From: Thuidium tamariscinum
Lineage: Eukaryota > Streptophyta > Bryopsida > Hypnales > Thuidiaceae
Direction of reading: 5' to 3'
Length of the DNA stretch: 64,000 nt
Assembly: GCA_947034885.2 (NCBI GenBank)
Contig: OX344757.2
Span: 558,001 to 622,000 of the forward strand
Part shown: positions 1 to 64,000 of the stretch, one piece after another
Position numbering within the stretch: position 1 is the first letter of the stretch
Layout: every line of letters starts with the position of its first letter
The notes under the pieces: model-generated
The model's database searches: none
Told to the model about the DNA's origin: nothing
What the model saw: only the letters and a program-made list of their open reading frames with translations
Position numbers and translations under genes: made by a program

Positions 1-3000
1 TTTGCAAAGAAGGGGACCCTTGTCACTTCTTGAGCAAGCCTGTCAAATTCATCGAATTAGATAGTCAATTTGGGAAATTCAATGCCTCATAAGTAATGTT
101 AAAAAAAATAGTTAAAATTAAAACTTACCGAATCGAGATGTCTTCACGATCTGTTGAACTGGGACGTCGTCATCTTCAAGGTCTGTTGTGGGTGCTACCC
201 ATGGTGGTTTCGGCTGACGAGATCCTCCCACACGCATTGCTGGTGCAATAAGAGCATCAAAGATGGACTTATCATCTTCGAAGGCTAGAATGTGACGGCG
301 GGTTGCGCGGCATGCCTGAATGCATGCACCTGTAGAAGCAAGAAATATGAATTAGTTTGAGGCTTAAGGGTGAAGAGATTTTTGAATGATTGGGTCATAG
401 GTCTCCAATAGAGGAAGAGTATCTTACCAGTAGACGTTGTAAAATCAACAACAACGTCCCCTGGCTGAGAGCAAGCCTCAACGAGCATCTACATGAACTG
501 ACGTGCCTTCTCACGAGGTCCACGCCACGGAGTGTCTCCATTCATGAACACATCGTCCTTGTTACAGAAATTCTGCAAGATATCATCTCGAACAACATTC
601 ACCCCTACCGCTTCATGAGAGGGAACGAACTGAAATGGGAAGTCTGTATCCTTCTTCGGTCCACTTTCACGGACCACTAATGATATCGCAAAGCGCATAG
701 TCTGCACGAGTGATTTCAAGAAGGTCAATAATTGGGAATAGAGAAAGACGATTGCCAATGACTGTAAGTTAAGAATGTTGGAATTGTTCTTACCGTCTTG
801 GAGGGATCTGTCGGTGATGTTAGATGGAGATGATTCATCCCCATCCAAGGAAGAAGAATCCGAAATTTGTATGTCTGGCAACAGCCAAGGATGTGGCTCC
901 TGTGTTGCTTAGAAGGAGCTGGATACATGACAATCATAGCTCCATTGTTGTGTAAATAATTGTCAGCAAAGTCAAAGATAGGTACCAGAAATTGCATGTT
1001 GAATTCGTTCCACGCTGGAATGGCTCCAGGTGGGGCGGATATAGTGGGAACGTGAAGTCCCTCTGGTACGTCCACAAATATCAAATCCACAGCTGGCTTG
1101 TCACTGTTGACACCCAGAAATGACCGATCCTTATCTGTAGAATGCTGCAACATAGACATCAATTGTCACGTGTAAGAAAATATAACGACACCAAGATATT
1201 GCATTGCCTTTCATACAAAAATGGGATTCCCAGAGTATGAATGAATTGTTCAAGGTAGAATTCGTACCATGCCTAAGAACGAGAAGACGTCGTTACAAGC
1301 CACTGTGTTTCCAGGCAAAATGGAGACGGACAAGTTTAAGATGCACTTGTCGATGTCAGGTACAGGATCCAGATTCTTCAATGTTGGGGTCAGTCCGTGA
1401 ACCAACCTCTCCTGTGTAAGAGAGAAGCTTGAGGAGCCATCGGGCATGTTGGCGGTGCTAGTGGCGGGCTCCTGCACTAGAGTTTCCGCCTTCCTCTTGG
1501 TCCCCTTCTTCTTGTCTTTGTCCTTGTCCTTCTCCACTTACGCCAAAAGCTTCTTCTTCTGGGTCTCATCGGCCTTCTTCTTTGCTTCCTCCAATTTCTC
1601 TATCTTCCTTTTATCGGAAGCCTCGCGCTTTCAAATAGCCCGTTCACGAGCGTCAGTGTCAAGCCCTTTGAACTCATCAAATTCGGGCTCACCAGACGAT
1701 TTCTCTTTCAAAGACTGAAAGAGGGCCTGTTCCTCAGAAGGAGTGACTCCAATGTTGCACTCTAAATACCAAGGGCACTTCAGTAGATGCGCGCTAGTCC
1801 ACGTCTTCAGTTGGTTGGGAGAGAACATGTAGTTAGCGGATGACTGGAGTTGCCAGGTCATAAGGAACGGAGGCAAATCCTCTTTTGCGATGGCCTTCTT
1901 GGGGTAGAGTTCAAACATAAAGTACCTGCAAATAGAAAGTGAGTGCTTAGTAATCCACATTTCTTTTGAGCCTCAAAGAACTAATACGTCATAGAAGGAG
2001 TTACAAGGAAAAATTCAATGAAAAACAAACCTGAATATGACCCGTCTGACGGCCAATACGGATCCACGATAATCGGGAAAGGAGTCTGACTTCTTAAAGG
2101 CATCTGAGCCCTTGAACACCCCACTATAACCAACGTCCCACAACTTCATTCTCCACCCTTTCAAGTAGTCAACCAGCTTAGCTGGTTCGCCCACCACAGT
2201 CATGTCTATGGGGATGTTATTAGTTTGCATCATCCCCTCGTACATCTCGAGGACCCCATCTTCGAGCTATTAAACATCATCACAAAGTGAGCTTAAAGAA
2301 CGTCATTACATTAATCACAGTAGAGAAGTAGTGGAAATGAATTTGAAGGAACTAAATGACAACCAAAGAGTGATCAAGTGATTTACATGCAGTACTTACC
2401 CCTGCATACCATGCTGCCTTGGCAAGAAAAATCAGTAGCTTGTCCTCATTAACAGGACGTGGAGGTACTCGCCGTGCTTCTCTAGACGAACTGGAGGAGT
2501 TGAGCCACCTCAACCACTTTAGCTTGTGCACACTAGACACATTGGTTGTTGCTATCATTTGGAGCTTCTCTAATGTAAACTCCGGGACAGAGAAGAGCGT
2601 CCAATGTCGCTCAATCTGCAGTAGGTATGGAATCAATTCATAAGAATTCCATTGCCAAAAAGAAAAGAGAAGCATTCATGAAGGGCTGAACTTATTATTA
2701 CCTCATTCAGCCATTCCGGGCCAAGGTGCGGGGAAGCAATAGCGGTAATCTTGGAGAGCTTCTTGTATAGCTTGTCCGTGGAGTCCTTAATGGATGCTCG
2801 CATCGCAAGAGCCCGTGCAGTAGCAGACTTCTTCTCGACTGGTGTGTCCTCTTCATATTTGCGCAAAGCAGCATCTGCGTTCGCTGATATCTCTTGCTGC
2901 AGGTCCATAGAGTGAGACAAGCAATGAGTTTCATCACCATGGAAAGATAGTGAGATCATAGAGATGAAAGACCATGTACTATAATCTGGAATAATGATTC

Positions 3001-4595
3001 AAGATAGGACCCTTACCTTGAAAATAAAGGAAGTAAAGACTTCCAAAGGCATCTTATACCAAGTCTTCCGTGTGCTCTGTTTGCATGTCTTGACCTCCTC
3101 TTCAGTGAGCAGCTCGTTGAATTTTTCAACCTCCATGAGACCGTACTTCTGAACCCTGTAGAGGGTGTGAACTAGGTTCGTTTTGATGTAGGAGCTCTCC
3201 GTCTGACTGTACAAGCAATGCAGTGGACCCAATATTAGAACACATGATAGAGTGGAAGTCCGATTCCATACATGAACTTGACATAAACTGAGCTAAGTAA
3301 TTTGAAGGTATGCATACCTATTTATGCCGTGCATAGCTTGCATGGCTATACCAATGCGTCCTCTTGTGTCAAGAACAATGGAGTCCACGCACACATGCCA
3401 ATCCACTTCGGATGAGTAGAGACGATTGATGTGATTCATCCAAGCAATGCGTCTGTGATTTCCATCACAGACAAAGAACTTGTAGTCAACCAATTGATAA
3501 AGGTGGGGATTGGCCTTCAACTCCTCATTGAATTTGTCATTCACTGAATTCCAAATGGGCCCCCATCCGGCTTTATCCTCATCTGTGAAGATCCCAGTGT
3601 CTCCCGCTTCGTCTGCAACAGATACATAGAAAACCCGGGCCCCCTCCTCGTAGCCTCTACTGAACTTGTTGTCCAACATCGTGAGGTCACACTCCAAAGT
3701 AGGCCTGACCATGGGCATAGGCACCATCCTGCATAATGGAATCCAAAGTCGTGAGTGATCAGATGTCGTAAGTTGCAGGCTAGAGATAATGGAGAAGGTG
3801 TCGACTTTTTGGGACCGCCGAATATCGTCCTCTAGAGCATCATCCGCAACACCGGGAATGTGGTAGTCCACCTCCACCGCCGGCACTTGCACCACCTTCT
3901 CCTTCGTCAAGTCTGTCACGGTCTCCTCAGGCGCTGCCAGCCTCGTAATGACATTCGACTTCGTCAAGGATGATGCAACGGACTTCGGTGAGGTGTCTGT
4001 ATCATCACCCTCCTCATCGTCGTCGTCGTCATCATCCTCACTGGAGGACTGAAAATAAAACACAGAAGGACTATATAAGACCATTCTTTAATAAATCAAT
4101 AAGCAACTCATGAAATCAGTAAAATATGTCCTTTCAACAGGGATCATAAAGCTCTCGTGACTATAGGCCTTAGACTAAACAGACGCAAACCAAAGGCAGA
4201 GTTCTAAACTCGCCACAACAAAATATAAGTGTGTCGTCATCTCCATCAGAGCACGTGCCACCATCTAGCATACAGCTACAAGAAATGGAGTCCACATCAA
4301 TGGCGGCCATATCCAAGGCTACATCATCAGACCCTACAGAGGTGAGGTTTGACCACATTGGAGACACAAGTCCCTCATGCTGACCACTGCCTAAATCCGA
4401 ATCCAATTCCAAAATCAAGTTGTCCAAATTTACCCTCGCCCGTGGATTTTGAACAATCGGGTTATCCTCCGGTCGAGCGTCATCAACATCCATAGCCTCT
4501 TGAGATTCCAATGAGTCGTCTTGTTGTGTCTCTTGCAAGAAATCTGCAATATTGGAAGTGCCGGCTCCATCACCCTGAGACTCTCCTTCCGCCAT
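1..4595 (-). pseudogene. ParB-like / DNA-methyltransferase-like gene, copy A (runs off left edge)
   Basis: Multi-exon gene. Exons I infer from splice signals and from alignment by eye to copy B (21058-27963): 4595-about 4213, 4048-3318, 3206-3017, 2896-2702, 2615-2400, 2266-2031, 1925-1268, 1144-794, 701-428, 329-129, 39-beyond 1. Exon 2 starts acidic (run of D/E), then carries a conserved block ending in CDGNHRR (about 3451-3471), resembling the GxxHR loop of ParB/DGQHR-type folds. The C-terminal exons read like a beta-order N6/N4 DNA methyltransferase: a DPPY-position motif DVPEG near 1065-1080, then PWRGPREK, GDVVVDFTTSTG and CRATRRHILAFEDD. The DPPY equivalent is degenerate, so activity is doubtful. 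In-frame stops occur at 1631-1633 (TGA), 1538-1540 (TAA) and 489-491 (TAG where copy B has Q). Homology to copy B is clear; the domain names are inference from motifs. Confidence 0.72.
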
Positions 4596-4747
4596 TGACC
4601 CTCCACCAGAAACCTAAATGAAAAGGGATCCACTGAATTCATGAGAAGTAAAAAGAGAATATGAAAGAGAATAATACACAGCAACCAAATCAAAACTAAA
4701 TGGAACCGAAATGGTTGGAGTCAACCAAGGCCACATTATCGCCAACC

Positions 4748-5560
4748 CAGGCCGCGGCATCGACACACACTTGTGTCGATATGAATGTGATTCAAGTTCG
4801 TACTGGCGCATGGCCGCGACCCCGAAGGGGACCCTCTCGGTGCCAAGACCCCCCGAGGAGGGGGGCAGTCTATGCATCTAAGCTCGATACAACTCGCACA
4901 TTGCGCACCCCGCATCTGCAACCCCTGAGAAAGAAAATAAAAAAAATGGGGGTGGATCGGCCAAGGCCACCACCCCAACCACCCACCACCGCGGCATCGA
5001 CACACACTTGTGTCGATATGAATGTGATTCTAGGTCGTACTGGCGCATGACCCCGACCCCGAAGGGAACCCTCTCGGTGTCGAGACCCCCCGAGAAGGGG
5101 GGCAGTCTATGCATCCAAGCTCGATACAACTTCCACATTGCGCAATTGGCACTCCCGATCCCTAAAAAAAATTTATGGAATAGGGGGTGGATCGGCCTAA
5201 GCCACCACCCCATGCACCCTGAGCTGCGGCATCGGCACCCTTGTGTCGATATGAATGTGATTCTAGTTTGTACTCGCGCTGGACTTCGAAACCCAAGGGG
5301 TCTTCGGCGATTCCTAATCCGCAGGGAGGGTGGAACCTCTGCATCCAAACCCGATACAACTCGCACATTGCGCACTCGACTTACCAGACCTACTGAAGAA
5401 AAAAGTGAGTGGCCCCTCCGCGGCCTCGACGGACACTTGAATCAATTCAATCTTGAATGCAGCCTGGGCTATGGTTGAAACTGAGTTGTGTATGCATCCT
5501 ACCTCGACGGAACCCACACGTTGCACTTCAAACATTCGTAACAAAACAAGCAAAGGAATG
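4748..5560. repeat. GC-rich tandem repeat, about 235-bp unit, hairpin-forming
   Basis: Three recognisable units begin near 4748, 4989 and 5222, with a degenerate fourth from about 5419. Each of the first two opens with a perfect 9-bp inverted repeat (ATCGACACA, 4-nt loop, TGTGTCGAT) and continues with CCCCGAAGGGG-like and CCCCCCGAG/GGGGGG hairpins, a conserved CTCGATACAACT stretch and a GGGGGTGGATCGGCC block. The array lies just upstream of the start codon of copy A on the minus strand, so it may be part of its promoter or 5' UTR. Long ORFs on both strands here follow the repeat and are not taken as genes. Confidence 0.75.
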
Positions 5561-5894
5561 AAAGAGGCGCACCTTCTTTGTTTTCTTTGACGGCTTCCGT
5601 GCTTGGGTTTCCCCACCCGCATTGTCGCTCGGAGCTCACCGCGACCTCAACTTCCGCTCCATTGTCAATCCCTTGGAGAATACCCAAACGCGACGCAAAA
5701 TCCAATTGAGGAAGAGGCAGTGCATTGACTGACTCTCTCTCGCACTGTGAGTCCACCACCCCACTGGCGAGTTCCGACTTTAGGTCGCCTTCACGATTGA
5801 CTGTGGTTTCGTGGGCTAAGTTCGGCCATGGGATCTTGAGGCCTGGTCCCCGATCGCCCGAGGTCAGGGTAGGGAATGCGGCCCCCAGGACCAC
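5499..5894 (-). other. Open stretch, possible 5' exon of copy A
   Basis: A 131-codon open frame on the minus strand in CpG-rich sequence. It has a possible donor (AAG/GTGCGC) near 5573. It could be an upstream exon of the minus-strand ParB/methyltransferase-like gene or merely a GC-rich promoter. No domain recognised and no matching exon found in copy B. Confidence 0.2.
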
Positions 5895-5916
5895 CGACTT
5901 GGGAGGAAATGATTAA

Positions 5917-6809
5917 TTTTGAAATTTTTATTTAAAATTTCTCTTTTTGAATTTTTGATTTCATATTTGATTTTTGTGACATTACATTTTAAAAGGGATT
6001 AAAAAATTAGGCGTTGATCATGGCCCAGACTGAGAGCATTTTGTATCGACTTCGTACTTAGTAGGGCCGAGCGAGTGGAGAACCTACCCAGGTCTTTTTA
6101 CATGTATTGGTTTATTAATTGTTTTAAATAGTGGAATCAGGTTTAAATTAAGTCTCGGTATTACTTCTGACTTTCTTGAATAAGTGACGAGAAACGATTA
6201 TGTTCATGTTGGCTCCTCATTTGTAAAATTATTCCCACATACTATTTCATGGTTGTGCATTATTCATTTGTTTTTTCTTTTGGATATTGGGGGACCATGC
6301 TAGGATGAAATTAGGTCTGACGTGCTTCCGGGGTTATCCAGTTTTGATTTTCTTATGTCCGCTTTCTCGGGAAGGTAATGATTAGTAATATCCTGATTTA
6401 ATTCTTTTGTCAGATCTGCACATCGAATGTTCCAGATGCTTGGATGGTACTTATTCAAAATCTCTGGCGGCTTCTTGTATCTCCATTAGTATTGATGACA
6501 GAGTCTCATAAATGGATACTATCCTTTGCCTTCTTGGTGGCGGCAGCCTATTTGATGATAACCCTCGTTTGAAGCTTGGTTGGTTGAAAACATTCAAATT
6601 GTTCGAATTGTCTGTTCCTAGCAGGCTAGTCGTTGTATGGATTCTTTTCGTTTGTGAAAGTTCTTTCTCTTTGTTTTTCTTGACGTGTTATAGTCATCAG
6701 TTCACGCACTTTGCTTTAGAGGTTTTAGATTGAATTTTGACTTGTGTGAGTATCGATTGGATTAGATTGGACGGTCATTTGCTTGGAGTCGGCTACCATA
6801 GATTATGTC
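5917..6809. other. Spacer between the divergent genes A and C
   Basis: AT-rich sequence between the minus-strand methyltransferase-like gene and the plus-strand transposase gene. Short open frames (for example 6512-6733) have no recognisable content. It probably holds the 5' UTR and promoter of the transposase. Confidence 0.4.
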
Positions 6810-7169
6810 ATGGACAACCTCTCAAATATGGTGGTCGTGAGGCCAGCAGATGATGGCGTACCGGTGGATTTCCCTGTCGGGGAAGATGGTTTAGCTTCTG
6901 TGTCCGCAACTAGACTAGGTCTGAGGTTTAAATTTAGACCGGACTCAATTCATGTGGATGAGGAGTTTGTGGCTGAAGACTCTGGTGTTCTTACTCATAG
7001 CGTGGGGCACCTTCCATCGTCCTCAGGGGAGAATATTTGTTGGCACTTGAAACCGGGAAGCTATAGAACTTATGGCGTAATAGATTCTGTGGAGTGCGGG
7101 TCCAAAAATGCTTCTTCTTTGAATAGGTCTTCCTCTTCCTCCTTCCAAACACCTCCCTTGCTGCGCCCG

Positions 7170-8849
7170 TGTCATAGCACAGGAAAGTCAAGTTGCTTCT
7201 CTAAGACCGGAAATGGCCCTAAAGTGACTCGTTTATCATTCCTACAGAGATTTGGTTGCCAGATGACTAATATCCGGAAATCAGAATAAGGATTACCATA
7301 AAACCCCAAGCACACTTATCTACTTTTACCTTATCATACTCTAAAACTCTACAGACTCCCCTATTTACAAACTTACAGAATCCAAACCGGAACAGAGAGT
7401 GGGTAGCAAATCCAGCTCTCCTACATCCTAAGATACTTTCCGGTTTTTCCCAATAACCAGTGTCCGGAATCGAGTTTAACCTCTGAACAAAGAGGGATCT
7501 GCGTATTGTGATTAAGGAAGGAAGCTTACAACTTACCCTCTGCGTTTTAGAGTGTCAAGAGTGCCACTTAAATAAAGAAAACAACAAAACAACATCAATC
7601 CTATTCAACCTAATTTCCCTCACAACTAAACCGGATAGCTATCTGGCCTAGCAGGTCACGCAAGAAAACTTCAGTTAAAACTAACTTACACTACAACGAC
7701 GGCCTACTGGGTTAGTCTAAACTCTGGGCAGAATCCGGGACGGGCGGATTGAGAAGTCGTCACCTTCCCTACACATTTCCGGTTACCAAAGAACCTGTCT
7801 ACCGCTTGAACTGGAGTTGTCCGAAATCATCAACGGCTATGGCTCCAAGTGACTGGGACTATCTTCAGATAACGGGAAAACCGGAACCGATCGCACTGAG
7901 GGATCAGGAATCCACCATCACACACAGATTGCACTTACACTCCCAAGAATCCGGATAAACCCAATATCCGGGCACACTCTCTCCCTACCTATTCCTGCAA
8001 CTCTACAGAACATACACCAACAGGGTCACCCACTGGAATACACGCCGTCACCTCAATGTGAGCCAGAAACGCTGACTTGAATTGCACAATGCTAGGAAAA
8101 CAAGGTATGAAAATGCACACTAACAAACTGAAAACTAACACCTAAATACTTTACAACCCAAGGGAAACCACAGCCCAAGGGAAATCAGAGCCAACCACAA
8201 GGGAATGACACGTGCCATTCGCCTTATCCGACTCTCAGTTGACTTCCACTGAACGCCAGCACTATTCGTAAAAAGTGGATCTCAGATCCGAAAAATCCGG
8301 ATCCAGTGGAGTCAACCTTACCTACTCACCTAAAAGCAACTCGAAAAGTGCTTTCTACCAAAAACTTAGGTTTTCAACCGCCAACCTACTACTGTACCTA
8401 ACCCTAAACCTATTTCCTTGGCCGCTTCCCTGGAATCTCTTCCTTCTTGGCGGCGCCCTTCCTTGGTGGTTGTTTCCGGGCAGAACCGGAAGTGTTCTTG
8501 CGCTTCCTCGCCTGTGTAGCTTTGGCCTTCAATTGGGCCTTGACCTTCCTTGTCATGGCCAACTTAACATCTGGATCAGAATCAGGTTTTGACTCCTCAC
8601 TTCCAGATCCAGAGGTGGACTCTTCATCCTCCTCCTCTTCCAAAGAGGTATTCCGGTTCCGGTTCCGGTAAAAAGATAATCCCTCTGTTAACACTATTAT
8701 CTCCTTATTGTTTTCCGACATTCCGGTTTTCATTACTATACTATAAATCTGCATTTAGACTAATAAATCACAAATTCATATGAAAAATCGAAAGAATTAA
8801 AACCTAATTTATGCTTTCTAGACTAAAGATGACTTTTCAGGTTGCGACA
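7170..8849 (-). mobile_element. LTR-like element, 1,680-bp short form, copy 1
   Basis: Begins TGTCATAGCACAGG and ends GGTTGCGACA, so TG...CA termini. Flanks are gcccg (7165-7169) and gtccg (8850-8854), a 5-bp target duplication with one mismatch. It is the same length as, and nearly identical to, the element at 25127-26806, with roughly a dozen differences by eye, all transitions among those I checked. It keeps the C-terminal end of the acidic ORF2 of the 4-kb relative at 42833-46826 (minus strand), so it looks like an internally deleted derivative or an LTR-type fragment. No pol genes. Confidence 0.8.
8410..8754 (-). pseudogene. Truncated acidic/basic ORF2 of the short LTR-like element
   Basis: A 114-codon frame with an acidic serine run (EEEEDEESTSGSGSE) followed by a lysine-rich tail (RKQPPRKGAAKK). 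The tail matches the C terminus of the 422-aa ORF at 44219-45487 (RKQPARKGAAKH), so this is its remaining 3' end. Function unknown; the tail looks nucleic-acid binding or nuclear. Confidence 0.6.
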
Positions 8850-11800
8850 GTCCGAAGCAAAAACCGGGGTCTATTGAACTCAATCTCTTGAGCTCTGATT
8901 CGGAAGGCCACTCACCTATCCTTCCATCTACGGTACCATTCCCTGCTTCCATGTCTACCCTTCCAACTGAGAAAGGTGCGCCAGCATTGGTGTTGGGAGA
9001 TACCCTCCAAAGGATTGGATACGCTACGTCTGTGATCGATAACTTGAGAGGATTGAGTCTCTTGAAAGGCTGTAGGAACATACTATCTAGAATTGATTAT
9101 AATGTAATCGTCATTCGTAGGCTCTCGGTTTTGCCGTCCAATTTCAATGGTGATGTTATTTTTGAGTTGCCTTCTGTGGAGAGCTTGGAGGGTTCATCCC
9201 AATCGAAGCAAATGTATGGAATGGATAGGCGGCATGACGGACATGTGAGGACCAAAGCTGCTACAACGAATATTGTGAACCGCACGGGCCTGCTGTTTCG
9301 AACTTCAGTCTGCGTTGGTCATCTTCGTTGCACAAACAGTAGCTGCGAATTCCTTGGCCGTGTTCACCGACTGCAAAGCGTGAATGAGATGGAATGGGAA
9401 GGCGTGTCACCTTCTCCTCTTGCAGTTGGGGAAAAACATCCAGCAAGGTCGACACTTCTCTGCATAGTCTGCAAGGAGCCTCCCAGTTGTATTGCGCGCT
9501 GCAATGTTCGAGTGTATTACGTCTTTGGTGGAGATAATATGTCCCGAGCGTTTGTTCATCTTGGAAAGCACGAACACCCAATGAAGGATGGTGAACTGCG
9601 CGACATGCAAGAGAAATCTTGATCGCTAATTTCAGAGCAACTGGAGTGAACCCCCTCCGCCACGAATTCGTCTATTGTTTTGGAGGCTACAAAGAATCTA
9701 CTCGGCGGCCTGATCCTGCAGGCGGAAGGCGAACAGGCAAAGACGCTCGAGTTCGATGAACTTGTTCCCGTACTAGATAAGTGCAAGTATTTGAGCTCTC
9801 CAAGTATCCGAAATGAGGTAGCATCATTCAAGTATCTTAGGAGATTTGGAGTCATTGATAGCATAACAAAGTTAAGAGGCGCCAGTACTTGGGCATTCGT
9901 TCAGGAGAGCAAGTTCCCTGCCATCCCTGGTCAAGGAACTGATGTGGACAAGGTTTTTGTGTTCAAGATGTCTGAGTTAGGTCCGGGTAGTGAGGTGGAC
10001 TTGGTGAAGCGTATGCAACTAGGAAATGACCTTGAAGACGCGTGGATCATGTTCGACCATGTGAAACGTGTTGTAGGCTGGACCACCATGGCTTGCCATG
10101 TCTATGACTCCGCCTATTGCCGTGCAATGACCGTTGCGTGCTGTGATATGCAATCAGAAGACTGTGCGGCTCAAGTCTTATTTTGGAGGAATTTAAATTC
10201 TGTTCTTCACAGGAACGGTGTTCATGATCCGCAGTTCAAGGGCTTCATGGCAGACAGTGCTCAAGCGAATTGGAATGCAGTTAGAATTGTCTACGGATCA
10301 GGAGAGAGCTCGGAACCAATGAAAGATAGGGAGCGGACTTGTCTCTTCCACTGGACTCAATCCATGGAGAAGCATACGAAAGCCGACATTCGTGGCGACC
10401 TACAAGATCAACACCAAATATTATGCAAACAATATAAGAGTGCCACTTCTCCTGAGGAGTCTGAAACTCGATATCTTGCCATCAAGGCATGGTGGCTGTC
10501 ATCAGGAGCCACTTCAGAACCTCGACTACAGCGTCTAGAGTTGTGGCTGGCCTTCTAGCATTTCCACTACAAACAATGGGGTGGATATCAACAATTGGTA
10601 TGTTATCAACCCTAAACCCTAAAACCGTAATTTGCCATTTGAGACATTTTTGTAATCTTCTACTTCACTTACCAGGCAATGAATTTTTAGTTCCTTGGAT
10701 TTGCGAAAAGTTTTACATACCTTCTACCCTGATTGCACTCTCTCGGGACCGAGAGACCCCTACTGGGGGAGAGGGCTTGCAAACAATCGCGCTTTGTGCT
10801 ACCGGTTGACGCATTCAAATTTGCTTTTGAAATGCAATTCCATGTAGTCCACTAGCGAGCCCTTCTCGCGTTTGCGCCTACCTAGGATGGGTTCTACTTA
10901 GAAGTCAAATGACCCTATGCTTTGGAGGGCTACTGCCAAAAATCATTGACATGCTTCTGAACTGCTTTGACAGATTCTTTATTCGGGGTCTCAGTGTGTT
11001 CTTGGACATTGGAGGATCTATCTTTGAACGAGCGGGCAGAAATGCCTTCTTGCAACTTAGCCGAGACTGTACACAATAAATGGCTGCAACAATCTGGAAA
11101 TAGAGGTAGGGATTTGTACGTTGCTACGGTGGACGACTTTGTTAGAGCTTTTGTTCAAATGGTAAGATATTACCAATACCTCAAGGGGAACCAAGGCGGA
11201 ACGGGACCGGGCAAGGAAGAGTTGTTACTTAGAGCTGCACAGCGATCGACGGAGCGAACTAGGAATCCAAAACCGCTAACTGAAGCCATTGCCAACATTT
11301 TAAATGTAGAAGAATTCATCAATCGAGAGCCCCATCTTGAAGGTGAAGAGGTCTTTGGATTGCAAAAAAGAAAAGATGACATGGCTCTAGGCTGCAAACA
11401 CGATTCACATAGACTTGACAAGGTGAACTTCTTACATCCGCGTATTCAAACTAGATCTAGGAGAGCCAATTCATCTGCGCACTCTCTGAATCCAATTTTA
11501 GAGGATGTGCCCCTCACGGTACAGAACGAAGATGAAGACTGTACGGAAACCGAAGACGATTTGGGAGCAAGGACTACCGCTGGACCGAGTCATGTGTCCG
11601 GAATTCAGGAGACTGCTTGTGATGAGTCAAAATGGCACATAGCTCGTTTACCAAAAACATCAGCAAAAGTATGCTTTGCCCTCCAGGCTATTACGAAGAA
11701 GAAATGTATTGCTCAGATAATTCAAAATAATGTCGCCACTGCAGCTCCAACATACACAGGTATGATGGTGAATTACAGGAAGAATACTAGTGATAAAATG

Positions 11801-12475
11801 CAGTTATTTTTCTACAATGACGACATTGAGCGATGTGTGAAGGGGACGCGAAGGAAATGGGTTTCGATCCCACCAGCAATTCCTGATGTTTGGCCCATCA
11901 AACTCGGAACGAAGCTTTCGCTGTCTGAGATTTTAGCCCTCGAGAACGCAGGTTTTCAACTTCCACAGCGTCAACTTATTTCACCACGGCGATTGTTCGG
12001 GGGTACAACGAGTGCAGAATTGTTGGAGGCGTACCCTATTCCTTCTTCAGCGGATGAACATCCAAATGCTCGTGCTGGGAAGGTAGTCCGTTGAAACCCG
12101 AAATCTCCTATAGTTAAGCACCAAAACAATTGTGCTTCTGCTTTGACATTGGTTGTACGAATTGACAAAGTGACAATGGTTCCTCATCCAGGATTTGGGT
12201 GTATAGTTTCATTGGCATCTGGTACGGAGCCGAAGGCAGAAAAATACTTGATGACAATTTCGTCATTTCCGGACTGCACTTGTCCAAATTTCAAGGAAAT
12301 GAAACTTAGGTGCTTGGGTAAACGTGGAACATGGGCAAATTGTAAGCACTTGTATTTCATTTTCATTGTTATTTGCAAACTACAGCCTACAATAGATCTG
12401 TTTATGCATTGTGCCACTCTTAGCTTCAACGAAGTGAAGCAAATACTCTTGAGTGGCATACTGAATTACTTGTGA

Positions 12476-13210
12476 GGAAAGTAGGATTCTGAAATTGAAG
12501 TAAAATTAGGATGTTGTTCAGTTTTGACTTCAATAAAGATTTTTTGACCCTACACTTGGAGAACCTTTTTGGATAAATGTGAAACACATGTTTACATTGT
12601 GCTCAGCAAAAACATTTCAGTTTGGTAATATAAAAAGTATGACATTGACCCTAAACCTCACCTTTTTGTCTTCTCTTGAACTAAACCCTAATCCACTTGA
12701 AATAATTAAATTGTAGTGCTTAGCTTTGCTACTTCAAATTATAAAGAAAGAATAAATATGAACAAGGTTTCGTGTACCTAGTGTTGACAATGAATTCAAT
12801 TTAGGAGTTCTTTGCTTATGAACCCAATTGTTCATTTCACCTTGCTCTTCAACCTCTCTTCTTCAACTTTCACCCAAGTTTCTCATGTCTTCAGCAATGC
12901 ATTCAACCAAACTATTCACTGAATTGTGCTTCCATGAACCATCCACCTTTTTCATCCACTTTTTTCATCCACTTTTGTCCTCTGCGTTTTTCATCCACTT
13001 TTTTCATCCACTTTTGTGTCGTTTCATCTAACTTCTTCCAAAAATTCATCCATTTTTTTTCTTCTTCTTTGCAATTTTCTTAAGAATTCTAACTATTTTT
13101 TCAATTTTTCTTTCATTATTCTTCGTCCCCACTCACTAATCCCTGCTCACCGCTCCCTGCTCCCTTTGTAGCATTCTCCCAAATGTAAAGGATAGGAACA
13201 TGAAGGCTTT
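12476..13210. other. AT-rich spacer with TTTTTCATCCAC repeats
   Basis: No gene seen. Between about 12947 and 13060 the motif TTTTTCATCCAC recurs at least five times in short tandem. Scattered CCCTAA words occur. Confidence 0.4.
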
Positions 13211-13545
13211 AGAATTAGAGTTCGTTTGGGGAGGTGGAAGAGATCTTATTTGTAAATTACGCAAACTTTGAGGTAGTAGTGCTATATTCAGTATATTGCA
13301 ATTGGGTGGTTGCAAATAAAAAGGAGGATGGGGCTACTATAAAGCGTGATGAGTATGGATTCACTAGTGTGAATTTCCAAAAATTGATCCCTTACTCGAC
13401 ACAGTCATTTGCTTTTCTTCTACACATTGAACACGTATTCTTTATACTAGACAAGGGCAAGAGTGGATGAAAAGTTGTACTTCAAAAGGAACCAAGAGGT
13501 GTTCAATTATTCTCTACACATCAAGCAACACCTGAAGTGCAATGC
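13210..13545 (+). pseudogene. CACTA (En/Spm) transposon remnant, DUF4216-like
   Basis: The frame through 13234-13470 reads VVLYSVYCNW, then DEYGFTSVNF, then HIEHVFFILD, which is the spacing and residue pattern of DUF4216, the C-terminal domain of plant TNP2-type CACTA transposases. After a TGA where tryptophan is expected (about 13468) the frame continues KVVLQKEPRG, another typical DUF4216 end. No transposase core, CACTA terminus or intact frame is seen, so this is a small fossil. Recognition is by remembered family pattern. Confidence 0.5.
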
Positions 13546-13653
13546 ATATCCTTGGGAATTTGAGAAAGACAACAAATTTTCATGGATTGGGAGCCACAGA
13601 CTTGTACAAAGATCTTTTTCTAAAGATACCCATGTATGTGGAAGTAGAAGCCG

Positions 13654-13970
13654 ATGTGGTTGCAACCATGGTTGTCATATCAGACGGAATATCACTGTTC
13701 ACGGACAGAATCGGACGAGTTAGGGTTGACCGATTGCGAACTTCAAATAGTTGTAACTTTTGCAAAAAGTCTTCAAATTGGGTATATAATATGTTTTTTG
13801 GCATCTACAAAAAATGTAGATGCCAAAAAACATCTTATATACCCAATTTGAAGACTTTTTGCAAAAGTTACAGCTGTTTGAAGTTCGCAGTCGGTCAACC
13901 CTAACTCGTCCGATTCTGTCCGTGAACAGTGATATTCCGTCCGACATGACAACCATGGTTGCAACTACAT
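13654..13970. repeat. Long near-perfect inverted repeat (317 bp hairpin)
   Basis: Two arms of about 155 bp meet at an A-rich loop near 13812 (GGCATCTACA, A-run, TGTAGATGCC). The outer arm ends are ATGTGGTTGCAACCATGG on the left and its near-complement on the right. Mismatches are few. The left arm is continuous with an open frame, so it looks like a duplicated and inverted piece of coding or transposon sequence. A transcript would fold into long dsRNA. Confidence 0.85.
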
Positions 13971-14789
13971 TACAACGTCTCAAGCAAGATGACATAATTG
14001 TGGATGACTTATAGTACAACGAAGCTGATTCAGAATGAGTTTGTTTGTATGACAAAGAACAATACATCCAAAACGGTTTTCAATAATTCATATAGAGGAT
14101 TCTATGCAACAATGTTTTTGGTGTATAACGCAAAAGGAAAGAATGTAAGTATGTTTGTCTTGGATGAATGGCGCCATTGCAATATACTATACTTCTTGTA
14201 TAGTCTTTTTACATATAAAGAAGTAATGATGTCACATCCTTTTAGCTTCAATTGTTCTCGAAGCAAATTAGAGAACCATCTTAATTTTTTTTTAAATTAT
14301 TGCTTTCATGTGTGAAGCACTTAAGTTTTTGTTTTGTATGTGTCTTCAGCAAATGTATATGTTAATGAACTTCAAAATAAAACTGTAGTGAGGAACGAAA
14401 CCATATTTCAAGGGTTAAGAGACATTCAAAGCATTCAAAAGCTTTCCAATGTCCACCACCCCTTCCAATGGAGTAGGCAAGAAAAAAGTCCATTTGCAAA
14501 GTTATATTTGCAATGCATTCTTCCTTTAGGAACAACCTTGCCTCATTAGAACATTGAAATATGTAATTTAAGGAATTTGAATACAAATATGTGGCCACCC
14601 TAGCCTAATTGTTTCGCACATATTTTATAATAGATCAAGCTTAAGAAAAATTCAGTGCATACAAGAAATGAAGTCATATCTACATCAAAAGAAATGATCC
14701 TTATGGCTAAAATACAAAAGGTTTACCTGCATTTGAGCATGTCTTCCATGTGTGGCCCAAAAACTGAAAATTCTGTACTATCAAGAAAG
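13971..14789. other. AT-rich spacer, nothing recognised
   Basis: Only short, low-complexity open frames. No domain, repeat or RNA gene recognised. Confidence 0.4.
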
Positions 14790-15290
14790 GGTGATTGAAA
14801 ATATGACTGCATAATGTGATTGAGAAAAAAATATGACTAAGTACTTTTGGGGCCCAAATTGCACTTGGGCTACCCCCCAAAAAATAATTGTAATAGTTGT
14901 ATAAATATGACTGCAAAATATGACTATTTAAAAAATATGACTACATAATGTGACTGAGGAAAAAATACGACTGAGTACTTTTGGGGCCCAAATTGCACTT
15001 GGGCTGCCTCCCCCAAAAAAATTGTAATAATTTTACAAATATGACTACAAAATATGACTGGAGAAAAATATGACTGGCAAATATGACTGGGCGTTTCCAA
15101 AACACGTTCCCAAAAGTTCCCTATGAAGTGTTTTGCCATTCTCAATGGATATATACTATACGGCCATGAAGTACAAAACAAAAATGTGACTAGCAGTCAT
15201 ATTTGCAATCATTTTTTTCCCAAAGTTTTCAATTACCAAAATATGACTGCGAGCAGTCACCAGTCATCCCCAGTCATATTTTTGCAGTCA
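14790..15290. repeat. Tandem repeat with AATATGACT motif
   Basis: Two main units of about 130 bp (from about 14800 and 14930), each with many AATATGACT words around a TACTTTTGGGGCCCAAATTG block and a C-run. AATATGACT-like words continue in both orientations to about 15290. The array replaces the 3' continuation of the transposase remnant at 15297-16476. Confidence 0.65.
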
Positions 15291-15296
15291 TTAAAT

Positions 15297-16476
15297 GCTC
15301 ATATTCTAGTAGTGCAACAGGGTGCTTGTGCTCTCCAAAGTGAATTGTTGCTCTACTCACTTGTACTTTATCACTGCATACGTAGTATATTCTAGCCGAA
15401 CATGCGCTAAGACACGTAGGGGAAGTTTTACAAACCTTTCATACTAGAGTTGAATCTACTGGTGGACACTCTCCCGGAGTGAAAGGGAACATAGTATATC
15501 CAGTCCACTCTGTTTCGTTTTTCTTAGAAGTTCTCTTCAAGTAATCACAATTTGCATTCTCACAAGAAAGATGTCCAGCACAAAACGACTTACGGAATTT
15601 CAGGTTGTCGGAATTGTGAATGTTTGTAGTCGTCAACTTGCACCACGGATGTCCGTCGTATCGCTTATCCATCCCCTCCAAGTTCCGAGCCCCTGATGAA
15701 GAAGAAGATGAGCGACATGGTGGCAATTCGAAGATGACATCTCCATCAAAGATGGCTGGAAGAAATGGAACTTGAATGCACTTCATAGTGTCCAGATCCA
15801 TTGCTGACAACTCATTTCGAGAGCGGTGCATTGTACCAAGTCTCTTCAAGCAATCCATTATACTCTCTGCGCTTGCTACATACGGAATTAAATGGGGGAG
15901 TGTCAATGTCAAATTTGAAGGACTACTTGAAGGGATTCCAGATATAGATTGAACTCCTTGTATCTTGGATGTTGCAAGCGGAACAGAATGAGCAGGACTC
16001 TCAAAACTGAACTCGTGAGTCTCTCCTTCAGAATCTGAAGACAACTCTATGATTGGATCTAATTTCTCCACTTTCACTGGACGAAGTGCTCTACGCTTCT
16101 CAATGACTGGTAAAGCTTGCGGAGGTGGACTAAGTGCAATGGCCTGTTCAATACATGGCATATTCATTGTAGAATTGTCTGACTGGTGACTGGGGATTTC
16201 CATGGACACACTCAACATAGACAGAGGAAGCCCATATGCTCTGTAGTTTCCTGGAGATAGGTACCAACAACGCATACCATCCTCTAGGGACACAACAACA
16301 GGGATGGACTACTGCACTTCACCAGAATCTAACAATTTCTCCTCTTCAACATATATGGAGCTTTCTATAAACTTGAATCGAACATGGAGAAGGTGGGAGG
16401 CAACTCTAGCGCATTCACCATCTACTACAAGAAAAACCAATGGAACTTCACGGCCATCTACTCTAATGTAAGCCAT
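15297..16476 (-). pseudogene. MULE transposase N-terminal remnant, copy D
   Basis: Paralogue of the N-terminal part of the transposase at 6810-12475. Reading from ATG at 16476: RFKFIESSIYVEEE, then CWYLSPGNYRAYG, an acidic ELSSDSEGE, GDVIFELPPC, GMDKRYDGH, the zinc-finger half CAGHLSCENANCDYL, and after a stop the second half CKTSPTCLSAC ending HFGEHKHP (about 15320). In-frame stops at 16308-16310 (TAG) and 15439-15441 (TGA). The DDE core and SWIM finger are absent; the coding match ends at an AATATGACT repeat array. It faces away from the plus-strand paralogue of gene A, mirroring the A-C arrangement. Confidence 0.8.
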
Positions 16477-17256
16477 CTTCAAATCCTAAAGAGGTGTGTC
16501 AAGAAGAGAAGACTATGAATCCTTTGTACAACATGAGGTCCATATGAACAGAACTATGAACACATTTTCACTTTGCCATCTTCAAAGGTTTAGGGTCTTA
16601 TGTATAATGAAATCACGGAAACTAGCCGCCATTGTGCTTTACATTATTCACTTCTAACCAACCTCTTTAAAGACCCTATGACATTAAAACAATTACTATT
16701 GCAATATTATTCTCTTAGAGTTCCTTCTGACATATAGATTTATAAAATAGAACATCTCCATTCAAAAAAGAGAATTTATGTTCTATAAGATGCCAAAAAA
16801 TAAATGGCGCCACCAATTGAAGGCCTACAACTTGCTTTGTCCTTTAATATAATTTCATGTATATAGGTAGCCTTGTCATAGACCATAATTACATAAGAAA
16901 CTGACATGTTAGTGGTCATCTGAATTGACGGCGAGCTCATTTACTGGAACTGCAAAAATGAAGACTTCGAGGTGAAACTAACAGCCAAAATGCTGCCATC
17001 CCTACGTCCTTTAATACAATTTTTCCGGCGCCGCTTACAATACATCATTCATGACATGTCATATTGTACTCCCACGCATGTCATTATAGCGGTTTACGAG
17101 AAAGCGGCTTAGCCTAAACTTCCACTTATGGCATAAGGAGGAAACTTGGCTTTGAGAACTCATTCCAATCTGTTTCTTGTGATTGAAGAGTGGAGTGCGA
17201 GAGTTGTGATGTTCTCCCTTTTCACTTCATGCTTGTAGAGAATAGTAGCTATTTCT
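16477..17256. other. Spacer upstream of remnant D
   Basis: AT-rich sequence without recognisable genes; probably the old upstream region of the transposase remnant. Confidence 0.35.
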
Positions 17257-17338
17257 TTGGTAGTTCCGATCATAGGAGAAGAAGGAAGAGGCGAACCCAC
17301 ATTATACTTTTCCTCTTCTAAAGCTCTGAGACGATCCA

Positions 17339-17534
17339 AGATGAAGAGAGGAGGTAGAGGGACATCAAAGTTAGCACAGAATGTTGGAGACCTATGGAGA
17401 TCTCTTCGCTTTGAAGGAGGGAGTGCTGGGCAGGAAGAGGAGGACCTTGTGAGCGACACCCAAGCCGCCCAGGAGACTTACGCGGACAATACAAGTATAG
17501 AGGAAGGTGGAAGAGCGCCGGACTCTGCATCCGT
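17339..17534 (+). CDS. Candidate exon of an unrecognised gene
   Basis: An open frame from ATG 17339 (start MKRGGRGTSK, rich in G, E and S) runs into a good donor, TCC/GTAAGTC, at 17535. It could be an isolated first exon of the plus-strand gene downstream or a chance frame. No domain recognised. Confidence 0.25.
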
Positions 17535-18770
17535 AAGTCTTCTTAGAAACTTCCTTTGCTTAAGTGTTGCATCTTGTGTTTGCAACTTCACCCAACTTCT
17601 GAGAGTGCAGTAGAGTATATGATGTTCTTCATTGTTTCCATGAAGCCATCTCATATGTACTAGTGTTTGCGGAATAGGATTTAAGGTGACAGGACTTAGG
17701 CAAGGGTACAAAGAGTTTTTGAAATAATTAGAGATATGTGAAATGTTGTCTTGTAAGTGTATACTCTAGAGAGTGGAGCCCTTGATTCGAGGATTTGCAA
17801 TTGTTCATATTTGTATGAAAGATTTTCTTTGAGAATACTTCTTCCACCTCTGAAGTATTTGTGATGGTTTATGGAAATTTTGAATATAGAGTGTGATTAG
17901 GCAATTCCTAAAGTAAACAAAAGTAGGTACTACAGAAATTGAGAAGTTGTTCTTCTCTAAATTGATGACACCATTCACCATTGCCTTCTGGGTCATGTAC
18001 AACTGAACTAGAGTGAGTGACAAACAATAGATAGGGGTTCCAAGAGAAATTATAGAATATGCTTTAGAATATAAGATTATATTTCATAAACTAAAACATG
18101 GTCTTTATCTTTCTTTCTCCTCTTACTAAAGTCTTGATGTATTCAAGAGTACAGGGTAGGTATGAATTGTAATTGTATTTTGGAAAAAGGATAATATTCC
18201 ATTTCTAGTAACTTCACTAATTACAGGTACTATATTCTATATCTAAGAGTATTCTACCTCTTATGACATACATTGCAATGAATATTGGTGACGAGGATTG
18301 TAAACTTCTTTCTTCAAAATCCCAGGAATTCAAATAAATACTCTTCTACTCAAAACATTTTGAGGATGTGGAAACCTTCAGGTCTTTAATCCTCAACCAC
18401 TGAAATAATCATTATTGTCATAAAACTCAATTTTGATTTGTGAAAGATTCACAGGACAAATGATTTACCGTTTTAGAGATTTAAATTTTAGTTCAAAAAG
18501 CTTCCATTAGGATTATGTACTATAGGCATATATGGTCAAATTCAGTACGTCCATTCCATAACCAAAATCATAATTAAGATCAAAATAATTATTTGAAGGA
18601 GTACTTCATCTCTTCTAATTATATAATACTAACTCTAATTTGTACTTCTTATACTGATTATGCTTCTTTCATAATTACTTTTAATAAATACCAAAACTCA
18701 TTCTTTCCTAAGCCTCCCTGAAAAAATAATTATTAAATTTCATAGGAGAATTAGCATTCTATTACGAATG
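17535..18770. other. AT-rich spacer, nothing recognised
   Basis: No coding frame, repeat or RNA gene that I can support; composition becomes very AT-rich toward 18.7 kb. Confidence 0.4.
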
Positions 18771-18774
18771 AGAA

Positions 18775-18960
18775 AAAGACACGTGGCGCACTTGCCATGT
18801 TAACCAAGCCCAGTCACGATCTAAATCAGCTAAGCAAGGGTCCCCACAAATGACGTAACAGCACGTTATCCCACCAAGCCCAATCACGAGGCTGAAACAA
18901 GTAAGCAAGGGTCCCCGCAAATGTCAAAGCGCCACGTCATCCACCTGGCTGTGGATGCCC
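18775..18960 (+). promoter_or_regulatory. Promoter-like region with ACGT-core boxes
   Basis: A 70-bp unit is tandemly duplicated (from 18804 and 18874). ACGT-core boxes of the kind bound by plant bZIP proteins occur in and beside it: GACACGTGGC (18778-18787, G-box/ABRE type), TGACGTAA (18851-18858) and CCACGTCA (18932-18939). It lies upstream of GC-rich sequence and a candidate first exon at 19279 for the plus-strand ParB/methyltransferase-like gene. Confidence 0.45.
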
Positions 18961-19278
18961 AGAGTCCTCGGGCTGTTGGAAACGGCAATCACGCAATAAG
19001 TCCGCCCGAAGGATTCACGAGCCTTCTCAGATTCTCCCTCCTCTTCCACGGCGCGCACAGAACGTAAGGGGGGGAGATTAAATTTAGATCCTTATCTGCA
19101 ACAAGGAATGGTTCGACTGAATTGTCGCAGGGAAGCTTTTCCAGCCTGTACAGCCCTTCCTTCGGACGGCGCAACCCAGACTTCTAACGTTGGCCTCTCC
19201 GAGGTACCGAAGTAGTCTTGCGCTCTCTACCTCGTGTGTCTTAGATCTTCACGTGATTTTGTGCAGTAGGACGCCAGG

Positions 19279-19362
19279 ATGACTCGTGCAACACGGAGCC
19301 GTGCGCGGGAGGGTGCAGCGACTCCACCAGCTCGTGGAGGCAAACTTCAGAAGAAGACGTAG
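19279..19362 (+). other. Candidate first exon of copy B
   Basis: A short frame from ATG 19279 (MTRATRSRAREG, basic) ends at a TAG overlapping a possible GT donor (GAC/GTAGAT) at about 19358. The next supported exon begins at 21058. Speculative. Confidence 0.25.
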
Positions 19363-19579
19363 ATGATTCTTTTATCCTTTTTCTGTACTCAGGGTCGATT
19401 CGAGAGTTTGGAATCCAGCGTGAAGTTTAGGTTTTTGGGCATTTTCTTGCGTTCTTCGAGATGGTCTAGAGGGGAGATGGACTTCCTGACTTGCCCATTG
19501 CTTCAGCTTGGAGCTGCTCTCACGCATGAGGGCGATTCAAATTCTGGATATTTTGAACGTTAGTTTTTTTTTTAAAATT

Positions 19580-19685
19580 GCCTGGTTGAGTTTCTTGGGG
19601 GTCCAACCTGACCTCGTCAGAGGTGGCTCGGATCCGAGCTACCTCCGACCATGTCCGACTGGACCCCCAAGAAACCCAACCAGGC
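19580..19685. repeat. Foldback element FB1, CGGATCCG centre
   Basis: A 106-nt imperfect palindrome. The outer arms (from 19581, CCTGGTTGAGTTTCTTGG...) match with one mismatch over 24 nt; the inner part pairs with about seven mismatches. The centre is CTCGGATCCGAG. Two similar foldbacks lie at 20180-20286 and 23812-23914. Confidence 0.75.
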
Positions 19686-20179
19686 TGACATTTTCGACTT
19701 CAATGCGGCAGAAAGATTTGATTTTTCTTGAATTTGTTCGATTTCCCAGTCTCGCGGCAGCGCAGGCCAGAACTTCTCCTTCCGAGAGCCTCATGCAGTC
19801 ACTGAATTCAAAATGTTAGTTATTGTGACCTCCGTCCTTGCAGTATGTCTGTTCCAAACAGAGAGTTTTGAACTTTGTGAGATCAGAAATTTTAAAAATC
19901 CTCGCCCCGAATACGGGGGTTCGGAGCTCCGTGGTTCTGATCAAAGCCAGTCTCGACGTCGAGACTCACTCCGGACTCAGACTCACTCACGTCGAGAGTC
20001 ACTCCTCTGCCTCCGAATGCAGGCAGATTTTTTGATCCGAGTGATCGATCCTGTTGAAACCATCTCCCACTCAGTCTGGACTCCTGTTTTGTCCCCGCTG
20101 ATCTCATGTTGAAATCATGCAGTACTTGCAGCGTCAGGATATCGATTCTAATTGCATGCGGGAATTTTTAATTTCAGTT

Positions 20180-20286
20180 GTTGGATCTCGAGGATCAGGG
20201 GGTCGCAGAGATAGGGGCCTGGTGACCGTCGGATCCGACGGTTACTGGGCCTAAATCTCTGGTACCCCAAGATCTTCAGATCCAAC
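20180..20286. repeat. Foldback element FB2, CGGATCCG centre
   Basis: A 107-nt imperfect palindrome whose arms start GTTGGATCT and end AGATCCAAC, with centre CCGTCGGATCCGACGG. Length and centre match FB1. Confidence 0.75.
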
Positions 20287-21057
20287 GGCTCAAATTTAAA
20301 AAAAATTTTAAAAACCTTTTCCTGATAGGTTCTGGAAACCTCGTATTTAAATTTATTGATATATTTAAAAGATTGCAATTAGAGTGATGAAAACGATTTT
20401 TAGATTTCTTTTTAAAAAATATCAGATCCACTCTTCAATTAAATGTAATATTATGCTTTAATATTTTTTTATATTTAATTGCGTGGGATTATGTACAGAA
20501 TTCTCTGGCTTAAGAGATGTAAATGTCTTTAATTCTTAATTTCCAGATAAAATTAATTTCATTAATATCTTTAGTCTAAAAGGATTATAAGTTCAAAAAT
20601 ATTTAGTTATATATAAATATTTTTCTTTTCATGACAAATTATTATTACTTTTTTTTTAATTTCATAATTATGTTTACTACACTCTTTTTTGAATGTAAGG
20701 GCTTTTAAGCTTGTTTGATAGAATTCTTGATTTTATTTCTTGATTTTATGATTTCTCTCTTCATATTTGAGTTGAATTTATAAATGATAAATATGATTTT
20801 TAGTATATTGAAATCAAATGCCACCTCTAATTCAAATAGGAAATAGTATATCCTAGCCTAAAGAGTTTTTATTTTGGAGTTCATGTCAAGCTAAGGTTAG
20901 TGACAAAGGTTTTTATGGAGTATGTGTACTTCGTTGAAGTTGGACTGTTTTCACTTTAAAATATATCTAAGAATTACATTCAATTCCCAACATCTTCATC
21001 TTTCAATAATGACCTACTAATTCTATTACTTGTTTACTTAAATGTGGTCTATTTTTC
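20287..21057. other. AT-rich stretch before the first firm exon of copy B
   Basis: Very AT-rich, no coding frame; a likely long first intron or upstream region ending in the acceptor TTTTTCAG at 21057. Confidence 0.4.
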
Positions 21058-23811
21058 AGCAAAGCCGCGAAGGAGGGGCATCTTCACCTACATCATCTCT
21101 TCCAAGTGTTTTGAAGACTCATGAAGCGGGTCCTTCCCAGGAACCTACTTCTGGGATTCCAGATGTCCATGTTCCAAGTGATTCTCAAGAGGAAGACAAA
21201 GCTCCAGAGCAAGACTTGGTAAGTTTTGATGATGTTATGGAGGCAGCGGAGAGAGCGGTAGACGCATTTGAGAGTTCAGTCATGAGTCGGGTGAGTGACA
21301 TCAGGTCTCATCGTCATAGACACTTTGCGAGGCTTGTAGAGATTTAGTTTGAAAAAGGAAGGTTCATGTCTCCGGAGAGCTCTGAGACAGAGTATAGCTC
21401 AGAGGCTGAAACCTCCATCACAGTGGACGGTCCATCACTACAAGAGTTTTGTACATGTACTTGTAGCGGTCCTACAGGTCCACAAGAGCCAGTATTCATT
21501 CACTTAAGCTCAGACTCAGAGGAGGATATAGAGATAGACTAAGTGCACTTGGATTTCTTATATGTGTATGCATATATTGTATTTAAACTTTTCGAAATAT
21601 TATTTATTACTATATCTCATTGAACTTATGGATTTAGTGAATAGAGGTATGTGTTTTGTCTTGAATTGATTTAGATTTTTACTCCATATATTTCTGTTTC
21701 TAGACCTTGATTTCATTTTTTATTTTGCAGATGGATGTGTCTCCAGTTAACCTTTCTCTTGAAGACATCATTCTTCAAACTCCAAACACTGAAGAGACAA
21801 TTCAACAAGAGATTTCAACAGTAACTGGAGGGGGACAAATGGACCAAGATGTGCTGTATGACTTCATAGAAGAAGGCAAGGACTTATTGGAGGACGATTT
21901 GCGGCAGTTTCAGAAGGGGGATTCAGTGAACACTATATCAAGCCTTAGGATGAAGCCGGATCACTTATTTCGGCTTTCTATACCGCTATGCCGAATGGTG
22001 TCTATGCCAATGGTGAGACCTACCCTTCAATGTGATCTGGATATGCTTGAGCACGAGTTTGCAGTGGGTTATCGTGACGGTGCAGCAGTTTTCTATGTGA
22101 CCACCACAAATGAAGCTGGGGAGAGCTCGGAGTTTATGGAAGAAGAGATGAACAAGTGGGATCCTCTTTGGAAGGAGAAGAACAACACATTTATTGCCCA
22201 TTTGGAGTCCCATCTTGAGTTGAGGTTCTTGAAGAACCTCAAGTTTTATATCTGTGATGGAAACCACCGCCTCATCTCATGGATGAATTATATCACCAGG
22301 AGGCACTCCAAAGATCCAAAATGGCACTGGTGTGTGGATTCCATTGTTTTGGAGACGAAGGGCAGAATTGAGCTTGTCATGCATGTCATGCATGACATTA
22401 ACAAGTATGCAATTTTTTTACCTCTTATTTCTATGTTTTGAATTCATAATTTCTTAGAAATGTCAAAATTTGGATTCTTTGTGTACCCAATTTTGAAAGA
22501 TGTGTTTTGTATAACAGATCCACAGAAGATTCACATGTGAAGACCAATCTGGTACACCAGATATATCAAGTTCAGAAGTATGGTTTGTTACCTATTGAGC
22601 GGTTCAATGAGATGTTGAGGCCATCCGAGTAAAAGCGGTGTGGGTTACCGAAAACAAAGAAGACGTGGTATTCTATGCCACAAGAAGTATTCACATCCTT
22701 TGTTTTCCGGGTAAGAAAATTTCTGTACTATTTCTTTGTTTTTATTATTGCCTTATGTTTTCAGATGGGTTTTTTTCTATACTGATTTCAAGTCATTTGT
22801 GAACCTCAATTTTCCAGCAAGACATTTCTCAAGCCGCTGACGCAGCTGCTCGCAAGTACACTGAGGTCACACTCGAAAATAAGAAGACTGCACTAGGTCT
22901 TGCAGAGGCAATGAGAGCAGGGGCAAAAGAAAGGACTGGGAAGTTGAATGTGAAGATGTCCAAATTGTTAGCGGTGGCAAATCCAGCTAATACGCTTGGA
23001 TTCATGGAAGAAGTAAGTGATTTATGTATTTCAAAGTATATTGAACAACCTCACTTGAAAATTCATTACATATCTAATTTTCTATTTCTTTTGGTGTAGG
23101 TGGAGAAGCATTGGACTTCAAATGAGATTCCAGAGATGACCTTAGAAAAGTTGCAGATGATTGCAACTTGCAATACTACTCCAGCTCACAAAATCAAGAT
23201 TTTGAAGTGGTGGAATTCTTCCATCCCTTCACGTGAAACAAGGCGTTTTCCACCGAAACCACTATCTGAATTATTGCTTGGTCCATTTCTGAATCGCTGT
23301 GTTTGGTATGCTGGGGTAAGCACTCCTTATCATCACATTGTGAGTTCTATAATTTTCTATTTAAACATTACATTTATAAAAATGATTCTATTTTGAAATT
23401 GAGACTCGATTGTCACCTTGAAATGGATTTCTATTTGTTCAATGGTTCTTTCAGATTGAGGATGCAGTACTGGAATACTTTGAGGCGGTTGTAAGACAGG
23501 ACAACATTTCTATCAACATGAACCTTCCCTCAAAGCCACAGACGTTATTGGATTATCTGGAAGGATGGAGAACGAAGATTTGGGATCAAGGTTTCTTGGC
23601 GCAGTTGAGAGGAGTGAACTACTTCAAGAAAAGCGACAATTTTCATACTTTCGAGGAGGCCAATCATGCTGTGCGAAGGGTTCTTTTTTGGTGAGTTTTG
23701 CAGTATAATTTCTTGTCTTTATGAATTCATATTGCAAAACTTACTTATGTTACTAGTTTTTGGATGACTTGAATAAATTTCAAGATGACTTGGAAATTTT
23801 TTTTTATGAAA

Positions 23812-23914
23812 GTTCAAAATGTTGGGGGTCCCCGGAATACCTCTTAGACATATGTCGGATCCGACGGATGTCCAAGAGGTACCTTCGGGACCCCCTACTT
23901 TTCTTCACTTGAAC
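23812..23914. repeat. Foldback element FB3, CGGATCCG centre
   Basis: A 103-nt imperfect palindrome inside an intron of copy B (23691-24058). Arms include GGGGGTCCC, ACCTCTTAGACAT and GTCGGATCCGAC at the centre. It shares the TTGGGGGTCC start and the centre with FB1. Confidence 0.72.
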
Positions 23915-25126
23915 TGTGTTGATTACTTTTTCAATGAAATATTAAAATTTTGGGGGGGTTTCGTGGACATTGACAACTCCCTTTGTCCATGTATATTATA
24001 GATTTAAAATTTTTTGTCCTCTAAATTCTCTTCCAAACCTTGTGTTTGCTCATGGCAGATACTTCAAGTATGAGCTAGAAGCAAAAGGCGCAATTCAAAA
24101 AGCAGACCTTCCTCCATTTCTGTCTGGATTTCTTGACCGCAATTCGGTGGATTGCATGTTTATAGCGAATCAAATTCGCACATTTACCACAGCTCATCTA
24201 AGTGGTGGAGGATGGTACCTTGACTACCCTATTGCGTATACACATCCGTCTGAGGTGGAGCTGTGGAACTCATTGGAGGGAATTGGTGCTGTCACTATGG
24301 AGGTTGATGAATTTGTTGGCCTCACTGCAAAGCAGAAGCAAAAGGCGATTGCAAAAAGGGACACAAATGACAGAAGGAAAGCTGCTCGCATTCAGCTGGC
24401 GTTGGAGAACAAAGAAAAGAAAGAAGCTAAGCGTCTTGCTAAGTTAGAAGAAAAGGAGAAGGAGAAGGAGAAAGAGAAGGACTATAAGGACAAGGCAAAA
24501 GGGAAGAAAATTATAGATGGCAGTGGCGCTCCAGCCTCATCAACATTGGATGAAGGCTCTCAAATGCAAGGTGCTTCTCAGGGCGGGATGAAGAGGAAGG
24601 CTGTACTTCCAGACTTCACGGAAGAGGTAATCACTCAAGGGACACAAGTGATCGCCCTTGGAGATGATGACGATGTCAACTCTGAGGAATTACTGTTGCA
24701 TGTCTCGATTGGTGAAGTAGTAGACAACGAAGAGGTTCGGGGACCGAATTGTTATAATGAAGTCTTGGACTTCTTGCGGAAGGTAAATTCTTACAATCAT
24801 TTTATTGTGCATTTCAATTGGAGAAATGAATGAGTATTTGTTTGTACTTGTATTCATAAAGTCCTCACATATTGAAGAAATGCACTTGCAGATGGTGGTA
24901 GGAAAAGCAAGGGTTTATGATGGAGTGGTCAATCGGCATCCGGGATTTGATCTCATGATATCTGACTGCTAGGAGAACTTGCCGGTGCCAGACATAGGGG
25001 GCTCCAAGCACATTCCTTATTGGAACGCATATAAGGAATACTTTACCATCTACCAAGCTCTTGCGTTTGCACAGAAACATTTGCAGGACAACGGCTGCAT
25101 TGTTGTGTTCCATTCTTGGGGCCAAG

Positions 25127-26806
25127 TGTCGTAGCACAGGAAAGTCAAGTTGCTTCTCTAAGACCGGAAATGGCCCTAAAGTGACTCGTTTATCGTTCCC
25201 ACAGAGATTTGGTTGCCAGATGACTAATATCCGGAAATCAGAATAAGGATTACCACAAAACCCCAAGCACACTTATCTACTTTTACCTTATCATACTCTA
25301 AAACTCTACAGACTCCCCTATTTACAAACTTACAGTATCCAAACCGGAACAGAGAGTGGGTAGCAAATCCAGCTCTCCTACATCCTAAGATACTTTCCGG
25401 TTTTTCCCAATAACCAGTGTCCGGAATCGAGTTTAACCTCTGAACAAAGAGGGATCTGCGTATTGTGATTAAGGAAGGAAGCTTACAACTTACCCTCTGC
25501 GTTTTAGAGTGTCAAGAGTGCCACTTAAATAAAGAAAACAACAAAACAACATCAATCCTATTCAACCTAATTTCCCTCACAACTAAACCGGATAGCTATC
25601 TGGCCTAGCAGGTCACGCAAGAAAACTTCAGTTAAAACTAACTTACACTACAACGACGGCCTACTGGGTTAGTCTAAACTCTGGGCAGAATCCGGGACGG
25701 GCGGATTGAGAAGTCGTCACCTTCCCTACACATTTCCGGTTACCAAAGAACCTGTCTACCGCTTGAACTGGAGTTGTCCGAAATCATCAACGGCTATGGC
25801 TCCAAGTGACTGGGACTATCTTCAGATAACGGGAAAACCGGAACCGATCGCACTGAGGGATCAGGAATCCACCATCACACACAGATTGCACTTACACTCC
25901 CAAGAATCCGGATAAACCCAATATCCGGGCACACTCTCTCCCTACCTATTCCTGCAACTCTACAGAACATACACCAACAGGGTCACCCACTGGAATACAC
26001 GCCGTCACCTCAATGTGAGCCAGAAACGCTGACTTGAATTGCACAATGCTAGGAAAACAAGGTATGAAAATGCACACTAACAAACTGAAAACTAACACCT
26101 AAATACTTTACAACCCAAGGGAAACCACAGCCCAAGGGAAATCAGAGCCAACCACAAGGGAATGACACGTGCCATTCGCCTTATCCGACTCTCAGTTGAC
26201 TTCCACTGAATGCCAGCACTGTCCGTAAAAAGTGGATCTCAGATCCGAAAAATCCGGATCCAGTGGAGTCAACCTTACCTACTCACCTAAAAGCAACTCG
26301 AAAAGTGCTTTCTACCAAAAACTTAGGTTTTCAGCCGCCAACCTACTACTGTACCTAACCCTAAACCTATTTCCTTGGCCGCTTCCTTGGAGTCTCTTCC
26401 TTCTTGGCGGCACCCTTCCTTGGTGGTTGTTTCCGGGCAGAACCGGAAGTGTTCTTGCGCTTCCTCGCCTGTGTAGCTTTGGCCTTCAATTGGGCCTTGA
26501 CCTTCCTTGTCATGGCCAACTTAACATCTGGATCAGAATCAGGTTTTGACTCCTCACTTCCAGATCCAGAGGTGGACTCTTCATCCTCCTCCTCCTCCAA
26601 AGAGGTATTCCGGTTCCGGTTCCGGTAAAAAGATAATCCCTCTGTTAACACTATTATCTCCTTATTGTTTCCCGACATTCCGGTTTTCATTACTATACTA
26701 TAAATCTGCATTTAGACTAATAAATCACAAATTCATATGAAAAATCGAAAGAATTAAAACCTAATTTATGCTTTCTAGACTAAAGATGACTTTTCAGGTT
26801 GCGACA
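25127..26806 (-). mobile_element. LTR-like element, 1,680-bp short form, copy 2
   Basis: Begins TGTCGTAGCACAGG, ends GGTTGCGACA, and is flanked by a perfect 5-bp target duplication, ccaag (25122-25126 and 26807-26811). Exactly the same length as copy 1 at 7170-8849 and almost identical to it. It splits the methyltransferase-like exon of copy B. TG...CA ends plus 5-bp duplication are the signature of retroviral-type integration, so I class it with LTR retrotransposon derivatives. Confidence 0.87.
26367..26711 (-). pseudogene. Truncated ORF2 remnant in the second short element
   Basis: Same 114-codon frame as at 8410-8754 with a few substitutions; acidic serine run then a RKQPPRKGAAKK tail, matching the C terminus of the 422-aa ORF in the 4-kb element. 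Confidence 0.6.
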
Positions 26807-27963
26807 CCAAGACTCCTTGGAAACCATTGCAGGACTTCTTTAGGAGTACCTAAACATCAAGAAGAAGAAGGACTATATGGGCATGAATCGGATGCATCTT
26901 ACATCGGCAATTCACCTAGAGCAAACGATAATACTTCATCATTTGTTTCAAATGGTTTTTTGAATTGAATTTGTTATATTGATTGTTACTTGTTCTCATG
27001 TGGGCTTTGTTTGTGTTTGTAGACATTGAAATTTGGCATCACTCTCTTAGTGAAACATCTAGGAGAGAAAGGAAAATCAAATTTTGAATTCAGGCGCACT
27101 CAGACCATGCTGAAGGCGAAGGTTGACCTTCGCCGCGTTGACCTGCTCATGAATTACACTACGGAGGACACCATGTTGATGAATGACATGGATCGAATGC
27201 CATGGCGTGGAGCTCGAGAGAAGGACGTCCGATTCATGCAGTTCATCATCGAAGGAACCATTGATGAAGGAGATATAGTACTTGATTGCACTGCATCTAC
27301 AGGTGAGTTTTGATTTCTTGAATGTCTTTAAACCTTCTCCATTTGATGTAGTCAACAATTATACAAATCATTCACTTTTTGCCGTTTTTGGTTTGTGACA
27401 GGTGCATCTATTACTGCGTGTCGAGCAACAGGGCGGCATATTGTTGCGTTGGAAGAAGATAAGAGGATTTTCCAACACATTCTTTTGCCAATGAAGAAGG
27501 TTGATGCACCAGTAACCGCGGCTCCAAGTTCGGATGCGACAACTGTGGTTTTATCGCAAGACCAAGATGCTGTTGTAATTGTGCCTCGCAAATTCATTTG
27601 GCGCCCTAAAACTTATGTAAGTTTTTCGATTTAAGGCTTTTTAGTTTTCATTGTACTTGGAATGTTTCTTGGATTTAACAATGCATTTGGTGCATGTGTA
27701 GCAATGATGGAGTGATCGTGGAGGACGAAGTGAAGAAGAGACGAAGACTCATCTTGAGCCCTGAGAAGCCATTCGACCTTCCAATCTATGCAGAGCAACT
27801 AGCATCAGCGTTTGCAGAGTTTGGTACTTCTAAGCCCAAACAACGCAAACCTTCTTACGCTCTAAATGTCTTACAATTCATAGATGGATCGGCATCTGAG
27901 GGTAGAGAGACTTCAGAGTCTTCTAGTGATAGAGATTCTGCGACAGAGTCTACTGCAAATTAG

Positions 27964-28475
27964 ACTTATAAGATTGACATATCTTATGAGTTAGCTTGGT
28001 ATGTTTGGATTTTCCGTATGATTGGATTTGAGTGCTTTAGGGCTATATATTGTTTGTTTTTATGGCTATATGTTTTTTTCTCTTACATCTACATGTGGTT
28101 TGTTTTTATGGCTAAATATTATTTGCTTTATTCCACCTTCAATCTTATTTTTCAACACCATAACTTGAACTACATAACATGAATTACACTTTTGATCCTA
28201 CAAAAAAAATATGATTACTGTAGTTGTTCTTTACAAGTGTACTTAACCCCCAAAAAATTATTAAAAGAAAAAAAATGGAATCACAGTGTAAGTTAAAAAA
28301 ACTGATTGTCAAAATGAAATTCACCTTCAACGAAGTATGCCTCTATGCCTATTACGGGTTTGGGGTCGGAACCCTGAAGCCTTTCACATAGAAATTTGCA
28401 TCCCCAAAACTTTATAGATTCCTGTATTAATGAGATTGAATCATGTAGAAAACATTACAAGGCCTTATCCTAAAT
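27964..28475. other. 3' flank of copy B, AT-rich
   Basis: No coding frame. If copy B and remnant D belong to one transposon, a terminal inverted repeat would be expected about here; none was obvious by eye. Confidence 0.35.
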
Positions 28476-28479
28476 GTGT

Positions 28480-29145
28480 TTCTTAAAGTGAAGTGCAATA
28501 AATACTGACGTCTAAATAGGTCTCCATAGATAAAATTAGGAAGTGCAATATATAGTGACCTACAAATAGTTCTTCATGATAAAAAAAATGAAGTGGAAAA
28601 AGTAGTCACCTCTCAATACTAGTATATAAGTAAAATGGGAAGTGGAATGAATAGTGACCTCCAACTACGTCTCTATGAAAAAGAGTGGGAAGAGGAATAA
28701 ATTGTCAACTCCAAATATGTCTACATGAAATAAATGGGAAGTAGAATAAATAGTCACCTCTAATTGGGTCTCCTTAAAAAAAATGGGAAGTGGAATAAAT
28801 AGTCAACTCTAATTAGGTCTCTATAAAAAAAATGGAAAGTAGAATTAATAGTCACCTCTAATTAGGTCTTCATAAAAAAAATGGGAAGTGGAACTCTAAA
28901 CCCTAAACCCCCAAATAAGATTACATGAAATAGGAAGGGAAGTAGAATAGATTGTAACCTCCTAATACGTGTCCATGAAACAAAAAAGGGAAGTGGAATA
29001 GGTAGTGACCTCCACATGAAAAAAATGGGAAGTACAATAAATAGTCACCTCTTAATAGTTGTACATGAATAAAAATGGGGAAGTGGAATGAATAGTCACC
29101 TCCAATTAGGTCTACATGGAAAAAAATAGGAAGTAGAATATATAC
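28480..29145. repeat. Minisatellite, about 50-bp unit, roughly 14 units
   Basis: Degenerate tandem units with the core GGGAAGTGGAATAAATAGTC, then ACCTCTAATTAGGTCT and an A-run. Units vary from about 45 to 52 bp. One unit carries a short CTCTAAACCCTAAACCC insert at about 28893-28911. Too long and too variable for a CRISPR array. Confidence 0.8.
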
Positions 29146-29753
29146 TTTATCTTTCTTGAAATACTATATTACTATCTATTTCCAAAATATTGAATGTGAG
29201 GAAATTAATACCACCTGCAACCAAAGGCGTTATGAATTTCATGTTGCACAATGAACTTTTCATGCAATCAAAATTTGTAATTACTAATTCTTACCCAGAA
29301 TTCTAGGTTTTACAGTCACCCTAAAGCCTGAACCAAAAATAACCACTCCAAAAACAGTATACAATATTTACACCCACGGTCATTTACAATAGGTACATCC
29401 ACAATTATAGGTTTTTTGCCTCTTTTTTAACAAAAAAAAGTTCCTGCTCACAGGCTCACAGGCTCACATGCTAGCAACCCTGCATATTAGTATATTACTA
29501 TATTGCATAATATTTTGGTCATGTAGTCATGTACTCTACTTATGAGTTATGAAACTATGAGTTATGAAATTATAAGTGAACTAAAGCACTAATTAGGAGT
29601 TTAGGATGGGGGCACTGGCAAGCAAGACTCCGTTAGTGGGCACCAACCAATTTTCAGAATTCAGACTCTTCTATGGAACCCTAAACCGCTCTAATCCTCT
29701 TTGCCGAAGTGTATGATAAACCCTAGACGAAAGAGTTAGAATTCCGCAAGTGT
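29146..29753. other. AT-rich spacer, nothing recognised
   Basis: No gene or organised repeat seen apart from short duplicated words (CTCACAGGCTCACAGGCTCACA at about 29450). Confidence 0.4.
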
Positions 29754-30120
29754 GTTAATGGTTTGAACCAAAAAAACACGTCAAAGGGTTAAAAAAGTTC
29801 CCCCCAAAAAATATAGAAATGGTTTGGAAAGAAATTGTCGAGCCCGGTTTGAATAAAAAAATGTGGAAATGGGTTGGAAAAAAATGTGTTAATGGTTCGA
29901 TTAAAAAAAATATGGAAATGGTTTGAATCCCAAAAATGGAAGTGGTGTGAATAAAGCAAAACGTTAATGGTTTCGGGTGTTGGAAAAAAAAATATAGAAG
30001 GGATTTGGACCAAAAAATGGGTTAATGGTTCGACTAAAAAAATATGGAAATGGTTCGCTTTGGAAAAAAATGTGGAAATGGTTTGAATAAAAAAAATGGG
30101 AATGGTTTGAATAACAAACT
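29754..30120. repeat. Short A-rich tandem array
   Basis: About a dozen variants of a 25-35 bp unit built from ATGGAAATGGTTTGAAT followed by an A-run. No coding value. Confidence 0.7.
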
Positions 30121-31140
30121 CGGGGGGTTCACCCCCCTTATCTTTTGGTAACCACGTGCGATAACAGGGTATTTAATGGGGGGGTATTTATGTCCTTCTC
30201 ATGTTTTTGTCCCTCCCTATTAGTAGAAATAAAGCTACCGGAGTGTATTTTAGAGTACCCTATTTTTTTTTGTAAATTCTTTGAAGGACTATTTTTGAAC
30301 ACCCTATTTTTTTTCTACATTTCATAATTACAAAATACTGAGAAGATCAAAAACATTGTATACAAGGAAACATGTCAGCTTCAAGGATTTTGATGAACTA
30401 AGAACATGGTGAAACGCACAGCATATGCTATCTATGTGCCACTAAAGAGTTTGAAAATAAAAAATCAAAGCTACAACTATTTATATTTCACCATTTATAA
30501 GAAAACAAAGCACACAATAGAGAAATTAAACTATAGTAGACAATCCTAATGCAATATTTAAAACCAATTTAAAGGTACAAGAGCATATTCACATTCATTT
30601 ATATAATAAGAAAACTTAGGGAATTTAATAAGCCGATTGTGTTTAAAAACACAAGTATCAATAAGTCTGTAAATCCATTCTAACATCTAAAATGAAGAAG
30701 TTCAAGGACCTCTTGCTCTCAAATCAACTATTATGGTAGGAAGCTCACACGGAGGTTCATAAACTATGCAGGCTTTTGTATCTGCCTAATAGGAGGGTCT
30801 GAATTGGATAGCTCATTGTGAGAAAACTAATTGTGGATTATATTGAAGCATGCTAAGATTTTTTTTTTACTATATGATTGGATGGTTTTAGAGTTACAAT
30901 GGATTCAATCCTAACTAAGTGTACTTATAGGTGTCTACTAATTTTATTCAAAATAAAAAATGGTTGTTAAACTACCTTCTTTCAAATGTTAAATTGTTTT
31001 GAAATAATGATTAATTGAAGAATTCATTTCAGTTTTTGAAAGGGACACATTTAGAAACCATTTCTAGTGTTTTTTACATGTTGCATTACTAGTTCTTGAA
31101 CCAAACCAGATTTTTTTAGAAACTGTGCATGTATAGGCAG
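30121..31140. other. AT-rich spacer, nothing recognised
   Basis: No supported gene. A C-rich/G-rich tract lies at 30120-30185; the rest is low-complexity AT-rich DNA. Confidence 0.4.
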
Positions 31141-31545
31141 GGATGACGGGACGTCCGGACGTCCACGGGACGTAGGCGCTAACCCTCGGACATCCATTGA
31201 CATTTGAAATTTTTTTTTACGTACATCCAGCGGACGGACGACCGGACACTTCCGCGGACGGCATTTCGGACGGACACAGTGTGGACGGGCGGATGGTGTG
31301 GAGAGCGTCCGCAGGCCGTCCGCACCTTGTCCGCCCATCCGCATGCCGTCCGCGTGTCCGCAGGCCGTCCGCACCGCCGACGACAACTTCTGGCCGCACG
31401 ATCTCCCGTCCGCTCTGAAGGCCGTCCGATCTCGATGGAGACGTCGCCCGCCGTCCGCGAGTATAAGTAGCATCGCGGACGGCTCATTCAGGCACAATCG
31501 TCCGCCTTCCGAAGTGGGTAATCCAGTGCCTCGAGCTCTGTGAGC
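31141..31545 (+). promoter_or_regulatory. GTCCG/CGGAC island with TATAAG box, upstream of the 356-aa gene
   Basis: Dense GTCCG and CGGAC pentamers, CGGAC-oriented in the left half and GTCCG-oriented in the right half, followed by TATAAG at 31462-31467. The start codon at 31682 is about 215 nt further on. The same layout occurs upstream of three other genes in this window. Frames read across the island on both strands are compositional shadows. Confidence 0.65.
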
Positions 31546-31681
31546 CCCTTTCATTTTGGTGAGATGGTTGTGATTAAAACTTGAATACTTTCATAGTATT
31601 GAGTTTTAATTATTATTTGCTTTTGGGCGGCCCTGAAATTCCCATCACCCTAATTCTGGACTTTGGGGTAATTTTATTACC

Positions 31682-32752
31682 ATGCCTCGCAACGATAAAC
31701 CAAAATCCAGTTCCAAGGGCAAATCCCAAGACATGAATTGGGAGAATTGGGCAAACCCTTTGTGTGTAGCAGAACCTGGATGGGAGGAGGAGCCGAAGAA
31801 ATCTTGGGACTGCACAACATGCAAGAAGTACGTCAAAATGACGCACCTTTCAAAAATGTGGTCAAGAGAACGTGCTGAAAAGCAAGTTTGTCGTTGGGAG
31901 GGACAAATTTCGACGTGCCTAAGCAAGCACTTTGTCCACCGGTATGAGGAAGTCACACGGTCAGCTGAAATACGTGACTCCAAACCGAATGTGATGAACT
32001 ACTCCAACATGGCCATGGTTTGGGCAGAGATTGTGCTCCACAAAGATGTGGATTGGCGCACAATTTACGGCAAAAATGTCCACGAACTGCATCGTACTGA
32101 TGCTGTTATTTATACGAGTTGGACTGGTATAAGTGATTGTATGCCAGAGTGGTCTAACCGAGGCCAACTTGGATATGCACCGGTTGTATTGCCGGATGCT
32201 GAGGATGATTGGTCGGAGGAGGAGGAGAAGGATGCTTCAGCGCCTGTGTCATTTGGAGAGATACCTGGGCGTAGACAAGAACGCGAAGACATCCAATACG
32301 AGCAAGAAATGCGAGATGCAATGCAACGAAGTCTCGAGGATCGTGGTCGACCACATGGGCATCATGGATCGTATCAACATGACCATGGTGTTTATGGGAC
32401 CCAAAATCGCCAAAGTGATCCACAGTACAGTAATGACCCTCGAGGTGGCTATGGCAACTACCAAGGTAGCCAAGGAACCACACATGATTATGGTTCCAAC
32501 CAAGGTAGTTCTCAGTACTATCCTGGATTCTCTGGAAGTAGTTCTTATAATGATACACGGCACAGGGGATCTCAGCGTGATGATTCAATTCCTCCTCCAA
32601 CTTTTGGAGGACCTTACTATGGAAATTATGGGCATGGAGGTGCATCAAGCGGATCTGGAGACATATGGGGTGGTGGACCATTTCTCGGGACTTTTGGATC
32701 TGGTTCAACTGGCCCAACTCGCAAAGATGACACCGATTCAGAATCTGAGTGA
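31682..32752 (+). CDS. Unrecognised 356-aa protein, shared N-terminal domain plus low-complexity tail
   Basis: Intact single-exon frame from ATG 31682. The N-terminal 130 residues are related to the start of the RING gene at 42564: both have a W-x-x-E/D acidic lead, CKKYVKM, a conserved W-R-E and HFVHR, and a VDW further on. A possible metal pair is CTTC near residues 41-44. A DE-rich stretch (near residue 180) and a long tail rich in G, S, Y, H and Q follow, resembling prion-like or RNA-binding low-complexity tails. No catalytic motif seen. It ends in an acidic SESE. Upstream is a GTCCG island with TATAAG; downstream is an R1 repeat. Function unknown. Confidence 0.65.
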   Translation: MPRNDKPKSSSKGKSQDMNWENWANPLCVAEPGWEEEPKKSWDCTTCKKYVKMTHLSKMWSRERAEKQVCRWEGQISTCLSKHFVHRYEEVTRSAEIRDSKPNVMNYSNMAMVWAEIVLHKDVDWRTIYGKNVHELHRTDAVIYTSWTGISDCMPEWSNRGQLGYAPVVLPDAEDDWSEEEEKDASAPVSFGEIPGRRQEREDIQYEQEMRDAMQRSLEDRGRPHGHHGSYQHDHGVYGTQNRQSDPQYSNDPRGGYGNYQGSQGTTHDYGSNQGSSQYYPGFSGSSSYNDTRHRGSQRDDSIPPPTFGGPYYGNYGHGGASSGSGDIWGGGPFLGTFGSGSTGPTRKDDTDSESE

Positions 32753-33029
32753 GGGTTTAGGGTTTGGAAGATTGTAGCGAAACAATGGTTGCTTTAAAAT
32801 AGAAATATAGTAATTAGCAATCGATTTTTGTATATTCTTGCCATAGGATATAGATTGGCATAAGGACGATATGAGGATGTTCGCCATTTTTTGAATACAA
32901 ATTTTGAGTATGCCTATTTGTAAATTCCGATCCAATTATGTCCCATTTTCTTTGTGAAGCTTCTATGCTGCCTCCTTATTTCCAAAGCTGTGAGTTTGTG
33001 TGTTCATTATGTTTGCCCCAAAAACAAAT

Positions 33030-33960
33030 TAACCCCTAAGTTACCAAGGCATTTTCTGACTATCAAACCACTGAAAACTGCCATTTCTGCTGCAATCACT
33101 CAAGAAACCTAAGAACACTTTTTTTCTTAGAATCTAACCGTAGGATCTTGTACTTCACTTCTCTAACAACATGTGGTAAAAATTTCATGAAGTTTGACCG
33201 TACGGATTGGAAGATATGAGCATTCAAAGTTGGAAAACAAAGTTTTTTTCAACTACGCCCTGCAATTTCAGGTGACTTTGATGGCCATTTCTGGATTTTT
33301 TTTGCAGTACACACCATGAGGTCAAAATTTTTTATCTTCAGCATTTGAGTTGAGAATTCGTAAAAAAAATTTTACAATGCCAACACTTGATTTCCACATT
33401 AAAAAAAATTGTTAAGTAGAAGTAGGTCCAAAGTTGAAGAAAAAACTGAATTCTTAATAGCCCTTATATTGAATAAAAAAACCATAATCCGAACGGTGGG
33501 ATTGTTCTTGAAAACAAACTTAAGCTTTAAGAAAAAAAAAATGGTACAAATTTAAAATTGCACTCAAAAATTAATTCTACAAGTTGTTTAGGGTTGAAGA
33601 TGCGTACATTGTCCAAAAAACAAGACTGTCCATAACTTTCTCATTATTAGTCCAAATAGGATGAATCAAAGCTTCAAATGGACACAAAAACTAAATTGGT
33701 GACAGGTCTTGCATCAAATTGAAACGCATTAATTCCAATGGTGAAACCGTTTTCAAAAAAAAACAAAAAACCTTATGCAATTCTCTATTCAACTATTAAA
33801 ATGGATGTAATGCTTCTTCTTCTAAAAAGTTTACTGTTATTGCTTGAAAAACAAGAAGATTCATAGCCGTCACAACGTCCTAGGCAATGAAAATAAATTA
33901 AGTTTCTCTACGTAGAAAAAATTGCTATTAAAAAAAAATGTAATTTTAAAAATCATGCTT
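33030..33960 (+). repeat. Dispersed repeat R1, copy 1
   Basis: Related in sequence to 35565-36435 (inverted) and 50520-51300 (direct). Landmarks: ATGAAGTTTGACCGTACGG, AGATATGAGCATTCAAAG, CATAACTTTCTCATTA and ATGAATCAAAGCTTCA. It starts about 280 nt after the stop codon of the gene at 31682-32752. No coding frame. Confidence 0.75.
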
Positions 33961-35564
33961 GTTTTTCTTTCTATTGCCTACATTGGGCCTTAGGGGGAAT
34001 AAATTTTCTCTCAAAATACAATTGAAATAAAATTATATTACCAAAAACCCGATCAATTTTCCCATACCGAAAAAGGCCCAGAATTTGTTGCCACTAATTT
34101 AGTTGAAGTGTACTTCTTCAACACTTCAATATCCCAAACCTTCAAAAGTCCTTGAATATATAGGACTCCTGAGACTGTAGAATTAGTACTTTAGTAGATC
34201 TTCACATTGTTTTCTTTTAACAAATAATGAACAAGTTCAAAAGGCCGATGCATTTTGAACCCCTATAACCCCAACGGGTTAGGACAAAATCCAAATGTGT
34301 TATAAAATATTAACATTACGATTGTTTTGAAGTTAGTATCAAAGAAGAATTAGAAGATAATGTAAAGCACAAAAAAAAGACAGTACACATCCAGTCGAAG
34401 TAAAGAAAAAATTCCGATTATTTTTAAATAAATGTTGAATATAAACTTTCAATACCTCACCAAAATACAATTTCGATTGTCACGGTTCAAAATTCTTCTT
34501 GATTGGTGTAAATTCTGTTTTTTATTGACTTATAAAGAAATGCAAAATATTCAACCTCTAACAGCACAAGGTATTAAGGGCCGGTTTATATTGGGCCTGG
34601 GGCCGAATGGAAAGTCGGCCGGATTTGCCTTCAATCCGGCCTTCTATCCGGCCCTAATTTTCCCATCCGGCCCTAGTTAATATAAACCCCTTGGGTTGGA
34701 TTCTAGGGCCCAATTTCTAATTCATGTTCTCTTAGATTCTCTCAATGCTCAATGAAATCAATTAAAAAAAATTTAAAAAACTTAAAAATATGCGTGCTTA
34801 TCTTTTCTCTACCTCTAATCTTTATAGAAAAATAAACAACAAAATTTTTGTTTGTGTTTCTCTATTTTCTTCCTATTTATTTTACTTCCAAAATAAAAAC
34901 ATTGTTTTTCTACAAATTTTTTACCTTACAAATTAGTGGGAGGTGGTGCAAATTTAATGAGACCATTCAAAGATGTATAAGATGGACTATCAAGGAAAAA
35001 AATTCATTGAAATTTCATACTATCTAGCAGACCAGCACTAGAATGGCTATAGAAAGAGGTTTTAGATGTTTGAAAGGAAGATGGAGGATTCGATGTGCTA
35101 CTAATTTACAAAATTGATTTATGCGAAAATATAAAATGACTTCAATGAAATGCCAAATTCAACTTCACTCTTCCTAGTTCCTACAATTCTTTGAAAATTG
35201 TTTGAAGGAGCTCAAATTCTTTGAAAAGTCAATAAGATATGAAATAGTAGCTTGAAAAGTAGACTAGCATATTTTACTAAAACTATTTTGAAACATAAAA
35301 ATATAATATAGTATCCAAATGTTGCGTTCTTTGGTCTATAGGAAATTCCTTTTACATTCCAACTCCCAAGTTCCCAACAATGAAGTAGAAAAATATGAAC
35401 TATTTGTAATGGTAACTTTTAGCAAGTAAACAATTAAATTTATTCAAATTGTTAAACACAATAATTTTTTTAAAAATTTAACCATATGAGGTTTATTTAT
35501 TTATTTTAAAAACTATTATGTTATTATTATGAAGATTAAAATAATTTAAATAATTGTTTGACCT
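33961..35564. other. AT-rich spacer with a CCGG-rich MITE-like block
   Basis: Mostly featureless AT-rich DNA. Within it, 34571-34695 is a compact block of TCCGGCC/GGCCGG words bounded by GGTTTATATT and AATATAAACC, which looks like a small inverted-repeat element. No clear target duplication was found. Confidence 0.4.
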
Positions 35565-36435
35565 CAATTTCTAATGAATCTTTTTGAAAATTTCTCATAA
35601 GATAGTAAAACTGATTAGCTTCATGGGAATGTAAATTTTATTTCAATTGGTGACCGGGAGAAAAGGTTATACCACAAAAAGCCCAAATTTTCATTCGCCG
35701 GGCAGAATTTTATTTTTTGCAAAAAGTTAGAATTTAATTTTTTTATTTTATTTTTCTAAAATAATATAATATTGCTTACATGTGAAGCTTTGATTCACTC
35801 TTTTTGGACTTACAATGAGAAAGTTATGGACAATCTTGTTTTTCGGTCAATCTAAACAATTTCTTGAAAAAATAACTTATAGGAATACAGGATTCATTTA
35901 AAAATGCAGTTTTCACTATTTTTCAAAACAAATTGTTGGACAGGGTAAGGTTTACTTTCTAAAACAATCTCACCATTGGGATTATTGTATTTAGATCCCA
36001 TCTTAGAGTTATTAACCATTTATTTTTTCTTTCAATCTTGGACCTACATCTACTTAACAATTCCAAAAGAATGAAAATCAAGTGTTTTTTGTGTGAAATT
36101 TTTTTCCTAGACTCTCAACTCAATTTCTTGACACAAAAAATTATAGATTCAAAGTCTTCAATGCAATTTTTTAATACAAATTCCATTCAAAGTCATCTGA
36201 AATTGCAAACCGCAGTTCAAAAAACTTGTATTTCCAACTTTGAATGCTCATATCTTCCAATCTGTACGGTCAAACTTCATGAAATTTTTACCACTTAATC
36301 TCAATCAAGTTAAGTACAAGATCCTACGGTTAGATTCTTAAATTTTTTTTTTTTTTTTTCTTCGATGAATGCAACAGAATTGGCAATTTTGAGAGTTTTT
36401 TGACAAAAAGAAGGCCTTGGTCCTTTAGGGGTAAG
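35565..36435 (-). repeat. Dispersed repeat R1, copy 2 (inverted)
   Basis: Reverse-complement relative of the repeat at 33030-33960. It carries the same landmarks in reverse order (CTTTGAATGCTCATATCT, CCGTACAGATTGG-type motif, GAGAAAGTTATGG). It lies about 300 nt past the stop codon of the minus-strand kinase-like gene, in the same orientation relative to that gene. Confidence 0.75.
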
Positions 36436-36731
36436 AAGGATTTCCCAATTAATGTACAATTTCATTTTCAAAATCTAATTGACATAGCAATAGAGTTATT
36501 GATATGGCTGTAACCATGGGTCATACTTTAAAATTTTAAACTAGAAGTGACACATGTAACCCTAAGATCTTCTAGTGCACCAATTGGGAGATGTATACAA
36601 AATTCCAAAAAAATTAGTAAGTCCCATAGGGCCTAATGTTCATCTTACAAATCAAAATGGAATTATTCAAAACTTTCCAAGTAGATCAAAATCTAAAGAA
36701 CCAATACTTCAAGGCTTCAAGGGTCAACTCA

Positions 36732-38423
36732 TCATGACAGGTTCCAAAAGACCAAAACATGCAAAAACAAATGTGAGATAGAAGTGAATTGCACATATAT
36801 TTGGGAAAATTTGTGATGCACACATCTTTTTAAGATATAGTTGAGGACTTGAAGTACATAGGGATATATTTCCTTGCCAATACATCTATTCAATACTTTT
36901 GTACTTCTACGTAAAACACTAAAATACGAATATGAATGGCGGAAATGTTCATCTGGGATAGGCCAATTGTAACCTGGGCCAGTAAATCGTTGGACGATTT
37001 TAGTCAAACTTACTGCCCTCTCTACATTTGTAGAACACAGAAGTTCCAAATAATTATGAAATACAAGTCCTAACTCATGGTGGCTCCACTTCGTATGTCT
37101 TCTGTTATTACGATGGAGCGCCGCGTACTCCTTGGACATGCATTGCTTGTTGATCTGTTGAGCTAGTTTACCAACCGCAAACTCCTCTGATTTACGTGAT
37201 AAATGTGGAATCGTTTCAACATCTGCATCTTTCTTATGCACATACACAATAGACGAATCCACCCACCATCTTCTTTGCAAAGCTTCTTTCTTCTCACTTT
37301 CAGATGTGAAAGTGTACAAGGATTTGGGTGGATCACTATGTATGATAGTCATGCCCCAATCGCAAACCCCAATATATACACGTGACTCATCATCCGGAAA
37401 GTGAAACATGATGTTGTCCGGCGAGAGATCGTTGTGTAGATGCCCCGCTTGATGCACCGCATGCAAAATGTGCACCAATGCCCATGCGAGCTCCGTTCGT
37501 TTCCTTCTCCATCGAGCTAGAAAGAATGCTCGATTCACCTCTTCGGGTGATGGCTTGGAATAAGCCAATCGAATGTGAATGTCATCTGGATAGTCCCTAT
37601 CCATGTTCAACATTTGCCTCAACGTTCCACCATTCCACCAATACATGTACCCTTCATTGTTTGTTCCATGGACTGCTGCGAATCGTATAACTCCGTCATG
37701 TGGAATCCGCACTGCCATTGACTCGTTCTGGTGTTCCAACTTTGCGAGTTGAGGCCTCAAGCCTTGTTGATGCGATACCTTCGTTGCAAACTCCCAAGAG
37801 GCAGGTATCTCAGCACATCCTTCAATTCGCACCCTCTGTATTGTTGCATAGCCCCCCTTCAAGACCGTACTGTCTTGTGGAATCACCCTTGCGGTAATGG
37901 GCAATGCCACAAGATGCCGCCGCCCACGTTGCAATTCTAGAGTTCCTTCATCCGTGTTCCACCACCCCAATGATCCTTGTCCCTTCCGTTTCCTAGCATT
38001 CTTTGTAAACGGAGCACATCGTTGTACAAACAAGTCCACCTTCAAAATGACTTCTTCAAATGTGGGATCATCCACCCGATGTTCCTTCCCGTACTTTGTC
38101 AATACCACTTTGGCATTCCACAATGAATCTTGCACCCTGTTCTGCAGAAACCTTTGGAAGCCCCTCTTCTCCGTTTCATGAATCCATCCTGGAACAAAGA
38201 GAGCATCCGTCATCCTCTTCGTCATATCCGATTTGAACTTCTCAATGCACTCCTCTTCGTATCGGATGTACTTGGTATCAAGGGATGGAGTGCTCTCCTC
38301 CTCATAAAACTGCACTATGATACGGATGACATATGCCTTGCAATCATCCGAAGGCATGTCCTCAATGTCTAGCGCTACCGGTTTTGCCTTTGCTACCTTC
38401 TTTCCTTTCGGCATCGTGATCAA
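36732..38423 (-). CDS. Protein-kinase-like protein with degenerate motifs
   Basis: Intact 563-codon frame; ATG at 38423, with a second in-frame ATG three codons later. The N-terminal 190 residues are unrecognised. The rest follows the protein-kinase fold: a glycine-loop-like KGGYATIQRV (about 189-198), ATK with the likely ATP lysine at 215, a catalytic loop HNDLSPDNIM (330-339, HND instead of HRD, with Asp332 and Asn337 present) and CDWG (354-357) at the DFG site, with its Asp kept. The key catalytic residues are therefore there but the motifs are atypical. The C terminus is long and ends hydrophobic. Expressed leftward from a GTCCG/TATAAG promoter; followed by an inverted R1 repeat. Substrate unknown. 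Confidence 0.7.
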   Translation of the reverse strand: MITMPKGKKVAKAKPVALDIEDMPSDDCKAYVIRIIVQFYEEESTPSLDTKYIRYEEECIEKFKSDMTKRMTDALFVPGWIHETEKRGFQRFLQNRVQDSLWNAKVVLTKYGKEHRVDDPTFEEVILKVDLFVQRCAPFTKNARKRKGQGSLGWWNTDEGTLELQRGRRHLVALPITARVIPQDSTVLKGGYATIQRVRIEGCAEIPASWEFATKVSHQQGLRPQLAKLEHQNESMAVRIPHDGVIRFAAVHGTNNEGYMYWWNGGTLRQMLNMDRDYPDDIHIRLAYSKPSPEEVNRAFFLARWRRKRTELAWALVHILHAVHQAGHLHNDLSPDNIMFHFPDDESRVYIGVCDWGMTIIHSDPPKSLYTFTSESEKKEALQRRWWVDSSIVYVHKKDADVETIPHLSRKSEEFAVGKLAQQINKQCMSKEYAALHRNNRRHTKWSHHELGLVFHNYLELLCSTNVERAVSLTKIVQRFTGPGYNWPIPDEHFRHSYSYFSVLRRSTKVLNRCIGKEIYPYVLQVLNYILKRCVHHKFSQIYVQFTSISHLFLHVLVFWNLS

Positions 38424-38589
38424 ATCAATGATAAGAGTTTAAAAACTCTTGATTTCAAGCACAATGCACAAAAGATATACAAAAAAAGGGCAACAAGTTG
38501 GCCCTAAATCCCACTCCTAACTTCCCTTAGAAAGGAGCCAATGGAGGATTAACCACCAAGCTCTCCGCTCTCTCTTGTGAAACACAAGG

Positions 38590-38845
38590 GGGAAGATAAG
38601 AATGCGGTTGCGGACAGGCCGTCCGCCCATCTTATACCTTGCGGACGGACCGAACCTCGTCGGGGCCGTCCGATCGCGCTGGCCGTCCGACCGGGGCCGT
38701 CCGCCTCGTCGTCCTTAGGGCCGTCCTTGGGGCCATCCGATCGCAGTGGCCGTCCGCCTCACCTCGTCGGGGTTGTCCGCCTCGACGTCCTCGGGGCCGT
38801 CTGATCACTGTGGCCGTCCGATCGGACGGCCCCGGGGCATTCCAA
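38590..38845 (-). promoter_or_regulatory. GTCCG island with TATAAG box, upstream of the kinase-like gene
   Basis: Some fifteen GTCCG/CGGAC words, mostly in GGCCGTCCG and CGTCCGCCTCG contexts on the plus strand. TATAAG is on the minus strand at 38631-38636, about 210 nt before the ATG at 38423. Same architecture as upstream of the genes at 31682, 42564 and 51854. Confidence 0.65.
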
Positions 38846-40217
38846 CTTCAAAATTTCATAACTAATTCTACGAAGCTTTAAAAAATACAAAACCAAATGG
38901 GGTACACATCAATTCCACTTGTCTTGAAAGGGAATATTTTTTAGAACTACCTCAAGAAGTTTTACCTACCTATTATTTACTTTTAATCCTTCAATGGTCA
39001 ATTGTCCTTGAAAGATATGTGCAATTAGCATGTAAACCAAGTTCTTTGGAACTTTGTGGAACTATGTCAAATTAGTTATGAATTTTTAGAGTTGAAATGG
39101 CATGGGGACCTAAAATCGCCCACCTCCTAAAATGTAAATTGGTTGCACATTGCTGAAGGGTACAGGAAAACAACATGTTTAAATAACTTACATTTGAAGA
39201 AGTGGGTGGTCTTCGGTCTTGAGCACTTTTAGGACCTCCTCTCATTTACTGATTACACAACCTGTTTGTATACCATATTCAGGCTTTAGAATTGTGAATA
39301 AAACATTTGTTATCATAAAAACAGATATACTTTTTTGATTCCTAGTATCTTAGTTTCTTATATATAATATTTTATTTTTAGAATTTGGAAAAAATTGTAG
39401 TGTAATCGTATTTATTACTTTAAAAAAATTAACCTTTAAATTGTATGACTATGCGTAGAATATGTTTTTCAAAAAAATATCAATACAGAAATCCATTATG
39501 AACACTTCTGTTTTCATGTGTAAAATAAAACAATGTGGTCTCATTAGTCCTTTATTATGTTTATTTTGAAGATGTCAATTCAAAAATTATTATGTCTACA
39601 AATTTCAATCTATAACCCCTAAACAACGGAAAAAAAATTGAAGCAACTTATAAAAATTTGAACATAAATTAGTGCGAAGTTCATGGATGGAGTGATTGAC
39701 TCTAACTTATTTCACTTTCTTTTGATGTGGATGGGATTCTAAATTTCTAATTCATGAAAACTTGAACATAAAATAGTGCAACAATGCTAGTAAATGAGCA
39801 TGAACACGAGCATGTGAACTCCTAATATGTATATAAGTAGTTATACTTCCACCTAAGAAGGTGTTTATAGTAAAAATACCTACAATATAGGGCTCTATAA
39901 TATAAATACACTCTTATTATACAAGGTTTCTATAGTGTAAACAACTACATTACAGGTGCATCATCTTTGAGGCTTACAAGCTCACAGTTAGGGCATAAAT
40001 TTGACACCCTAGCCAAATTTCTAGGGGACACCGTGGTCAAAATTTTGGGTGTCAGAAGGACACCCTTGTCCAATTTTTGGGTGTCCCTCATTTTCCATAC
40101 ATTTTTTTTGGTGAGTTAGAATATTCTCAATTTTGAAAAATTTGTAATATCAATATGAATTTTTTGTTGCACATGAAAAGAGTCACTATATACCATAGCG
40201 TACAAAAGAAAACAAAC
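38846..40217. other. AT-rich spacer
   Basis: No gene recognised. Around 39990-40095 a GGTGTC/GACACC word recurs five or six times with TTTTGGGTGTC. Confidence 0.4.
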
Positions 40218-40700
40218 CTACAAGCCACGACCTTTCATGCCACACCATTTCACCCAAACTTGTTCAAAGTCAATGGCTTCTATAGGAATTCTTGCCACTG
40301 CAACTCGAATTTCTGCTTCCAAAGTCTCCAATACTAAACTAGAACGTAAATTAGACTCAATATGATTTTGAGTAGAAAATCCCCTCTCACAAGAATCTGT
40401 GCTACCAGGAATTACAAGAATACTTTGCCACAGCTTGGACATGTGAGGCTACCTTCCAATATAGTCCAAATTGGAAGAGGACACTATAATTGCTTGGTGC
40501 ATTTTCAGACCACCACATGAAATTTGAAGAGTACCAAAGATGATCGATGGTTGGCATGGATTCAACTCCTGTGGAGTCTTGGAACTGAATTTTACCACCT
40601 CGAGAAACGTCCAAGAAATGTGCCACAAATTTTGTATCTGCATCAAACTCCTCATTATTTTCTAGTAATCCCTTATTTAAACATTTATAATCTTCTCAAA
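40218..40700 (-). pseudogene. hAT transposase C-terminal (dimerisation) remnant
   Basis: The frame 40442-40218 reads ILVIPGSTDSCERGFSTQN, then RSSLVLETLEAEIRVA, the conserved C-terminal dimerisation region of hAT transposases. Upstream sequence to about 40700 is frame-broken. No catalytic domain or terminal repeats seen. The opposite strand at 40527-40565 matches a stretch of the RING gene at 48452-48490 with one mismatch. Confidence 0.72.
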
Positions 40701-42187
40701 AATTGAAGATTGGAAAAAAATCATCATCCAATATTATTTGGAAAAATATTTTAGAATTGATGATGTACAAATCAAAGTTGTAGACTTTGAATTTGAGATT
40801 CCGTTTGCATATTAGTATATTACCTATACCACTATTGTCACCATTCTCTTTTTCTAAAAATAAAAACATATATATAATTACCTTTTCATACATTAATGCT
40901 GTATTGGATATTTGATCCATTAATACTAATTTTTGAAAGCAAAAATCTACAGTTCAAATTCCAATGTTTGATCTAAGGACTTTCAATTTGTGAACAAATG
41001 GATACTGTAATATAGATAAGACCTAGACATCACGGTAGATGGGGTCTTTGGCTCTTGGTGGATGGAGTCAGGTAAGACAAGAGCTTGGACGGTGAAGGAC
41101 ATCCGGTTAAATAGGTGAGCGGTTTAAGGTGCCTCAATAATTAAGGTTTTGACAAACAGACAGACATGATTGCGTCAGATAAGATTGAAGTGTATAGGGT
41201 TGGTATATATGGGGTTGGGGTACAAATACTTTAGGAGGTTTGTTTGGATATAACTAATGTGTTTTACATCCCTTGGGGGCATGAGTGCCAGTAGTCATAG
41301 TGAAACAAATTTGCCAAAACTTTGCATGGGCAAGTAAAATTTCCAAAAAATTTCATATATGCTCTATATTATGTATTTATATGAGACCCTTTGGGTACAA
41401 TCGTACGAACAGTGGCTAAACATGTGTATTGTAGAGCTAGTGAAGTCAAACATGAATGACTCCGAATTACCTTCTATCCAACAATGTCTTTTGTCAAACA
41501 GAAGTTAGAGGACATTGTGGACTACGTAGTAAAAGTATTGGCTGTTGTAAATCCTATAGTTCCAACTAATCCTTGAAATTTTATTTATTTTGCTTATTGC
41601 TCATTTTTAGAGTTAGCTTGGTAAAAAAAAAAAAAAAAAAGTATTAATAAAATGCTTGAAGGGATTCCCTATAACGATGAAAATTTAGTTAGAATAGACT
41701 AAGAATTGCCCAATATGTACATGTAAAGTTCAAAATCATTCTATTTTGATTAGTCACATGAGTACATGACAAGATAAAAGTACTGCATCCGAAAGCAAAT
41801 TCATATATGTGTCGTTGTGTCAGTCTTCTACATTATTGGATATTCACTTTAATCATTTACATAATGATGATATTTGGCATACAAATTTCTTTTTCAATAG
41901 AATGTCATGAAATATGAAAATTGCCACTAAACAATAAACCCTAAACCCTACGAACCCTAAACCCTAAACCCTAAACCCTTGACCTTGAGAAAGTCTGAGA
42001 AATATAAAAAAATTGCACATATTACCATTGCTTGCTTTAAATTCCTTCTATAATTTTACACGAACTAAATTTAAATAACTTGAACATTGGATCCCTATCC
42101 TGAATTAGTGAATTCCTCATTGCGCGCTGTTTGCTTTGCTGGCGGACTTCGAATCCGAGGACACATGCACAGGAGAATCCCAGGCTT
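40701..42187. other. AT-rich spacer, no genes
   Basis: Low-complexity DNA, including a poly-A run at about 41624-41640 and an interstitial telomeric tract at 41934-41980. No supported gene. Confidence 0.4.
41934..41980. repeat. Interstitial plant-type telomeric repeat
   Basis: About six tandem or near-tandem CCCTAAA units with one short interruption (CCCTACGAA). This is the Arabidopsis-type plant telomere motif, here internal with unique sequence on both sides. Confidence 0.85.
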
Positions 42188-42425
42188 AAACGCCAGTTTA
42201 CAGAGCCATCGGACGTGCGGATGGCACCTGCGGACGGCAACTGCGGACGACGGACTAGGTTTGGCGTGCGGACGGGAGCTTCGGCGGCGCTTTTAGGGTC
42301 GGGAGTGGACGGCGGCGGACTATCCGCCCTCGTGGCCGCTTCGCGTCGTTCGGGCGGACGGTCGGTGCCAACCCCAGTTTGGTTCGGGGTCGGACGGGTA
42401 TAAGGGCGAACGGCGGATGGATTTC
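42188..42425 (+). promoter_or_regulatory. CGGAC island with TATAAG box, upstream of the RING gene
   Basis: About fourteen CGGAC-type words (CGGACGTGCGGATGG, GCGGACGGCAAC and so on), then TATAAG at 42399-42404, 160 nt before the ATG at 42564. Confidence 0.65.
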
Positions 42426-44218
42426 TTTCACTCCTCTCCATTATTGGGTTCAACCTTGTTGGATGTTCTACTGTTGCTTCATTGTACCAGTTGTATCCTA
42501 CGAGGTGGAGAGTTGGGTGATCAAACTGATTTTTCATTTCACGACAGTGGTGGACTCAAAGTCATGGCAAGTGAGGGTGAAGAACGTGGTGGGGGAATAA
42601 ATCCAGCGGGTGGTGACAATCGAAGGCATAAGCCAAAGGGCGCCAGTTACGAATTACATTATGAGATTTTGGATGACCCAAACATCAAAGCGGAAAACGA
42701 ATGGGAGGATGAGGCAGCACCGTATTGGTCTTCAAAAATGTGCAAAAAATACGTGAAAATGTATCACATTGACAAGTTGTGGCCTAGGGAGGCCCATGAA
42801 CTGTATACACGTGGATTTTTTTGCAAACCCACTGTCGTAGCACAAGGAAGCACAAATCCGTCTGTAGGTGTTAATTTGGCGTTAACACCGTTCAAATGAC
42901 TCGTGTATCGTTCCCACAGGATTTTACGTAGATTCCTCAAGATATCCGGAATAACATGATGCGGAAAACAACCCCAAGACAACAGTAACCGGATTCCTAA
43001 CCAAAAACTTCCTCACAACATCCGCATTCTTGTAGATTGCCTTTCTCACCATTCATACATACTTTACCACTCTCACAACAACCTCCAAACAGGGGGGAGT
43101 GCCCAAACTCTGTACCTTCCCCTATCCGGACTCACAGTATCCGACTGGGCGGATTAGGAACCGAAAGGAGTGCCCAAACTCTGTACCTCTTCCGGATCCG
43201 GTTTCCGGATCCAATCACTCAAGTAACAAATGAAGTTTAGCCTCTGTACTAGAGGGGTCCGCGGTTGGCATTTAGGAAGGATGCGTTGAATCCTACCCTC
43301 CTCAGGATTATAGTGAATGGAGTTCCACTAAAAGAGAAAAATAACAAAAGACATAAAAGAAATAGGCTGCAAGTTCCTCCTCACAACTAATCCGGATTGC
43401 AATCCCAACTAGTAGGTCACTCAGGAAACCCCTACAAACCCCACATTACTACAATGACAGACTCATCCAAACTCAGTTCCTAAGGCTTAATCTAGGAGCC
43501 AGATAACTAGGGGATCCTAACTGTCTGCACATCCCTCACTTCCGGTTGTAGTAGGACTTCAACAACACGTCAATTGGCATGTGCCCACTCTCCTAGTAGA
43601 ACACACCCAATCTAAGAGCGGCTTTCCCACACAGAAGCATCCAAGTGACTGCAGCAGCTAGACTTCAATCCTAATACACCAGTAGCCTCAACCAAATCGC
43701 TTCAATTTCCCGGAACCGGATTCAGACAAAGTTTGGGGGAGACACCTCATCCAAACACCTGCAAACCCAGCTACCTCGCACTATCCAATGGTTCTAGCAT
43801 TGCACGGCATACCAATCCAGAGTCGAGACTTGTTCAGACCAACTCTTAGAAAGTAGAAATCTGAAATCAGATTGCAAATGAAAGGAAAAACAGAAGTAGG
43901 AACACCCGGGGCAACCAACTAACAGCCACCCCTAAATACCAACCCAAGGGAACCCTAAAAGCCCCAAGGGAACAAAATCAGAGGACAAGAGAATGCCAGG
44001 TGGCATTCCTTATCCACAAAAGTCACTTTCCTATCCACCCAACTGGACCCGAAAAAAGTGGATCTCAGATCCTAAAAATCCGGATCTGACTGACCAGGTG
44101 CATTTTAAGTGAAAAGCACCTTGCTAATTGCTTTCTACCTATTGGAAAGGTAACTTTCCACCTTTTCCACTAAGTCTGCTCCTCAAAATTCTCTACCTAC
44201 TCTACTTTCTATTCCTAA

Positions 44219-45487
44219 CTACTTCTTCATCCACTTTTTGGGGGAATCTGCATGCTTAGCGGCTCCCTTGCGTGCTGGCTGTTTCCTACTGGTGGAAACC
44301 TTTGCCGACGCAGCTGCTTTGCCCTTGGAAGGCGTGGCAGCAATCTTACCCTTCCCCGCAGATTTCGGAGGCGTGATTTCCGCCGGGTCTGATGGTTCCG
44401 ATTCTGGTTCCGGTTCCGATCCTGATCCTGATTCCGAATCTGACTCCTCTTCTTCGTGCTCGCTCTGCTCTAGGGACTCGTCCTCATCTGACTTCAACTG
44501 AATGGGATTCTCCCTCGCCCTCTTCGCTGTAGCCTTCCTCTTCAACGTGCTAGGAACCTTGGGGGACTTCTCGAATACCTTGCTCGGAGGCGTCTCTTGA
44601 TCCTGGTCTTCCGCTTGGACTTGCTTCCGGATTTGGGATCCGGGTGTTGCCCCTTCCCCCACATCAAGATCAAGTCGGGAAGCTGCCTTGGGAGTCGATG
44701 GAGTCTTCTCTTCCACTGAACCCTTGCCCTTGGACTTCCCAGAGTCAAGTGGAGAAGCCACTTTGAATTCAGGAATCGGGATTACACTCTCCTTACCCTG
44801 GCTGGCTTCCTTCCCCGTTTCCGGATCCGGATACAGCCCAGCCCCTTGCAAAGCCTCCCTGATCTCAAACAAAGTCCTCTCCATCCTCTCACCGAACTCC
44901 ACTAGCACCTTCACCATCTTAGGAGCTACGGATGGTCCTGCCTTATGCACTTCCTCATCAAATAATCTAGCCTTATTAAGTGCATCGCCCGGAATCTTAA
45001 TTGAATCCCGGATCCGCATGAGGGTTGCTTGGGACTCACCCGAAAGCCTCCTAGACTCTTCTGACTTCCTCTCCAACTGATGTTGGAGATCCCTAACTTG
45101 AGTGGACAATTCCGCAATCCAGTTTTCCCACTTCCCAACATCCTGATTTTTAAGAAGTTCCTCTATTCTCTCACACAAAACAGAGGGGCTGATGTTTCCC
45201 ATCAGTCTACATGCCTTCCGGACTTCCTCTCTTTCCCCACTCTGATCCTTTCGGATCCTCTCCAAATCCGCAATCACAATTCCTAACGGATCCTCCTTCC
45301 TATCACTCGACCAGACCGGATCCTCTTTCACTTCCTCAACCTCTGGCTCCTTTCCCTTCCTCGAAACAGGAACCTTCTCTTGCTTTCTCTCCTTCTCTGA
45401 AGATCCTGGTCCTTTCGAACCTTCCTTTCCCTCTCTCTCTTCCTCACTTTCCGATTCCGGGGGAGGACTGATGTCAAACTTCAGCAT
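44219..45487 (-). CDS. ORF2 of the LTR-like element, acidic coiled-coil protein with basic tail
   Basis: Intact 422-codon frame. Residues 1-90 are rich in E, S and K; a helical, coiled-coil-like region lies at about 95-240 (including WENWIAELSTQVRDLQHQLE); then a low-complexity S/E/P part and a lysine-rich tail RKQPARKGAAKH. The next ORF upstream on the same strand ends 12 nt before it. The layout recalls gag-like structural proteins of non-autonomous retrotransposons, but no zinc knuckle (CCHC) is present. Confidence 0.55.
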   Translation of the reverse strand: MLKFDISPPPESESEEEREGKEGSKGPGSSEKERKQEKVPVSRKGKEPEVEEVKEDPVWSSDRKEDPLGIVIADLERIRKDQSGEREEVRKACRLMGNISPSVLCERIEELLKNQDVGKWENWIAELSTQVRDLQHQLERKSEESRRLSGESQATLMRIRDSIKIPGDALNKARLFDEEVHKAGPSVAPKMVKVLVEFGERMERTLFEIREALQGAGLYPDPETGKEASQGKESVIPIPEFKVASPLDSGKSKGKGSVEEKTPSTPKAASRLDLDVGEGATPGSQIRKQVQAEDQDQETPPSKVFEKSPKVPSTLKRKATAKRARENPIQLKSDEDESLEQSEHEEEESDSESGSGSEPEPESEPSDPAEITPPKSAGKGKIAATPSKGKAAASAKVSTSRKQPARKGAAKHADSPKKWMKK

Positions 45488-45499
45488 TACGAAGGCTGA

Positions 45500-46141
45500 C
45501 TAGTACAATGTGGCCTCTCTATCCCTCAGCAAATCAAGAGAGTGATACAGATGAAAGAGAAAAGGACTGAGGATGGTGGGTTTAGACTTTCCGGCCAAGG
45601 ATACCAACTTTTCTACATGATCCCGGATTACCCTCCCCCAACTAACCTTCCGCTCCCCGGATAGTGCCCCGAAGATCGTGTTGGCTATCGTGGTTGTAAT
45701 CCGGGTTGGCCTTTCCGGATACAAAATCGGGGTTAGGAACTCTAGCACTCTCCTATCCCTCTTGCTTGCACATTCTGCGACCGTATACCCGTCCTTAGGA
45801 TGCGGTGGTTTGGAGAACTTACCCTTCAAGAACTTGTCCGTCCTTGAGGCTCCTCCTTCTCCCTCCTTAGGAAACCCATACGCCTTCCTCCAAAGTTCTG
45901 CTGTCCACCGGTTAGGAAGCGCCCTAACAGTCCGGCTCCACTCACTGGACTGATCCTCCATCACCTCCCGGACCATATCTTTGTCTTTGAGGTTCCATGG
46001 GCGCTGCAGCAACCCTAGGCAGCCAATCTGGGTTAGGTCCTCCTCCAAATAAGCGCGCTCCTTGGCATCCTTGAGCACTCCCGGAGTCACGGACTTTAGG
46101 TTCACGAAAACCGGATCCTCCGCTTCCTTGGACTTCCCCAT
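45500..46141 (-). CDS. ORF1 of the LTR-like element, 213-aa unrecognised protein
   Basis: Intact frame with globular composition: GLLQRPWNLKDKDMVREVM, WTAELWRKAYGFP, TTIANTIFGAL and LSPFLFHLYHSLDLL. The pattern reminds me of the plant proteins annotated as putative plant transposon protein, but I cannot confirm that. It lies just upstream of ORF2 and could be translated from the same RNA. Confidence 0.5.
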   Translation of the reverse strand: MGKSKEAEDPVFVNLKSVTPGVLKDAKERAYLEEDLTQIGCLGLLQRPWNLKDKDMVREVMEDQSSEWSRTVRALPNRWTAELWRKAYGFPKEGEGGASRTDKFLKGKFSKPPHPKDGYTVAECASKRDRRVLEFLTPILYPERPTRITTTIANTIFGALSGERKVSWGRVIRDHVEKLVSLAGKSKPTILSPFLFHLYHSLDLLRDREATLY

Positions 46142-49100
46142 CTCTCACTGAGATAGGCGCTCAAGACTTCAAGACGGATTATCTCACCACAAAACCCTCA
46201 AAACACAACCAGCGCTCAAAGAAACCACGAGGCTCTCACTCAAAACCCTCTTCAAGCCGGCCGCGCGCCCTTTCGCGAGACAGGAACCGGAAACTCTGTA
46301 GCCCTCAAAGACTCAAACTCTCGCCCTTGCAACACAAAAGAGCTCTCAAAAACACACTCAAGAAGCACCAAGACGAATCGCCACCAAATGAGAGTGACGA
46401 CCCCTCCATCAACCATGACCCCTGGAATCCCAGAACTAGCCGTTTAACTGACAGTTCCGTGATTTCCGGATGTCCCACCATTAGGGTTTCATCCAATTTC
46501 TCCCGGCGGCGCCGCCTTTGCCGGTTAGGGTTCTGTTGGCTTCTGGACAACTGATGGTGGCCTTGGGATGACATCTGGACCCGTCCACGATCCTAGGGCT
46601 GAACCCCAGATCCTCAATCCGGTTCCGGATTTTCCGGTTAGGTAAGGGTTTCTACTTCCCTTTCTTAACCGAATTATCCCAATTGGATGTCTCCAATTTC
46701 CACCTCTTCCTAATCTTACTAATTTCCTTTATTCTTGATCAAAGAATCGAAAAATTTATCTAAGATTAGCTTCCTTATTCCTAATTCTATACTAAATATT
46801 AAAAACCTGTATTCTAGGTTCCCACACCCACCAACTGCAACAACGCGCATTTTGTGCATCGCGCTTTGGAGGTTTGGCGGGCCCTCTTTGGAAAGAAAGC
46901 AATGAGTAAAGGATACATAAACTACATCTTGGCTTCTATGGTGTATGCAAAATTGATATTGGAACGCAAGGTGGATTGGAGCACGTATCCGACGACAACA
47001 CAAACTCCATTTGTACAAGAAATGAATGGAAAAGACATTCCCGATTTGTACAATCCTCAAGGAGGGCCAAGTGAGGTACCGAAGCTCAAAAGAGTATTAA
47101 AAAATACTAGAAAAATTGAAACAAAAGTCTCAAAGGTACCAAGTGAAGGACCACGCTTGCAACCTAGTGAGCCTACACACACTTTGAGGACAATGGAAGA
47201 TACTGAAGGTGAAGGTGTGGAAGGAGAAGTGTTTGCAACTCCTCCTACAGATTTAATATGCACACCAAATGTTACGACGGTGGCTGAACAGGGCATTCTT
47301 GAAGATATTCAAAGTGGGAAGAAAGAAGGTGGGCCCCCATTGGCTCGATGTGAAGGTACTGAAGATACGGAAGAGGTAGTCGAGGGAGAAGTTGCTGAGG
47401 CCAATGCTACAATTCATGATATTATTGACAGTGATGCTCTCGACATCTTCGGGCTAAACCCTAAACCATCATGTTTGAGCAAACCGAGCGTTTCCAGCCC
47501 CGTACAGAGCGCCAGAATTAAAGCAGCTACCGCCAAAAAAAATGGAGAGGCGTCTCAGGGAAAAGGAAAAGAAATAGTCATCGATGTTGAAGTCATCCCC
47601 AACCAATACCCGCATTTGTCCACCTTGAACACATCACAATTGGAGGCTCTTTCGAACATGCCGAATGCCGCAGAGCTGGAACGGTTGTTGGAGGGTTCAG
47701 TTATGTTTGGGTCTCACCTTCTTGACCTAAACCGGTCGAAAGAGACAAGTGAGGCCACCACAAGCATTGCAACCCAAGGTGAAGCCAATCGTCACAGTTG
47801 GGCAACTGTTGCTGAAATCCAAGTGACATTGGCAAATCTAGGTCGATTTGTAGCTGAAGTATCTCCGCAACTTACAGAGGTGGCACAGGAGTTTGCAAAA
47901 TTGTCACCTGAATGGTTGGCAAGTGCATTGACGTTTCATAAGTTCACCGAGTCCTTGTTACCGTTTTTGGACGAGCGCTTTGAGGACAAGCGCCAATGGT
48001 GGCCTTCTTGGAAGAGAATACAAAACTACTGGCCTTGCAGAAAGAATTGAAGGGAACCTCAAACGAAATGGTAGAGCAATTGAGGACTTCTAAGAATACG
48101 GCACAATTTGAAGTTGCAACTGTGAAATGGAAAAGTGATCGTATTAAAGATTTGGAGTCAGAAGTTGAGAAATTGAAGGACGTGATCAAAAAAGGTGAGT
48201 TCCCCGAAGCTAAGGAAGGAGATGGAGCTAAGCATTTTAGTGGCGATGAGAAAAAAAAGATACAGGAAGTGACACCTCTAGTGGCCATTGAAAATCGCAA
48301 AACTTCATTTCAAGATGCTTCCATTCAAACAGAATGCCATGAAGTTGATGAATTGAAGCAGAAAGTGGAGAAGCTCACCGAAGAAAACACGTCTTTGCAG
48401 AGTGAATTGCAACGACTAGAGCATGTTCTTCGATTGGATGACTCCCTTCCAAAGAGTACCAAAGACGATCGATGGTTGGCATGGATTCAAAAACTAGAAG
48501 ACAAACCAACTGTAGTTTCGCGAGCAATAAAAGGGCTTCTCAAATTGGCTGGAAAATCGGATGAGCAACAACAAATAGTAGAATCTTCACTGATGAGTTT
48601 GAGGAAGAGGTTTGAAACACATCCGAAGGGGACTACAGAAATCACATGTTGGGGAGACATGGACGCGATGTTCGAGCGGTTGAACCACACAAAGAAAGAA
48701 GAATCACCCCACATCAATTGGGCCTTGGAGGTAGAAGAAGGTTGGGTTCCGTACAACACTCTTTCGGCACACATCAAGGACAATGAGAAGACAGTGGTGC
48801 ATGCTTCTCACACTTCTCGAGGGATCTTGGAAGGTAAATGCAGCATTTGTCAAGGTCCATTTGGTTCCGAGGGAGCCCTAACTATGGGCCAATGTCGTCA
48901 CACTTTCCATGTGACGTGCATAATCAAAGCCTCACTTGTTCGCTCGGTTTGTCCGGAGTGTCGTTCTCCTTTGAGTTCAAGGTTTTACGAAATGGTTGGG
49001 ACCTTGGAATGTATGCCCCCTAGTCACGAATACAATCGATGGACCCTTCCACTTGATCAAGCCCCGTTTTACTTCCAAAATTATATGCATTGGGGAAAAC

Positions 49101-49879
49101 CTCTCACGTGGGATTCATTGGAAGAGAAGCATGGGTTGTACGAAGAGTCAATGGTGCCGCTAGATCCCTTTGTGTGGATGACCCAAGATCGACACGTGGA
49201 ATTGCGAGCAAGGGGTATTGAAGATCCCGAAGCTCGCGAATTGTTTTGTCGCGGCATGGGTGGGCATTGGAGCATAGACCATCACAAGTTCTTTCGATTT
49301 CCAGAGAAGGAAGTGAACAAAGGACCAGATGGCAATTGGGTGGATGTGGAGCATACAAAAGAGTTGCAAGAGCAATACGGGGCGTACAATCATACATTGA
49401 TAGGGAGGGCCCTCTTCCTGTCAAAGTTGGAAGAAGCTGCCCAGGTTCGAGCTCTTGTAGAGTTAGACGGGGATTCCAACTCCTCACAGTCAATTGTGGA
49501 AGTGGCAGGGGCTTTTGACAGGAGGATGAGCGAGGCCGTAATGTCTTTTCGAAAAATTTTAGTGGGAGGAGATGGCCCCGGCCCGCACTGGTTTTCCGTT
49601 GGAGATGTCAATGTAACACTGAACTTGATGGTAGCTTCAGTAGATGATGCCTTGGAAGCATTAAAGGCACATGAAGTGGATCTGCCTTAGAAGCGAAAGA
49701 ATAAGCGGAGGGTGGAAGATGAGGATGACTTCTCTCCAGAAACAAAAAGACAATTCAGTGCTGTTGATATGGCAGTGGCTTCGAGAGGGTCCACTGGCGA
49801 CGGAAGCCCCGGTCCTCACACTCGCCGTACAAGTGCAAGACTTAGGGATAGAGAGGGTCCATCTCGTGTTACACCGTAG

Positions 49880-50519
49880 GGTATTCGTGAAAAGATTTAG
49901 TAGAAGTGGATCTTTTATTAGCTGTTAGATATTATATTACGGAGGACTTGTTTTAACTTTGAATCTTTCGGAGATTCATTGCAAATCATTCACAGTAGCT
50001 ATAGTATGGTTTGTATTTTTTTTATCAATACAAAAATATGTGTGAAATACAGAGTTGCAAATGTGTATATATTTCAAGAGTTTTATTTTAGTTGAAGTTT
50101 GACATGTACCATCATATGATCAATTGATCATATATGAAGATGTTTTTGTTTGATGATGCAAAAGGCTAATTTTAATTCTAGAAGAGAATGGGATATGTGA
50201 ATGAAGGTAGGAGCCATGCAGGAAAAAAAATAAAATTACTATGTTCACTGTAGAACTTCATAAATTCATTTTTGATCATTCCATATTTTTTTCCAAATGC
50301 TTTTGAAATTACCATGATCTTGAAGAGTTTAAAGAAACCAAGTTCAATTTAGTCTACAAGAAAGTCTTTTGTGATTTGTTGTCTCTAAAACAAAGTTTAA
50401 GATGTTTGAAGTCCAGTTGTAATAACAATTTAAGTATAATTGAAAGCCCTGAAAGACCCAACTGGGTTTTTTGGAACATAGGAATATCGAGCAACTCATT
50501 ATGAATGGGTTTTTTTTTG
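49880..50519. other. 3' flank of the RING gene
   Basis: AT-rich, no gene seen; probable 3' UTR and spacer before the R1 repeat. Confidence 0.4.
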
Positions 50520-51300
50520 GGTTTTTCTTTCAGATTTTCACACAAGTTGTATCCAATGTGGTGGAAATTTCATGAAGTTTGACCCTATAGATAGGAAGAT
50601 ATGAGCATTCAAAGTTGGAAAACAATGTTTTTTTGAACTTGAGTTTGCAACTGCAAATGACTTTGTCCTCCATTTCTGTAATTTTTTTGCACTATAGACC
50701 TTGAATTTAAACTTTTTTCTATTGAGAAATTGAGGTAACAGCTCAGGAAAACAAATTCAGCAACAAAATTTTGTTTTTTCATTCTTTAGAAAATTGTCAA
50801 GTACATGTAGGTCCAAGATTGAAAGAGAAAGTGAATTGCAAAGATCTCATACATTGAATTGAAACACTATAATTCGAATGGTGAAATTGTTTTGGCAAGC
50901 GAAAACAACCTTGTCCAACAATTTTTTATTGAAAATTGTGGAAATTGCATTCACAAGTGAATCCTAAATTTTTGTTTTTAAAAACATGCTTAGGTTGTCC
51001 AAAAAACAAGATTGTTCATGACTTTCACATCAGTAATCCAAATGGAATGAATCAAAGCTTCACTTGTAGTCTTGTAGACAAAAATAAAATCAATTAGAAA
51101 AAAAAATTATTTTTTTAATTCTGAAGTTTTTGATGATTTTTTTCTTCCCGGCGACATGAAAATGATATTGAAGATGGCATAACTTTTGCTCACGGTCACC
51201 AATTGGAAAAGAATAATATTCCCACAGAGCTAATCAAGTTTTCTATCTGAGTTATGTGAAAATTTCTAGCGAATTCGTTCAAAATTGAAGTGACAAGTAA
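50520..51300 (+). repeat. Dispersed repeat R1, copy 3
   Basis: Shares ATGAAGTTTGACC, AGATATGAGCATTCAAAG, AAACAAGATTGTTCATGACT, GAATGAATCAAAGCTTCACT and CGGTCACCAATTG with the copies at 33030-33960 and 35565-36435. It ends just before the GTCCG island at 51352. Confidence 0.75.
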
Positions 51301-51351
51301 CTGCCCAAATTCTTGAAGTCCCCCAAGTGCGCTCTTGGTCCTTTGGGATTT

Positions 51352-51600
51352 AGGCCGTCCGATGTAGGCCGTCCGCCTCGTGGTGGCTATCCGCCAGACC
51401 CGTCCGCCTCTTGGTGGGCGTCCGAGGGGGGTCCGTCCGCGACCGCTCGCCGTCTGCCTTTAGCCGTCCGCCGATCGGAGTACCCTGTCGGGCCATCCGC
51501 AGTTCGGTCCGCTGTTCCGTCCGCAGTGTCAATCGGGATTGTCTCCCGTCCGTTGCAACGGTCACGAAGAGCAACCTTAGAACTAAGGAGTATAAGTTTC
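51352..51600 (+). promoter_or_regulatory. GTCCG island with TATAAG box, upstream of the BED-finger fragment
   Basis: About fourteen GTCCG-type words (GGCCGTCCG, CCCGTCCGCC, GTTCCGTCCG), then TATAAG at 51591-51596, 258 nt before ATG 51854. Matches the layout at 31141, 38590 and 42188. Confidence 0.65.
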
Positions 51601-51853
51601 CAGAAATTGTCATTCGCAAGCACTCCTATAAAGCTGAACGCTAAGATTTCCAAGGGCTAGGCGCTGCAATTTCGGTTGTGTCCCTTGCTTGGTAATGCAT
51701 AGTTCAGTGGTCAGGGGGGCTTTGGTTTCCAAGGCTTCTTTCAAACTATATCGGTTACTTTATTGACGATTTTTATTCCTGCGGAGATCTTCACCCTTTT
51801 TGTGGTTACACTCGGAATTTGAAGTTCCAAAGACGCACTTAAAATTCATCATT

Positions 51854-52288
51854 ATGAGCAAGGATTGGTCTTCTTGGTATGGCGCCCCTTCAGTTGGGAA
51901 GGTACAATGCAAAGCCTGCAACCTAGTGTTTGCTAAAAAAACATGCCGTATGTTTAGCCATCTTGGTTATGAAGGTGCATCGGGGTCTCGTGATCGAGGA
52001 ATCAGTCTATGTCCACGACTCACATCCCAAGTTCAGAAGCTATTTCGTCAATGCAAGGGGGTAATCCCACGAAGAGGTGAAAACGAGAATTTGGGTGGAA
52101 ACGGGACATTGGAGGCCACGGTTGTAAATGATGCAGGAAATGAGAGACCTTCGACATCGCCAATACGTCTTACACCGGAAGATTCTTGTACAATACCAAA
52201 AGAGACCCTAAACCGCGTGTCTTCTGGAGCACTTGCCAGTACTCAAGCATCAAACATCATATTCATTAATTTGGGACTTTTCAAATGA
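51854..52288 (+). CDS. BED-type zinc-finger fragment, probably a hAT N terminus
   Basis: A 144-codon frame. Residues 17-39 read VQCKACNLVF...CRMFSHLGY, with Cys19, Cys22 and His36 in the spacing of BED fingers, the DNA-binding domain at the N terminus of hAT transposases and their domesticated relatives. A basic stretch follows (VPRRG-like region near residue 74), then serine/threonine-rich sequence. It stops before any transposase core, so it is either a truncated transposase or a short derived gene. The start is chosen because the finger begins soon after it and it follows the GTCCG/TATAAG promoter. Confidence 0.55.
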   Translation: MSKDWSSWYGAPSVGKVQCKACNLVFAKKTCRMFSHLGYEGASGSRDRGISLCPRLTSQVQKLFRQCKGVIPRRGENENLGGNGTLEATVVNDAGNERPSTSPIRLTPEDSCTIPKETLNRVSSGALASTQASNIIFINLGLFK

Positions 52289-53085
52289 AATGAGAGCTTT
52301 GTAAAGTACTATAATTTATAAATGTAAGAATAATTGTTTGTTCATAATTTAAAAAATTAGAAACATTAATATACAATGATAAAAATAAATGGAGAATTAC
52401 AAAATACCATGTATTACTTGCGAAGTTTAACACTCATGTAGTATATGTATTCACTATAAACAAAATTTTGTATCCCCGATGCCCATCATTACACTCCTAG
52501 TAGCAAAGTCCCTCATCTCCACCAATTGTGTTAGATCTCCAAGTAGATTGCTTGAGAAAACGAAGCCATTGTGATTGAAGAAATCTAGTGGATGATGACC
52601 TTTGACATAGATGTAAGTACAAAAATTATAGAAACAAAAACATCCATGCGCCACTGAGCATTAGCACAAACCACATTCCAAATGTTGACATTGAGAATGC
52701 CGTTTATGAAAATGCTTACAGCGACGCATGGACGTTTTTTTTTCTATAACTTTTGTTCTCACAGTTACATCAAAGATCATCATCCACTACCATTTTCAAA
52801 CACCATGACCTTGTATCCCCAAGCTTCTAAATGAAAGACTAAGACAATCAATAGAGATAAGGAACTTTACCTACCCGGCTTGTAATAACTACAGGCTTAC
52901 ATGCAATAGTCTGGATGTCCATTTTACAATTTCTGAACATCAACTACTTTGCTGGGGTAGCTATAGTGCTTTACAATAGAATTATCATATACATTGTAAA
53001 AAAGAGTCTTAGCTCTACATGAGCTTAATATGAAAACAGCTCAATATAACTACATGCCTAGGAAAACTAGTCCGAGTCCCAAGGA
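52289..53085. other. AT-rich spacer, nothing recognised
   Basis: No gene seen between the BED fragment and the 3' end of the large minus-strand gene. Confidence 0.4.
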
Positions 53086-55468
53086 CTATTGCGAGTATGA
53101 TCTATTCTTCAATTTTTCCATTACCTTCAATATCTCAGGACCTCGACTATATCCAGTATAGCTTCCGGTTTTTTGGCACACACTTTCACGGACTTGCTTC
53201 TTCAAAGACCTTTGCTCCCATGCATTCCAAGAACTTTCAATGGAATGAAGACGAAGCTCCCCATGATGTGTTTTACATTTTCGCGGCCGAACTGGTGCTG
53301 AAGAAGTGCATTTAGGTGGAAGAGGAAGAAAGCCACTTGAAGTAGTCCTCAATTGTTCATCACAACATTCGTTCGGCACTAATTTACTGAATGCAGTGAT
53401 AGGAATGGGCATGGACATGGTAGATCCATTAAGAACCTGCTAATAGAAGATACAAGAGGATGTCAAAAACTTAAAATGAAACAAACAATTCTTCAAAACA
53501 AATGATGATTTCAAATAAAAGAATTCTAAATGAAAAAGGTTCAAACCTTCATCACAGGCTCCACAAGCACTTCATCAACGTATAACTTTCTTTGAGTCGC
53601 GCCATTCAATGTAGAGCGCTCAGAAGGAGAGGATGACCGCTCACGACATTTCAAAGGAGAAGGAGAGCTGATAGAACTTGGGCGCTTCGCACTATTAGGA
53701 GGACTATCTACAACACCATCGTCCACAGACATGATGGAGAAATCCATAGTGGATTGCGCTGTGGCTGCCGAATACATGATATGCCCCAATCCACTTTGCG
53801 AAATAGCAAACTGTCCATAGTTAGAGAATGAATCAGCAGAGGCAGTGCACTTGTTCTCACACTCATTTCCAAGAACTGAATTAGCACGCACACCCTGGAA
53901 ACCAGTAAAGATTGTCAAAAACATCAAACGTCTACATTGATATATTACAAATTGGTATAGTCTAATGCTCACAAAGTATTTGACATTACACACAATGAAT
54001 GCATGCAAATGCAATTGCAAATGCATATAAAATATGAATCCGCAAAACATACAAGAGGGCATGGAAGATCCTAGGGCCCTATTAAATCCGCCGTTCTAGT
54101 ATCTTGTGGCTTTTGACGGAAGAGCATAAAGACCCTTTCAACTTTGTCCATAGCATGGATTCCTCTATGCAAGTCCTTGAAAAAATGTTGTTTTTCTAAA
54201 CCGCTTTTTTTCCACTCATCGTAAATTGTATTGCTCCTTTCAATTGCTTCAGCTATATCACTGTACTCTCTTCTGTCAGTTTCTTCAAAAAGAGACCAAC
54301 GACCAAATATGTTGTCTAGGCGGTAAGCATATAGCGAATGTGGCCTTGCAATGTGCAGACGTTGAATCCATGGAAGAAGGTGATCAATAAGGATTCCATC
54401 TGCGTTTTTGTCTCCTTCATGTGACCAAGGTTCAAACAAAACGACATTACTTGGATAGTTGGTAACGTGCCTTGATGGATTGACGTCAACGATTATTGTA
54501 TTCTGAAAAGAAAAAATCGAGTTCTCCAACTCCACTAACTTGTCCAAAGGTTTCAAAAGTAAGTCCACTTCTGTTCCGTTCACCTTGTAGTTGTAAAAAT
54601 TACCGCGTCCGTCTCTACACTTGACCACATTGCATTGTTCTTCTCCGAAAATATTGAGAGGAGGCTCTATGCCTCTAAACAAGTTTTTCGTGATAACTAA
54701 AGCATGCTTCCTTTTCATAGAAGACCACACTGATACATTCGCGATTTCGGACAACCCTTTCAACACTTCTTGAAGATGGGGCCTAATAGTGATCCGCTTG
54801 AAGCCAATGGAAAGGTGTTCTATGTTCGGAGGAACATTGTAGGTATCACTGTATCGTCTTTCATGAATAAGATACCTCTTATCCTCACATACGCACAGTA
54901 GCCCATGCAAACCCAGAATGACATTAAGCCATTTCTTGGTCACCCCAGATGTGCATGGGAAGAAGACACTGCCCTCTGCCTCTCCTCTATCCTGCTCAGA
55001 ATTTACACCAAAATGGCGAGACAGTTAAATTGTTGCACTGTCTGTGTCATTTTGAGTATTAAAGGACTATCTACCCCATTGAACAGAGAGGATCAAAATG
55101 AAAGATAAAAACATTAAAACAAGACTGATACAATGCAGAGAGGGTAAAGAAGAAACTCACAACATTGGCCACCTCATGTGAGGGAGGAGATACACATGCT
55201 TGAACGGGACCCTCAGAAGGTGGAATCTTAAATTCCACAAGAGCATCGTCCACTAGATCGTTAACAACCTCAAACTCCTTTAAACTATGAACAAGGCTTT
55301 CAACCTTATTCATCTCAGGTGAAGGAAGAGAGGTGACATCGACGACTACGACTGATGCATTCCAAAGAGAAACTTCTTCTGTGTCATTACCATGATCAAT
55401 ACATGGAAGTGGACACTGAATTGGAGCCAACGACTCTTGTGGAACATCGGTATCAACATGAAGTGTAC
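53086..55468 (-). pseudogene. FCP1/NIF-like HAD domain with lost catalytic aspartates (3' half of the 53-60 kb gene)
   Basis: Inferred exons 55468-55161, 54991-54053, 53894-53547 and about 53436-53086. Exon 54991-54053 has the order of an FCP1-like phosphatase: WLNVILGLHGLLCV at motif I, RPHLQEVL, SVWSSMKRKHA (motif II), KPLDKL (motif III lysine) and NTIIVDVNPSRH (motif IV). In active members motif I is DxDx and motif IV ends in acidic DD/DS; here GLHG and VDVN replace them, so catalysis is unlikely. A TAG at 54071-54073 lies near the end of that exon. The last exons are serine/proline rich and unrecognised. The splice phase from 55673 into 55468 is in frame with the upstream half, so I regard them as one gene. 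Confidence 0.65.
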
Positions 55469-55622
55469 CTGCGGCTGATGCAATTAAACACACAATATCG
55501 TTTGTAAGAAAAATGGTATATTACATATTCTCAAGAGGAGAAATTTTATACAAAATGTATACCCACAAGCTCCGATCAACCAGCCTATACTAGCTATTAG
55601 ATAGTGAAAGCAGCGGAAGGGA

Positions 55623-55643
55623 TTCAACTCGACTCGAGTTGAA
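55623..55643. promoter_or_regulatory. 21-bp palindrome in intron 3
   Basis: Arm TTCAACTCGA, one central base (C), then its exact reverse complement. It lies in the inferred intron 55469-55672. Confidence 0.75.
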
Positions 55644-56895
55644 ATGAGGCTAAGAGAGTCACGAGGAACAACCTGGAGAGTTATCAGTCGCAAGGTCCTG
55701 TGACTGCTCTGTCTCATCCCCTTCCGCTGGACTTCCATCATCTACCTTCTCCTCCTCTACAATGATGTCATCACCCTACACTTCAAGGGTATCGCCAACA
55801 GGATTTGGAGTAGACTCCTCCTCCTCCTCTTCTGCACATACTGAAGAAGGCAGAGGACATGAGGGCGGCGGCGGCGGCGACGGTTGCACACTTGACGTTG
55901 GAGATGGCTTCAGTAACTGCATCTCTGAAGGATTCGAACCTCCAGACTTCAACCGCTTGGAGCTGTCCGCTGAGGTATATGCCTCATTGGCAATCATCAA
56001 GGGCGCTGAGTAACTGGCGGGTTCAATCGCCTGAAGGGGCCTACCTCCAAGATAGCCTGCTATCATCCCTGGCATGTCACGCACAAGTTCCTTGATGAGT
56101 TTGCTATTCTCGGTTCTTGCCCGCTCATTCTCTTCTCTCATCTCAGCTCGAGATCGATCATTCTCCTCCTTGTTGGCCTTGATCAACTCCATCAACCACT
56201 CCTTGTCCGACATTCTGGATTCCTTTGCTTGCCTCTTCCGCTTCTTCGTTGGACGAGCATCGGAACTTGGAGTCCGCTGTGCAGGAGGTGCCATTGGTGT
56301 GACAACTGGATGGGATGATGCGTCTGTTGAATCCCGCACCTCGGCCGCTTCCACAACGACAGATGATGCCCCGGCTTCATGCGCAACATCAGTGTTCTCC
56401 GTAACATCTGTTGCAGGCTCTGTCAGCGGCTCGGGATCAGGTGCGTTGTCCTCAACCTGCGTGCCCTCGTCAACTCCATCTTTGTCTTCCTCCTCTTCGT
56501 CGTCTTCTTCATCTTCATCATCGTCTGCAAGGTTCACTGGAGTCTGACTCTGAGAAGCATCGTGTCTAGCTTCCTCTTCCGGTGTCATCGGCTGCTTCCC
56601 CTTTCCAAAGCTTGAGGAATCCTTGGATGCTCTCCGCGGAAACTTCCCTGAATCCACTCGGTAACTGGTGTCGAGGAAGTCATTTTTATCCAAATTCTCA
56701 GATGTCAGCGCAAGGGATGTGAAGTTCTCTTTGTATTTGGAGTTCCCCATTACAAAATGCTTGAGGGAGAGCATCTGCAATGAAATTTAAAACATTGCAT
56801 TCAGTCTTCACGTTTCTATTCAACATGCATCAAGTTCGAATTCAGCGTTCATGCGTATGCCAACACAGAAGATACAAACATCAAGAGAATGTAAT

Positions 56896-56916
56896 TTCAA
56901 CTCGAGTCGAGTTGAA
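56896..56916. promoter_or_regulatory. 21-bp palindrome in intron 2
   Basis: Same perfect 10-bp arms, central G, inside the inferred intron 56775-56979. Confidence 0.75.
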
Positions 56917-58432
56917 GCACCATCTCAACACAGTAGAAATGTACATTAGGGAAAAAGTTAGTGAAATGTATAAACATACCCAGGCAGTACAGATGATCTT
57001 CCCACCACCAAAAACTGAGAGAACTGGATCGCTACGAGAAGCAAACAAACTGAGAACTTGCAAGTAGAAATCCATCCTCAACTCTGTATTATAGAGCCTG
57101 TATTCAACATCGTTGCTCGACTTGGACTTCGAATATCTTCCGTCAATTGACGCCTCGAAGCTCCTCGGTAGTTTCTTCACTGCTACCTTCACCCCCTTCT
57201 TGATCAAGAAAATTAGCTTGATAGACTCCTTCGCTTTTGATGTCCGCTCAGGCAGGTCTCCAATTCTCTCGAAGAGCGAAGGGATGTAATCGGCATAGTG
57301 AAGAAGGTAGGATTCCCCGTAGATCGAGGTACGAATGTACTGGCGAATATCAAGCTCCATATCCGCATCCCCACAAATCCACAACCACACTTGTGGATCC
57401 ACCGTCTGGAATCCCTTGAGTTTCTTCAAGCCATTTAAGAAGCCTTCGAAGTAGGACTCGCCTTCCTTTGAGGAGCCTTTGTTGATGACCCCTGGAACAT
57501 GACGGAAGTCCATAACAGCGAGCTTCAATTTTGATGACATTGAATCCTCCCAAACACCACCATCCCATTCCCCGAAGTCATCTGTCTCCATATCATACGG
57601 TCTATAGGACCCGGTAGCTTCGGGCTTGCTGAACTTCCCTTTGCTTCCAAGAAAGATGCGGAAGAATTCAGCAGCATTAGGGGAGAGCTCGCTGATACTC
57701 TTGTTCTTGTTAGAGGGCATCTTCGCGAGAGAGAAGAACTCCTCAGGTGGACCGGTCAGAAGAGTGTTCTTCGTGGCTTTCGTGACATTGTAGGTCTTCT
57801 TGAACTGCTTCCACTTGTCCTTTCGATAGTTGCCCTCATTGCTGAACAAGTTGAGGTTCTTCTTTAGGAAATGAAGTTGCCTCCTAATTATCTGCTTCCT
57901 CTTGCACCTCTCAAGCCATTCCTTGGCAGTATAGCAGTCGGCTAGAACCCCTGAGACCTTCTTCATCGTCACCTTCGGATGCGGGAGCTTTCGATTGGGT
58001 GTTCTACTTAGAAGATGCAAAGCTAACCTCTTCAGATCACCCTTGGAACAGTTTCCTAGCCATTTGAAGAACTCACGCGGCATAACCCCATCTTTCTCTT
58101 GATCCCAATTAGGAAGCTGTCTATACTTCAAGAGAGAATCGGGGTCAACAAGCTCGCCTTGAGATTGGCAGGTGATCAGTTCGCTCCACAGATCATAAAC
58201 AGGCTTCGACGCCGTGATAATCTTCAACTCGTTGTGGATGTCCACCTCCTTCTCCTTGTTCTTGCTAATCTTGCCTTGGTTCTTCTTGACATCAATCATG
58301 GCGAACCGAAGCTTGGCAGCAACAACGAAATCCTACAAGCAGTGCTTCCATGTCAGTTGGAGAATTTGTTCTTATGAATCAGAGAACATTCAACTTCCAC
58401 CCAAGTACAAAACGGACATCGGAAACAAGCAT

Positions 58433-58453
58433 TTCAACTCGCATCGAGTTGAA
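58433..58453. promoter_or_regulatory. 21-bp palindrome in intron 1
   Basis: Same palindrome with 9-bp perfect arms (one mismatch next to the centre), inside the inferred intron 58333-58466. Confidence 0.72.
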
Positions 58454-59955
58454 GTGTAAAACTTACATGGAATTTCTTCTTGTTCTAGGCTTCTGCTATT
58501 GTTCGCCTAGGCTTCTCAATGACTTTGCCCAACTCTGTTGCTTCCTTATCCGGTGGAGGGCAGCCCATCATCTCCCACACTTTGCGAGCTCCAATGATGT
58601 TGGTGGACCACGTTGGCATGAAATTCTGAAAGTGGTTCACCCGGTTGTAGTAGGCGGAAATCTTACGAATGATGTGATCGTCTTTGTTCCAGACGATGAA
58701 ACACTCCCACTGTGCAAATTTCTCCGCCTTCAACTTTATTCTTGGCATGGTCTGCATCCTCCGTGATGCCTCAACCGTATGCTGCCCATTGACCATGTAG
58801 AATTTCCCCTTGCTCACCTCCTCGAAGGACTCAAGCTTACTGTCCAATCCAACTGGCATGACACATAGTGTCATTTTCTTGTCGGGGTCTGGCATGTTGA
58901 GGAGAAAGTTCAAGCATTTCTTCACCCCAACCTCCTCTAAGCCGCGAATGTTCAAGTTGTCAGGTGGAGTCTGTAACTGCGATATGGGGATGATGAATTT
59001 ATGTCCAATCCCAGGGACATAGGAGTCGGTGCACTCCGCCCAATACTCCTCATATGTCCTGCAGGATTCTTCGTAGTCGATTTCCTTAACATCCCCACCC
59101 AAGTCCTTCGGGATGTTAGTGACCTCTGACACCATGCTTTCATCAATGATGATTGACTGTTCCAAGGATGCCACGGCCTTTTTTGCTCCCTTCTTCGCGA
59201 GGGGGCTTGGTGTTATAGATGGGTCACCCCTACTGAACTTGTCAGTCTTCTTCTTTTTCGTCTGGCTCTTCCCTGTCTCTGGAGTCCCCATGGCTAACGA
59301 GCTCTGACTAGCACCCTGACTCGTGTAGTCTCTTCCAATCGAGAGGGGCTTCATGTCTCTGTTCTTCTGTGCGAGCTTGAAGTGCAGCCTCTCGAACCCC
59401 AGTTTGAGCTGATTGAGCCTTGATAGAAGTGCTTGTGGCGAAAGCGTCTTCCCATCCTTTCCTTCCCACCGCTTCTCGTCAATGTGAATCTGAATGTTCT
59501 TGTTCAGAGTTTCATAGTCAGTATTCACAAGGCTCCGACAGTACTCAGCTATACTGAAGACTGTTTTCTTCGCATCCACAACATATGAGAACAGGTATGG
59601 CGTAGACTGGTCCGGATCTAGAGTCTCGCACGACACAAATATCGAACCGTCCATTGAGATGGTAAACTCAGTTATGGATTCTGTGAGGGAGACCGGAAGA
59701 GTTGCTGAGGAGCCCTTGAATTTGGTCCTGAAAGCCAGATGGTTTGTCATGGGGACAAGAACTATGGTCCAGTATTCCACGTTCTGTGGTTCCAGCCATG
59801 TCCAACAATCCCCTAACGTTTCTTCATCTCCAAGTTCCTCCTTCTCATCCTCTGGAATCGTATATCTTTGGTAAAGCGCCTGGAGTTTCTTCACTTGCTC
59901 CTCCATTCCTGGAAAACATATGTTAGAGCACTCTTGATTCTAGCATTTCCTACAA

Positions 59956-60364
59956 TTCAACTCGATTGGAGTTGAATGAGCATTCTTGCTTTTGTTTCGG
60001 GCTATTAGGTTTGATATGTTTCTTTCTGGAATTTCCAGACGGAGATTTAGTTTAAGACAGTTTGTTTCTGGTGATTCAACTCGATTCGAGTTGAACTGTC
60101 CGAGAAAATTCGTCTTTGTATGACTTTTTTCTTTGTGATAGGAATCTAGTTTCTCGAATTTCGGCGTTGGATCGGCTATGTAACTCGGGTGTCTATTATC
60201 GTTTTACCTTTTACTGTATTCTATCTCTTCAACTCGAGTCGAGTTGATATTGCATTTACTCTCTTCAGCTCGAATCGAGTTGAAGTGCAATATGGTTACG
60301 TTTTCAGTTTCTGAAGTTTTGTGTGGGTATTTAGTGGCCGCATTTCAACTCGAATCGAGTTGAA
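59956..60364. promoter_or_regulatory. Cluster of five 21-bp palindromes upstream of the 53-60 kb gene
   Basis: Copies at 59956-59976, 60075-60095, 60228-60248, 60264-60284 and 60344-60364. Those at 60075 and 60344 are perfect; the others have one mismatch. They lie 50-460 nt upstream of the inferred start codon (59906), in the likely promoter or 5' UTR. Confidence 0.75.
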
Positions 60365-60428
60365 GTGCAAGCACCTGATTATCAGGTATAGATTAAGGTT
60401 CTCAAAATTTGTGTTTAAGGGACTACGG

Positions 60429-60478
60429 TCGAGTTGAATTTACATTTCTCGAGTTGAATGGACATTGATCGAGTTGAA
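60429..60478. promoter_or_regulatory. Three half-sites at exact 20-bp spacing
   Basis: TCGAGTTGAA begins at 60429, 60449 and 60469. The three 20-bp units are otherwise similar but not identical. Two helical turns apart, all on the same face and in the same direction. Confidence 0.7.
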
Positions 60479-60479
60479 T

Positions 60480-61927
60480 GTGCATTGGTTGCTAATACAT
60501 ACTGCTCAGACCTTGGTCATAATACAGCCATAAACTTAGATTCTATGCCTGCCAAATTGGTGAGAATTCCTCATGTAAGACGAGGAAGAAGAAGGGAATC
60601 ACATTGAGTGACCGGAGTGTGCAAATGCGAAAAGTAATATACCTGCCGAAAAAAGACTTCACACAATGCACCGCCAGGAATCCCGCCACGCTTTGCTTGT
60701 GGTTGTGCCTGCATGAGCGAGAACTGAGTAAAGAAAGCTGTTTCTGAAAGCAACAAGTGAATGGAGAAGGCTATTTTTGAATAAAGAAGGTTGTTTCTAA
60801 CATGACAACAACAAAACCTGTAACAATGTGGATGTACTATCCGTTAATCCAAAGCCGAAACTAGTATCCATACAGTCGCTGCTTAGAAGTGCTACGAACT
60901 GGGAGTCTCCGCATACCAAACCTACGCCTCTGTAAAATTACTGCTATGCTTCAACGAAAACATCAATGAGGATCCTGCTGAAGGGTAATTCCGTTGCTCA
61001 CCAGGAATCTTCATTGATTGCAAACCCTCACAAATTCAAGCATTTGGTGTTCAACCCCGAAAACCCTACACCCTGGAAATCCGGCCTTGCAAGCTGGCCG
61101 AACTCATAGGATCTAAGCGCCAAATGAGCAACAAAAAAAAAACCCTGCACCCTGATGTCCAGCGAAGCAGGTTTGGCCGAATGCACCCTAGAATCTGGCC
61201 TCGCAAATTTGCACGAACCACCAAAAAGAAAACCTTGCACCCTAGAATCCGACCTACCCAATTCGGCCCAACTCATAGTATCTGAGTAACAAATGAGCAA
61301 AAAGAAAATCCCCGAACCCTGAAATGTGGCCTCGCAATGCCAGGCCGGCCCAAGAACCCTAACCACTAGAATGTGCCAGAACAAACAGCAACACAAATCA
61401 ACACAGATGGGGAGAATACCTGGTGAATGAGAGGACAAGGAGGAACTGAAAATCGCCCCACTAAAATGTCGCGCGTGAAGAAGAAACAGTCGACCAACCC
61501 AAAACCGCGAAAAGGAGAACCAAACTTGAAACGCTCTTCAAATCGGTTTGCCAGCCCGAACCGCAAGCGCCAACAATGTAAACGCAAAGCCCAGAAATGA
61601 AGGTCTGAGATCCTAAACACTCTCTCACTTACGGTTGAAGGAGACAAAGGATTTTCGGATGCAGCGGCAACAGCGCCCCAAACAATCGGGGGAAAACTTT
61701 TGTTTGGGTGAACACGGAACCCTCTCAGGAAATGAAGATGTTGAAGACGGCAAGAAGCCCGGCGACAGCAAGAGGCGCGGCGATTGAAAACATCGACAGG
61801 GCGAGAAAACACGATTGCCACAGAACGCCCCGAAAAAGGCGGCGGGCAACTTTCTCAGCGAGAGAGAAGATCCTGTAACCGTGTTCACGAGGAGCCTACA
61901 ACCGTGGAAAGAGGCACCTGAAGCCGT
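60480..61927 (-). other. 5' region of the 53-60 kb gene, GC-rich around 61.4-61.9 kb
   Basis: Rightward of the palindrome cluster. Minus-strand open frames at 61028-61438 and 61625-61888 are arginine/cysteine-rich and repeat-derived; they may be 5' UTR or a first exon, but no conserved content is seen. The GC-rich part could be the core promoter. Confidence 0.35.
61045..61345. repeat. Imperfect tandem repeat, about 80-bp unit
   Basis: Three to four degenerate copies with ACCCTGCACCCT, CTCGCAA, GGCCGAACTCATAG and AACAAATGAGCAA in order. This explains the long minus-strand frame across 61028-61438. Confidence 0.55.
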
Positions 61928-63054
61928 GAACTACTTTTAAAAAAGGTACATTGAATAGAAGACGACCTATACTCATAAATCAACATGTCTCTATATTGTA
62001 ATTCATTCCGTGTAAGATAGGAGGTCCATAAACCAACCATGTCATGGTGGACACTAAATTGTAGAGAAGTAAATGATCTCAAATAGTTTCCAGTAAATTT
62101 GTTTTCAAATACAAATGAAGTAGGCATATAATCCATTGTTGTTGGAGCTTCTAGGAATTAGTTATAAATTTTTCAAGTCAAAAAGAAATAGTCATTTAGA
62201 ATCATGAAAAGTACCCACCTCTTGAATGAGCACAGTTGATACATTGAAGTAAGCAAAATTTACCTCCCACTCATATGTATTTATAATGCCAAATTGGAAT
62301 TTACGCCACGTACCTTACATCAATAGTTGCACATCAATATTTATGGAAGTATGTAAGGGTTTAGGATTTTGGGTTTAAACATTTTTGATTTGGGACATGA
62401 GTTTCTTTAATTATTTGGTTTAGGGTGTTGTCTAGTTTGACTACTTAATAAGCCTATTCAATATAGTAAAGTGGACAACGCTATTTTCTCTCAAAATTGC
62501 AATTTCATTCTTTTTAGTTGAATTCTAGAAAAAGTACTTCATCTTTGTTAGGTATGTGCTTATTGAATTAATAAAACGTAAGTAGAGTAATCAAACTCCT
62601 ATCAACATTATATTTCTTTTTGCGATTTCTAAAGTAGTGTCTTTTAAAAATACCGTAGCCAAACTTATTTGTAGTGGAGGTTGAACCTATGAAGAACCAA
62701 TGAAGGCCTTTTTGGTGCCCAATAAAATATTCAAAATGCCAATTCTATAACAAATAAAAAACTTATAATTTTGTTTGAAGATACAATTATATGACTTTCA
62801 ACCTTTTTAACTTCAATTTATAAAAGTTTAAAGTTTAAAGCTTTAAATTAGTATCAAAAACAAATTGTACTCTAGAGACTTTTTCTAAAAAGTTTTAAGA
62901 ACTTTAACTTTAACTCTAAGAGGAATTTCTTTAAATAAGTGCATTTAAGATAGCACAAAAATTATTAATATCTATAGGTTAGAAAACAATGGAATATTTA
63001 CATTGAATTATTCTTTCTACTTAGAAAGAATAGTACATTTGGAGGAGTAATTTG
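61928..63054. other. AT-rich spacer, nothing recognised
   Basis: No gene or organised repeat apart from AAGTTTAAAGTTT-type words near 62820-62920. Confidence 0.4.
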
Positions 63055-64000
63055 TTAAGAACAAATTGGAATAGAATAAATCGACTACACTGCCATTTTC
63101 TCCATGGAAATCAAAATGCCAAGAATGTCATGAATTTCACGTCAATAAAAACAAAAAAAAATAGGTGAAAGTTCTAAAGTCCTAGGACACCCTAAATCCA
63201 ACACTAATTTGAATCAAATGCCCTCTAATTGACCAATTTCAATTTGAATAGAATAAATCGACTACACTGCCATTTTCTCTATGGAAATCAAAATGCCAAG
63301 AATGTCATGAATTTCACGTCAATAAAAACAAAAAAAATAGGTGAAAGTTCTAAAGTCCTAGGACACCCTAAATCCAACACTAATTTGAATCAAATGTCCG
63401 CTAATTCACCAATTTCAATTTTTATTTTGTTTAAATACAGGGCTCCCGTTATTTATCTATGGAAATCAAAATGCCTCCAATGATGTGAATTTCATTTCAA
63501 AGGGTGTCACGATAAATAGTTGAAAGTTCTAGAGATGTAGGACAGTCTTATTTGAACACCAATTGGAATTAAATGTCTGCTAATTGACCAATTTCAATTG
63601 AGAGAAAAAGAATAGACTACAATGCCATTTTCTCTATGGAAGTCAAAATCCGTCCAATGTCATGAATTCCACCTCCAACAGTGCTAGAAGAGTAGGCGAA
63701 AGCTACAAAGTTTTAGGACACTCTAAATTGAACACTACTTTGAATGAAATCCCCGCTAATGTATCAATTTCAATTGAGAAAAAAGGAAATAGACCGCACT
63801 GCCATTTTTCTATGGAAATCAAAATCCTTCTAATGTCATGAATTTCACGTCAATAAAAGCCAAAAGAATTAGGTGAAAGTTTCAAAGTCTTAGGGAACTC
63901 TACATTCAACACTAATTTGAATTAACTAACCGCTAATTGATTAATTTTAATTTAGGAAAAAAAATAGACCACACTGCCATTTTTTTAATGGAAATCAAAA
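63055..64000. repeat. Satellite array, 176-179 bp unit, runs off right edge
   Basis: Unit starts (GACCAATTTCAATT-like) fall at about 63055, 63231, 63407, 63586, 63761 and 63939. Shared parts include CACTGCCATTTTCTCTATGG, ATCAAAATGCC, GTCATGAATTTCACGTC and AAAGTCCTAGGACACC. The first two units are nearly identical; later ones drift. The period is near nucleosome length, typical of plant satellites. Confidence 0.88.

Follow-up and report, generated by a model that had tools for sequence, protein, structure and literature searches.

Why should the same two genes stand twice at one locus, the second pair in mirror image of the first? The question arises in a stretch of DNA of 64,000 nucleotides (hereafter the window), which occupies C9:558001-622000 of a genome of 363 Mb in 19 contigs that was searched with its own sequences. 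Its genes lie in the order A (minus strand), C (plus), D (minus) and B (plus). The region is very probably a nest of two related families of Mutator-like elements (MULEs), here termed A-C and D-B, each of which pairs a transposase with an accessory gene. This high confidence covers the elements, the pairing and the nest; the role of the accessory protein stands outside it. The features are as follows.

1..13179, no strand: the part of the A-C element within the window; the right edge is the end of homology to the copy at C11:8.64 Mb
23..4595, minus: gene A, accessory gene of the A-C element with 11 exons; its product is ParB-like and N4/N6-methyltransferase-like
6807..12475 (approximate), plus: gene C, two exons that encode the A-C element's MULE transposase
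7170..8849, no strand: 1,680-bp element in a coding exon of C, flanks GCCCG/GTCCG
15314..16485, minus: gene D, an N-terminal remnant that keeps the 5′ part of the D-B element's D-type MULE transposase
21731..27963, plus: gene B, accessory gene of the D-B element with a ParB-like and methyltransferase-like product
25127..26806, no strand: second 1,680-bp copy in a coding exon of B, flanks CCAAG/CCAAG, exact over 5 bp
29463..29482, minus: right terminus of the D-B element, outermost bases ...GCTAGCAACCCTG
29483..29492, no strand: 10-bp target site duplication CATATTAGTA, whose partner adjoins the left terminus on its outer side at C9:534341

Two paralogous gene pairs

Over 669 aligned codons genes A and B share 46% identity, and three of their internal exons are equal in length (195, 216 and 236 nt); for C and D the identity is 42% over 229 codons. 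When the left half of the locus is compared to the right half, tblastx matches lie far beyond chance. An earlier note on this DNA had proposed the gene order, both paralogies and the shared layout of the two halves, all of which are borne out. Its right limit of 27963 falls short, as the D-B element extends to 29482 and, on the other side, begins 24 kb to the left of the window.

Gene A consists of 11 GT-AG exons from window position 4595 down to 23 and contains three in-frame stops. Gene C is broken by a 1,680-bp insert, in-frame stops and a frameshift. Gene B has six exons at 21731-24782, which are followed by methyltransferase exons up to 27963, and it also carries in-frame stops; an extra upstream exon from about 21042 is possible. 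A third ParB-methyltransferase gene at 56881-59939 was suspected by eye, and follow-up searches gave no support for it.

The mirrored order and the conserved exon structure of A and B are what would be seen if, as in the alternative named by the earlier note, a two-gene locus had long ago been duplicated locally in inverted orientation. However, in phylogenetic trees C and D belong to different deep clades that they share with proteins from other contigs, and A and B are likewise separated. The C and D clades are well supported; the position of C inside its clade is weak (82/27). Moreover, the A-C and D-B units each have copies on other contigs that are 94-97% identical, and the whole nest is framed by the D-B element's own 10-bp duplicates, 53 kb apart. 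Trees, dispersed copies and framing duplication together exclude the inverted duplication for practical purposes, and the reading as two element families is followed below.

Pairing of the two genes in the genome

If the two genes are carried by one element, they should be found together elsewhere. Probes were made from all four genes, and scoring covered 40 of 330 candidates for D, 150 of 639 for the B-type exon, 145 of 617 for A (15 close A places were used) and 40 of 375 for C (16 close C places were used). Ten D loci on 7 contigs were read, and all ten have a D-type transposase and a divergent B-type ParB-methyltransferase gene. A B-type exon lies within 15 kb in this same divergent layout at 38 of the 40 scored D places, the window's own included, compared to a mean of 0.506 and a maximum of 4 when the 639 exons were placed at random (1000 runs).

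In the A-C family, C stands within 5 kb at 11 of the 15 close A places, again including that of the window; at three of the others C follows in the expected order but farther off (39, 77 and 87 kb), and one is without C. Two of the 16 close C places are without a close A partner. The pair is present at the A locus at C11:8.64 Mb, which was read at length, and no pair was seen within the 20 kb read at C10:16.2 Mb. The search for further paired loci that the earlier note had called for thus succeeded for both units.

Exact left ends of the D-B element allow the pairing to be examined from the other direction. A B-type exon is found 8.9-14.7 kb inward from 45 of 61 such ends; the remaining 16 are without a scored B-type exon within 20 kb inward, where 150 of the 639 candidates had been scored. 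Within 20 kb of the 61 ends, both controls, inward exons in the opposite orientation and exons on the outer side, gave a count of zero.

Both gene families are present in high copy number (330-641 first-look candidates per probe) and the region is itself a nest of repeats, so that two independent repeats might merely cluster in repeat-rich DNA. Such a coincidence would not yield 38 of 40 places where about 0.5 is expected, nor a similar spacing, a single orientation and two empty controls. Coincidental pairing is refuted for D-B, and overall its probability is minute. It had been suggested that both genes are cargo of one transposon family; both are MULE cargo and their pairing recurs, but the families are two, A-C and D-B, and they are nested.

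Element ends and the nest

The D-B element has terminal inverted repeats that are imperfect and about 20 bp long. Copies begin with CAACGACGCTAGCGTGCGAG and end, as reverse complement, in CAGGGTTGCTAGCGTGTGAG, with 14-15 of 20 bases matching; the left end reads CAACGACGCTAGCG... and the right end ...CTAGCAACCCTG. The 21-mer at the left end occurs 177 times genome-wide at no more than one mismatch, compared to 0 for the control. Long terminal inverted repeats, which had been anticipated, are therefore not a feature of D-B. MULEs with short or no terminal inverted repeats exist, so the short ends do not exclude D-B from this group.

Target duplications of 8-10 bp had also been anticipated (MULEs generate 8-11 bp), and here the two families differ. 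A 10-bp duplication is exact at five of the nine D-B loci tested, besides the window copy; these nine are from ten fetched copies, the tenth of which (on C3) was not measurable. Two of the four loci without an exact duplication (C11:0.42 and C11:1.22 Mb) bear each other's flanks. For A-C, neither a terminal inverted repeat nor a target duplication was found among the copies examined.

The left end of the window's own D-B copy was located at C9:534350-536246, in the same orientation and 98% identical to a copy on C4. It includes part of the missing 3′ half of D; the transposase stretch between the two D-type fragments was not located and may have been deleted. The same 10 bp, CATATTAGTA, stand left of the first base of D-B and right of window position 29482, and the insertion thus spans C9:534,341-587,482.

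The A-C element extends from about C9:556.5 to 571.2 kb. Its left edge is outside the window, where an array starts at about C9:556.5 kb, and tandem arrays are present both near the A side and in the interval that separates the genes. Because the 10-bp duplicates stand on both sides of the D-B insertion, the A-C element is nested inside D-B. This nesting rests on position and on the target duplication; the exact insertion point of A-C is an inference. The D-B element inserted first, generating the 10-bp duplication, and A-C and further repeats later landed in its transposase part, A-C in the opposite orientation. An A-C element that lies inside D-B in this orientation gives the mirrored gene order. 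The A-C copy at C11:8.64 Mb likewise adjoins a D-type transposase.

The transposase

C and D are paralogous MULE-type transposases, DD(E) enzymes with an RNase H core that are akin to the IS256/MULE group. In a profile search no Pfam transposase model reaches its cut-off: Transposase_mut gives E=0.034 with 1 of 32 members, and SWIM gives E=0.084, below the cut-off. In a structure model the N-terminus takes a ubiquitin-like fold, and a zinc region resembling GCM is also seen. The best fold match of the catalytic part is ISCth4, with low TM-scores for the whole model (0.19/0.34). ISCth4, which we take to be a member of the IS256 family, is alike in the fold of this catalytic part. Compared to it, the C/D-type protein is larger, is encoded by two exons, has in its model the ubiquitin-like fold and the GCM-like zinc region, and belongs to a two-gene element. 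As in its family, this transposase would cut and paste the element by way of the terminal repeats of about 20 bp.

The accessory protein

The accessory gene lies on the strand opposite the transposase and inside the element ends, and its protein is about 1,100 residues long. A and B carry an N4/N6-methyltransferase-like domain and, probably, a ParB-like domain. For the former, PF01555 matches B with E=1.6e-5 (25.4 bits) and A with E=3.5e-4 (21.0 bits), both below the curated threshold of 26.7 bits, and PHROG methyltransferase families match B with E=3.1e-7 and A with E=3.5e-6 (DNA methyltransferase). A GNHR motif, seen by eye, points to the ParB-like domain. A ParB PHROG matches weakly, with 13 of 40 members and a best E of 0.039; DUF1015 reaches at best E=6.4e-4, below the cut-off, with 5 of 40 members, and the unrelated KMP11 scores equally with 6 of 40. 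The structure model of the ParB region is poor, and a fold search with it matched nothing.

Methyltransferases of this kind have the canonical forms F-x-G-x-G in motif I and (D/N/S)PP(Y/F/W) in motif IV. Here motif I is without the usual F-x-G-x-G. The position aligned to DPPY of DpnA reads DVPE in A; in the ten D-B loci read it is DCQE in eight, ECQE in one and DYQE in one. As no DPPY was seen in A or in these ten loci, catalysis is doubtful. Motif IV is placed by a weak stretch of the DpnA alignment, with a score of 2.7 bits, so the true motif might lie elsewhere.

Selection was estimated between two D-B subfamilies from 16-20 non-independent pairs, which gave a dN/dS of 0.22 for both transposase exons. 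In the accessory gene the ParB exon has 0.12, a middle exon 0.10, the exon with methyltransferase motif IV 0.13 and the first 85 codons of the exon with motif I 0.05. These low values indicate that the accessory gene is strongly constrained. Between the same two subfamilies dS is higher in the accessory gene (0.41-0.75) than in the transposase (0.24-0.30), and the two genes are therefore without one simple shared history.

What might such a protein do? Since motif IV is non-canonical in every copy read, binding rather than methylating is tentatively favoured as its mode of action, a reading drawn from the sequence. The protein would bind the element's own DNA, at the terminal region or at the arrays near the A side or between the genes, and would help the element to escape silencing or to complete transposition. 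A broader reading, which is rather doubtful, is that a plant MULE lineage depends on a partner made of a ParB-like domain and a pseudo-methyltransferase, which has lost the catalytic motif, is constrained beyond the transposase, and may serve as a DNA-bound clamp or as an anti-silencing or partition factor on its own element with no methyl transfer.

Alternatively, the protein could be catalytically active and, as an N4C/N6A DNA methyltransferase, mark the transposon that carries it. The PF01555 and PHROG matches, the weak placement of motif IV and the strong purifying selection in the two methyltransferase exons that were tested agree with this, and the same hypothesis is published for the Sola1-1 protein of Ectocarpus (PMC12477816). 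The altered motif IV in A and in all ten D-B loci and the altered motif I speak against it, and an active enzyme is considered unlikely. An accessory gene that is more constrained than the transposase yet seemingly lacks the canonical motif makes the choice between a methyl-writing role and a bind-and-shield role testable.

Relatives and known systems

A protein search with the whole of A gave no match, and one with an exon of A in alignment with that of B gave 487 matches. Three scans of viral contigs found no relative, and a scan of genome contigs gave a single contaminant contig with the transposase only.

MuDR of the Mutator system combines a MULE transposase gene, mudrA, with a second gene, mudrB, in convergent orientation. 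The present elements resemble it in having a second gene beside a MULE transposase. They differ in their divergent transcription and in the partner, which is ParB-methyltransferase-like, whereas mudrB is a different protein.

The earlier note knew of no ParB/methyltransferase-type partner. For MULEs this stands, as no such coupling was found in the literature searched, but a transposon of another type does carry one. PMC12477816 describes Sola1-1_Ec32 of the brown alga Ectocarpus as a DNA transposon in which a ParB-like and N4/N6-methyltransferase protein of 1,104 residues lies opposite the transposase, and it cites further algal elements as precedent (Iyer 2011, Petroll 2025). D-B and A-C are alike in being DNA transposons with the ParB-methyltransferase protein on the strand opposite the transposase. 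The transposase of Sola1-1_Ec32 is of the Sola type, compared to a MULE with 10-bp duplications here, and the present case further differs in comprising at least two families, dozens of scored copies, a plant-type genome and no DPPY seen. Fusions of ParB with N6_N4 methyltransferases are also reported from phages and bacteria (PMC12704722). These join the same two domain types, whereas the accessory protein here is multi-exonic, eukaryotic and transposon-borne.

ParB-methyltransferase accessory genes are therefore not confined to the algal transposons so far described; in this plant-type genome such genes go together with MULEs of at least two families, over dozens of scored copies.

The 1,680-bp insertions and decay of the locus

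The two 1,680-bp copies in C and B, on which the earlier note is silent, are 99.2% identical. Their ends read TGTC(A/G)TAGCAC... and ...GTTGCGACA, and the flanking 5-bp duplication is exact in B and matches at 4 of 5 positions in C. The insertion site in C is empty in the copy at C11:8.64 Mb, and no 1,680-bp element is present at the B site in the D-B loci read on both sides. The two copies were considered as a pair of LTRs framing 7170-26806. This was rejected, as each has its own 5-bp flanking duplication, the flanks are unmatched across the pair, and both sites are empty elsewhere.

The inverted ends of the 1,680-bp element are imperfect and about 20 bp long, and by eye it has the end of a minus-strand open reading frame in common with 44219-45499, which makes a solo LTR less likely. 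With their stops, a frameshift and the two 1,680-bp insertions, the window copies of both elements look dead.

Possible mosaicism and exchange among D-B elements

The two genes of the D-B element, a transposase and an accessory gene, have diverged to different extents. Between the same two D-B subfamilies (loci L010-L029), dS is 0.41–0.75 in the accessory gene, which exceeds the 0.24–0.30 of the transposase, and this hints that D-B elements may be mosaic.

On contig C11, D-B elements lie in opposite orientation at 0.42 Mb (L024/L025) and 1.22 Mb (L020/L021). Read by eye, the flanking 10-mers are swapped between these two copies. This arrangement is as expected from an ectopic exchange between them, which would have inverted about 0.8 Mb. 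C11 spans 17.5 Mb, or 5% of the genome, and holds 51 of the 150 scored exons of the D-B accessory gene and 15 of the 61 exact D-B left ends. Our guess is that it is possibly a sex chromosome or a repeat-rich chromosome.

Tandem arrays of the A-C element

A-C copies differ in their number of tandem units of ~240–300 bp. These arrays, two of which are listed here, are candidate binding sites of the accessory protein.

Tandem arrays (units ~240–300 bp)
C9 about 556.5–557.6 kb (L038), A side
Window 4751–5375, between A and C

Other elements and genes

The 1,680-bp element has imperfect inverted ends of ~20 bp, beginning TGTCG, and a 5-bp target duplication. From 42833 onward lies a larger relative (~71%) with identical terminal bases, and its start is followed by a divergent pair of ORFs. 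The window also contains five foldback palindromes.

Features of the window
7170–8849, 1,680-bp element, copy 1, inside C
25127–26806, 1,680-bp element, copy 2, inside B
46144..44219, minus, ORF of divergent pair
46818–49690, plus, ORF of divergent pair, RING finger
13654–13970, foldback palindrome, 317 bp, self-complementarity 94%
19580–19685, foldback palindrome
20165–20301, foldback palindrome
23817–23902, foldback palindrome
52488–52886, foldback palindrome
54071–55024, minus, ORF with NLI-interacting phosphatase domain (PF03031, E=3.2e-9)

Long ORFs without a match (55776–59939) adjoin the PF03031 ORF. Outside this genome, CADCWO010000080.1 (L001), which is filed as a cyanobacterial MAG contig, has a gene related to the MULE transposase that consists of two exons; this is probably eukaryotic contamination.
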